Below, piece after piece: positions 1 through 28,769 of a stretch of 28,769 bases of DNA. The DNA is taken from positions 1-28,769 of the IMG/VR virus record IMGVR_UViG_3300034027_000002. The stretch is one strand, 5' to 3'. Under the pieces are notes generated by a model. That model had not been told where the DNA came from. It did no database searches and saw only the letters and a list, made by a program, of their open reading frames with translations. The DNA is from a virus. A program made the translations under genes and the position numbers. How positions within the stretch are numbered: the first letter of the stretch is position 1; each line of letters opens with the position of its first letter.

Positions 1-14
1 GGTGTACGGAGATT

Positions 15-38
15 AAAAAACCCCAGGTTAAACTGAGG
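15..38 (-). terminator. Rho-independent terminator of the leftmost minus-strand gene
   Basis: Read on the minus strand, CCTCAG (33-38) pairs with CTGGGG (21-26), with one G-U pair and a six-base loop, and is followed directly by six T residues. It begins immediately after the stop codon of the 39-839 gene. Stem plus T-tract is the canonical intrinsic terminator form. Confidence 0.75.
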
Positions 39-839
39 TTAGAATCCAACAGGGGCGGCTAATGCCCCGTTTTGTGGGATAGTTCGCGTTCGGGTTTCAG
101 GAACCGTCGCTGCAAAACTATTAGGAGGTGCATATATAATTCGTTGGACTTCTTGGTTAAACGCCTCAAAACGCAGCCGAAACAACTGATCTGAGTCATC
201 GTAGGGGTTTATTTTTTCAGCCTTCTTGTAGAACACAATAGAGGCAGATGTGGGAAAGGTCTTATAAAATATGGGGCATACACCAAACCAATCAGAATCA
301 AAGGTTTTCCCAAGTGTTTGAGTCAGTAGGTATTTGTCGGTGGGTGTGATAGCTCCCCACTGGCATCTAGTCAGCGGCAAAGAATCCGCTTCTTTCATGC
401 GTAACTCAAAAGTGGTTTCTAAGGTGTTGAAGGCGTAATAATCAACATCTTCTCTTAGGCGGGAAAATCTGATTAACAGCTTAGAATTCTGCTTAACATC
501 CTTAAAGTTGTACTGCTCGTTGGTTGGGTCATAAGCATTCACTACTAAAATCGCGTACACATTCGGGTCAATATTAAATACTTTTCCCATTTCCGCAAAT
601 ATCTTGCGGCGGCGTTGTACTTGGTCTATGACAGTTTGCGCTGGGGTCGGGGTTAACTTTTTAAGCCCCCTATCAGCCGCCCACTGGGTATCTGCCACTG
701 TCCAATAACCGATCGCCCCCACACCAAACATAGCCATCAATAACACCGATGTCTTAGTTATCCATTCCCCTATTGGGGATTCTTTAGTGGGTAGAAGCTC
801 TCTGACAATGCCCGAAATAGCTTCTATTAAGCCGCCCAT
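39..839 (-). CDS. Hypothetical protein with one N-terminal membrane segment
   Basis: I do not recognise this 266-residue protein. Residues 1-20 could form an amphipathic helix (MGGLIEAISG...). Residues about 29-48 form a hydrophobic helix (SVLLMAMFGVGAIGYW), and the remaining roughly 215 residues are soluble and mixed alpha/beta. This suggests a protein anchored in the inner membrane by one helix. The frame is open from a GTG at 869. I prefer the ATG at 839 because the GTG has an AGG only one or two bases away, although the ATG has its AAGGGGG rather far upstream. It is the only gene on its strand here, has its own terminator, and is divergent from the SSB-like gene. It is too long for a typical holin, and no spanin or lysozyme motif is visible. 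A role in lysis or superinfection exclusion is possible but unsupported. Confidence 0.7.
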   Translation of the reverse strand: MGGLIEAISGIVRELLPTKESPIGEWITKTSVLLMAMFGVGAIGYWTVADTQWAADRGLKKLTPTPAQTVIDQVQRRRKIFAEMGKVFNIDPNVYAILVVNAYDPTNEQYNFKDVKQNSKLLIRFSRLREDVDYYAFNTLETTFELRMKEADSLPLTRCQWGAITPTDKYLLTQTLGKTFDSDWFGVCPIFYKTFPTSASIVFYKKAEKINPYDDSDQLFRLRFEAFNQEVQRIIYAPPNSFAATVPETRTRTIPQNGALAAPVGF

Positions 840-948
840 ATTATTTAACTCAACCCCCTTAATGGACACACCTTTATTTTACCGTCACATATAAATTCTT
901 GTTATGTGTTTACACCCCTTAGCCCCCTAAAATCTTATACCTCTTAAG

Positions 949-978
949 TTGTCAATTGGTAAATTATTGGTATATACT
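949..978 (+). promoter_or_regulatory. Promoter of the SSB/RNR block with operator site A in the spacer
   Basis: TTGTCA (949-954), an 18-bp spacer and TATACT (973-978) make a sigma70-like promoter about 70 bases before the ATG at 1053. The spacer holds two same-strand TTGGTA hexamers (956-961 and 967-972) exactly 11 bp apart, one helical turn. The 21-bp block 954-974 recurs without a mismatch, inverted, at 18747-18767. A site between -35 and -10 is a typical repressor position. Confidence 0.6.
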
Positions 979-1052
979 AAAGAGGTAGGGCAAACACAAA
1001 GCGTCGCCCCAACTAACAAAAATCAACACTAATTTAAAGGGAACAACCCAAC

Positions 1053-2045
1053 ATGATGAACATATTAGAAGCAATCCAAGCTAATAACACTGATACCATC
1101 GATATCAAACCGTTCGCACAAGTGTTTGTGGGTAACGCTTCAACCCAAAAAGGCGTAGGTGTTTTTATATCAGATGAGCAAGGGGAAAAAGCTGGTTTTG
1201 TTCCCACCGAAGGATCAGGGTGGATTAAACACAAACATGTATTTAAAAATGCTGACGAGTTTACTGAAGGTGTGATCAACGCATCGCCTAGAATGGTATT
1301 GTTAACTGCTTCTAGCTTAGGCATGTTTTCCAAAGAAACGGGTAAATATGAGCGTGATTACAATGACGACATCTACAAGGGGTATGATGGGATGCCGTTG
1401 TCCTGGTTTGATAAGCCAGAAAATCAAAACAGAATAAAAACCTATCCCAACAAAAACAAGTATGATCTCAAAACAAAATACATGGTGTTTTTCCTAGGGA
1501 AAGATAACGAGTTTTTGCATGAGATACCAATGCAGTTGACGTTAAAAGGTGTTGCAGGTGGTTCATTTGGTGGCAAACTCAAAGAATTTAAACAGAACTT
1601 CTGCACCGTAACCAAGAAAAACCGCGATTTGCGTAGTTCCTTCTGGGTACAGTGTGTCTTTCAACCAGTCTTTAAATCAGAACTTTTCCAATTTACTGGG
1701 GGTTCTGCCACTGTTGCTAAGGTTACAGGTTTTACCCCACTAACCGCCGATAACTTGGAACAACAACTAGAGCGAGTTTACTTATATCAGCCCGAAGTTG
1801 AAAAACGCTTAAAAGACGCTAGAGAATCACTAGCAGATTATGGCTGGGTCAAAGAAATCCAAATACCTATTGAAGAACCCACCCCACAAACTAAAGCGCC
1901 TGAAGCTTCTCCAGAAGGAAGCGCACTACTTAATCACATCCGAAACAGTATTATCCCAGATGATATTAAGTACTCTGATAATGACATTGTGTATGGGAAA
2001 AGCGAAACTTTAGCGCCTGAAGATGAAAGCGATATCCCATTCTAA
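1053..2045 (+). CDS. Phage single-stranded DNA-binding protein-like
   Basis: A 330-residue protein probably coating single-stranded DNA during phage replication. The main evidence is the C-terminus: after a polar, proline-rich tail (about residues 265-325) it ends acidic-then-hydrophobic, EDESDIPF. This matches the conserved SSB tip (DDDIPF type) that recruits other replication proteins. The first 240 residues are a mixed beta-rich core that I do not recognise as a classical OB fold; from memory it resembles the cyanobacterial family DUF5895. AAAGGGA before the ATG provides a ribosome binding site; a second ATG follows immediately. It is the first gene of the DNA-metabolism block, consistent with a replication role. 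The SSB-type tail is visible directly; DNA binding by the core is inference. Confidence 0.65.
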   Translation: MMNILEAIQANNTDTIDIKPFAQVFVGNASTQKGVGVFISDEQGEKAGFVPTEGSGWIKHKHVFKNADEFTEGVINASPRMVLLTASSLGMFSKETGKYERDYNDDIYKGYDGMPLSWFDKPENQNRIKTYPNKNKYDLKTKYMVFFLGKDNEFLHEIPMQLTLKGVAGGSFGGKLKEFKQNFCTVTKKNRDLRSSFWVQCVFQPVFKSELFQFTGGSATVAKVTGFTPLTADNLEQQLERVYLYQPEVEKRLKDARESLADYGWVKEIQIPIEEPTPQTKAPEASPEGSALLNHIRNSIIPDDIKYSDNDIVYGKSETLAPEDESDIPF

Positions 2046-2062
2046 CCCCCACCAATAATCCA

Positions 2063-2089
2063 AATGTCCCACTAATTTTGTGGGACATT
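2063..2089. terminator. Repeated hairpin, copy 1 (ATGTCCCAC/GTGGGACAT)
   Basis: AATGTCCCAC (2063-2072) and GTGGGACATT (2080-2089) are perfect complements around a seven-base loop. A loose T-rich stretch follows. It separates the SSB-like gene from the RNR gene. Three further copies occur at 4680, 18190 and 24194. It is likely a terminator or transcript-end structure, although the T-tract is poor. Confidence 0.6.
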
Positions 2090-2120
2090 GAGTGTTTTTA
2101 GTAAATTTTAGGTGATTAAT

Positions 2121-3887
2121 ATGAGTAAGTACGCAGCTAAAACCGGAAGAGTGCGCCGTTATGAGTCCGATGTCCAAAACAATGTTCCCATCGATCAGCG
2201 GCTTTTGCCAGTGTCATGCACGATTTACCTCTATAAAAAAGCGTTGCATGAGCTATTAGAATTTTGTTCTAAGTCTCTCCGGTTCGGTTCAGGGGTAAAA
2301 GTTCATTTCGGTAGCGATGACTTGACCCCTGAGAAGCTAACAGAAATTAAAGAGTGGTACTTCATGATCGATGAAGCCCACCCAGATTTTAATAAAATAT
2401 TCGCTTTGCCCACCTACTTGAGAACCCGGTATCTATCCCCTGCCGCCTTTAAAAATAGATTTGGGGACAACCCGTATTTAAAACATCGAATTATAACCGT
2501 TGCTGATTCGATGCAAGAAAACCAACCGGGCAAAGACTCAATCGAAGAATCATGGTACAGCTTCGAGGTTGCCTTGCAGCTTGGTTATGTTCCTATCGTT
2601 GACTTATCCCACCTAAGACCCGCTGGGACACCCTCAGGCTCAACCACAGCCGCTAAACAATTGATTGCTACTGGTCCGCTTGGAATGGGAGATGACCCCC
2701 GTAACCCAGAATCAGGGTCATTTGTGTCCATTTACGCTAGAATATTCGACTTTTTACGAAGTGGGGATATAGTTGCGCTGATGCAATTACTTGGGCAATT
2801 GAACCGAACACTATTACAAGGCAGAGAAAAAACGGGGATTATTTGCACCGGGATAGATTACGAGTCCCCGCACGTGGAAAGATATTTAAATTTCCCACTG
2901 ATGAAGCTGCTGGGAAGCCAGAAAAAAGCTATCAGAATCGATGAAGGTTTGTTAGAGTTTCCTGAACTAATGCAATTGATTTGTGCAAAAGTCAATAGTG
3001 AATCATTGTTTTTAGAGAAAAAATTACCTGGTGGTTTACTAAGTAATGTGTGTGGGGAAATTGCAATGTTACCCGAAGCAACATGCAACTTACAACACAC
3101 CAACGCCGGAATGATTGAAAAACCAGGGGATATCCCTCAAGCAATGGCTGAGGTTTCCTACGACTTGATTCAAAACTGGTTAACGTGGCGGGATAATGTT
3201 TCTCCCGATGTGGCAAACATTTATTTACCACTAGAGGATGATCGGCAAGTTGGTTTAGGTTGGATTGGTTGGGCTAATTTCATGGCTAACCAACAAGTTA
3301 CCTATTATGAGTTTGCCCACACCCTCAAAAACTTTTTAGATGAAGTAGAGCAAGGTTTTCCCAATATACGCGCCCCTAAAACCACAGCAGAGGAAATATG
3401 TATGAATTTGTATGTGGGGTACATCAGATGCAGCGAAATGGGAGAGGAATACGGTATTGATAGAATGTTCACAATTGCCCCTACTCAGTCACTATTTGCA
3501 ACTACCAAAGATATCAACGGGAATACATGCTCTCGCGGTATCGTTGCCCCATTCGCTAGACGTATAAGACGGTCTAGCGACAGTAAAAAATCACAATTCG
3601 TTTTCCACGGTAAAGAAATAGAAATTGCTTCTGAGGTGGGTAGTGATGTACATGAATTGTTACATGATCAATGGCAGCGTCTAATGAATTTAACAGGTAA
3701 AGCCCATACAATTACTTATGATTTATGGCATAATATCGACGTTAACTGGTTAACTTCATTTATTACTGAAATGAATTTAGTGACCACTTACTACAACTTT
3801 TCAAGTAGCTTGAATAATGATTATCTCGATAAGGGAAAAATTCAGCAACTTGATGTAAATTCAATGACTTGTGATTGTGCCCAATAG
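2121..3887 (+). CDS. nrdA: Class I ribonucleotide reductase large (alpha) subunit, compact divergent form
   Basis: It would reduce ribonucleotides to deoxyribonucleotides with the diiron partner encoded next. Visible RNR signatures, in order (588 residues from the ATG at 2121): HLRPAGTP then a TGPLG loop (164-188), the usual 'RPkG...GP' region; C242 in a predicted strand; N309-V-C311-G-E313, the active-site NxCxE motif with the thiyl cysteine; C322, the expected redox partner; R375-QVGLGWIGW, the usual RxIGLGxxG motif; APTQS (453-457), the phosphate-binding loop; Y557-Y558, the tyrosine dyad of class I radical transfer; and C584/C586 at the C-terminus for re-reduction. At 588 residues it is well below the usual 700-760 and lacks an N-terminal ATP-cone, so dATP feedback may be absent. 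The frame opens at a GTG at 2112, but AGGTG is better read as the ribosome binding site for the ATG at 2121. The tyrosine dyad and the neighbour argue against class II. Confidence 0.8.
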   Translation: MSKYAAKTGRVRRYESDVQNNVPIDQRLLPVSCTIYLYKKALHELLEFCSKSLRFGSGVKVHFGSDDLTPEKLTEIKEWYFMIDEAHPDFNKIFALPTYLRTRYLSPAAFKNRFGDNPYLKHRIITVADSMQENQPGKDSIEESWYSFEVALQLGYVPIVDLSHLRPAGTPSGSTTAAKQLIATGPLGMGDDPRNPESGSFVSIYARIFDFLRSGDIVALMQLLGQLNRTLLQGREKTGIICTGIDYESPHVERYLNFPLMKLLGSQKKAIRIDEGLLEFPELMQLICAKVNSESLFLEKKLPGGLLSNVCGEIAMLPEATCNLQHTNAGMIEKPGDIPQAMAEVSYDLIQNWLTWRDNVSPDVANIYLPLEDDRQVGLGWIGWANFMANQQVTYYEFAHTLKNFLDEVEQGFPNIRAPKTTAEEICMNLYVGYIRCSEMGEEYGIDRMFTIAPTQSLFATTKDINGNTCSRGIVAPFARRIRRSSDSKKSQFVFHGKEIEIASEVGSDVHELLHDQWQRLMNLTGKAHTITYDLWHNIDVNWLTSFITEMNLVTTYYNFSSSLNNDYLDKGKIQQLDVNSMTCDCAQ

Positions 3888-3920
3888 TTTAGGTTTTCCC
3901 ACATTTTTAAGGTGAATTTC

Positions 3921-4658
3921 ATGACAAATATATACACGGTAGAAACTCTTGAATCGCAGCGTACAGTATGGAAAGCTAAACCTATTAAATGGGAACCGCT
4001 AGAAATCGAAGAATTAGAGCCAGCTATACAACGAGCGATCGCCCTAGGATTAGTTTTAGAATTACCCGTTGCTGGCTGGGTGGGTGATGCCGTTAAATTT
4101 CTTCAAAGTCGAGTAAGCCCCGCAACCCTTAAATCAATGGGCAAAAATATCAACGATGAGAGAAATCATTACAACTCGTTTATGTATGCGTCGGCAGTTT
4201 ACACACCAACCGTTGAAATGACTAAGGAAGCCGACGCGATCGCCGCTGCATGGGACGAACACCCAGCCAGTACACTTATGAAAGCTGCTACATCAGAAAG
4301 TGGTGTTTTTCTCCCATCTTTGTTTTTGTTGTCCCAATTTGGGGGGCATGAGTTAGCAAACATAGGGACGCAAATATCAGAAGATGAATTTAGGCACGTC
4401 GTCATAAATTGGAACGTCCTAAAAGTAATGGGAGAACAACGATCAGCTTTTACATCTTTACGCGACTTACGCCTCCAAACCCTTGAGTTTATATTTAGAG
4501 ATGTTGTTGTCCCAGACATGGGGATTGACCTAGATTTTATGCTGGAGCAATCTGATCTGTTAGTTCAAGATGGGCACGCACCAGAGTTACAAACCCTTAG
4601 CCGCCACGCTGTTTATATGGTTCCGTTTGAAAATGAAAACGAAGCCCTCTATAAATAA
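3921..4658 (+). CDS. nrdB: Ribonucleotide reductase small (beta) subunit-like, ferritin-type dimetal protein
   Basis: Expected to hold the dimetal cofactor that generates the radical for the large subunit encoded 33 bp upstream. Numbered from the ATG at 3921 (AAGG eight bases before; a GTG at 3912 lies within that site), the protein has 245 residues, against 320-375 for typical NrdF/NrdB. Candidate metal ligands fit the six-ligand R2 pattern: E47 (tentative), E80-R-N-H83, E126 and E156-F-R-H159, two EXXH helices. The position four after the first histidine, the radical tyrosine in E. coli R2 (H118/Y122), is F87, as in chlamydial class Ic R2 with a Mn/Fe cofactor. Tyr84 is adjacent. The C-terminal tail carries tyrosines (VYMVPF, ALYK) that could serve in docking or radical transfer. 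The shortened stretch between E83-H86-like and E126 helices is odd. Family is well supported; cofactor type is inference. Confidence 0.72.
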   Translation: MTNIYTVETLESQRTVWKAKPIKWEPLEIEELEPAIQRAIALGLVLELPVAGWVGDAVKFLQSRVSPATLKSMGKNINDERNHYNSFMYASAVYTPTVEMTKEADAIAAAWDEHPASTLMKAATSESGVFLPSLFLLSQFGGHELANIGTQISEDEFRHVVINWNVLKVMGEQRSAFTSLRDLRLQTLEFIFRDVVVPDMGIDLDFMLEQSDLLVQDGHAPELQTLSRHAVYMVPFENENEALYK

Positions 4659-4679
4659 ACCAATTCAATAAATTTTCCC

Positions 4680-4706
4680 AATGTCCCACTAATTTAGTGG
4701 GACATT
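4680..4706. terminator. Repeated hairpin, copy 2
   Basis: AATGTCCCAC (4680-4689) pairs with GTGGGACATT (4697-4706). The loop bases CTAATTTAG extend the palindrome further. It lies 22 bases after the small RNR subunit stop and directly before the promoter of the next gene, so it probably ends the SSB-RNR transcript. The following bases are T-rich (TTGTTATTTTT), the best T-tract of the four copies. Confidence 0.65.
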
Positions 4707-4741
4707 GTTATTTTTAGTGTTATTATTGGTATAACACCAAT
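4705..4741 (+). promoter_or_regulatory. Promoter with palindromic operator site B
   Basis: ATTGGT-ATAAC-ACCAAT (4725-4741) is a perfect inverted repeat of the TTGGTA element. It covers a possible -10 (TATAAC, 4730-4735) with TTGTTA (4705-4710) as a wide-spaced -35. It lies 20 bases before the ATG at 4761. The degenerate TTAGTG 11 bp upstream may be a weak tandem half-site. Confidence 0.5.
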
Positions 4742-4760
4742 AGTTCAGGTATGATAACAG

Positions 4761-5327
4761 ATGTTTGAATTGACCGAAGAAGAGCTACAAAAATTAGATG
4801 AGAACCGCACCCTAAATCGCTGGTCATTGCTACCTTATGAATTTGTACAAGCTGCTTACCCCTCATTGCTGTACACCGAAGCGGCGGAAGTTTATTTACC
4901 ACTGCTAACCTCCGCTCATAAAGCTTGTTATTTTTATCAGGCACAATCTCATAATTTAGGATTAGCCGAAAGTTTTTTGATAACAGTGTTTCAGGAGTTA
5001 GCTGATTTATATGTGACTTCAATTAAGGAAAAAGACCAACCTAAAAACTGGGTGGAATCATTGTTTGAAGTGGAAAAAAGTAATACTTACATTGCTTTGG
5101 AAGCGGTAACTCAAGTAATGAGGTACGGTGCTGAAAAGTATGGGGAAAATAGTTGGCGATCGCTACCAGCAGAAGCGCACTTAGATCACATGATTGAACA
5201 TATTTACAAAGAAATGATAGGGGACAATCGAGAGCCGAATATTTCCCATGCGTTGTGTAGATGTGTGTTTGCCACTTCTTTAATCCATGCCGAAATAGAA
5301 GCGCGGGAAATGTTCCATGAAGACTAA
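4761..5327 (+). CDS. dATP/dGTP pyrophosphohydrolase-like protein (DUF5664/MazG-like domain)
   Basis: 188 residues, all helical. The C-terminal half matches the consensus of the dATP/dGTP diphosphohydrolase (DUF5664) domain as I remember it: RYGAEKYGENSWR (about residues 121-133), then DHMIEHIYKEMIGD, then a final helix with HALCRCVF. That family hydrolyses purine dNTPs to dNMPs and sits in the all-alpha NTP pyrophosphatase group with MazG and the MazZ enzymes of diaminopurine phages. The N-terminal 110 residues are additional helices I cannot place. It is the first gene after promoter B and overlaps the RusA gene by 11 bases, so the two are translationally coupled. Its neighbours (RNR, dCTP deaminase) support a nucleotide-pool role. 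No PurZ-like gene is visible, so diaminopurine DNA should not be assumed. Confidence 0.6.
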   Translation: MFELTEEELQKLDENRTLNRWSLLPYEFVQAAYPSLLYTEAAEVYLPLLTSAHKACYFYQAQSHNLGLAESFLITVFQELADLYVTSIKEKDQPKNWVESLFEVEKSNTYIALEAVTQVMRYGAEKYGENSWRSLPAEAHLDHMIEHIYKEMIGDNREPNISHALCRCVFATSLIHAEIEAREMFHED

Positions 5328-5778
5328 TAAAATCACAGTTGAATTAATATTTGAATCACCAATACAGTTTCAAATAGAAGGTGCATTTGTCCCCAAAGCT
5401 AGACCTAGGGTTAATATGAAAACCCACCAAGTTTACATGGACTCAACATATACCACCTCTCAAGAATTAATCATGAGACAAATGCTAGCTAATTGGCGTG
5501 GTGAAACAATACAACGAGCTAACATAATGTGTTTTTTGAGGGGTAATTTACCCGGTGATGTGGATAATTTAGTGGGTGCTGTGTTGGATGCGATGAAGAA
5601 AGGTGAAATAATTGCCGACGATACTAAGGCAGTTATCCCAGTATTGTATGCCGAGTGGGAAAAAGCTGATTACACCGGGGCATTAATTTATTTACAACCC
5701 GTAGCTATTCCCAAAACCCCCACTTCGATATCACCCAGTCAAGAATTGTTTACTGATTTTTTGGAGTTTCCCACATGA
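5317..5778 (+). CDS. rusA: RusA-type Holliday junction resolvase
   Basis: 153 residues. RusA-family nucleases are dimeric metal-dependent enzymes that cut four-way junctions, removing branches from replicating or recombining phage DNA before packaging. The defining motif is clear: GDVDNLVGAVLDAMKKG (about residues 79-95) followed by IADDTKAV, supplying the conserved acidic residues (the DxDN, LDA and DD elements). The N-terminal PKARPR (27-32) corresponds to the family's conserved 'PxxRPR' strand. The ATG at 5317 overlaps the preceding gene by 11 bases and the stop overlaps the next start (ATGA), placing it inside a tightly coupled operon with dCTP deaminase. The C-terminal 25 residues are a proline/serine-rich extension of unknown role. 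Confidence 0.85.
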   Translation: MKTNKITVELIFESPIQFQIEGAFVPKARPRVNMKTHQVYMDSTYTTSQELIMRQMLANWRGETIQRANIMCFLRGNLPGDVDNLVGAVLDAMKKGEIIADDTKAVIPVLYAEWEKADYTGALIYLQPVAIPKTPTSISPSQELFTDFLEFPT

Positions 5779-6377
5779 TTAATTTTTTCGCCCCAACCCA
5801 AGGTATTCTTTCTGATCGCGACATCATTAAAACTTTTGCCGAGCCAACATCACCCGGTAAAATAACGCCATTTTTCCCATATTTGATTAAGGAGGGGTTA
5901 AGCTACGGTCTTAGTAGTTTCGGCTATGACTTCCGGCTATCTCCCCATGATTTTTATGTGATGCCGTTTACTGAGGGCTATGTAATTGATCCTAAATCAT
6001 TAACCAAGGAACAGTTAAATCACCAACAAGCAACCATTGATGAATCCGGCGTATATTTCATCATCCCACCTAATTCGTATGCTTTGGGATGCTTTGTAGA
6101 ATACATAGAAATGCCAGATGATGTTATAGGTATTTGTTGGGGAAAATCTACTAATGCCCGAAGCGGTTTAATAATTAATGTAACGCCAATTGAACCCGGT
6201 TGGCATGGGTGGATAACGGTTGAGATAACTAATTCTTCGCCAAACCCTTGTAAAGTATATTGCGAAGGGATAGCACAATATACGTTTTTCAGAGGAAAAG
6301 AACCACAAGTTAAATACGAAAGTCGTAAATATCAGGACCAACAATCAGAGGTTACATTACCCCGCGTCACGCCCTAA
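5775..6377 (+). CDS. dcd: dCTP deaminase (dUTPase superfamily)
   Basis: 200 residues, the usual Dcd length. The enzyme deaminates dCTP to dUTP, feeding dTTP synthesis, and works as a homotrimer. Visible motifs: SSFGYDFRL (about 47-55), the 'SSxxDxRLG'-like strand near the N-terminus; GKSTNARSGLIINVTPIEPGWHG (about 123-145), the nucleotide-binding and active-site block; and the glutamate of the following strand ITVEITNSS, the position of the catalytic Glu in E. coli Dcd. It starts within the RusA stop (ATGA overlap). The last 11 bases overlap the end of the convergent tail gene. A bifunctional dCTP deaminase/dUTPase cannot be excluded from sequence alone. Confidence 0.87.
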   Translation: MINFFAPTQGILSDRDIIKTFAEPTSPGKITPFFPYLIKEGLSYGLSSFGYDFRLSPHDFYVMPFTEGYVIDPKSLTKEQLNHQQATIDESGVYFIIPPNSYALGCFVEYIEMPDDVIGICWGKSTNARSGLIINVTPIEPGWHGWITVEITNSSPNPCKVYCEGIAQYTFFRGKEPQVKYESRKYQDQQSEVTLPRVTP

Positions 6378-7452
6378 TATCACCGACATTTTCACTTAAT
6401 CCTATTGTCCCAAATAACTGCAACTCACCAACACAGATATGATCTATGTTGGTGTTTTGTTGATAAAAATGAAAATAATAAGTATCTCTAGGCTCGTTGA
6501 ATTGTCCCAAGCCACCTAAATAAAATTCCGTCCACCCATTGTTTAAGTTTCCAGCGAACAGATGATTGTAACCACCATCATAAACATTGAAGTTGGTTGC
6601 CCCAGCAAACCCCTCAGCCCACGAAAAAATTCTGAGCCGTTGGATAGCATATGCCATTCTGATATTTAAACCTTGAGGACTTGTGGAGAAATTTATTTTA
6701 ACGCCCATTTCCCCAAACGGAGAACGGTTTACAACCATGCCACTATAAGGATCATTATTTTTTAGAAAATCTGTGTTAAGCTGACGGAAATTTTTAGAAG
6801 AATTGAAATAAGTATACTGGTGTACCGCTGTTGCATTGTAAGGTAATTCAATTTCAGTTACACGCCGATAAATGGCGTAATCATCTTGGACTTGTATCAA
6901 AGTTTCATCAGTTACCCCGGAAGATATCGGTATTAAATCATTAAGTTGTAAATAACCATAACCTATCGGAACCCGCGCACCTTGTTGAATAACTTGGGCG
7001 GCTCGATCAATAATATTGTTTTCCCGGTTGGCGGGGTCACTGCTTTTTTTCTGCTGGGGGCTTAATACCTCAGCAATCCCCCCAGCTATCAATGATGCAC
7101 CCATCAACCCAACCCCAGCCCCCACACCTGGGATAAACAAAGCAACCCCTACCAACGCAACCCCTAATAATCCTCTTAATATAGGGCTTCCGCTTTCTCC
7201 CTCAATGATTGGGGAAAATATTATTTGGTCTTCAGCTAGTTCTAATAACTCATCAGCGGTTGCCAACTCACGCAAGTTTTCCCCGGTTACTACTGAGTAT
7301 CTGTTACCTAATTCCCCACTTGTGTTTAAATAGTCGAAAAATCCGGGCTTTTGAAATCCAATAGCCCGGATTGCTTCGGCGGGGCTTGAAACGTCTAAGT
7401 CCCAAGTTTCCCCGAATAACTCCCCCAATTCAGCTTGAAGTATAACTTTCAT
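6367..7452 (-). CDS. Lambda I-like tail tip assembly protein with a C-terminal extension
   Basis: 361 residues. Residues 1-85 look like the beta-grasp domain of the lambda tail assembly protein I family. They are followed by a glycine-rich hydrophobic stretch (about 92-130, LLGVALVGVALFIPGVGAG...) and the conserved ARVPIGYGYLQLN segment (about 158-170), the 'G..VPv.YG' signature of this family. In lambda, I helps assemble the tail-tip complex. Residues about 190-361 are an aromatic, beta-rich extension not found in lambda I, possibly a carbohydrate- or partner-binding domain. Its K-like partner is also on this strand but is separated by the helicase gene. Its start lies inside the preceding ribbon-helix-helix gene (23-base overlap), so the two share a transcript. 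No terminator is seen after it. Confidence 0.72.
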   Translation of the reverse strand: MKVILQAELGELFGETWDLDVSSPAEAIRAIGFQKPGFFDYLNTSGELGNRYSVVTGENLRELATADELLELAEDQIIFSPIIEGESGSPILRGLLGVALVGVALFIPGVGAGVGLMGASLIAGGIAEVLSPQQKKSSDPANRENNIIDRAAQVIQQGARVPIGYGYLQLNDLIPISSGVTDETLIQVQDDYAIYRRVTEIELPYNATAVHQYTYFNSSKNFRQLNTDFLKNNDPYSGMVVNRSPFGEMGVKINFSTSPQGLNIRMAYAIQRLRIFSWAEGFAGATNFNVYDGGYNHLFAGNLNNGWTEFYLGGLGQFNEPRDTYYFHFYQQNTNIDHICVGELQLFGTIGLSENVGDIRA

Positions 7453-7681
7453 GTTTTTTCGTTTTATGAGACAGCTTAGTTAATTGCTCTATTCCTATAT
7501 TTTCAATCAACCCTAGTAGAAAATCGAATTTATCCAAGTTGTCTAAATACCTCTTTACTACCTCTGTCTTAGTTATTTGGTGTTTTACCGCATACTCATC
7601 TAACTTTACCGCGTGCGACGGCGCTATCTGAACCGTTAACCACTTCTTATCGGAGTTTAGTTGTTGCTTCGTCGTTGCCAT
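7430..7681 (-). CDS. Ribbon-helix-helix (Arc/CopG-type) DNA-binding regulator
   Basis: 83 residues. The pattern K-WLTVQIAPSHAVKLDEYA (residues 12-31), then KHQITKTEVVKRYLDNLDKF (33-52), is a strand followed by two helices, as in the MetJ/Arc/CopG fold. Such dimers insert a beta-ribbon into the major groove and bind tandem sites about one helical turn apart. The C-terminal 30 residues are a charged tail. Its upstream region has a perfect minus-strand -10 (TATAAT), the palindrome CACTAATTTAGTG and paired TTGGTATA elements shared with the divergent helicase promoter, suggesting autoregulation. It is the only clear DNA-binding regulator in the window and a good candidate for reading the dispersed TTGGTA sites. 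It overlaps the downstream tail gene. Confidence 0.72.
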   Translation of the reverse strand: MATTKQQLNSDKKWLTVQIAPSHAVKLDEYAVKHQITKTEVVKRYLDNLDKFDFLLGLIENIGIEQLTKLSHKTKKHESYTSS

Positions 7682-7704
7682 GTCAATAATCCCTAGTGTT
7701 TTCT

Positions 7705-7760
7705 CAATTATACCACTAATTTAGTGTGATCAATGGTAATTGGTATATAATTGGTATAAG
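7705..7760. promoter_or_regulatory. Divergent control region with operator site C
   Basis: AATTGGTATA occurs twice (7738-7747 and 7749-7758), 11 bp apart on the same strand, overlapping a plus-strand TATAAT (7746-7751) before the helicase. A third near copy (ATGGTA) is at 7733. The palindrome CACTAATTTAGTG (7714-7726) and a minus-strand TATAAT (rc of 7706-7711) serve the regulator gene at 7681. The same site could therefore control both directions. Confidence 0.6.
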
Positions 7761-7776
7761 GTGAATAATCGACATT

Positions 7777-9291
7777 ATGAAACTACGAGACTATCAATTA
7801 AAAACAGTTGGAGAGGTTTACAGCGCCATTCGCGAGGGTAAAAAAGCCGTGGTTGTCGCTTCATGCACTGGCAGCGGGAAAACCGTTGTGATGGCTAAAA
7901 TAGCGGCGGATGCTTTGACAAAGGGCAAGAAGGTATTAATTATAGTTGACGATAGCCCTCTTATCAACCAAACCATAGATAAGTTGGAGAAATTCGGGGT
8001 TGTTCCCGGTGTAATTAAAGCGAATTGGCGGGAAAATAGGGCGGCAATGTGCCAAGTAGCATCCATTGATAGTTTGATACGACGCGAGTATCCCGCCGCT
8101 GATGTGGTAATAATCGACGAATGCCACCTTAGTTACGCTCATAAGTATGATGGGGTTTTCTCCATATACCGGGGGAAAATATTTATAGGTTTCAGCGCCA
8201 CCCCCGAAAGGACAAACAAAAAGGAAAATTTAGCTGAAAGATGGGATCATTTAGTGCGATCGCTAACCATAGCTGAGGCAATTGGAATTAATGCCAATGT
8301 GCCCCCGGTGGTTTACTCCATCAAACGAAATTCATTAGGGCTTAAAAAAGTTAAAACCACAGCAGGAGATTACAACAAAGCTGAAATAGGTTTGAAGATG
8401 ACCGATCCTAATATTATCCGGTTAGCTGTAGAAACCTGGAAAAAACAAGGAGAAGACCGCCCCACTATCGCTTTTACCGTTAACGTAGAACATAGTAAAT
8501 TATTGTGCCAAGCCTTCCTAGATGCGGGGATTTCCGCAGCCCGGTTAGATGGGCAAACATCAGACACTGACAGAGATAAACTCTACGCTGATTTACGAAA
8601 TGGGAAAATTAAAGTTTTGGTTTCAATAAACGTGTTGACCATCGGTTTTGATGAACCGTGTGTAAGTTGTATATTATGCTGCCGCCCCACCAAATCAAGG
8701 ATCATGTGGATTCAAATAGTCGGCAGAGGCTTACGGTTGTTCGATGGGAAAGAGGATTGTATAGTTTTGGATCAAGCTGAAAATACTTATTCGCTGCTTC
8801 ACCCCATTGAATACACGCCGCCGGATCTTAACCAACCGCCACCGCCCCCAGGTGAAGCGCCTGTAAAAGAATGCCCCAGTTGTGAGGCGGTTGTACCTAA
8901 TTTTGAACGGGTTTGTCCACACTGCGAATATGTTTTCCCAGTCAAAGAAAAAGAAACTTCGCATGGTGAATTAGAAATTGTGGCGGCAATAATCAAGGAC
9001 CCACAACTAAGAAAACAACGTATTGAATACACCCAATGGCTAACTGAGGCATTTGCTGCTGGTTACAACCCTGATTATGCTTCAGTGAAATTTTTCAAAA
9101 AATATAATTTTTACCCCAACACTTTGATCCGTCGTCAAGCTTTATTGGGACACAAACCATCGCCTTCAGATGTGGAAAAATTTACTAAATATCTAGAATA
9201 CCAAGCGAGAAAACGGGGAAAACCTGCCAGTTGGATCAGTAAACACCTCACCTATGAGTTAGGTAAGGTGTATAACTTAGCAACTACATAA
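7777..9291 (+). CDS. SF2 DEAD/H-box helicase with C-terminal zinc ribbon
   Basis: 504 residues, an SF2 helicase of the SSL2/UvsW-like type. Visible motifs: Q-region LRDYQ (3-7); Walker A TGSGKT (31-36); DECH box (114-117); SAT (140-142); a second RecA domain with LDGQTSDTDR and INVLTIGFDEP; and motif VI QIVGRGLR (313-320). A four-cysteine zinc ribbon follows a proline-rich linker (CPSC at 366-369, CPHC at 380-383), and then about 110 residues of an unknown C-terminal domain. Related phage enzymes unwind R-loops and branched DNA and assist origin and recombination steps. It is a single-gene plus-strand unit inserted between minus-strand tail genes, with its 3' end overlapping the K-like gene by 8 bases. 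Operator site C overlaps its promoter, and AAGGTG lies 15-20 bases before the ATG. Confidence 0.85.
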   Translation: MKLRDYQLKTVGEVYSAIREGKKAVVVASCTGSGKTVVMAKIAADALTKGKKVLIIVDDSPLINQTIDKLEKFGVVPGVIKANWRENRAAMCQVASIDSLIRREYPAADVVIIDECHLSYAHKYDGVFSIYRGKIFIGFSATPERTNKKENLAERWDHLVRSLTIAEAIGINANVPPVVYSIKRNSLGLKKVKTTAGDYNKAEIGLKMTDPNIIRLAVETWKKQGEDRPTIAFTVNVEHSKLLCQAFLDAGISAARLDGQTSDTDRDKLYADLRNGKIKVLVSINVLTIGFDEPCVSCILCCRPTKSRIMWIQIVGRGLRLFDGKEDCIVLDQAENTYSLLHPIEYTPPDLNQPPPPPGEAPVKECPSCEAVVPNFERVCPHCEYVFPVKEKETSHGELEIVAAIIKDPQLRKQRIEYTQWLTEAFAAGYNPDYASVKFFKKYNFYPNTLIRRQALLGHKPSPSDVEKFTKYLEYQARKRGKPASWISKHLTYELGKVYNLATT

Positions 9292-10081
9292 GTTCTTTAT
9301 GACGAAGAATAACCCGTGTTATATCTCGATACCATGATCCATAAACAGCGGGTTCCGATAATCTACCAACTACGTGATGGTAGATTATATTTCTGTCCGG
9401 TTCCACAAAAATAGCACAGTGATTGATATTATCTGAATTCAAATTCATTAGAAACACATCCCCCTTTTGTAGGGGGATTTCTGATAAGGTAGTCCCTATT
9501 TTCTTAAACCCAGCCGCTTCAAAGTTTTCCTCGAATTTAGACCACTGCCCATCATCCCACGCATATAGTAAACCCCTCTCAAAATCGGGTAATTTAATAC
9601 CAAACTCTTTCAAGTAATACGCCTGTAATAATGAATAACAGTCGTAAACTCCCCAAGTGAAAACCCTGCCAAGCAGAGGTATTTCAACAATAGGATCTGA
9701 CGGGTCAACTAAGCTAAAACTCTTATCATGTGGGGAAACTATCAACCAAGGTAATTTGGTCTTTTTACAGGATGCCTTGTCAGCATCCGAGGGCAAACTA
9801 GAGGTGTGGGGATGTGTATGCGCGATCGCCAAAACTTTTCCCCTAGTTGAGGCTAAAACCACCGACGAAGGATCTAAAATAAACATCCTTTCGCCCATGT
9901 CTTCTTCTACCACTTCACCATCAGCATTGGTGTAACTATAGGTTTCAGCGACGTTAGCACATGGGAAAAATGATTGTCTACCTTCTTTGAGTAATATAAA
10001 ACCGCACCCTTCCCGTGGATGGACTTTTAATCCATACTCAGCGATTTCATCTATTAGATAATCTTCGGGTTTAAAGTTCAT
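9284..10081 (-). CDS. Lambda K-like tail tip protein: JAMM peptidase plus NlpC/P60 domain
   Basis: About 265 residues with two domains, as in lambda K. The N-terminal domain has a JAMM/MPN metalloprotease motif: PREGCGF, then HTHPHTSSLPSDAD (about residues 92-105), fitting H-x-H-P-x6-S-x2-D with zinc-binding histidines and aspartate. The C-terminal NlpC/P60 domain has the catalytic cysteine in YDCYSLLQAYY, the histidine in NHCAIF and a further His-His in IIYHHVVG. This protein sits at the tail tip and is thought to act in tip maturation and in cell-wall passage during DNA entry. The frame is open from an ATG at 10090; I chose the ATG at 10081 because it forms an ATGA overlap with the stop of the M15 gene. 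The I-like partner is at 6367-7452. Confidence 0.85.
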   Translation of the reverse strand: MNFKPEDYLIDEIAEYGLKVHPREGCGFILLKEGRQSFFPCANVAETYSYTNADGEVVEEDMGERMFILDPSSVVLASTRGKVLAIAHTHPHTSSLPSDADKASCKKTKLPWLIVSPHDKSFSLVDPSDPIVEIPLLGRVFTWGVYDCYSLLQAYYLKEFGIKLPDFERGLLYAWDDGQWSKFEENFEAAGFKKIGTTLSEIPLQKGDVFLMNLNSDNINHCAIFVEPDRNIIYHHVVGRLSEPAVYGSWYRDITRVILRHKELM

Positions 10082-10836
10082 ACTCCCCATCGTCTTTTAG
10101 AACCTAGATCTAAATGTATGATGTAGTCGTCATAGCTGTAAGTTCCTAGCCCTCCATCCCAATCTTGGAAGTAGGAAGCTAACTTTTTGTTATTGAAACC
10201 ATCCACATAAAAATCAACGGCTTCTAGTGTTAGATGTTTTGATTGAGAAGCGCCGCCGCACATTCTGTTATACGGATCAGGACGAAAACAGCTAGTTACA
10301 ATAAAGGGTTTTCCAATCGTATCCCTGTATGGTTGGATGCGTTTACACAGTTGGATAGCATTGTTAACTTGTTCTTTGGTTTTTGGTATCCGCACCCCAC
10401 CGTGAGTTACCTCATTCCAAGTTAACCAGTGGTTAGCAATGACAGAACCATTCAAATCAAATTTAGATTCATAACCGGGTAAGCTGATAGTTTTCCCGGT
10501 TTGTTTGGTGTTCTTTTGAATCTCTTTAGGAACGGTGTTTGTAGCTTGCCCATCTTCTAAAATCAACACATGGGGGCGGAAAACTAACCATTTATTTTTA
10601 CCTTGAAAACTTAATTGTTTTCCATCCTTATCTTTTCCCAATGTTACATAAATATGTTGAAATGTTGGCGTGGTTGTTTGGTAGCTAGATAAAGGGAATT
10701 CGGAACCAGAGCTAACAAATTGTTTTTGGGTATCTGATAAATCCGCCGCTGCTTTGGGTTGGCGGTGGGGCATTGCTTCAAAGTCCGGGTCAAGTTTAAA
10801 GTAAGAATCTGATGTGAATTTAATAGAGTAAGCCAT
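10078..10836 (-). CDS. M15-family peptidase, probable endolysin or tail-associated lysin
   Basis: 252 residues. The C-terminal domain (about 115-252) has the zinc peptidase M15 pattern: TSCFRPDPYNRMCGG, then SKHLTLEAVDFYV (the SxHxxxxAxD motif: two zinc ligands) and IIHLDLG near the end (third ligand). This family cleaves D-Ala-containing peptide cross-links. The N-terminal part (about 20-100: HIYVTLG...KWLVFRPHVLIL) looks like the SH3-like wall-binding module found before M15 domains in cyanobacterial D-Ala-D-Ala carboxypeptidases. It lies between the large terminase gene (10-bp gap) and the K-like gene (ATGA overlap), so it is in the packaging/tail-tip operon. It could be the lysis enzyme or a virion lysin; no holin is seen beside it and it has no signal peptide. 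Confidence 0.78.
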   Translation of the reverse strand: MAYSIKFTSDSYFKLDPDFEAMPHRQPKAAADLSDTQKQFVSSGSEFPLSSYQTTTPTFQHIYVTLGKDKDGKQLSFQGKNKWLVFRPHVLILEDGQATNTVPKEIQKNTKQTGKTISLPGYESKFDLNGSVIANHWLTWNEVTHGGVRIPKTKEQVNNAIQLCKRIQPYRDTIGKPFIVTSCFRPDPYNRMCGGASQSKHLTLEAVDFYVDGFNNKKLASYFQDWDGGLGTYSYDDYIIHLDLGSKRRWGV

Positions 10837-10846
10837 TTTTAAAACC

Positions 10847-12334
10847 TTAGGTAAATCGATAATAACTTTCAGTGCGTGCCCATATGTTAGGCTTTTTCCT
10901 CGATGTGTCTGTCGGTACTACACTATAAGCTAACATCAAACTTATAGCAGCGTCCCCATGTCGGGGCATCATATCAGCGCCCGTAAACTCCATATTAGTT
11001 GGCACTTTGGGAACACCTTGGATTAGTTGAACCGTTAAATGATCATCGATAATATCTTCATCATTGGGTAGTGTTAGTGTCTTAAGCCCTAATGCCGCTT
11101 TGTACCTGGGGAAATGGGACAAGTAGTATTCTGCCGTCAACTTAACTTGGTTAATTCGATGCGTGCCGAAATCTAGAGCCATCTCCTCAGCCAAAAAAGA
11201 GCCGTTGCCCGTAGCATCAAAAGCGGCTTTTTTGAGCCGTTTGAATTTTCCCAAGATAAACCGGGTTATTTGGGCTTGGCAGTGGAATGGCGTATTTCTC
11301 AATTCCACAATGAGAGGGACAGAACGAACTTTGTCAATATCTTCTATGAGAATGGACAAAACCGTTAAATCATGTGATCGCCCAAAATCTAACCCCGCAT
11401 ATGTTTTGTAATTAGTGATGATGAATTTATCAATATAAGGGGCAACGGTATCATTAAGCCAGTCGTTAACTATGCCTAATTGTTCCCCGCGTTGTTTATC
11501 GATAAAGTTTTGGGAACAACTAAACCTCAATACCCCACCTGCAATAGTTGCTGCTGATTCTACAACATGCCTATTAAAAAACTGCCCTGAACCGCTCGAA
11601 GGTTGACAGTATAATTCTTCCGCTGCATGTTCCCCATAATCCGCTACTAAATCCTTAAGCCATTGGTCTTCTTTGTCTTGTGACCACAATTCACCGCCAA
11701 CCTCACAAATACGCTTATACAGCCCCTCAGACAGCGCTAAATCAATAGGGTATTCATGCAACACAAAATTACTTTTACCTTGCTTAATGGCTTTTACAAT
11801 GCTATTAAATGGGTGTGCCTCTCCGTTGTGGGTGCTAATAATTCTTAGTTTACCGCCCCACATCAACAAAGCCATAGCCGCTTTCATCAGCGCGGGTAAA
11901 TTTTGTTGGTGGGCGGCTTCATCAATACACACTACCCCTTGCATACCCCTCATGTTGCTAGGGTTAGAGGAAAGGGCGTAAATTTTGCAACCACCTATAA
12001 AACTTATAGAGTACGCCTTAATCGCATCATCTTCGCTTACCCACATATCATCTTCTGGCTTCCAATCATCCTGACGGTAGCCGTGAACCGCCCTTGCCCA
12101 ATCTGAGCAAGTATCTATAAATTCCTTGGCTAGGTCTTCACGAGTCGATATGTAAAGATAATCAGTGCCTCCCTCTCGCTTAATTTGGGAAGCTATTAAC
12201 ACTGCGTCTAATGCCTCTGCCCATGTTAAACCTATGCGGCGACTCTTCACCGCCACTTTAACTTTGCTATTGTCCCACAGCCAACGACATTGATATGGGA
12301 AACAAATGTCCGGTTTTAACTCAAGTTCACTCAC
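10847..12334 (-). CDS. terL: Terminase large subunit (Mu gp28-like type)
   Basis: 495 residues; the packaging motor ATPase and DNA-cutting nuclease. The ATPase domain has a variant Walker A, K30-SRRIGLTW (30-38), and Walker B GVVCIDEA (133-140, D138/E139), with a coupling motif ISTHNG (166-171). The RNase H-like nuclease domain shows AGLDFG (D316), AAFDATGNG (D373) and HGDAAISL (D461), the three metal-binding aspartates. The 'YQxxWLxDxSxxKxxxKSRRIGLTWA' opening resembles FluMu gp28-type large terminases. Its start overlaps the small subunit stop. The portal, which normally follows, is not here; an M15 peptidase and tail-tip gene follow instead. Confidence 0.88.
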   Translation of the reverse strand: MSELELKPDICFPYQCRWLWDNSKVKVAVKSRRIGLTWAEALDAVLIASQIKREGGTDYLYISTREDLAKEFIDTCSDWARAVHGYRQDDWKPEDDMWVSEDDAIKAYSISFIGGCKIYALSSNPSNMRGMQGVVCIDEAAHQQNLPALMKAAMALLMWGGKLRIISTHNGEAHPFNSIVKAIKQGKSNFVLHEYPIDLALSEGLYKRICEVGGELWSQDKEDQWLKDLVADYGEHAAEELYCQPSSGSGQFFNRHVVESAATIAGGVLRFSCSQNFIDKQRGEQLGIVNDWLNDTVAPYIDKFIITNYKTYAGLDFGRSHDLTVLSILIEDIDKVRSVPLIVELRNTPFHCQAQITRFILGKFKRLKKAAFDATGNGSFLAEEMALDFGTHRINQVKLTAEYYLSHFPRYKAALGLKTLTLPNDEDIIDDHLTVQLIQGVPKVPTNMEFTGADMMPRHGDAAISLMLAYSVVPTDTSRKKPNIWARTESYYRFT

Positions 12335-12750
12335 TGGCTGGGGGGCTTACCTAAAATAGCTATTTTGATGTCCTCAACGTTTTTCTTGGTATACCCTTTG
12401 ATTTGGGTAGTTTTGGAGTTGTCGCGGTTTTTCTTATCGGTGTCTAGCGTTAACGACAAAACCATATTGATAGCCGTTAATTGTTCGCGATCGCTCAATT
12501 CTCCGTTTCCCAAGAAAGAAACCAATTCCTTAACCGCTATTTTGCTGGATGCTACCAGCCGATAATAAGCTGATAAATGGTTATCTTCCACTATTTCCGC
12601 TACCAACTGCTGAAAAAGAGGATCGTCTTTATAACGCCTCAACTGTTGATAATTTAGCTGGTACAGTTCCATCAACTCACGGTAACTCATACCATCAGCA
12701 ATAGAATTAGCAATCCTCAGCTTAAACTCAAATTCAATCGTATTTTCCAT
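12331..12750 (-). CDS. terS: Terminase small subunit (probable)
   Basis: 139 residues, helical and charged. Residues about 15-45 (IADGMSYRELMELYQLNYQQLRRYK) form a predicted helix-turn-helix as used by small terminases to recognise the packaging site. The central helices (about 60-105) could form the oligomerisation core. Identification rests on size, the N-terminal helix-turn-helix and its four-base overlap with the large terminase gene downstream; the sequence itself is not diagnostic. It is the first gene of the minus-strand packaging/lysin/K operon and lies next to the putative origin region, so the packaging site could be nearby. Operator site D is about 30 bases upstream. Confidence 0.65.
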   Translation of the reverse strand: MENTIEFEFKLRIANSIADGMSYRELMELYQLNYQQLRRYKDDPLFQQLVAEIVEDNHLSAYYRLVASSKIAVKELVSFLGNGELSDREQLTAINMVLSLTLDTDKKNRDNSKTTQIKGYTKKNVEDIKIAILGKPPSQ

Positions 12751-12778
12751 TTATCGGGGTCCCTCATGTTATCGACCT

Positions 12779-12833
12779 ACACCAATCATACCAACTTTTA
12801 CATTAAATACATATTATTGACAACTCATTGCAA
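12779..12833 (-). promoter_or_regulatory. Terminase operon promoter with operator site D
   Basis: On the minus strand TTGCAA (12828-12833), an 18-bp spacer and TATTTA (12804-12809) form a plausible promoter. Two TTGG(T)-type half sites (ACCAA on the plus strand at 12781-12785 and 12790-12794) lie just downstream, 29 bases before the small terminase ATG. Spacing is 9 bp here rather than 11. Confidence 0.45.
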
Positions 12834-12920
12834 TAACAAAAATGACTCATTTATTTTATACAATGTAACAACTAAATTACTAGGGTAGTGGAAACACTTA
12901 GAGGGGTGGAGCGGGAGCGG

Positions 12921-13260
12921 TGGGAAAATGGTGAAAAAGTGGTGAAAAGTGGTGAAAATTTAAAATTTTTCACTTTCTTTCACTTCAATTTTCACCATCG
13001 ATAAACGTAAGCTGGGAAAGGGTTTCGGGGGATTTAGTGAAAAAGTGAAATCCAACCCCCTAAGTTTATATACAAATAGTAGTTATTTTATATATGTATA
13101 TAATATGTACAGTATGAAAAAGAGCAGTAAAAAAATAGTTTACATGCAACGATTTTCACTAAATTTCACTAAAATCCCCGAAACCCTTTCCCAGAGCCAC
13201 TTTAGGTCTGGTGAAATTTTAGTGAAAGTTAGTGAGTTTTTCACCAACTTTCACTAAAAG
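12921..13260. other. Putative replication origin: mirrored GTGAAA repeats
   Basis: A gene-free region with fourteen exact copies of GTGAAA or its complement TTTCAC in about 330 bp, arranged as three mirrored groups. Group 1 has GTGAAA at 12931, 12942, 12952 facing TTTCAC at 12968, 12978, 12990. Group 2 has 13037, 13045 facing 13154, 13164. Group 3 has 13211, 13222 facing 13239, 13249. Spacing within groups is 8-12 bp, near one helical turn. The middle group brackets an AT-rich core (about 13066-13145). A G-rich stretch (12901-12923) flanks the left side. Iterated sites, an AT-rich core and a primase-helicase gene 170 bp downstream fit an origin bound by a phage initiator. A packaging site for the adjacent terminase is an alternative. 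I saw no canonical DnaA box. Confidence 0.55.
13012..13194. repeat. 31-bp inverted repeat flanking an AT-rich core
   Basis: The left arm (13012-13042) and the complement of the right arm (13164-13194) match at 29 of 31 positions; the first 19 are identical, starting CTGGGAAAGGGTTTCGGGG. The arms are separated by 121 bp containing a run such as TATATATGTATATAAT. Each arm ends in one GTGAAA repeat. It is probably the central dyad of the origin. Confidence 0.8.
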
Positions 13261-13367
13261 CCGAATTCTCACCCTAATTTTCCCATTGTTGTACGTAGAA
13301 CCAAAAATAAGGCATTTGCGGGATAATGAACTTCTCCCACGAAATCCCCAAATTAGGGATGATTACC

Positions 13368-13398
13368 TATACCAATTTTTCCACTAAACCGTTAGTAT
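13368..13398 (+). promoter_or_regulatory. Primase-helicase promoter with operator site E
   Basis: TATACCAATT (13368-13377), the complement of AATTGGTATA, overlaps where a -35 would lie for TAGTAT (13393-13398), about 32 bases before the ATG at 13431. The promoter match is weak; the TTGGTATA element is exact. Confidence 0.4.
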
Positions 13399-13430
13399 GG
13401 TTTTAGGTGGATTCGACAGAGCAATAAATT

Positions 13431-15992
13431 ATGAAAGTTATGACGGATGTAGTTATAAACCCCAGACTCAATTTAGTTTCCCAGAATGAATTACTAAGCA
13501 GTGGCTATGCGGAAGAAAGCATTGTAAAACTTCCTCATTACACTGGGACGGCTAAGGAATTAAGCAACATATTAAATTATGATGTGCCATGCGAGGGTTT
13601 AGCTTTCGTCTACCTTAATATGGACGGAACCCCGATGAAACAGGCTAACGGTAAGCCTTTTGTACGTGTGAAGCTATTTAGAAACCCTGACGACGTTGCC
13701 CATTACGAAGAAACCACAGGGCGGCGCAACGGTAAATATAGCGCCCCTACTAACGGCGGCTGCCGCTTCTATTTTTCTCCGTTGCTTCAGACAAGTTGGG
13801 AAAATATACCTAGCCAAGTTAATAAACCAATATACTTTGTTGAAGGTGAGAAGAAAGCCGACGTTATAGCGCAAGAGGGATTTGTCCCAATCGGGTTAGG
13901 CGGTGTTACTTCTTGGAAAACCAAAGCAGATAATGAGGATTCAGCCCCTATAGCTGATTTTGGTCTAATTGACTGGAAGTATCGCCAAGTATATTTATGC
14001 CCCGACAGCGACGTTACCGACCCCGATAAACCGATGATCGGGCACGCCATGAAAAACTTAGCGGTTCATTTGGAATCACTAGGAGCGAAAGTCAATATAA
14101 TAGTTCTCCCAAATAACTTAGACGGCTCTAAAATGGGGGCGGATGATTTTATCAAACAGTTCGGGCGTGCTAAGTTCGCCACCTTTGCCCGTTTCTCACG
14201 TAAAGCGCTTAAAAACATTGGTAAAAGTAACAAAAATCCTATCTGGCAGTTAGATTTGACTGAGCCGGATAACCAGCGCAAAGCAGAAATAGTATCTTGG
14301 TTGTTGTCTAACGATTACGCCGTCAGACCGGGCAATGGTTTTTACCGTTTTGATCATTCCCATTGGACACCCCTATATGAGAAGGAAACAATAAGATTTT
14401 TACAACAAGCTTATGATAGTCAGCACTGGAGACTCAACAGCGTAGGCGCGTTGAAATTTGCTGAGGATGTTATAAGTTCATTGCTACTGGTTCCAGAGGG
14501 GGAATGGAACAAAGGTTTTAACCTACTGTTTAGCAACGGCACATACAACCCGATGCTTAAGCAGTTCACCCCTAGTTTTGATCGGACTACTTACGGAACT
14601 ATTCAACCTTTATCTTTCCCATATACGACCATACAAAACACACCTAAGCGCTTTTTACAGTTTCTGAACGAAGCTACCGGGGGTGATAACGCAACCATAG
14701 AGCTATTACAAGCGATTCTACGCTATGTATGGATTCCGAAAGATAGAACTAAGGTTTTCCCCATTCAATCTGCCTTTGACTTTTACGGTGGTAAAGGAAC
14801 CGGGAAAAGTACTTTTATTGAGGTCATCATGAAAGGATTGGGAGAAAACTCATACGGATCAGCAGATCCGGCAGTGTTTTCCACCCCTGAAAAGTTATCA
14901 GCGTTACTAGATAAGAGAGCCGCTATTTCTACCGATTGCGCGGGTCACTTGGCTAACGTAGGCACGTTTAACGCTGTTGTGAGTAATGAACCAGTACAAG
15001 TTAGAACGTTGTACCAGCAACCTGTGTTAACTCGTTTGGGGATTGTGGTGATTAGGGCATATAACAAAATAATCAGTGTTTCATCTTCTGGGACACAAGG
15101 ATTAGATCGCCGCATATTGGCAATTGAATTCAACAAACAACCTAAGGAAGTTGACACCCAATTACTACAAAAACTAACCAAAGAATTACCAGATATTTTT
15201 TGGTGGTGTTTCTCCATCAGCGACGAAGAAATGGTTAGACGGATTGAATCCAGAAACGATTCGGAATTAGCCGCAAAAGCCAGCATAGAAAGATTTGTAG
15301 ACAATAACCCCGTATTCCAATTTCTTAGCGATTTCTACACCGATGAAGGGGTAGATAAGATATTAACCAAGGAAATTTACGGGGATTTTGTTGAATGGTG
15401 TCGCCAGCAAAACATGTGTGTTTTGAAGCAAAGTACATTCTTCACCTCGCTTATGAATTACGGATGTAGCTACGTTAAAAAAGCCGATGGAGAGTTTAAA
15501 ACTCAAGCTAGGTATAAGTTTGTGACTATCCCAGCAATGAAAAACTTTGATCTTAAAGCTCATCTCAGACTCGGAAAAGCAGCGCCACAACCAATACAGC
15601 AACCCAGCGCGATCGCTGACGAATCTACTAACTCGGAAACTGTACAACTTTCCCCAGAAGAACAAAAGCTATTTTCCGACACCCTTAAAGCTGGTTTTAT
15701 TCCCGCCGCTCATCCAATGGGAGAATACAGCATGAAACGTAGTAATGGCAAGGAAGATAAAGAGATGTTTTTCTCCAGTTTCAACGACATGAGAATGGAA
15801 ATAGACCACCGATTAGAGCAACAATCACCAGCGGGTATTGAGAAAATAAAACAACAGGTATTACAAGAAATGCAACAACTAGCCGACGCTGGGGATTTGG
15901 GGGCACAACTCTTCATGAACGACATCAACGACGGTTCAGAAGAACTTCTAGAAAATGATCCGCTGATCCTTACCAAACTCGGTTTGATGTGA
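13431..15992 (+). CDS. TOPRIM-SF3 primase-helicase (DUF3854/D5-like)
   Basis: 853 residues. The N-terminal region contains a TOPRIM-like domain of the DUF3854 type: KPIYFVEGEKKADVIA (132-147, catalytic Glu138/Glu140), GLGGVTSW (155-162) and the acidic VYLCPDSD (187-194) plus GADDF (236-240). The C-terminal half is an SF3/D5-like helicase with Walker A GGKGTGKST (453-461), then a KRAAISTDC strand (495-503) and NEPVQVRTLY. Plasmid and phage proteins with this layout both prime and unwind at an origin. The tail after about 700 is low in recognisable motifs and glutamine/glutamate-rich. No Shine-Dalgarno sequence is obvious; a second ATG lies nine bases in. It is immediately downstream of the putative origin and upstream of the polymerase gene, making it the likely initiator. 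No zinc-binding primase domain is seen. Confidence 0.8.
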   Translation: MKVMTDVVINPRLNLVSQNELLSSGYAEESIVKLPHYTGTAKELSNILNYDVPCEGLAFVYLNMDGTPMKQANGKPFVRVKLFRNPDDVAHYEETTGRRNGKYSAPTNGGCRFYFSPLLQTSWENIPSQVNKPIYFVEGEKKADVIAQEGFVPIGLGGVTSWKTKADNEDSAPIADFGLIDWKYRQVYLCPDSDVTDPDKPMIGHAMKNLAVHLESLGAKVNIIVLPNNLDGSKMGADDFIKQFGRAKFATFARFSRKALKNIGKSNKNPIWQLDLTEPDNQRKAEIVSWLLSNDYAVRPGNGFYRFDHSHWTPLYEKETIRFLQQAYDSQHWRLNSVGALKFAEDVISSLLLVPEGEWNKGFNLLFSNGTYNPMLKQFTPSFDRTTYGTIQPLSFPYTTIQNTPKRFLQFLNEATGGDNATIELLQAILRYVWIPKDRTKVFPIQSAFDFYGGKGTGKSTFIEVIMKGLGENSYGSADPAVFSTPEKLSALLDKRAAISTDCAGHLANVGTFNAVVSNEPVQVRTLYQQPVLTRLGIVVIRAYNKIISVSSSGTQGLDRRILAIEFNKQPKEVDTQLLQKLTKELPDIFWWCFSISDEEMVRRIESRNDSELAAKASIERFVDNNPVFQFLSDFYTDEGVDKILTKEIYGDFVEWCRQQNMCVLKQSTFFTSLMNYGCSYVKKADGEFKTQARYKFVTIPAMKNFDLKAHLRLGKAAPQPIQQPSAIADESTNSETVQLSPEEQKLFSDTLKAGFIPAAHPMGEYSMKRSNGKEDKEMFFSSFNDMRMEIDHRLEQQSPAGIEKIKQQVLQEMQQLADAGDLGAQLFMNDINDGSEELLENDPLILTKLGLM

Positions 15993-16022
15993 TATAGTTA
16001 GACCATACCAATTAGACTGGTA
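15970..16022 (+). promoter_or_regulatory. DNA polymerase promoter with operator site F
   Basis: TTACCA (15970-15975), 17 bp, TATAGT (15993-15998) form a good promoter within and just after the primase gene end. ATACCAATT...ACTGGTA (16005-16022) lies at about +1 to +18 and ends three bases before the polymerase ATG. The site would therefore block both initiation and ribosome access; no ribosome binding site is visible. Confidence 0.5.
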
Positions 16023-16024
16023 CA

Positions 16025-17785
16025 ATGAAATACATAGTTGATTCTGAAAGTTTAGGGGAAAGTTTAGCAGAGTTCCGGGGCGATAATCCAAGAGTAATAG
16101 CGGTGGACACCGAAACCACCGGATTATCGCCCCACTTTAACAAAGTGAGGCTGGTACAAATAGCTTGGGATTCTAACAAAATCCGCAAAAGTTTTGTTTT
16201 TGACTTGTTCAAAATAGGTGATTATACCCCGCTCAAAGAAATATTAGAGGGGAAAGTAATTAAGCTATTCTACAACGCAAAATTCGACATAAATATGCTG
16301 AGGGGTGCGGGAATATCAGTTACCAAACCCGTCAAAGATTTAATGTTGTATTTTGGCGTGCTGACTAATGGTGAAGTACAAAGACCCAATTTGGCGATCG
16401 CTTACAACATGGTAATAGACCCAGATCAGCCAATGGAAACCAAGACTAAGAAAAAGAACCAGCAGTCAGACTGGGCTAAGTGGGACTTAGACCAAGAACA
16501 ACTAGAGTACGCTGCTCATGATGCTGATATTTTATTAGATATGTTTCCCATACTCCGGGCAGCAGTTGATCAAGCCGAATTAACGCCAATAGTGGAAAAA
16601 ATAGAACACCCGGCTATGTGGGCGGCGGCTGATATGGAGTTTAACGGTGTCCCAGTAGATCAGGAAGTATTTTCCATTTTGAAAGCTGAGGTTGAACCAC
16701 AGGTTACAGCGGCTAAGGCTAAAGTTGAAGCTATATTTGCAGAGGTGGGAATCGATAAAATAAACCTCAACAGCTACAAACAAGTTATCAAAGCACTAGC
16801 CGCCGTTGGTATTGAAGTTACAAGCACCGCTGAAAACGCACTTAAAGAAATTGATCACCCAATCATAGACGATTTGTTGGCGTATAAATCAGCTACTAAG
16901 TTGATGCAATTCGTTAACAAACTACCAACACATGTTGACCCAGTAACGGGGAGAATTCATTGTAGTTTTAATATGTTAGGGACGGTAACAGGGCGCGTTA
17001 GCTGTCTTTCTCCCAATTTGCAACAAATACCACGTAATCCGTTTCTACGCACCTTTATAAAAGCTAATAAAGGTTATAAAATAGTTGTTGCGGATTACTC
17101 ACAAATTGAATTAGTTTTAGCAGCGGAAATAAGTCAAGATCCAACGATGGTAAAGGCTTATAACGAAGGCGCTGATATTCATAGAATCACCGCCTCACTT
17201 CTGTTAAACAAGCCACCGTCAGAAATAACTAAGCAAGAAAGACAACTTGCAAAAGCTGTAAACTTCGGTTTAGTTTATGGGATGGGAGCGGCTAAGTTGG
17301 TGTTATACAGTAAGAATACTTACGGTGTAAAAATGACGTTAGAGGAAGCCCAAGAATACCGTAGTAAGTTTTTCCAAACGTATCCAGGTTTAATGCAATG
17401 GCATCAACGATCAAGCCACGAGATAAAAGCTTACCGACCCAAATTCGTTAAAACACTATCAGGGAGAAAAAGATTATTTTCCCATGATAAATTCGCCCAT
17501 AACGCAATAAGATTTACAAGCTACGTCAACACTCAAGACCAAGGAACCGGGGGAGACATAACAAAAAGAGCATTAGCAAAATGTAGATCTGTCTTTATTG
17601 GTCATGATGTTAACCTAATATTACAGGTTCATGATGAAATTTGTTTAGAAGTTCGTGAAGATTTAGCAGAATGGGCGGCTACGACTCTGGAGAAATGTAT
17701 GGTAGAGGCTGGGAAAGAATTTGTAAAAACTGTACCTGTTATGGTAGAAGTTTCTATTGCTGATTCATGGGGCGATGCAAAATGA
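16025..17785 (+). CDS. polA: Family A DNA polymerase with 3'-5' exonuclease
   Basis: 586 residues; the replicative phage polymerase. The exonuclease domain has AVDTETTG (D28, E30), LFYNAKFDINML (D88) and EYAAHDADI (Y162, D166), a complete DEDDy set, so proofreading is expected. The polymerase domain has GRIHCSFNMLGTVTGRVS (309-326), motif A VVADYSQIELVLAAE (354-368, D357), motif B RQLAKAVNFGLVYG (406-419) and motif C LQVHDEICLEV (533-543, D537). There is no 5'-3' nuclease domain, typical of phage enzymes. Motif B has the phenylalanine of Pol I rather than the tyrosine of T7. It begins 32 bp after the primase-helicase and overlaps the next gene by ATGA. Confidence 0.95.
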   Translation: MKYIVDSESLGESLAEFRGDNPRVIAVDTETTGLSPHFNKVRLVQIAWDSNKIRKSFVFDLFKIGDYTPLKEILEGKVIKLFYNAKFDINMLRGAGISVTKPVKDLMLYFGVLTNGEVQRPNLAIAYNMVIDPDQPMETKTKKKNQQSDWAKWDLDQEQLEYAAHDADILLDMFPILRAAVDQAELTPIVEKIEHPAMWAAADMEFNGVPVDQEVFSILKAEVEPQVTAAKAKVEAIFAEVGIDKINLNSYKQVIKALAAVGIEVTSTAENALKEIDHPIIDDLLAYKSATKLMQFVNKLPTHVDPVTGRIHCSFNMLGTVTGRVSCLSPNLQQIPRNPFLRTFIKANKGYKIVVADYSQIELVLAAEISQDPTMVKAYNEGADIHRITASLLLNKPPSEITKQERQLAKAVNFGLVYGMGAAKLVLYSKNTYGVKMTLEEAQEYRSKFFQTYPGLMQWHQRSSHEIKAYRPKFVKTLSGRKRLFSHDKFAHNAIRFTSYVNTQDQGTGGDITKRALAKCRSVFIGHDVNLILQVHDEICLEVREDLAEWAATTLEKCMVEAGKEFVKTVPVMVEVSIADSWGDAK

Positions 17786-18186
17786 AAAATATAAACCCAG
17801 AGCTTACCTTAGATAGTTTGCTGCTGGACCTCAAAGCTAAAGTCATTAAAATAGGTTTACTAGGGGAATACACACGGATTGATCGAACTAAAACGGCGGC
17901 GCTTTGGGTAGGACTCGAAGATCCTAACTCCGGTTTTATTATGGGAACGGGCTTACAAGCAGTTATACGCCCTTACTCCGCAAGTGTTCAGCAAGTAATT
18001 AACCAACGTTATGTAATGTTGATCGCGGCTGAGGTCACTTTCACCGCCCACGGCGTTAAATTTCCCCGTGATTTCTTAGAAACTCTTACAGCCACATTCA
18101 CAGGGAAGTATCGCCAAGTTGAAATTTTATTCCAACAAGGTACTGATAAAACCCTCACTCAATACTCAGTAAGGGTTTTTGCATAA
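17782..18186 (+). CDS. Small alpha/beta protein, possibly a tail terminator/completion protein
   Basis: 134 residues from the ATG at 17782, which overlaps the polymerase stop (ATGA); the frame extends to 17767 but that start has no support. An N-terminal helix (LDSLLLDLKAKVIKIGLL) is followed by strands: AALWVGLEDP, GLQAVIRP, YVMLIAAEVTF, TATFTGKYRQVEIL and a final QYSVRVF. A helix plus antiparallel sheet ending in a 'xYxVRV' strand is the general layout of phage neck and tail-terminator proteins, and it lies about 670 bp before the tail tube gene. However, it is co-transcribed with the polymerase, so a replication accessory role is also possible. The function call is weak. Confidence 0.55.
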   Translation: MKNINPELTLDSLLLDLKAKVIKIGLLGEYTRIDRTKTAALWVGLEDPNSGFIMGTGLQAVIRPYSASVQQVINQRYVMLIAAEVTFTAHGVKFPRDFLETLTATFTGKYRQVEILFQQGTDKTLTQYSVRVFA

Positions 18187-18189
18187 ACC

Positions 18190-18215
18190 AATGTCCCACA
18201 AAATTAGTGGGACAT
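18190..18215. terminator. Repeated hairpin, copy 3, between convergent genes
   Basis: AATGTCCCAC (18190-18199) and GTGGGACAT (18207-18215) form the stem. It lies exactly between the convergent stops at 18186 and 18217, the expected place for a bidirectional terminator. No T-tract follows on either strand, so termination would depend on the stem itself or on a factor. Confidence 0.6.
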
Positions 18216-18739
18216 CACAATAAAAACATTGCAATTAAGCCGATTGCAGCCAATAAAATAACTAAACCCGCTACTAAGTTCTGATCGTCTACCTCATCGT
18301 ATTTAGGCTTCACAACCACAGCGGGTTTATTCCTGCGAGGGCGAAAAAATTTAGCCTCGGCTTCCTCCCATTGTGAAGTTGGCAAAACATATTCTTCCCA
18401 ACCCGCCGCTAACCGCCTATAAAAAGTTTCGTTGTTATACCTACCGCTTACTGGGTCTGTTATTCTACCCTTGGTTGGGTGATTTGTATATATCACTATC
18501 CAATTATCGCTGGCGTGCGCTTCGCCGTGATGTTGGGCGCATACCGGGAACAGATTAAACCCCGGTTTATCTTCCAGCCCCCCTTGAGTGTAGAAAGCGT
18601 GATGAGTTGTTTTTGCCACGTCGCCGCACAACACGCATCTTTTCCCCGTTAATGCTTTAGTAAACGGCGATAAGTAATCCTTAAAATCTTCTGAGTAACA
18701 ATCCTTGGACCATTCCGAATATTCTACCGCGCTTTTCAT
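18215..18739 (-). CDS. HNH nuclease-like protein with C-terminal membrane anchor
   Basis: 174 residues from the ATG at 18739 (AGG five bases before; a GTG at 18745 also opens the frame). Residues 35-75 form an HNH/zinc module: C35-V-L-C38, T-H46-H47-AFY, N62-LF and C67-AQH70-H71-GEAH75. The final 21 residues (NLVAGLVILLAAIG..., 154-174) are a single hydrophobic helix at the extreme C-terminus, so the protein would be tail-anchored with the nuclease domain in the cytoplasm. Between them is a basic and then acidic linker. Most phage HNH proteins are soluble homing or packaging nucleases; a membrane anchor suggests action at the inner membrane, for example on incoming DNA. It is a single-gene minus-strand unit, and operator site G almost touches its start. 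Catalytic activity is inferred from the motif only. Confidence 0.72.
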   Translation of the reverse strand: MKSAVEYSEWSKDCYSEDFKDYLSPFTKALTGKRCVLCGDVAKTTHHAFYTQGGLEDKPGFNLFPVCAQHHGEAHASDNWIVIYTNHPTKGRITDPVSGRYNNETFYRRLAAGWEEYVLPTSQWEEAEAKFFRPRRNKPAVVVKPKYDEVDDQNLVAGLVILLAAIGLIAMFLL

Positions 18740-18746
18740 ATTCACC

Positions 18747-18767
18747 TATACCAATAATTTACCAATT
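18747..18767 (-). promoter_or_regulatory. Operator site G, identical to site A
   Basis: On the minus strand this is the same 21 bp as 954-974: two TTGGTA hexamers 11 bp apart. It ends 7 bases before the HNH gene ATG, so it sits in the leader, downstream of a possible -10 (TAATAT, rc of 18783-18788). Perfect conservation over 21 bp in an intergenic position is strong evidence of a protein-binding site. Confidence 0.65.
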
Positions 18768-18803
18768 TAATACTAATTTAGCATATTAGGCGGGAACAAT
18801 GTG

Positions 18804-18814
18804 TTATATAAGAA
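18804..18814 (+). promoter_or_regulatory. Shared box TTATATAAGAA before the tail tube gene
   Basis: The same 11 bases occur at 24222-24232. Both copies lie about 40 bases before the ATG of a virion gene (43 here, 38 there), with no other homology nearby. This could be a late-promoter element recognised with a phage factor. Confidence 0.35.
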
Positions 18815-18856
18815 AAGCTTTAGTGCTAGACTTTGAGAGTAGGTATAAGCTTATAT

Positions 18857-19510
18857 ATGTCTTACCAATTTACGTCAAGCACCTATTTTAGGGTTGGAGC
18901 GTTAGCCACTGGAACTACTAAACCCACCGAAAAAACTTTAACCGTGACATCAGCGGCAATTGTTGGAGCAACATCATTAACCGTAGCTGCAACAACGGGG
19001 TTTATAAGTTCTGGTTCTAAATTTACGATTGGCGGCGCTACTTTCACAGTTGCAGAGGATGCACCCAGAGGAAGCACTGAGTTAGTGTTAGCAACTCCTT
19101 TAACTGCCCCAATCACCGCGAACGCCACAACTAAATACTATGAGTTATTTGAGTTTTTAGGTGGGGAAGGAATCGATCTAAACGGTCAAGATCAGGTAAT
19201 CAACGTTAGGAATTTTAAATCAGGTCAATGGGGAGCAAACGTCAAAATTATGACGGGTGTATCGTGTGATCTTGAAGGACAATTTTTAACCGAAGATTTA
19301 GCTATCACCGCGATTATTCGCCCCGCTTATTTTACGTTAGGCGGAGACATTTACGCCGAAATTACACGGGACAATGGCGACAAATGGATGGGCGCTTTTT
19401 TGGTGTCTAATTACTCGGAATCCGCAGCATTAGATAACATCTTACGTGTACGATATTCTCTCCAATCTCAAGGCGCTGTTGCAATCCCCGCCCCGCCGAT
19501 CTTGACATGA
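18857..19510 (+). CDS. Major tail tube protein-like
   Basis: 217 residues from the ATG at 18857; the frame extends to a TTG at 18833 without support. The C-terminal half resembles siphovirus tail tube proteins of the lambda V/TP901-1 kind: NFKSGQWGANVKIMTG, then SCDLEGQF, an IRPAYFTLGGDIYAEIT strand pair, and the closing GAFLVSNYSES-LDNILRVRYSLQSQGAV, which matches the usual 'G.a.vs.......Dd...ys.sLqG.G' ending. Residues about 27-98 form an inserted beta domain (LTVTSAAIVGATSLTVA...GGATFTVA) that is also present in the decoration-like protein at 19730. It overlaps the next gene by ATGA. The tube would stack as rings around the tape measure encoded at 24270. Confidence 0.6.
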   Translation: MSYQFTSSTYFRVGALATGTTKPTEKTLTVTSAAIVGATSLTVAATTGFISSGSKFTIGGATFTVAEDAPRGSTELVLATPLTAPITANATTKYYELFEFLGGEGIDLNGQDQVINVRNFKSGQWGANVKIMTGVSCDLEGQFLTEDLAITAIIRPAYFTLGGDIYAEITRDNGDKWMGAFLVSNYSESAALDNILRVRYSLQSQGAVAIPAPPILT

Positions 19511-19722
19511 ACTATCTAAAACATTCGGGGGATTTAACCGCGCTGGTTAATGTGGAAGTTACAGAAAAACAACTTAAATGTAACTACTTTTATTTACACC
19601 ACAACTGCCCCAATGTTGTAACGGTGTCCGGAGAACAAGGAACTTTTATGATAGATGTCACAAAATTCCTAAAAAAGACACCCACTGATTACGCCGGAGA
19701 AATACTTATAGATTTCATTTAA
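19507..19722 (+). CDS. Small hypothetical protein in the virion block
   Basis: 71 residues, mostly beta (ALVNVEVTEKQLKCNYFYLHH; NVVTVSGEQGTFMIDV; GEILIDFI). I do not recognise it. Its start overlaps the tail tube stop (ATGA) and its stop is seven bases before the decoration-like gene, so it is translated with the virion proteins. It may be a minor structural or connector protein. Two cysteines near a His-His pair (CNYFYLHHNC) could bind metal, but this is only a pattern. Confidence 0.6.
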   Translation: MNYLKHSGDLTALVNVEVTEKQLKCNYFYLHHNCPNVVTVSGEQGTFMIDVTKFLKKTPTDYAGEILIDFI

Positions 19723-19729
19723 GGTAACT

Positions 19730-20362
19730 ATGAAAACGATCCAATATAGTGAATTTGAAAAGTCTAACCCGTTGTGGATGGCTGATCGCGCCCAATACGA
19801 GAATTATATTCCCGGTGGCGCTAGATTACGCCGTGCTAGCGTCGTGGGAGAATCACGTATAGTTCCCAGCGGCTCTTTAGTTGGGAGAACCGCTAAGGCT
19901 AATCAGTTTGAACTAATTCTTCCCACTAATATCAAAATCGGCGGAAACTTCGTAACTACCAATAACACAACTTTGGTGGAACCCGCCGCCCAAGGCGCTA
20001 CTGTAATTAAGGTAGCTGATACTGATGGGTTCACCGTTAACGCCCCTACTAATGCAATCACTATTGGCGCTTTAACCGCTACCATCGCCCAAATTAATGG
20101 GGACGGGTCAATTGTATTAACTACCGGGTTAGTTAGCGCTCAAACAGCCGGAACAGTTGTTAGATTAACTGCTGCTACCCCGTTCGTTGAATTATTTTTG
20201 ACCGCAACTGAGTTAACCAACGTTGACGAACTTAACGAGTTTACCCAGTACCGACACGGTAGAATGGTTTACTTGAACTTTTTACCGGGTTATGCTCAAT
20301 TTACCACTGATGTGTTAAACACTATTACCACGTTGTACCACCACATCTTTGCATTAGCTTAA
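19730..20362 (+). CDS. Putative head decoration/accessory protein
   Basis: 210 residues directly upstream of the major capsid gene, where lambda-like phages place the decoration protein (gpD). Residues 29-55 (GGARLRRAS...VPSGSLVGRT) resemble the 'ipaGtlvGR' segment of capsid-associated proteins, but I cannot assign it firmly. Residues about 76-156 hold a beta domain (GATVIKVADTDGFT...ITIGALTATIA...GSIVLTTGL) with the same pattern as the insert in the tail tube-like protein. The C-terminal part (ELNEFTQYRHGRMVYLNFLPGY) may contact the capsid. AAGGTAACT lies before the ATG. Context is the main support for the head assignment. Confidence 0.45.
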   Translation: MKTIQYSEFEKSNPLWMADRAQYENYIPGGARLRRASVVGESRIVPSGSLVGRTAKANQFELILPTNIKIGGNFVTTNNTTLVEPAAQGATVIKVADTDGFTVNAPTNAITIGALTATIAQINGDGSIVLTTGLVSAQTAGTVVRLTAATPFVELFLTATELTNVDELNEFTQYRHGRMVYLNFLPGYAQFTTDVLNTITTLYHHIFALA

Positions 20363-20389
20363 TTACTAATAAAACCTAAATTAACCAAT

Positions 20390-21520
20390 ATGGAAACAAT
20401 TACCGCTCTTATCAGAGAACTGGAAGAAAACCAAGCTTTTGCCATTTCTGCAAACGATCCTACTTTGCAATTTGAAAACGGTGGGCAAAATCTACTTTTC
20501 TCCAGTGTTCTCCCAGAACGCCAAGTAGCTCAAAACTCTTATCGCGATTGGGGAATCCGTTTTAAAACGATGATCGCCAACGACGCAACCCGCTACAGCC
20601 CACCCCAAATTAAAAATGGGATGTTGATCGGCTCTGTTCAAGTAGAAATGGGAGAAGCTGACGCGGCTGGCGCAATGGACATGCAGTTTTACGAACACTT
20701 TTTACAGACGTTGGATCGTGGTTCTAGTCAAGAGGGCGCATTTCAATTACTCCGGTTCTTTGAAAACACCGTAAGCCGCCCATTAGCTATCTTACGCGAA
20801 CGCCACCGGGTAGACGCTGTTTGCCAAGGTTACGTGGAACGTCGAGGCGCTAACAACTTTTATGAAAGGGTAGATTTTCCCAAACCCGCCGGACACCGGG
20901 CAACGGTTCCTAGTGGGACAACCGCCGCCCCTACTGGTTGGTATGATCCGGATCACGACATCTTAGGCACTCTCAAGATGTTTAAGAAAATGCTAGCCAA
21001 AAAAGGCTACAGAATAAGCCGTATCATTACCACCGAAGATATATTAAGCGATTGCATCATCCCTAACAACGCTATTCGGGCTTATGGGGTAATGACTGTA
21101 ACCGCCCCCGGTGGTAATCAAGGGTTTGAGTTACAAACACGCCCCGAAGCGCAAGCCATGATAAACGCTTTCGCCGCGATCCAAGTACCCGTTCCAGTCA
21201 CTTACGACGCTGGGTATAGTGATCAGCTTGGTTGGCAACCATTTATGAAAAACAAGTTTGTCATTCTTTGCCAAACTGGTAGACAAGCTGAGGTAAGAAT
21301 CGATGGGGAAGAACCCGCGTTACTTCTGCCTAATACTATCGGATATTATGGTATCGGTGTCGCTACGGGTCAACTAGCGCCCGGTGTACGTTATAAAGTC
21401 GATTCCAAAGATGGGAAAGACGCTAATATTTACGCTGAAGGCTGGATGAGTGGTTTTCCCATCATCCAAGATCCGGAAGCGTTCGCGGTGTTAACAATCC
21501 CCGAACCCACTGAAGTATAA
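20390..21520 (+). CDS. Major capsid protein, lambda E-like (HK97 fold)
   Basis: 376 residues, the usual size for the lambda gpE family. Recognisable features: an N-terminal arm, the segment RDWGIRFKTMIANDATRYSPPQIKNG (about 49-74), a long spine helix region (LQTLDRGSSQEGAFQLLRFFENTVSRPLAILRER), a central domain (DHDILGTLKMFKKMLAKKGYRISRIITTEDILSD) typical of Phage_cap_E proteins, and a C-terminal strand region (RYKVDSKDGKDANIYAEGWMSGFPIIQDPEAFAVLTI) common at the end of this family. It builds the icosahedral shell. It follows the decoration-like gene by 27 bp and shows no clear ribosome binding site, odd for so abundant a protein. No scaffold, protease or portal gene is adjacent, so those must lie outside the window. 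Confidence 0.75.
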   Translation: METITALIRELEENQAFAISANDPTLQFENGGQNLLFSSVLPERQVAQNSYRDWGIRFKTMIANDATRYSPPQIKNGMLIGSVQVEMGEADAAGAMDMQFYEHFLQTLDRGSSQEGAFQLLRFFENTVSRPLAILRERHRVDAVCQGYVERRGANNFYERVDFPKPAGHRATVPSGTTAAPTGWYDPDHDILGTLKMFKKMLAKKGYRISRIITTEDILSDCIIPNNAIRAYGVMTVTAPGGNQGFELQTRPEAQAMINAFAAIQVPVPVTYDAGYSDQLGWQPFMKNKFVILCQTGRQAEVRIDGEEPALLLPNTIGYYGIGVATGQLAPGVRYKVDSKDGKDANIYAEGWMSGFPIIQDPEAFAVLTIPEPTEV

Positions 21521-21527
21521 ATACTCA

Positions 21528-21556
21528 TTACATACCAAAGGTATTGGTAGTATATT
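21528..21556 (+). promoter_or_regulatory. Promoter with operator site H
   Basis: TTACAT (21528-21533), 17 bp and TATATT (21551-21556) form a good promoter 34-60 bases before the ATG at 21590. ATACCAAAGGTATTGGTA (21532-21549), a near-palindrome with two inverted TTGGTA elements, fills the spacer, the same arrangement as at site A. Confidence 0.55.
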
Positions 21557-21557
21557 A

Positions 21558-21582
21558 GGGGTATCGCTATTGTCGATACCCC
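21558..21582 (+). terminator. 9-bp-stem hairpin after the capsid gene
   Basis: GGGGTATCG (21558-21566) and CGATACCCC (21574-21582) are perfect complements with a seven-base loop, followed by TTGTTATAT. It could terminate the capsid transcript. Because it lies between promoter H and the ATG at 21590, it could also act as a leader structure for that gene. Confidence 0.55.
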
Positions 21583-21589
21583 TTGTTAT

Positions 21590-21811
21590 ATGATTTATTT
21601 TGTAATTTGCAACAATTTAGACGGCGATAACTACTATTATGGCGTTGTTGAAGCAATCAACAGTGATCAAGCCCTACTTATTTACAAATCTATTAAAGGT
21701 AATTACCACGATGATGATGAATGTCTTGACGCTATACCGTTTAATTCGTTAAACATAACCACCCAATCCGTTTTAAGGGAACAATTTGGAATAGGAGGAT
21801 TTTACGTATGA
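21590..21811 (+). CDS. Small hypothetical protein
   Basis: 73 residues with no recognised family: MIYFVICNNLDGDNYYYGVVEAINSDQA suggests strand-loop-strand-helix, followed by an acidic loop (HDDDECLD) and a C-terminal IGGFYV. The ATG lies eight bases after a strong hairpin and has no Shine-Dalgarno sequence. It is the first gene of a short operon controlled by operator site H and overlaps the gp49-like gene by ATGA. Confidence 0.6.
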   Translation: MIYFVICNNLDGDNYYYGVVEAINSDQALLIYKSIKGNYHDDDECLDAIPFNSLNITTQSVLREQFGIGGFYV

Positions 21812-22134
21812 ATCAAACACCGGAAGAACTAATAAATAGTTTACTTGAATCACGATGTAATCAACTGCGGGTAACACGTCAAATGATAGATGACTTAATA
21901 GCATCTTCCCAAACCCAGGAACATATTTTTTGGGGAAAAGAGCTATTAGTTTCTTATCAACTTGAGTGTGGGTTTACTGTTACTGGTAGGGCGGCTTGTA
22001 TTGACCCTGATAATTTCGATATTGAAATCGGACGATTAGTCGCTGAGGAAAATGCTAAAACTCAACTGTGGCAATTAGAAGGGTATCGCCTTAATTGGGA
22101 TTTATACACTAGGGGCGTTTTAGTTCCTGACTAA
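21808..22134 (+). CDS. Phage gp49/gp66-family protein
   Basis: 108 residues. The segment CGFTVTGRAACIDPDNFDIEIGRLVAEENAKTQLWQLEGYRL (about 55-97) matches the family consensus 'nGFtVtGeSaCvdpenFd.EiGrkiA.e.A...iWpLEGYlL' of the phage gp49/gp66-like proteins (Phage_gp49_66). The family is widespread in tailed phages, but its function is not established as far as I know. It has the strongest ribosome binding site in the window (AGGAGG at 21793-21798, nine bases before the ATG) and is translationally coupled to the gene before it. A perfect 36-bp palindrome starts at its stop codon. Confidence 0.8.
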   Translation: MNQTPEELINSLLESRCNQLRVTRQMIDDLIASSQTQEHIFWGKELLVSYQLECGFTVTGRAACIDPDNFDIEIGRLVAEENAKTQLWQLEGYRLNWDLYTRGVLVPD

Positions 22135-22170
22135 GTAATTATGCCTAATTTTAAAATTAGGCATAATTAC
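22135..22170. repeat. Perfect 36-bp palindrome; right arm duplicated at 22714
   Basis: Two 18-bp arms (22135-22152 and 22153-22170) meet without a spacer: GTAATTATGCCTAATTTT and its complement. It starts one base after the stop of the gp49-like gene, so it may end that transcript. The right arm is repeated exactly at 22714-22731, in both places upstream of the same promoter block, so it is also likely to be a regulatory sequence. Confidence 0.75.
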
Positions 22171-22201
22171 TCATGTATATCTGTTAAAAGTGCGCTATAA
22201 T
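22153..22201 (+). promoter_or_regulatory. Promoter P1 of the TAAAAGTGCGC-TATAAT family
   Basis: A perfect -10 (TATAAT, 22196-22201) is preceded by TAAAAGTGCGC. The same 17-bp block occurs at P2 and P3. There is no TTGACA-like -35; instead a 22-bp element (22153-22174) lies ten bases before the block, at the same distance as in P3. This suggests activator-dependent expression. Confidence 0.6.
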
Positions 22202-22270
22202 TAAGATATAGGAAAGGGGAAGGATAGCGCCAACCACTCCTAAAAGGTTCAAATAATTTTCCCAAAAACC

Positions 22271-22299
22271 TTGCAAGATTGCTAAAAGTGCGCTATAAT
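22271..22299 (+). promoter_or_regulatory. Promoter P2 of the TAAAAGTGCGC-TATAAT family
   Basis: TTGCAA (22271-22276), 17 bp, TATAAT (22294-22299): a full sigma70-type promoter about 36 bases before the ATG at 22336. It shares 27 identical bases with P1 from TAAAAG onward but lacks the upstream 22-bp element. P1 and P2 together give the 22336 gene tandem promoters; the first transcript carries an extra leader of about 98 bases. Confidence 0.7.
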
Positions 22300-22335
22300 T
22301 AAGATATAGAGAAACACACAGAACCAAGAAAATTT

Positions 22336-22665
22336 ATGAACTGCATTGAAACTCGCCAAACGGCTTTAAGTTTAGCTAAAGAAAGCAAAACAGCGATCGC
22401 AGCGAAAGACTTAGAAAAGGTGGAAGTGTTGATAGGTAAAGCGGCGAACCTTTACGAATACGCTACAAAGTGGGAAAACTACTACAAGTACGAAGATACC
22501 ACCGAAGTAGACGAAAACGAAAAATATCCACCCGCCTGGTGTTTTGAAAAAGCTAGAGAGCGTTCCCACAACACCTTAGAAACCCTAGAATACTACTACT
22601 ACACACGCCAATCAGTTTTAGAAGCTAGAATCCAACGGAAAAGAGAAGAAAAACTAAATAAGTAA
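22336..22665 (+). CDS. Small helical hypothetical protein
   Basis: 109 residues, almost entirely helical and charged: helix about 5-48 (RQTALSLAKESKTAIAAKDLEKVEVLIGKAANLYEYATKWENYY), an acidic loop (EDTTEVDENEKYPP) and a long second helix ending in a basic tail (RIQRKREEKLNK). It may form a helical hairpin or coiled-coil dimer. I recognise no family. Two tandem promoters and a strong terminator make it a self-contained, probably strongly expressed unit, typical of small host-directed phage proteins. No good ribosome binding site is seen before the ATG. Confidence 0.65.
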   Translation: MNCIETRQTALSLAKESKTAIAAKDLEKVEVLIGKAANLYEYATKWENYYKYEDTTEVDENEKYPPAWCFEKARERSHNTLETLEYYYYTRQSVLEARIQRKREEKLNK

Positions 22666-22669
22666 ACCC

Positions 22670-22694
22670 AAAAGCCCCGCCCACCGGGGCTTTT
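22670..22694 (+). terminator. Rho-independent terminator
   Basis: AAAAGCCCCG (22670-22679) pairs with CGGGGCTTTT (22685-22694) around a five-base loop. It lies five bases after the stop at 22665. The stem is GC-rich and followed by T residues. Confidence 0.85.
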
Positions 22695-22713
22695 AAAATG
22701 GGAAAATATATAT

Positions 22714-22762
22714 AAAATTAGGCATAATTACTCATCGCAATTGGCTAAAAGTGCGCTATAAT
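22714..22762 (+). promoter_or_regulatory. Promoter P3 of the same family, driving a non-coding RNA
   Basis: The 22-bp element 22714-22735 is identical to 22153-22174 of P1, is followed by ten variable bases, then TAAAAGTGCGC and TATAAT (22757-22762). The predicted start is near 22768. No convincing coding frame follows on this strand before the terminator at 22955. Confidence 0.65.
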
Positions 22763-22767
22763 AGATG

Positions 22768-22985
22768 TATGAGGGGGAGAGGAAAGGCTTCCGGTTCACA
22801 TGTTCAAAGCTGATAACATCAAAAGAGTTTAGCCGCCAATTTTCGGTACACCGCGTTAAGTAAAACCGACCAGTTGTAGAGCAACCGCCGATTTTTAGAG
22901 AGTTTACAGACGTAGATAAAACCCTCAGTAATCCTCCACTACTCATGTGAGGCAAAACCCCCAATCCTAGGATCGGGGGTTTTTG
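22768..22985 (+). ncRNA. Probable structured non-coding RNA, about 215 nt
   Basis: This stretch has promoter P3 at its 5' end and a strong terminator at its 3' end, but no plus-strand gene. Possible helices: TGAGGG near 22770 with CCCTCA at 22922-22927 closing the molecule; ATGTT/AACAT around 22800-22819; a hairpin with GTTG/CAAC around the loop TAGAG (22874-22886) extended by TAAAA and TTTTA on the outside (22861-22897); and GTTTA/TAAAC at 22902-22922. I do not recognise an Rfam-type family; it is not tmRNA or tRNA. The length and closed shape loosely recall 6S RNA, but that is only a shape comparison. The secreted-protein operon ends at the same terminator from the other side. Confidence 0.5.
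22955..22985. terminator. Bidirectional terminator
   Basis: AAAACCCCC (22954-22962) and GGGGGTTTTT (22975-22984) form the stem, with an inner ATCC-TA-GGAT palindrome. A-tract and T-tract on opposite sides allow use on both strands: for the non-coding RNA (+) and for the exported protein genes (-), whose last stop is at 22987. Confidence 0.8.
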
Positions 22986-22986
22986 T

Positions 22987-23703
22987 TTAAGGGCGGTTGA
23001 ATGTTACTGTGCCGTTACCATTAAATGTCGATGTCATACCGTAAGGACCACTATCATTGTTTTGAGTATTACCATTGATAGTTTGCCAATTGTTATTTAG
23101 GTCTTTATACCGCCAATTTAAAAATTGAAGTCCATTAGTGTAATTATAGACAGAAGATTGTTTTTCAATCCCCGTGGTAGCATATTTAGAGTAATTTAAC
23201 TGACCAAAGATAGTTAAATCTTGGATATATTGGTCATCCAGTAATATGTACCATGTATTATTTGCCCAAGATATATGGTAGTTATTCCTACCACTATTAG
23301 CAGGGATATTTCCGTTGTAATTTATTTGATAAAACCTGCATTTATCAGTACAACGATTGTAAGCGTAAAAATGACCTTTGTAATTAGGTATAGCTGTAGT
23401 AGGTGAGTCCCCGTTGTAGTTTCCAACAGTGCCATAAATTTTCCCATGTTCGATCCATTCACAACGGTTCAAAACATCGGTAGAACAGTCCGAACCACCG
23501 GGATAAACCCATAAGTCTTGTAAAATAGCAGAGTTGCTATTTTGTGGTCCTGTAAGATCGGCAATAGTCCCTACCGTTACAGAGCTTCCTCGATTTTGGG
23601 GCAAAAATGTTTGTGTCGCGTACCCGCGTTGAGCCAAACTAACGTCAGGTGTAACCGCAATAGCGGCGATCGCAGCAACCGCACCTAATAAAATTTTCTT
23701 CAT
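22987..23703 (-). CDS. Exported protein with signal peptide, unknown function
   Basis: 238 residues from the ATG at 23703; the frame is open further upstream to 23769, but the signal peptide defines this start. MKKILLGAVAAIAAIAVTPD then SLA-Q is a clear Sec signal with likely cleavage after Ala24. The mature part (about 214 residues) is rich in Asn, Tyr, Trp and Gly, predicted beta, with two close cysteine pairs (CSTDVLNRC and CTDKC) suited to disulfides. No lipobox, enzyme motif or family is recognised. It follows the other exported protein gene by four bases. Secreted non-virion proteins are unusual in siphoviruses and suggest cell-surface alteration or defence against other phages; alternatively they could be virion surface proteins, but a signal peptide argues against that. 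Confidence 0.72.
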   Translation of the reverse strand: MKKILLGAVAAIAAIAVTPDVSLAQRGYATQTFLPQNRGSSVTVGTIADLTGPQNSNSAILQDLWVYPGGSDCSTDVLNRCEWIEHGKIYGTVGNYNGDSPTTAIPNYKGHFYAYNRCTDKCRFYQINYNGNIPANSGRNNYHISWANNTWYILLDDQYIQDLTIFGQLNYSKYATTGIEKQSSVYNYTNGLQFLNWRYKDLNNNWQTINGNTQNNDSGPYGMTSTFNGNGTVTFNRP

Positions 23704-23707
23704 AGTT

Positions 23708-24160
23708 TTAAGGTTTTGGGATGTTGGTATATGTAGTATCAGCCGGATCACTTTCAATATAAGAGACAAATTCTATTCCGGTTTCAGCGTCAATAATAGA
23801 TGTAACGCTAGCCTTATTAAATTTACCTCTGGTTGTCTCTAAGCCTTCTGGAAAATCAACCACTACTTTATAAACTTTACGATTTGGGTTGATAGTTACT
23901 ACTCGTTTTAAATCGATTTCTTGTTCGACATCACCCATATTTTTCAACTCGGTACTTTTTATTTTTCCCTTGTTGAAACGTTTTTCGGTGACTTCCTCTT
24001 TAGTTTTTAGTTTCTTATCCGCCCCGGTTTCCTTGTAAACTTCTGCGTGTTTTGGTGCGTTTTCTTCTTTGATAGGTTGATTCTCTTGGGCGATTACACT
24101 AACCCCGAACAACACCCCTATAAAAGTAACAACGCCACCTAAGATATATTTTCGTAACAT
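23708..24160 (-). CDS. Second exported protein with signal peptide, unknown function
   Basis: 150 residues from the ATG at 24160; the frame opens at 24220 but that would run through the repeated hairpin. MLRKYILGG followed by VVTFIGVLFGVSVIAQ is a Sec-type signal or an N-terminal membrane anchor, with a possible cut after VIA. The next 60 residues are highly charged and Lys/Glu-rich (HAEVYKETGADKKLKTKEEVTEK), probably an extended helix. A small beta domain follows (VVTINPNRKVYKVVVDFPEG...TGIEFVSYIES). No family is recognised. It is the first gene of a two-gene minus-strand operon with 22987-23703 and is divergent from the tape measure gene. Confidence 0.68.
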   Translation of the reverse strand: MLRKYILGGVVTFIGVLFGVSVIAQENQPIKEENAPKHAEVYKETGADKKLKTKEEVTEKRFNKGKIKSTELKNMGDVEQEIDLKRVVTINPNRKVYKVVVDFPEGLETTRGKFNKASVTSIIDAETGIEFVSYIESDPADTTYTNIPKP

Positions 24161-24193
24161 GTTTACTCCTATGTGTACTACACCTACTCTCAC

Positions 24194-24220
24194 AATGTCC
24201 CACAAATATTTGTGGGACAT
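24194..24220. terminator. Repeated hairpin, copy 4, in a divergent intergenic region
   Basis: AATGTCCCAC (24194-24203) and GTGGGACAT (24212-24220), with loop bases AAATATTT extending the palindrome. It sits between two divergent genes, where an ordinary terminator would not be needed. It may stop antisense read-through or act as a DNA-level site. Confidence 0.5.
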
Positions 24221-24221
24221 A

Positions 24222-24232
24222 TTATATAAGAA
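24222..24232 (+). promoter_or_regulatory. Shared box TTATATAAGAA before the tape measure gene
   Basis: Identical to 18804-18814 and at a similar distance from the start codon (38 bases). It may be a late promoter element. A TATAAT-like sequence (24240-24245) also lies here. Confidence 0.35.
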
Positions 24233-24269
24233 GTCTTTATATAATAAATGATAGGTATATTAAACTATT

Positions 24270-27200
24270 ATGGCAAATATTGGCAGCGCTGTATATAAAG
24301 TTCTATTGGATAAGTCGGCAGTAACTCGCGGGTTGCAGCAAGTTGACACCGAAGCTAAAAACGCGGGGCAAAAAGCGGGGAAAAGTTTTTCGGATGGTGT
24401 AAATCAAGGGGTAAATCCTCCCAACTTCCGATCACCCGTCGAAGCAGGCTTGCGAGGGGCGGAAGCCGCTATGAGATCGAGCGGTGGAAGAATGGGGAGT
24501 ATGATGCAGGGTATTTTCCAAGGAATCGGGCAAGGTATCGCCGGAACCTTGGTAAACACCATCAGTGGGGCGGTAAGCGCTAGCATTGGGGCAATCAAAA
24601 GTATTTCTTCCACTATTTACGAAGTTGGGACAAATGCCGAACAACTAAAAATATCTTTCCGAACCATCATCGGGGATGCTCAAAAAGCCGATAAACTTCT
24701 CCAAGATATGCAGAAGTTTTCAGCGGCTACCCCGTTTACCTCTCGCGAAGTTCAAGGGGCTGGGCAACAACTGTTAACAGTTGTAAAACCTGAGGACATG
24801 ATCAAAACGCTAACAAGATTAGGTGATGTGGCGGCAGGATCTAAAAGAACCCTAGGTGAAATAACAACTATCTATCAGCAAGTACTAAGCAAAGGTAAAG
24901 TACAAGCGGAAGAGACTATACAGTTTGCTGAAAGGGGTATAGACGTTCAAGGGGCAATGGCTAAAGTTCTAGGAGTAACTAAAGAAGAACTCATAGAACT
25001 TCAAAGCAAAGGTAAAGTTACATCAGATGTGTTAGTTTCAGCATTTAAACTACTAGCTGATGAAGGTGGGAAGTATAACGGTATTATGCAAAAACAAAGT
25101 CAAACCTTAGCGGGTTTGGCTTCAACAGCCAAGGATAATTTTGAAGTGTCGGCGGGTTTGATATACACGAAGGTAAACCCGGCATTGGTTCAAATGCTAA
25201 AATCCTTCACCGAGGCTGGAGATAAAGCGGCTAAAAATAATGGTTTATTAGAGTTAACCGGGCAAATATCGGAGAAAATAGCCAAGTGGTTTAAAGAACA
25301 CCAAGCGCTGATCGATAAGGTATTTATTGCCATCGTCAAGATGACCGAATCTGGCTTGCGGGAGGCGTTGAATGTCTGCAAAGGTATTTACGGATGGTTG
25401 CAGAAAAACCCCGAAGTCATGAACGCCATAGTTAAACAAGTGCAACTATGGGGTAGTGGTATACAGATTGTGTGGAACGGGTTAAAATCACTTGCTCCCA
25501 TTTTCGGTGAAATTGTCAAGTTTTGCGCTAAAATACTTGACTTTTTTAACGCTATGGGTGAAAAAATCCAAGAGTTAGTTAAAGGTGCGGGTCAGTTGGG
25601 AGAAGTTCTAGGCGGGGCGGCGGCTTCGCTGGGACTAACTGCCAACGGTCAACAAGGAAGCGCCGAATCTATCATGGGAAATTCTCAAGCCGCTGTCAAT
25701 GGTGGTAGATACACCATAGATGGACAAAACCGCCTTTCACTAGAAAATTCAAGAAAACACCACGATTATCAACGTTCTAAAGATGGATCGGGGCGGTTGG
25801 TGAAAGATTTGACACTTGCCAAGGATGGTAACACCGCTGTCCCAGTACCTTCCCCAGTGGCAGGTAAAGTGATTGAGTCGGCGTTTACTTCCGGGGGTTA
25901 TGGTGGGAAAATCGTTGTCCAAGCAGCAGGAACCACCGGGAAAGAAAACCAAGTATTACTAGGACACTTGCAGAAACTCAATGTTAGAGTTGGTGAGTTT
26001 GTCGCAAGGGGTCAGCATTTAGGCGTGCAAGGTGGTGGACCGACTGACAAAGGAAAAGGTAACACCACCGGGCGACATCTGCACATGGAAGCGCCTGAAG
26101 CTATTGCTAGGGAGTATTATAAATCCCTCCAATCTTCCGACTGGGGACAAAACAACGCCAATGCTACCAACTCACGGAATGCTAAGGGGCTTCTTTCCCG
26201 TAAAAGTACCAACGACCAACGAGAAGAAAATTTTAGAGGCTTTGCCCAAGCGATCGCATTGGGAGAAACTAATGGGGGGCGCAACACTAAACAAACTGGA
26301 CCGAACAAAGGCATATTTCAAAATAGCGAGGCGGATGTTAACTATTTCAAAAAGGCATTTCCTCAGTTAGGTCCTTTTTCAACCACTGGTAGTTTTGAAA
26401 GCCAACTAAACACCGTCAGGGCTGGGTTAAAACACCGAGGGGCGTTAGAGGATGTTTATCAAGGTAATTACGGAACCGCCACCAGAAAAGCCAATAGATT
26501 CTGGACATCGCTACCCGGAGGCGCTGAACAATCCCCTAAATGGCAAGGGACAAATATAAACGAGTTTCTCCCAGGTAGAAAGCGCTTTGTCCCAGGTTGG
26601 GACCCAACCAGACGCAACGGGCAAGGGGGACCCACACCAGCAGAATTAAAGAAACAGGAAGCGGATGCGCCTAAGTCAATGGCGGATATGGAAAGAGATG
26701 CTAGCACACAAGGGCTTGCCCTTAAAACCGAGTTAGCCAATTCCAAAAAAGCAGAGGCGGAGAAAAAGCGCAAGAAAGCAGAGGCGGAAGCTAAGAAGAA
26801 AAAAAGAGAAGCTGACAAAATTAAGAAAGACGCACAAGAACGTGACCGCGTTGTGGTGGAAGCCCAAAACGCCGTTACTGATTCCGACTTGGAAAGACTA
26901 GACGCACTAGCTCAAAGTTCAGGCAGCGCTAAATTAAAACAAACTGTAGATATTAGACGGGTTGAGGTGCAACTAAAACGAGATTTAGCATCTACAGACC
27001 TTAAGAAGAAAGAGGGGGGCTTGAATGCTTCCCAAGCCAGCGCTATCACTGCCAACCTTAAGGCAGCCGCTCAATCACGTATAGCCGCTATTAAAAACGA
27101 CACTAAAAAAGCCGTACAAGCTGAGGAAAAACAGCGAACGGATATTATGACGCAAGCCCAGCGCGAAGTAGCACAATCTGAAATTAGCCGTTTAGATGCC

Positions 27201-28694
27201 TTGGCAGATGCCACGGGCGATCGCAACATGAAAGCGGCGGTTGAGCGTCAAAAAGTGCAGCAAGAATTAGCCAATAAATTACAAGAATTAAAAGGTAAAG
27301 TGGCTAGTAAGGAAGTTTCCCCACAGCAAGCGGGGCAAATTGAGAAGAATTACCGGGCAGAGGCAGCATCAAGAATTACCCAAATCAACAACCAGCTAGC
27401 CAAGGATACTAAGGAAGAATCTGATAGGGTAGCGGAAGAAAATAAACGACTAGCTGAGGAAACCGCCCAAAAAGCCAAGGAACGCGCTGAAAATAACATC
27501 AAAGCACAAGAAACCATTGCCGCCCAAGATGCCGATATATTGCGCTTACAGGCATCGCTAAATAATGATTTAAGTCTTGCATTAGCTGCCGAACTTCAAA
27601 CGATTAACAACGAATACCAACGCGCTATTAATGAGGTAGATGCATCGGTTAGCCGTGGTGACACTGAGATACAACAAGGTAATGCCCAAAAAGCCAATAT
27701 ATTACAAACTACAAGGCTAAGACAAGCAAAAGCCCAGCAAGATTTTGAAAACAAAAACTTGGAGATAGCAGCGGAAGCTCGACGGGTTCAAGCGGCTAAG
27801 GGCAAAACCATACAAGACGCAATAACAAAGAACACCCAAGGGCGCTACGACCGCGAAGACGCAACAGTTAACGCAGCGGGGACAATAGCTAACTCCGATT
27901 TAGAATTAGCCAAGGCACAAGCTGAAAGGGAACGGAACCCCGATAAACAGCGAGAGCTTAATATAGCTAACGGACAACAACAAGTCCGCATCGATTTAAT
28001 GAACCAGTTGCAACAAGTTGAGCAACTGGGTAGAAGCGGTTTATATAGCGCCGAACAACTTAACAAGATGCGGGAAAATGCTGAAGCGATGGCAAACATC
28101 AAGTTAGAAGGTGTTAACCAGCAATTTCTAACATTGGGGCAAACCATCCAACGCGATTTAGTAACTTCGTTTGGTCAATTTCTCCACAGCGTTGTAACTG
28201 GTTCTCAAACTATCCAGGAAGCCCTAGCAGGTATGTTAAGCAGTATAGCCAGCAATTTAGCAACAGCAGGAATAAACAGGCTATTAGGGGGTTTATTGGG
28301 GGGCTTAGGCGGCGGTGTTTCCGCGTTTGCCCAAGGAACCGCAAGCGGCGGGAAAAAGTTTAACAGCATCGGGGAAGCTATGCAGTGGGAAAAACAAACC
28401 TCTGGTAGAAAACCAATATTGGCAGTTTTACACGAGGGTGAAATGGTCATCCCCGCTAGGCAAGTGGAATCTATGAAATCAGTTAATGCATTCGCCAATG
28501 GAACCAGCCCAGCCATATCCGGTAAATATCGACAATCTACCAGCGTTAATTTGGGGGACATTAACATACAAGGGGTTGGGGAAAAAGCTGTAAGCCCAGC
28601 CGACGCTCAACGCCTCAAAGATATGATCAAAAGCGATGTTTACGGCATCCTATTGAACGAAACCCGCCAAGGCGGCATGTTTTCAAAACGCTAG
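24270..28694 (+). CDS. Tape measure protein with M23 peptidase and lysozyme-like domains
   Basis: 1474 residues; sets tail length, fills the tube and is ejected with the DNA. Residues about 120-300 match the common tape measure domain (SFRTIIGDAQKADKLLQDMQKFSAATPF...GQQLL; TIYQQVLSKGKVQAEET; ERGIDVQGAMAKVLG; STAKDNFEVS). Residues about 495-615 are an M23 (lysostaphin-like) peptidase: PVPSPVAGKV, LLGHLQKL, GEFVARGQHLGVQGG and the zinc motif GRHLHMEA. Residues about 650-755 look like a phage lysozyme/muramidase (FAQAIALGETNGG with a candidate catalytic Glu; closing RFWTSLPGG). Residues about 800-1290 are helical, Ala/Lys/Glu/Gln-rich with four related units starting near 864, 963, 1085 and 1199. 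The C-terminus has the usual glycine-rich hydrophobic segment and VLHEGEMVIPA. From the usual 0.15 nm per residue, the tail would be at most about 200 nm. The chaperone genes that normally precede it are absent. Confidence 0.92.
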   Translation: MANIGSAVYKVLLDKSAVTRGLQQVDTEAKNAGQKAGKSFSDGVNQGVNPPNFRSPVEAGLRGAEAAMRSSGGRMGSMMQGIFQGIGQGIAGTLVNTISGAVSASIGAIKSISSTIYEVGTNAEQLKISFRTIIGDAQKADKLLQDMQKFSAATPFTSREVQGAGQQLLTVVKPEDMIKTLTRLGDVAAGSKRTLGEITTIYQQVLSKGKVQAEETIQFAERGIDVQGAMAKVLGVTKEELIELQSKGKVTSDVLVSAFKLLADEGGKYNGIMQKQSQTLAGLASTAKDNFEVSAGLIYTKVNPALVQMLKSFTEAGDKAAKNNGLLELTGQISEKIAKWFKEHQALIDKVFIAIVKMTESGLREALNVCKGIYGWLQKNPEVMNAIVKQVQLWGSGIQIVWNGLKSLAPIFGEIVKFCAKILDFFNAMGEKIQELVKGAGQLGEVLGGAAASLGLTANGQQGSAESIMGNSQAAVNGGRYTIDGQNRLSLENSRKHHDYQRSKDGSGRLVKDLTLAKDGNTAVPVPSPVAGKVIESAFTSGGYGGKIVVQAAGTTGKENQVLLGHLQKLNVRVGEFVARGQHLGVQGGGPTDKGKGNTTGRHLHMEAPEAIAREYYKSLQSSDWGQNNANATNSRNAKGLLSRKSTNDQREENFRGFAQAIALGETNGGRNTKQTGPNKGIFQNSEADVNYFKKAFPQLGPFSTTGSFESQLNTVRAGLKHRGALEDVYQGNYGTATRKANRFWTSLPGGAEQSPKWQGTNINEFLPGRKRFVPGWDPTRRNGQGGPTPAELKKQEADAPKSMADMERDASTQGLALKTELANSKKAEAEKKRKKAEAEAKKKKREADKIKKDAQERDRVVVEAQNAVTDSDLERLDALAQSSGSAKLKQTVDIRRVEVQLKRDLASTDLKKKEGGLNASQASAITANLKAAAQSRIAAIKNDTKKAVQAEEKQRTDIMTQAQREVAQSEISRLDALADATGDRNMKAAVERQKVQQELANKLQELKGKVASKEVSPQQAGQIEKNYRAEAASRITQINNQLAKDTKEESDRVAEENKRLAEETAQKAKERAENNIKAQETIAAQDADILRLQASLNNDLSLALAAELQTINNEYQRAINEVDASVSRGDTEIQQGNAQKANILQTTRLRQAKAQQDFENKNLEIAAEARRVQAAKGKTIQDAITKNTQGRYDREDATVNAAGTIANSDLELAKAQAERERNPDKQRELNIANGQQQVRIDLMNQLQQVEQLGRSGLYSAEQLNKMRENAEAMANIKLEGVNQQFLTLGQTIQRDLVTSFGQFLHSVVTGSQTIQEALAGMLSSIASNLATAGINRLLGGLLGGLGGGVSAFAQGTASGGKKFNSIGEAMQWEKQTSGRKPILAVLHEGEMVIPARQVESMKSVNAFANGTSPAISGKYRQSTSVNLGDINIQGVGEKAVSPADAQRLKDMIKSDVYGILLNETRQGGMFSKR

Positions 28695-28703
28695 GTTAGC
28701 TCT

Positions 28704-28743
28704 AAAGGACATGTGCCAGTTAGTTATTCGGCACATGTCCTTT
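28704..28743 (+). terminator. Terminator after the tape measure gene
   Basis: AAAGGACATGTGCC (28704-28717) and its exact complement (28730-28743) form a 14-bp stem with a 12-base loop, nine bases after the stop codon. The stem ends in TTT. It suggests the tape measure is the last gene of its transcript, unusual since tail-tip genes normally follow. Confidence 0.7.
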
Positions 28744-28769
28744 AATGCAAAACCGCATCTAAGTACACT

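What the first reader, a model, noticed from the sequence alone, without database searches (positions are those of the whole stretch)
954..21549. A dispersed, helically phased TTGGTA operator family upstream of eight transcription units
Sites: 954-974, 4725-4741, 7738-7758, 12779-12795, 13368-13377, 16005-16022, 18747-18767, 21532-21549. All are intergenic or at start codons. Three are direct pairs exactly 11 bp apart (one turn), two are inverted pairs. Two sites 17.8 kb apart (954 and 18747) are identical over 21 bp. They fall in promoter spacers (A, H), on -10 (B, C), near -35 (E), at +1 (F) or next to the start codon (G). They precede the SSB/RNR block, pyrophosphohydrolase, helicase, terminase, primase, polymerase, HNH and a small-gene operon, so one regulator may control nearly the whole phage. 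Single TTGGTA-like words also occur inside genes (for example near 9597 and 16807), but I did not see paired ones there.
Basis: partly seen in the sequence, partly recalled or inferred. Interest (0 to 1): 0.8.

Follow-up and report, generated by a model that had tools for sequence, protein, structure and literature searches.

The report
Dispersed paired operators in a cyanophage
A partly sequenced virus, probably of cyanobacteria, carries near-identical short DNA words, mostly in pairs one helical turn apart, in front of most of its replication and packaging genes, very likely docking sites for one unidentified virus regulator that switches these genes together; such systems are known in a few other phages.

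Summary
In the window, TTGGTA pairs up (gap 0-14 bp, either orientation) exactly four times; all four have a 5-bp gap and all are intergenic, in a sequence that is 92% coding. ATTGGTATA occurs six times, all intergenic. A motif-blind shuffle test picks the same word and spacing. Controls: no direct pair in 2.6 Mb of other viral DNA; about 0.5 per Mb in ten cyanobacterial genomes against about 100 per Mb here. Best reading: a dispersed operator family of one phage-encoded regulator, probably a repressor, like SPbeta's MrpR elements or L5 operators/stoperators. The host is probably cyanobacterial. Exact promoter positions are weak except at site A, because promoter-like matches are at chance level. 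Conservation could not be tested: no close relative was found, and distant kin (about 30-39% identity) lack the pairs. 'Nearly the whole phage' overstates: three units lack paired sites, and the record is probably a fragment.

The parts
954..974 (+). Site A: direct pair TTGGTA-N5-TTGGTA (956, 967) upstream of the DUF5895/RNR-like unit; the 17-bp pair fits inside the 18-bp spacer of a promoter-like sequence (TTGTCA 949-954, TATACT 973-978)
4725..4741 (+). Site B: inverted repeat ATTGGT-N5-ACCAAT just before the dATP/dGTP diphosphohydrolase-like gene (start 4761)
7733..7758 (+). Site C: direct pair TTGGTA-N5-TTGGTA (7740, 7751) plus a one-mismatch half ATGGTA (7733), in the divergent gap between the 83-aa gene (-) and the helicase gene (+)
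12779..12795 (-). Site D: direct halves TTGGTA and TTGGTG spaced 9 bp, upstream of the HTH (terminase small subunit-like) and terminase large subunit unit
13368..13377 (-). Site E: single ATTGGTATA, 54 bp before the primase start, oriented against the gene
16004..16022 (.). Site F: inverted pair TACCAA-N5-CTGGTA in the 32-bp gap just before the DNA polymerase start codon (16025)
18747..18776 (-). Site G: direct pair identical to A over 21 bp, plus a third in-phase half TTAGTA (18771-18776); next to the ribosome-binding site of the HNH-like gene
21532..21549 (.). Site H: inverted pair TACCAA-N5-TTGGTA between the major capsid gene and the small-gene unit; fits the 18-bp spacer of a weak promoter-like match (ATTACA 21527, TATATT 21551)
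7430..7681 (-). Candidate regulator: 83-aa protein resembling a ribbon-helix-helix; start codon 52 bp from the nearest half of site C
   Evidence: inconclusive

Best explanation
These are dispersed operators of one phage-encoded DNA-binding regulator. The half-site is WATTGGTATR, with ATTGGTA the near-constant part. Two halves, direct or inverted, usually lie 11 bp apart start to start (N5 gap), so two bound units would sit on one face of the helix and could bind cooperatively. The sites lie where a bound protein would block RNA polymerase (promoter spacer at A, promoter or start-codon region elsewhere), so repression is the likeliest action. The target genes are nucleotide metabolism, helicase, primase, polymerase, terminase and a small-gene unit. 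Shown: the sites, their spacing, their intergenic placement and their rarity elsewhere. Inferred: one regulator, its phage origin, repression. Weakly supported: that it is the 83-aa RHH-like protein, autoregulated through site C.
For: Word and pair statistics against shuffles. All six ATTGGTATA copies intergenic. All four exact pairs at gap 5 and intergenic. No direct pair in 2.61 Mb of other viral loci. The 20-bp form occurs in three viral records, once each and apparently by chance, against three times in this window. No host-wide regulon: 33 varied pairs over about 64 Mb in ten cyanobacterial genomes and one 20-bp match in 371 genomes. A small DNA-binding-like gene lies divergent from site C.
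Against: No relative close enough to show conservation; distant kin lack the pairs. Sites vary: E is single, D is spaced 9 bp, and B, F and H are inverted in two senses. Promoter calls are at chance level, so repression is inferred from few secure positions. The RHH identity failed RHH_1. The record is probably a fragment, so the regulator may lie outside it.
Confidence: 0.66

Rival explanations
1. The words are promoter parts: TTGGTATAAT reads as an extended -10 (TGnTATAAT), so the family is a set of similar promoters recognised by host or phage RNA polymerase, with no special regulator.
For: The half-site ends in TATA, and several copies run into -10-like sequence (B TATAAC, C TATAAT nearby, D TATGAT). 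Most halves at A-D and G point toward the gene.
Against: E, F1, H1 and B2 point away from the downstream gene. A constant 11-bp pair spacing and inverted pairs are not needed for a promoter. At A and H the pair lies between the predicted -35 and -10, not on the -10. Some copies continue as TATAGG, a poor -10.
Confidence: 0.13
2. The sites bind an activator or a middle/early-class transcription factor (MotA-like or MerR-like) that switches on the replication genes.
For: The target genes are a coherent replication and nucleotide set. MerR-type activators bind in promoter spacers, as at A and H (own knowledge).
Against: No site has the usual upstream activator position, but promoter mapping is weak. 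No MerR- or MotA-like protein was found in the fragment. A has a near-consensus promoter that should not need activation.
Confidence: 0.13
3. The sites are recombinase arm sites, replication iterons or partition sites rather than transcription operators.
For: In two unrelated temperate phage records similar TTGGTA-N5-TTGGTA pairs flank an attachment site. Ribbon-helix-helix partition proteins bind direct and inverted repeats (PMC5016525).
Against: Here the sites are spread over 20 kb, about one per gene start, not clustered. No integrase or ParA was found in the window. A separate repeat cluster (GTGAAA, 12922-13262) fits a replication origin better.
Confidence: 0.05
4. The sites are targets of a host regulator that the phage exploits.
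For: One cyanobacterial genome carries an intergenic 21-bp match to site G near a DndD-like gene.
Against: That genome has only three pairs, each different, at the background rate; no sampled cyanobacterial genome shows a regulon. Expected chance matches of the 20-bp pattern were estimated by hand at about 0.2-1, not by a tool. The true host is unknown and may not be sampled.
Confidence: 0.03

Closest known systems
SPbeta repeated elements (SPBRE) bound by the master repressor MrpR (PMC10516654)
   Same: Repeated element at intergenic promoter regions across one phage, first noticed in silico, later shown to be the operator of one master repressor
   Different: SPBRE is a 15-bp motif bound by a recombinase-like protein; here a short half-site repeated in pairs 11 bp apart, regulator unknown
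Mycobacteriophage L5-type operators and stoperators (PMC9283540)
   Same: Short asymmetric sites scattered over the genome in promoters and short intergenic gaps
   Different: L5 sites are 13-mers bound by a monomer, with orientation following transcription; here mostly paired, direct and inverted, with mixed orientation
Phage P1 C1 operators (own knowledge, not tested)
   Same: Asymmetric sites dispersed over the genome, single or paired
   Different: Sequence and spacing differ; no C1-like protein sought by profile
Omega/ParG/CopG-type ribbon-helix-helix repressors (PMC5016525; rest own knowledge)
   Same: Small dimeric proteins binding short repeats in direct or inverted order
   Different: Omega uses 7-bp heptads; here the repeat is 11 bp and the protein's fold is unproven

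Membership tests
Dispersed phage operator system (SPBRE/L5-like) | Same motif in many intergenic regions of one phage, rare in genes | tested here: met
Dispersed phage operator system (SPBRE/L5-like) | Bound by one phage-encoded repressor | not testable with these tools
   needs a binding assay; candidate protein only
Dispersed phage operator system (SPBRE/L5-like) | Conserved across related phages | tested here: inconclusive
   no close relative found; distant kin lack pairs
L5 stoperators | Orientation follows direction of transcription | tested here: not met
   E, F1 and H1 point against the downstream gene
Ribbon-helix-helix protein (83-aa candidate) | Match to RHH_1 (PF01402) | tested here: not met
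   no match at E<=10
Ribbon-helix-helix protein (83-aa candidate) | beta-alpha-alpha fold | tested here: inconclusive
   strand 14-20, helices 27-34 and 38-62, but pLDDT 55 and no significant PDB match
Ribbon-helix-helix protein (83-aa candidate) | Match to any small DNA-binding family | tested here: inconclusive
   DUF6364 E 0.0067, below cut-off; phrog_876 repressor E 0.0033
Tyrosine integrase arm sites | Sites flank an attachment site next to an integrase | tested here: not met
   no integrase among the Pfam hits of the window genes scanned; sites spread over 20 kb
Extended -10 promoter family | TGnTATAAT in the direction of the gene at each site | tested here: not met
   several copies inverted or followed by TATAGG

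The most novel reading that the evidence does not exclude
A cyanophage master regulator that reads one asymmetric half-site in direct or inverted pairs at a fixed one-turn spacing, so that the same protein assembly fills a promoter spacer at some genes and covers the start-codon region at others: a regulon-wide switch of a kind I know of in no cyanophage.
Probability: 0.25. Interest if true: 0.62.

Novelty: new member of a known kind. Interest (0 to 1): 0.5.

Why it matters
Genome-wide operator systems are documented for only a few phages, and gene control in cyanophages other than the marine T4- and T7-like ones is little known (own knowledge). Here the sites are clear enough to test directly: the SPbeta case shows that an element found in silico can lead to the master repressor. 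If confirmed, it would give a handle on how a cyanobacterial phage times replication and perhaps lysogeny, and a compact operator with fixed one-turn spacing for cyanobacterial expression tools.

Tried and rejected
Close relatives by single proteins in viral contigs (polymerase, 83-aa protein, helicase) and genomes (terminase): none. Alignment-based scans (terminase A1, polymerase A2) gave only distant polymerase or Mu-like terminase relatives. The dispersed terminator hairpin as a kin probe gave 20 viral stretches, none of them a relative. Pattern scan TTGGTA-N5-TTGGTATA of viral contigs is swamped by chance; following whole records led to probable integrase arm sites in two temperate phages, a different use. 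The stricter 20-bp pattern gave three chance records. In cyanobacterial genomes, a prophage with 39% terminase and 34% capsid identity and two closely related 48-50 kb contigs with related helicase and capsid genes lack the pairs; the contigs have a small gene before the helicase that looks RHH-like by eye but does not align with the candidate. Plasmid and cyanobacterial searches for the 83-aa protein gave nothing reliable. A DUF5895 alignment was too divergent for a scan.

Full report
The window is a 28,769-base viral record with no end repeats, probably a fragment. Its host is probably a cyanobacterium: twelve HIP1 octamers GCGATCGC against about 0.2 expected, a DUF5895 gene whose plasmid relatives are all cyanobacterial, and a polymerase whose best genome-contig relatives are mostly cyanobacterial.

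Of 35 exact TTGGTA words, 12 fall in the 7.7% of the window outside genes. Exact pairs with a gap of 0-14 bp, in any orientation, occur four times, all with gap 5 and all intergenic. With one mismatch allowed there are six intergenic spacing-11 pairs against 0.11 expected, and none of 1000 dinucleotide shuffles reaches that number. Because the motif was picked by eye, I also ran a motif-blind search over all hexamers and spacings: TTGGTA and ATTGGT at spacing 11 come out on top, in four separate gaps, while shuffles never exceed two. The extended half-site is WATTGGTATR; all six copies of ATTGGTATA are intergenic.

Controls outside the window agree. In 2.61 Mb of other viral loci there is no direct N5 pair. 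Ten cyanobacterial genomes hold 33 pairs of varied sequence in about 64 Mb, roughly 200 times below the window's density. The 20-bp form found three times here matches only three viral contigs, two inside genes and one between unrelated genes, and one of 371 cyanobacterial genomes. That last match is 21 bp long and intergenic near a DndD-like gene; its genome shows no excess of pairs, so I treat it as unexplained, probably chance.

What it does is inference. The sites precede the DUF5895/RNR unit (A), the diphosphohydrolase unit (B), the divergent 83-aa gene and helicase (C), the terminase unit (D), primase (E), polymerase (F), the HNH-like gene (G, with the tail and capsid unit starting about 90 bp away on the other strand) and a small-gene unit (H). 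At A the 17-bp pair fills the spacer of the only good promoter-like match among the sites; at H it fills the spacer of a weak one. Elsewhere the promoter is unclear, since promoter-like matches do not exceed chance overall. Positions in spacers and at start codons favour a repressor. Halves in both orientations speak against a simple promoter element and against an L5-like orientation rule.

The regulator is not settled. The 83-aa protein next to site C has the look of a ribbon-helix-helix (KWLTVQIA strand, then two helices) but misses RHH_1, has only sub-threshold family hits, no PDB relative and a low-confidence model built without an alignment. It remains the best candidate by position only.

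Every search for a close relative failed; distant kin at about 30-39% identity lack the pairs, which is expected if operator sequence turns over and so neither supports nor refutes.

The closest documented parallels are SPBRE/MrpR of SPbeta and L5-type operators and stoperators. The kind is known; the sequence and the paired one-turn layout are new to me, and the only paper in the held library that contains both 'cyanophage' and this word is a review of phage RNA polymerases that does not appear related (title and abstract only).

Noticed in passing
2065-2087, 4682-4704, 18192-18214, 24196-24219: Four near-identical hairpins TGTCCCAC-N7/8-GTGGGACA at gene ends, a dispersed terminator-like family.
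   Followed up: partly
22186, 22284, 22747: A second repeated promoter-like element AAAAGTGCGCTATAAT in the small-gene region that lacks TTGGTA pairs, suggesting a second expression class.
   Followed up: partly
12922-13262: Cluster of GTGAAA/TTTCAC repeats and long imperfect inverted repeats between the terminase and primase units, a candidate replication origin.
   Followed up: partly
10847-12334: Mu-like terminase large subunit in a phage with its own PolA-type polymerase and DUF3854/D5-like primase and no transposase found.
   Followed up: no
L306, L307, L053: In two unrelated temperate phage records, TTGGTA-N5-TTGGTA pairs flank an attachment site (tyrosine integrase and excisionase-like genes, or a tRNA end), probably integrase arm sites.
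   Followed up: partly
L372 8229-8249: A cyanobacterial contig has a 21-bp intergenic match to site G near a DndD-like gene.
   Followed up: partly
L359 2298-2594: Two closely related 48-50 kb contigs in cyanobacterial genomes (G598, G540) with related helicase and capsid genes carry a small RHH-looking gene just before the helicase.
   Followed up: partly
21557-21583: Strong hairpin directly downstream of site H, before the small-gene unit.
   Followed up: no

Follow-up and report, generated by a model that had tools for sequence, protein, structure and literature searches.

The locus raises two questions: what is the 245-residue protein that carries the motifs of a ribonucleotide reductase (RNR) small subunit (R2, or beta) with a phenylalanine in place of the radical tyrosine, and what could serve as its oxidant? 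A preliminary description had read it as an R2-like protein with Phe87 at the radical-tyrosine position, likened it to class Ic R2, and proposed either a new phage R2 subclass with a metal-based radical or a role for Tyr84 as substitute. Here, we examine the protein together with its neighbours in the window, i.e., the whole 28,769-nucleotide stretch of viral DNA that was analysed.

The beta gene and its surroundings

The residues on which that description was built (E80xxH83, E126, E156xxH159 and F87 at H83+4) are all present in the 245-residue reading frame. Its ligand list lacked E47, the first ligand, and the second-sphere residues D79 and D155; with E47 included, the predicted metal ligands E47, E80, H83, E126, E156 and H159 make up a full set. 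The protein also contains W24 and ends in Tyr-Lys, so that Tyr244 lies one residue from the C-terminus. We placed the start at an ATG, with AAGGTGA ahead of it as a plausible ribosome-binding site, while the program-made list of reading frames begins at GTG 3912 instead.

PHROG 6799 ('ribonucleotide reductase class Ia beta subunit') matched the protein with an E value of 8e-27, and tblastn retrieved 53 phage records, nearly all of cyanophages, at ~28-35% identity and E values down to ~1e-16. Judged by these matches and by the ligand invariance among 107 homologues (see below), the motif set is not a product of chance. No Pfam family was found for the window beta, PF00268 had no match in the whole window, and phmmer with the single beta sequence gave no real match in the PDB. 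Likewise, scans of IMG/VR with the single beta or single alpha sequence recovered no relatives, such that alignments were needed as queries, and a query made of the window beta and its counterpart from a metagenome-assembled genome (MAG) of the cyanobacterium Rhizonema (L095) also found none. The AF2 model of beta, built on a 48-sequence alignment, reached a pLDDT of 86.3 and a pTM of 0.84 (single-sequence AF2 gave a pLDDT of 34.6), and matched R2 structures at Z 16-17.8 (6SF4 at Z 17.8; the Chlamydia class Ic protein 4M1I at Z 16.1). Together with a profile alignment to class Id R2, this fold bears out the R2-like reading.

An RNR alpha gene ends 33 bases upstream of beta, and the genes after beta encode, among others, a dATP/dGTP-diphosphohydrolase-like protein, a RusA-like resolvase and a dCTP deaminase (Table 1). 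Given the RNR, diphosphohydrolase-like and deaminase genes, we regard this as a phage nucleotide-metabolism region; it is followed by tail, helicase, terminase, primase, PolA, head and tape-measure genes. Beside the RNR genes, at 1053-2045, lies a gene for a DUF5895 protein, a distant relative of which is encoded near the RNR of an IMG/VR record (L108) on the opposite strand (21% identity, pairwise E 8e-7).

The PolA of the window is nearest to those of Pseudanabaena phages, and near kin of its RNR occur in the Rhizonema MAG; a freshwater or terrestrial cyanobacterium is the probable host. This MAG gave the only match in a search of 388 genomes from the Rhizonema order, indicating that the gene does not belong to the core genome of these hosts. 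The beta gene adjoins alpha on its downstream side in the window, L095 and L108. In the freshwater Microcystis phage Mic1 (L004, L011), class Ø-like alpha and beta lie >10 kb apart, unlike in the other phage records examined.

Table 1. Predicted features of the window, with the evidence for each.
Feature	Coordinates	Strand	Length	Evidence
Class Ø RNR alpha (catalytic)	2112..3887	+	591 aa	7URG match, alpha alignments
Extra alpha part, residues ~41-127, not in ordinary class Ø alphas	2232..2491	+		motif spacing, shuffles
Class Ø (Cyano SP) RNR beta / ferritin-like radical subunit	3921..4658	+	245 aa	PHROG, tblastn, AF2, 107-sequence alignment
Site codons D79-E80-R-N-H83-Y84-N-S-F87-M-Y89	4155..4187	+		sequence, homologue residue counts
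dATP/dGTP-diphosphohydrolase-like N-terminal domain protein	4761..5327	+		PF18909 E 3.7e-10
dCTP deaminase	5775..6377	+		PF22769 E 5e-22, PHROG 1663 E 3e-44

The radical site in 107 class Ø betas

A profile search of the PDB aligned the class Id R2 8DQ5 over both halves of the protein (E 0.0003), setting the E, H and conserved Tyr of its HSEAY motif (...EFRHSEAY...) on E80, H83 and F87, and its first Glu on E47. The class Id tyrosine thus falls in the Phe87 column, as had been claimed. A match of the same type to the Chlamydia R2 1syy had an E value of 0.017. The best-scoring PDB profile matches, 2O1Z and 2P1I, did not keep register over their first half, so we set them aside in assigning the site, and a profile of the N-terminal half only returned just chance helical-bundle matches. 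Since the fold comparison gives ranges rather than residue pairs, the assignment of Phe87 is taken from the profile alignments.

We then considered an alignment of 107 class Ø betas drawn from cyanophage records, IMG/VR and bacterial bins. E47, D79, E80, H83, D155 and E156 were invariant (107/107), and E126 and H159 each deviated in a single sequence. The residue at H83+4 was Leu in 102 sequences, Phe in three (the window and two betas of Cyanophage SS120-1 type) and Ile in two (L095 and L108); Tyr occurred in none. Position 84 was Asp in 101 of the 107 and Tyr in the window beta alone, which speaks against the proposal that Tyr84 could take over. Tyr89 was kept in 103 betas and is missing from that of the Rhizonema MAG, while a Tyr within the last eight residues was found in 106. 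The class Id lysine, which lies four residues beyond the first Glu, is replaced by Ala51 in the window and by Gly in 89 of the 107.

Lys at this same position (Lys71 of F. johnsoniae) was present in 13 of the 107 betas, including those of S-CBS4 (L005) and SS120-1 (L008), and the Lys/Gly/Ala variation could possibly mark a split in oxidant use within class Ø. Separately, the annotated beta of S-CBP4 (L002:2408-3025, NC_025464.1) is 205 aa long and ends in FGWIPATL, without the C-terminal Tyr retained by the other homologues. Its closing residues depart from the family pattern, as a frameshift in either the gene or the record would explain.

Betas of this kind have been described before. Harrison et al. 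(2019) reported a beta in P-SSP7 that is missing the Tyr, listed its ligands as E,E,H,E,E,H,D,D, found that the Cyano SP betas branch apart from class Ic, and put forward a subclass of their own for them, 'If' (PMC6370689). Burnim et al. (2022) renamed the group class Ø and described betas that average 240 aa, have a radical site occupied by Phe or Leu ('much like class Ic') and have a C-terminal Tyr one residue from the end, alongside an alpha with a Tyr dyad and CXC tail (PMC9531940). At ~30% identity, on which its membership rests, the window beta is by sequence a divergent member of this class Ø / Cyano SP / 'subclass If' family. The proposed new phage subclass is therefore superseded, the family, its ~240-aa size and its missing Tyr having been described in 2019 and 2022 (PMC6370689, PMC9531940). 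Similarly, the remark that 245 residues is far shorter than class Ic is right in that the protein falls ~100 residues below Chlamydia R2, but this length is normal for class Ø and not unusual. With Tyr84 where 101 of 107 have Asp, the window beta is nonetheless not a typical member, as far as the alignment tells.

An enlarged alpha subunit

Only one PDB entry matched the alpha (E 3.9e-31), namely 7URG, a class Ø alpha from Synechococcus phage S-CBP4. A search of phage records yielded 58 matches, nearly all cyanophage and mostly class Ø, and a search of plasmids yielded no match. By alignment, the alpha has the redox pair C36/C325, the thiyl C314, the dyad Y560-Y561 and the tail C587-D-C589. 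Its finger loop reads NVCGE versus NVCLE in class Ø, with NV as in class Ø and a Gly that is common in class II; the NXCXE motif itself is common to class Ø, I and II enzymes (PMC9669993). The alphas of L108 (4995-6701) and L095 (2538-4709) read NVCMGI, without the Glu of this motif, and the L095 alpha carries an intein-like insertion of ~150 aa at the catalytic Cys, from NVC/CVSGDTKVF to FVHNC.

At 591 aa, the window alpha compares with ~430-500 aa in the class Ø loci examined here and a published class Ø average of 412 aa (PMC9531940); as this average is descriptive and not a class criterion, we read the length as variation within the class Ø clade. The spacing from LPVSCT to NVC is 280 residues, versus 154-184 in other class Ø alphas, and the ~100 additional residues follow the redox Cys and precede the finger loop, in a region common to L108 and L095. 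A profile built from the N-terminal unit of ordinary class Ø alphas matched the window alpha twice, at residues 50-66 (10.5 bits; the first copy, inside the extra part at 2232-2491) and 129-172 (15.8 bits), both copies exceeding all 600 shuffles (best shuffle, 4.2 bits). It also matched the L095 alpha twice (9.5 and 6.9 bits), and in the L108 alpha stayed at noise level. The extra region has the appearance of a helix A / strand B unit that was partly duplicated in tandem (window 2232-2627, residues ~41-172). Helix A sits in the RNR dimer interface (PMC9669993), making an alpha pseudo-dimer conceivable. The extra region may bear on the oligomer state.

Monomeric class II enzymes reach a pseudo-dimer state by a different insertion. 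Their loop 1 insertion is bounded by strand B and helix B (PMC9669993), and we dropped it as an identity for the alpha insertion because most of the extra residues come earlier.

In a FastTree phylogeny restricted to class Ø alphas, the window, L108 and L095 formed one clade with support 1.0. What appears to be new, on the basis of these alignments, is this deep branch with an enlarged alpha, comprising the window, the Rhizonema MAG contig and two IMG/VR records (L108/L109). A broader reading would make it a separate enlarged class Ø branch, perhaps found only in viruses of freshwater or terrestrial cyanobacteria, whose duplicated helix-A unit yields a possible pseudo-dimer alpha and whose betas, among the smallest known, use a metal-only oxidant; we regard this as rather unlikely.

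A proposed oxidant, its alternatives and known systems

Taken together, the window beta is very probably the radical-generating beta of a phage class Ø RNR, paired with the upstream alpha, for which we propose a Mn-containing metal oxidant. Its homology, fold, ligand set and absent site Tyr, and the neighbouring alpha with its catalytic motifs, are observed; the metal identity, the oxidant and the electron path we infer. E47/E80/H83 and E126/E156/H159 would bind two metals, and O2 or a reduced oxygen species would oxidise the resulting dimetal cluster. As Phe87 occupies the site, the oxidising equivalent would be stored not on a tyrosyl radical but in a high-valent cluster that contains Mn, of either the class Ic (Mn/Fe) or the class Id type (Mn/Mn). 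The hole could then travel via W24, D155 and Tyr244 of beta, a path assigned by position only, to Tyr560-Tyr561 of alpha, generating a thiyl radical on C314 that would reduce the nucleotide, with C36/C325 and the CXC tail supplying electrons.

In known R2 proteins, the residues at the radical site and first ligand are paired as Phe/Glu in class Ic, Tyr/Asp in classes Ia and Ib, and Tyr/Glu in class Id (PMC8463856). As the window beta shares the Phe87/E47 pairing with class Ic and has Ala51 at the class Id Lys position, the Mn-containing dimetal centre itself is most likely the oxidant, with Mn/Fe appearing somewhat ahead of Mn/Mn.

The same pairing is the main argument for a shortened true class Ic R2 (Chlamydia type, NrdBz lineage) with a Mn(IV)/Fe(III) cofactor, and Chlamydia R2 does align both by profile (1syy) and by fold (4m1i). 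We nevertheless consider this origin very unlikely, seeing that the closest relatives of the window beta are class Ø betas, the class Id profile matches better (8dq5 E 0.0003 versus 1syy E 0.017), and the alpha is class Ø. Class Ic moreover has the pattern E,E,H,E,E,H,E,D, with a second-sphere Glu before the first EXXH Glu (PMC6370689), where the window has D79, and the published Cyano SP betas branch apart from it (PMC6370689). The likeness noted in the preliminary description thus does not amount to membership: class Ic by descent is contradicted by the sequences, and as chemistry it may still apply.

For a tyrosyl radical on Tyr84 or Tyr89 rather than at the usual site we, too, see little probability. 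Tyr84 directly follows the ligand His83 and Tyr89 is widely kept, yet both lie off the aligned radical position, the L095 beta lacks Tyr89, and Tyr84, present in the window beta only and replaced by Asp in nearly all homologues, is not a credible substitute. More improbable still is a ferritin-like oxygenase of the aldehyde-deformylating type, with a function unconnected to the neighbouring alpha. Cyanobacterial enzymes of this type are of similar size and stood level with R2 among the top fold matches of the AF2 model (Z ~17), but the sequence-profile searches with beta returned R2 proteins and zero aldehyde-deformylating oxygenases, the beta gene follows the alpha gene in the window, L095 and L108, and the C-terminal Tyr is conserved.

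The position given to class Ø RNRs is close to the root of classes I and II. With Phe in this deep member and Ile in its relatives, none of the 107 sequences has a site Tyr, favouring a metal-based oxidant for class Ø as a whole. With an enlarged alpha branch in the class, the description of class Ø alphas as minimal becomes less secure. Class Ø biochemistry has been hampered by a small protein that is unstable without metals, and no class Ø beta was shown to be active or bound to a particular metal (PMC9531940); a 2026 preprint still describes the class as biochemically uncharacterised (PMC12918982). The enlarged branch offers another protein for such work where marine class Ø betas proved unstable.

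Compared with known systems, the window beta shares with the class Ø betas of P-SSP7 (gp21), S-RIP1 and S-CBS4 a size of ~240 aa, Glu as first ligand, the full ligand set, the second-sphere D/D (matching the published columns to D79 and D155 is our own reading), the missing radical-site Tyr, the C-terminal Tyr and a gene just 3' of a class Ø alpha. It differs from them in its ~28-35% identity, in Phe87 and Tyr84 versus the usual Leu and Asp, and in the length of its alpha. Class Ic R2 (Chlamydia trachomatis NrdB; 1SYY, 4M1I) has in common with it the Phe site, the Glu first ligand and the R2 fold, but is ~100 residues longer, has Glu for D79, shows no special sequence closeness and works with another alpha lineage. 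Class Id R2 (Flavobacterium johnsoniae; 6CWP, 8DQ5), whose profile is in register over both halves and among the best scores, shares the Glu first ligand and has a known metal-based oxidant, but combines its Glu with a Tyr (Y104) and has Lys four residues after it, where the window has the Phe87/E47 pairing and Ala51. Finally, L108/L109 and L095 share the enlarged alpha with the same extra region, and L095 and L108 an adjacent small beta without a site Tyr; the alphas of L108 and L095 differ in reading NVCMG versus NVCGE in the window, and that of L095 in its added intein-like insertion.

Follow-up and report, generated by a model that had tools for sequence, protein, structure and literature searches.

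The stretch of DNA analyzed here, referred to as the window, comprises 28,769 bases and is a virus record from IMG/VR, a single contig that is possibly a fragment. A leftward block carrying the genes for the large and putative small terminase subunits is separated by ~680 bp of non-coding DNA from a rightward block encoding a primase-helicase and a DNA polymerase (Table 1). The non-coding DNA contains short repeats in both orientations, arranged around an AT-rich core and overlapping a long inverted repeat.

Table 1. Positions of genes and repeat features in the window
Feature	Position	Strand	Remarks
Large terminase, TerL	10847..12334	-	phrog_2; terminases of Mu-like phages are closest
Putative small terminase, TerS	12331..12750	-	Position beside TerL; HTH_28 match weak, below cut-off; divergent neighbor
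Iteron group 1	12928..12998	.	GTGAAA at 12931, 12942, 12952 (+) facing TTTCAC at 12968, 12978, 12990 (-); palindromic
31-bp inverted repeat, left arm	13012..13042	+	CTGGGAAAGGGTTTCGGGGGATTTAGTGAAA; terminates in the iteron at 13037
Iteron group 2, left iterons	13037..13050	+	GTGAAA at 13037, 13045
AT-rich core	13065..13150	.	80% A+T; lies between the group 2 arms
Iteron group 2, right iterons	13154..13169	-	TTTCAC at 13154, 13164
31-bp inverted repeat, right arm	13164..13194	-	
Iteron group 3	13211..13259	.	GTGAAA at 13211, 13222 (+) facing TTTCAC at 13239, 13249 (-)
853-aa probable P4-family primase-helicase and initiator	13431..15992	+	
DNA polymerase I family protein	16025..17785	+	Replication module; gene after the primase-helicase

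Architecture of the repeat region

There are 14 exact copies of GTGAAA or its complement TTTCAC within positions 12931-13254. Under a first-order Markov model of this segment, 0.38 copies are expected on average, and the maximum reached in 5000 simulations was 4. The remaining 28.4 kb of the window contains 13 copies in total, with no more than 4 in any 340 bp; no mixed-orientation hexamer of any kind exceeds 5 copies in any other 340-bp stretch. The repeat unit is (T)RGTGAAA, and copies within each arm are spaced 8-12 bp apart, i.e., by about one helical turn. A sequence-only reading of this DNA had described head-to-head groups of 3+3, 2+2, and 2+2 copies with this spacing, and the count, grouping, and spacing all hold. 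The same reading called the groups nested, but they lie side by side, with none inside another. Group 3 includes a 19-bp near-perfect palindrome, and a degenerate copy, GTGAGT at 13232, turns this group from 2+2 into 3+2. The orientation pattern alone is not significant in a runs test (P 0.21); the evidence for symmetry is the palindromes together with a layout that is conserved in relatives, rather than the orientation pattern by itself. No second iteron cluster was found in the 28.8-kb contig, which may itself be incomplete. There is nothing special about DnaA boxes in the array region, with one TTTTCCACT at 13377 and many elsewhere in the window. A 70-aa ORF within the array region (13045-13257) has no family match in a profile search.

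The inverted repeat and the AT-rich core that it surrounds are also as the sequence-only reading had them. The two arms are 121 bp apart and identical at 29 of 31 positions, with 22 being the best value in 60 shuffles. The core is in the top 0.03% of same-size windows for A+T content and is probably an unwinding element. Each of the groups can fold separately into a hairpin, with a z-score of −10.6 over the whole 340 nt. In its outer portion (CTGGGAAAGGGTTTCGGGG, 13012-13029 / 13177-13194), the inverted repeat is GC-rich and free of iterons. Phage P4 has nothing equivalent to this segment, to which a second protein may bind.

The combination in one genome of a Mu-like TerL, a DNA polymerase I of its own, and a P4-type primase indicates a mosaic origin. 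TerL scores ~42% to enterobacterial phages and 39% to Microcystis phage Mae-JY22, and one TerL relative (L005) sits in a short contig that is otherwise unrelated to the window. Peptide-pattern searches of viral contigs found no close relatives of the primase, the DNA polymerase, or the DUF5895 protein; for the primase, species genomes were searched in this way as well, with no close relative found. The host is probably a cyanobacterium, an assignment made only via the nearest relatives of the primase sequence. Elsewhere in the window, a 591-aa protein (2112-3887) has a weak match, in its middle only, to phrog_367 (ribonucleotide reductase large subunit), which suggests a divergent or partial reductase.

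The primase-helicase and the initiators of P4 and SaPIs

The 853-aa protein consists of an N-terminal DUF3854 domain (residues 123-246), a DUF5906/primase_Cterm SF3 helicase (365-670), and a Pox_D5 winged helix (PF03288; 624-677), and the DUF3854, DUF5906, and Pox_D5 matches are all above Pfam cut-offs. TIGR01613, the model for P4-family primases, aligns over its full length (E 9.5e-29), although its 100.2 bits fall short of the curated 108.7. When the C-terminal 84 residues are searched in isolation, they still match Pox_D5 above cut-off, at 2.3e-6, followed by weak matches to the Cdc6_C and RFX winged helices. A blastp alignment to P4 alpha (24% identity, E 1e-12) begins in the helicase region and continues into the origin-binding domain of P4. 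Among solved structures, the closest in sequence is a SaPI5-type primase, 7ola, with a profile match of 3e-13 that likewise extends from the helicase into the C-terminal domain; the record is titled DNA primase, and we take it to be SaPI5 Rep. In P4 alpha itself, Pox_D5 matches at 670-768, which coincides with the span of the solved structure 1ka8 (residues 671-770), known as the origin-binding domain of P4. Because of the alignments to P4 alpha and 7ola, and because Pox_D5 is a domain of the 1ka8 kind, the 853-aa protein is, at the level of sequence, a probable initiator of the P4/SaPI kind and a distant relative of P4 alpha and SaPI5 Rep. A single-sequence AlphaFold model of residues 601-720 had a pLDDT of 46 and was set aside.

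P4 alpha is an initiator helicase that binds short iterons via its C-terminal domain. The annotated P4 record, NC_001609, from which the facts on P4 are taken, lists “ori type 1 repeats” with the sequence GGTGAACA(G), spaced 9-11 bp apart and present in both orientations. At ori1, three type 1 repeats point one way, one faces them, and there are two more; each half of crr has two repeats facing another two, plus one more. There is thus a precedent for mixed-orientation iterons at an origin. The sequence-only reading had considered the layout unusual on the grounds that ordinary iteron origins use direct repeats. This is correct only for classical plasmid Rep systems, given that P4 ori1 and crr are mixed and that mirrored arrays recur in the family.

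The window shares several properties with P4: a C-terminal Pox_D5 domain corresponding to the 1ka8-kind origin-binding domain of alpha; short iterons in both orientations, one about every helical turn; and a resemblance between group 1 (TGGTGAAAAAGTGGTGAAAAGTGGTGAAAA) and P4 GGTGAACAGTGGTGAACAGACGGTGAACAG. There are also clear differences. The P4 iteron sequence GGTGAACAG differs from the window unit, the core GTGAA alone being common to both. The two cis-acting regions of P4, ori1 and crr, are ~4.7 kb apart, whereas no second region was found in the window. P4 units lack strict palindromes, whereas the window has three facing groups that together span less than 330 bp and immediately precede the gene on its 5' side. 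Lastly, the N-terminal part of the window protein is DUF3854, in contrast to the Zn-ribbon/Toprim_3 arrangement of alpha.

Similar comparisons can be made with two other systems. SaPI Rep and Cch2 are described as recognizing short iterons next to their gene through the C-terminal domain, apparently in the form of two hexamers (PMC7581432). The window resembles the SaPIs in pairing a probable initiator helicase, whose C-terminal domain would bind iterons, with an origin-like region beside its gene, and in having iteron arrays that flank an AT-rich region close to the initiator gene. However, the SaPI origin is directly downstream of rep, whereas the window array is upstream of the primase-helicase gene. 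In cyanobacteria, autonomous replication has been demonstrated with the DUF3854 proteins CyRepA1 (Slr7037) and CyRepA2 (PMC9978351, PMC10079941). They share the N-terminal DUF3854 domain with the window protein, but their C-terminal domain is described as DEXDc, whereas the window helicase is DUF5906/SF3 (P4 type). No mention of iterons was found in these two CyRepA papers.

Mirrored arrays at related primase genes

Primase homologs in 386 cyanobacterial genomes reach up to 37% identity over residues 16-685, and a plasmid search using one cyanobacterial homolog as the query returned 67 records. The densest mixed-orientation hexamer array is near the P4-type primase gene in 24 of 46 loci, compared with 9.3 expected by area. 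The same method finds no near array in some relatives, e.g., L060, L071, L076, and phages L009, L016, and L019. All 13 plasmids examined (L094-L106) have a mixed-orientation array inside the DUF3854 primase gene, 295-740 bp before the stop codon. Tested against the remainder of its own plasmid, the array reaches p <= 0.05 in 11 of 13 cases, with the other two at 0.051 and 0.071; the combined value is 7e-14, uncorrected for relatedness. Head-to-head arrays within the gene are also seen in many chromosomal elements with homologous primases. The usual plan in these relatives is 3-6 sites pointing the same way, followed after 67-148 bp by sites that face them; the intervening gap is often AT-enriched. 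The units of the plasmid arrays are mostly GTGACG, with GTGATG and TGCTGA also found; one chromosomal locus uses GTGACA.

Among the DUF3854/P4 primases of cyanobacterial plasmids (e.g., those of pMIC7113.07, pP742404, and pOSCIL6304.02), the proteins that were tested have the domain order of the window protein. The position of the array is not: it is in the 3' coding region of the plasmid primase gene, whereas the window array is non-coding and 5' of the gene. In the alignment, the in-gene arrays fall past the origin-binding domain, in the sequence coding for the variable C-terminal region of the primase. The GC-skew minimum of the plasmids does not coincide with the array.

What of other viruses? 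Among viral contigs with a DUF3854 primase, array windows make up 2.2% of those near the primase ORF and 0.2% of those elsewhere, a tenfold difference, with a near array present in only 7 of 42 viral loci. One of these contigs, from a different phage, has a three-group facing array of AGTGCA upstream of the DUF3854 primase gene (L122:5999-6250), as in the window; in three others (L139, L152, and L153) the array is directly 3' of the gene. The sequence-only reading had held that a lack of repeats conserved at this location in related phages would count against its proposal. The searches turned up no close relative among phages; distantly related phages do have arrays, with different unit sequences. 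A blind scan of 2.9 million viral contigs for a mirrored GTGAAA array identified a single contig, in which the array directly follows an ORF for an AAA_25 helicase-like protein. The facing array at L155:632-739, in an unrelated phage contig, is made of GTGTGAAA and comes right after an AAA_25 helicase-like ORF that may end in a winged helix. Different initiators either converge on the mirrored-array plan or share it.

Function of the region

What does the array do? It most likely marks the replication origin of the phage (12928-13260), where the adjacent primase-helicase would initiate at the AT-rich core as two facing hexamers. From the array, the core, the Pox_D5 protein family, and the recurrence of mirrored arrays, we infer binding, melting, the start site, and bidirectionality. 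Specifically, the C-terminal winged-helix domain of the primase-helicase would bind the GTGAAA iterons, whose spacing of about one helical turn would line up the subunits along the same face of the double helix. The opposite orientations of the iterons would lead to the assembly of two facing hexamers. These would melt the core and encircle the single strands, one helicase per strand, and would then move away from each other; primase activity and the phage DNA polymerase would come behind them. The sequence-only reading had proposed an origin-like region beside the primase-helicase gene, and the homology to P4 alpha and SaPI5 Rep, the similarity to P4 repeats, and the arrays at relatives argue for this proposal at the sequence level. 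The GC-skew check suggested at the same time gives a mixed answer: the cumulative minimum, at 12880, is beside the array and fits an origin, yet it coincides with the switch in gene direction and is confounded by it.

There are other ways to explain an array in this position. Iteron arrays frequently double as autoregulatory operators, and here the array lies between divergent genes, so a transcription regulator bound to it could control both the terminase and the primase operons. The candidate for such a regulator, an 83-aa ORF (7430-7681) with a weak match to phrog_876 (a phage repressor family), is encoded 5 kb away. Moreover, one promoter-like site was found where 3.3 are expected, and in the plasmid relatives the arrays are found within the primase gene, toward the 3' end of its coding sequence, rather than upstream of it. 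An operator in place of an origin is hence improbable, while an operator role in addition to the origin is possible. Only ~180 bp separate the array from the start of the putative terS gene, and the sequence-only reading had suggested that packaging recognition might share the region. However, a pac site bound by the small terminase, whether shared with the origin or replacing it, is very unlikely because plasmids with no annotated terminase carry a similar array at homologous primases; evidence of a terminus is also absent from this contig.

Phased arrays of short repeats are typical of partition sites, and other plasmid arrays may be of that kind. For the window, a centromere-like site bound by a ribbon-helix-helix or ParB-like protein has only a slight probability: neither ParA nor ParM was recognized among the window proteins searched, and the partition genes of the plasmids are elsewhere, whereas the arrays studied are within the primase gene. 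The 31-bp arms, given their near-identity and the distance between them, could instead be the terminal repeats of a miniature inverted-repeat transposon (13012-13194) inserted in the intergenic space. Such an element is again most unlikely, since a search of 2.9 million viral contigs with the arm GGGAAAGGGTTTCGGGG gave no more than three matches, all unrelated and due to chance, a clear target duplication is absent, and the flanking groups 1 and 3 are built from the same iteron.

A replication origin remains the preferred explanation, and parts of it have been described before: iteron origins of the P4/SaPI type, and iterons in both orientations, are already known. The strict palindromy, the compact plan of three groups, the additional GC-rich segment of the 31-bp arms, and the 5' non-coding position go beyond what is known. 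Family-wide mirrored arrays, mostly within the coding sequence of the initiator, are a feature for which no description was found in the open-access literature searched. Tentatively, DUF3854/P4-type primases could define a broad and as yet undescribed class of origins in cyanobacterial plasmids, integrated elements, and phages. Origins of this class would have mirror-image arrays, usually in the 3' coding region of the initiator gene, with units (GTGAAA, GTGACG, GTGATG, GTGCTGA, and others) that change together with the C-terminal winged helix; in this phage, the arrays would have shifted to a place 5' of the gene, in the form of strict palindromes that possibly also extrude as hairpins. Many cyanobacterial plasmids have a DUF3854 primase and no mapped origin. 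If mirrored arrays are origins, they provide a sequence-level rule for locating replicon starts, a direct test of two-hexamer loading, and defined cassettes for cyanobacterial vectors.

Three Nostoc plasmids have a second array, of 9-11 copies of GTTTCA in mixed orientation (L101 27201, L102 34701, and L103 17681). These arrays are away from the DUF3854 primase gene that was tested and are perhaps partition sites or operators.

Follow-up and report, generated by a model that had tools for sequence, protein, structure and literature searches.

The window, that is, the whole 28,769-nt stretch analyzed here (IMG/VR virus record IMGVR_UViG_3300034027_000002, positions 1 to 28,769), encodes a ribonucleotide reductase, a dCTP deaminase, a helicase, a terminase, tail proteins, a tape measure and a DNA polymerase A. 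ARAGORN revealed no tRNA and no tmRNA in the window, and the capsid protein gave 0 matches in a search of 50,697 phage records. The HIP1 octamer GCGATCGC occurs at 12 sites (4035-27224) against 0.1 expected, an excess that points to a cyanobacterial host. The region under study contains a palindrome, three promoters, a small protein gene and a predicted RNA gene, organized as follows:

22134..22171, no strand assigned: 38-bp palindrome that directly follows the stop codon of ORF 21808-22134, the right arm of which is the upstream element of P1
22152..22201, plus strand: promoter module P1, consisting of the upstream element, TAAAAGTGCGC and TATAAT (22196-22201), without a good -35 at 17 nt
22271..22309, plus strand: promoter P2, with a -35-like TTGCAA (22271-22276), a 17-nt spacer and TATAAT (22294-22299)
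22336..22665, plus strand: gene of a 109-residue orphan protein with three predicted helices, downstream of P1 and P2
22667..22697, no strand assigned: bidirectional terminator hairpin, recognized from the sequence, that splits the protein gene from P3
22713..22762, plus strand: promoter module P3 of the RNA gene, with TATAAT at 22757-22762
22769..22986, plus strand: predicted non-coding RNA gene (class A) of about 215 nt, its ends placed by the -10 element and the terminator
22954..22983, no strand assigned: terminator hairpin of the RNA gene, with 15-nt arms (93%), shared with the convergent gene 22987-23769 on the minus strand

The 17-mer TAAAAGTGCGCTATAAT is identical at 22185-22201, 22283-22299 and 22746-22762, exactly where an earlier sequence-only reading had placed three copies of one promoter module; the hyphen within the motif as first written was formatting, the two halves being contiguous with 0 bases between. 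No further copies exist in the window with up to 3 mismatches allowed, and three copies were found in 0 of 100 dinucleotide shuffles (0.17 expected). P1 and P2 agree at 97% over 30 nt, and P1 (22152-22201) shares 86% identity with P3 (22713-22762) over 50 nt. The upstream element described as common to P1 and P3 is also present, as the right arm of the palindrome recurs 5' of P3 at 22713-22732. The palindrome itself is real and perfect (19-nt arms, 100%), but spans 38 bp instead of the 36 bp originally given. As RNA it would form a 17-bp A/U-rich hairpin (fold z -6.8), and this A/T-rich element could be an operator, an RNA hairpin, or both.

A recognizable -35 is found in P2 (TTGCAA) but in neither P1 nor P3, which fits activator-dependent promoters that would use the shared upstream element. 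The core AAAAGTGCGCTATAAT alone is present in 15 IMG/VR stretches, mostly directly 5' of reading frames and without the RNA. It sits just 5' of ORFs in unrelated viral contigs (IMG/VR loci L077-L091), with TTGACA upstream in several, and for this reason would be a good -10 region generally. The window stands out for the threefold local repetition together with the common upstream element, not for the core alone.

P3 precedes a stretch of ~215 nt closed by the strong terminator hairpin at 22954-22983, as had been claimed. This unit is insulated by terminator hairpins on both sides, and the next gene is convergent. Judged from its sequence, it has the promoter, terminator and insulation expected of an autonomous trans-encoded small RNA gene; as shown below, it also has a conserved secondary structure and no conserved reading frame.

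Blastn search of 22100-23000 against phages gave two matches, in Dolichospermum phage Dfl-JY23 and Anabaena phage Elbi (E 4e-11 and 2e-9), and both fall in intergenic DNA that carries no annotation. The matched part, window 22757-22866, covers the first ~105 nt of the RNA. A search from Elbi added a third carrier, A-1(L)/A1, at the equivalent position, where an RNA of ~215 nt starting with ATGAGGTGAGAGG is predicted at OR360731 12137-12355. In all three phages the RNA lies directly behind the tape-measure gene. Compared to six A-1-like genomes (N1, YongM, YongM2, Elbi, A-1(L) and Dfl-JY23), the RNA is the sole DNA similarity of the whole window at E<=0.01. Protein similarities are restricted to the dCTP deaminase, the helicase, a peptidase domain and ORF 18215-18745, and no similarity was detectable between the terminases, capsids and tail genes of the window phage and those of the six genomes. 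The retention of the RNA in phages with unrelated capsid and tail genes suggests either inter-phage transfer or strong constraint, and also suggests a real RNA part used in infection.

The comparative set for the RNA consists of the window and the A-1-like phages, with the window phage's own kin left out. A covariance model found one copy per genome in exactly four phages (E 4e-24 to 2e-29), the next-best match having an E of 0.5. Pattern scans of IMG/VR with conserved stretches of the RNA returned nothing or chance coding matches, and a pattern scan of 84,980 genomes yielded no further homologues. Against Rfam 15, the window had no match at the gathering threshold of the covariance-model score; 22700-23000 and the N1 and Elbi loci gave sub-threshold chance matches only. 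RNase P-like words in the RNA were dropped, as they had no support from Rfam.

Alignment of the 5' half of the RNA revealed stems that vary and loops that are conserved. The RNA is predicted to contain five hairpins ahead of its terminator:

22770..22798, plus strand: H1, UGAG/UUCA plus an inner helix, in which one inner pair is changed on both sides (U-A versus G-C)
22800..22819, plus strand: H2, stem AUGUU/AACAU enclosing the loop CAAAGCUGAU, with two pairs changed on both sides
22843..22869, plus strand: H3, stem UCGGU/ACCGA enclosing ACACCGCGUUAAGUAAA, with a conserved loop and two-sided changes in four pairs (three outer, one inner)
22873..22885, plus strand: H4, GUUG/CAAC, assigned by inspection and different in sequence in each phage
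22898..22926, plus strand: H5, with the loop motif ACA..(n)UAG, also found in class-B RNAs just before the terminator

The loop of H2 is identical in three of the four phages. All 76 cells of the H1-H3 alignment (19 pairs in four phages) hold standard pairs, with 7 of the 19 pairs changed on both sides, and 0 of 500 shuffles reached such conservation; when the partners were slid as a control, pairing fell to 22-41%. Covariation analysis of homologous regions, which the sequence-only reading had proposed, has in this way revealed compensatory changes, resting on few events because the four distinct class-A sequences include three from one phage group. Folded alone, the window RNA does not exceed shuffles in stability (z -1.2 and 0.1), and its minimum free energy fold does not reproduce all of the comparative hairpins; the RNAs of Elbi and Dfl-JY23 do exceed shuffles (z -2.5 and -2.7). 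An H-type pseudoknot between GCUGA in the H2 loop and a downstream UUAGC is plausible but is not claimed, as A-1(L) would need a bulge. No reading frame is shared among the four class-A members, each frame being interrupted in at least one of them, and a coding frame, the explanation named beforehand as fatal to an RNA gene, does not account for the conservation.

Each of the six A-1-like genomes has an RNA between its tape measure and hub genes, behind a locus-specific 42-nt promoter, which occurs once in N1, YongM and YongM2 and twice in Elbi, A-1(L) and Dfl-JY23. This promoter is confined to the RNA locus and absent from shuffled genomes. The unit driven by the second copy is a further RNA in Elbi and a 115-residue protein in A-1(L) and Dfl-JY23. 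The 70 nt upstream of the window RNA share 49-53% identity with the A-1-like promoter in the register anchored on the RNA (p<=0.003). An assignment of the A-1-like promoter to a genome-wide family of 8-24 copies proved wrong, as those sites appear to be a separate palindrome. The palindrome TTTTAGAGTGACTCTAAAA is found throughout A-1-like genomes (e.g. locus L005 3234-3252 and L015 3294-3312), with 11-27 copies per genome in Elbi, A-1(L), Dfl-JY23, YongM and YongM2 and 0 in N1.

A longer RNA, termed class B and expected to span ~350-400 nt in N-1 or YongM, follows the A-1-like promoter in N1, YongM, YongM2 and the second unit of Elbi:

locus L005 (Elbi), 3348-3660: class-B RNA
loci L017 and L018, 3061-3440: class-B RNA
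locus L019, 3060-3465: class-B RNA

Class B is predicted to form a pseudoknot, in which a hairpin loop pairs with a downstream stretch, and both sides change together in the four phages (UUGGU/ACCAA, CUCUUU/AAAGAG, CCUA/UAGG and CCGAU/AUCGG). The true partners outperformed all 23 other assignments (1 of 24 permutations), a result reached by 10 of 20000 shuffles, and a covarying hairpin is present in addition. The promoter is common to classes A and B, as is a 3' module that includes H5. In the class-B RNAs of YongM (L017 3300-3420) and YongM2 (L018), the H5 module is tandemly duplicated. GenBank annotates small hypothetical proteins in the class-B region, with lengths and positions that vary by phage; we read them as spurious.

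The 109-residue protein had been proposed to form a co-regulated pair with the RNA. Promoter duplication at the RNA locus does recur in Elbi, A-1(L) and Dfl-JY23, but the second copy there drives a second RNA or an unrelated 115-residue protein, and the window protein has no homologue in phage records by tblastn. It also lacks PHROG and PADLOC matches (0 each) and has a sub-threshold Pfam match only. Its AlphaFold2 model (pLDDT 88) has no significant structural match, and a proposed homology to A1L_14 was rejected, as no homology was found. We regard neighbouring units under similar promoters as a real feature, which the upstream element common to P1 and P3 suggests would be switched on together, and a conserved functional pair as the weaker, partly supported part of the claim.

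Repeated putative promoter/stoperator motifs, and the lack of tRNA genes, were reported for Nostoc phages A-1 and N-1 by Chenard et al. 2016 (PMC4916379). These are the same phages and the motif is likewise a repeated intergenic one; however, the many-copy repeats at the RNA locus seem to correspond to the palindrome TTTTAGAG..CTCTAAAA, which may be the published motif, whereas the RNA promoter is separate and locus-specific. The word "noncoding" is absent from the text of that paper, which reports no such RNA, and we found no description of a non-coding RNA at the A-1-like locus in open-licence PMC papers. The RNA family appears new to the literature. In size it resembles CfrI of cyanophage S-PM2, an antisense RNA of ~225 nt between psbA and a homing endonuclease gene (PMC12197685), but CfrI is antisense, whereas the class A RNA is a separate unit among structural genes. 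It resembles the trans-encoded phage small RNAs (PMC12197685) more broadly, being a compact intergenic unit with its own promoter and terminator and no conserved ORF; it differs from them in that it showed no Rfam relation, is structured with conserved loops, and is common to unrelated cyanophages. Compared to one cyanobacterial-type CRISPR repeat, that of phage N-1, the RNA showed no clear similarity beyond shuffles, such as a repeat mimic of the Racr anti-CRISPR type would be expected to show.

Altogether, homologues in otherwise unrelated phages, compensatory changes, the lack of a shared frame, a dedicated promoter and terminator and the lack of an Rfam family strongly support the earlier suggestion of a new non-coding RNA from P3. 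From its sequence features, the P3 unit is very probably a self-contained phage gene whose product would be a structured, non-coding RNA of ~215 nt, one of a family common to the A-1(L)/Elbi/Dfl-JY23 group. The best overall explanation, which we consider likely, is a structured RNA gene that would be transcribed and act in trans on a target.

Phage "morons" are autonomous units between late genes, common to unrelated phages and usually protein-coding. The class A RNA unit is likewise autonomous, placed between late genes and present in unrelated phages, but would encode RNA. We tentatively propose an "RNA moron" that acts through its loops on a conserved host factor. The dedicated strong promoter would produce the RNA during infection, and the folded RNA would display the conserved loops CAAAGCUGAU, ACACCRCGUWAAGUAAA and ACA..UAG on short hairpins. 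A conserved factor in the filamentous-cyanobacterial host may then be the target of the RNA in trans, the simplest role being that of a decoy or regulator that binds a protein; we infer such action of the RNA from its autonomy, its conserved loops, and its sharing among phages of filamentous cyanobacteria with unrelated particles. The cassette would be exchanged among unrelated phages. A broader version is a little more doubtful, namely a mobile modular RNA family, with the hairpins of class A, the pseudoknot of class B and a promoter and 3' module in common, whose RNA-only cassettes would move among unrelated filamentous-cyanobacterial phages and target a host factor that is conserved, for instance part of a defence system.

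The main rival, somewhat less probable again, is regulation by base pairing, in which the exposed loops would bind mRNAs of the host or the phage. Conserved loops on varying stems would suit such a role, and many known phage small RNAs are antisense (reviewed in PMC12197685), but the longest antisense match in the phage's own record is 13 nt, equal to shuffles. A role in cis, as a leader or antitermination element instead of a free RNA, is improbable: a small gene with its own promoter copy does come next in A-1(L) and Dfl-JY23, yet a strong terminator closes the RNA, the next gene in the window is convergent, and the downstream genes vary among phages. Slightly less probable still is a virion or packaging component like the phi29 pRNA; this would explain why, in both phage groups, the RNA has tape-measure, hub or capsid genes as neighbours, but the groups share the RNA without similarity in terminases or capsids, and the text of the A-1(L) tail-structure paper does not mention an RNA (PMC10966104). 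It is very unlikely that the repeats merely reflect an ordinary strong promoter that was recently duplicated on the spot, with an unremarkable product: unrelated contigs do have the 16-mer core ahead of ORFs, but the product of P3 is conserved, with covariation, and A-1-like phages also have a duplicated promoter at the RNA locus. Equally unlikely is conservation of a ~32-residue peptide (22765-22863, MYEGERKGFRFTCSKLITSKEFSRQFSVHRVK). Its frame is open in the window and in Dfl-JY23, ending at a shared stop and differing between the two by 3 nt in length, but it lacks an ATG start in Dfl-JY23, is disrupted in Elbi and A-1(L) through frameshifting length differences, and shows mismatches by codon position of 8/6/10 between the window and Dfl-JY23 without third-position bias, the changes preserving base pairs instead.

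Returning to the structured RNA gene, all sequenced A-1-like Nostoc/Anabaena phages would carry an overlooked gene of this kind, in part hidden under erroneous annotations of tiny hypothetical proteins, and a phage with unrelated capsid and tail genes would share one class of it with them. To our knowledge, few phage RNAs are conserved beyond one phage group with their function not known. As A-1(L) grows on Anabaena PCC 7120, the RNA is open to direct testing, and its target could reveal a host vulnerability or a cyanobacterial defence pathway.
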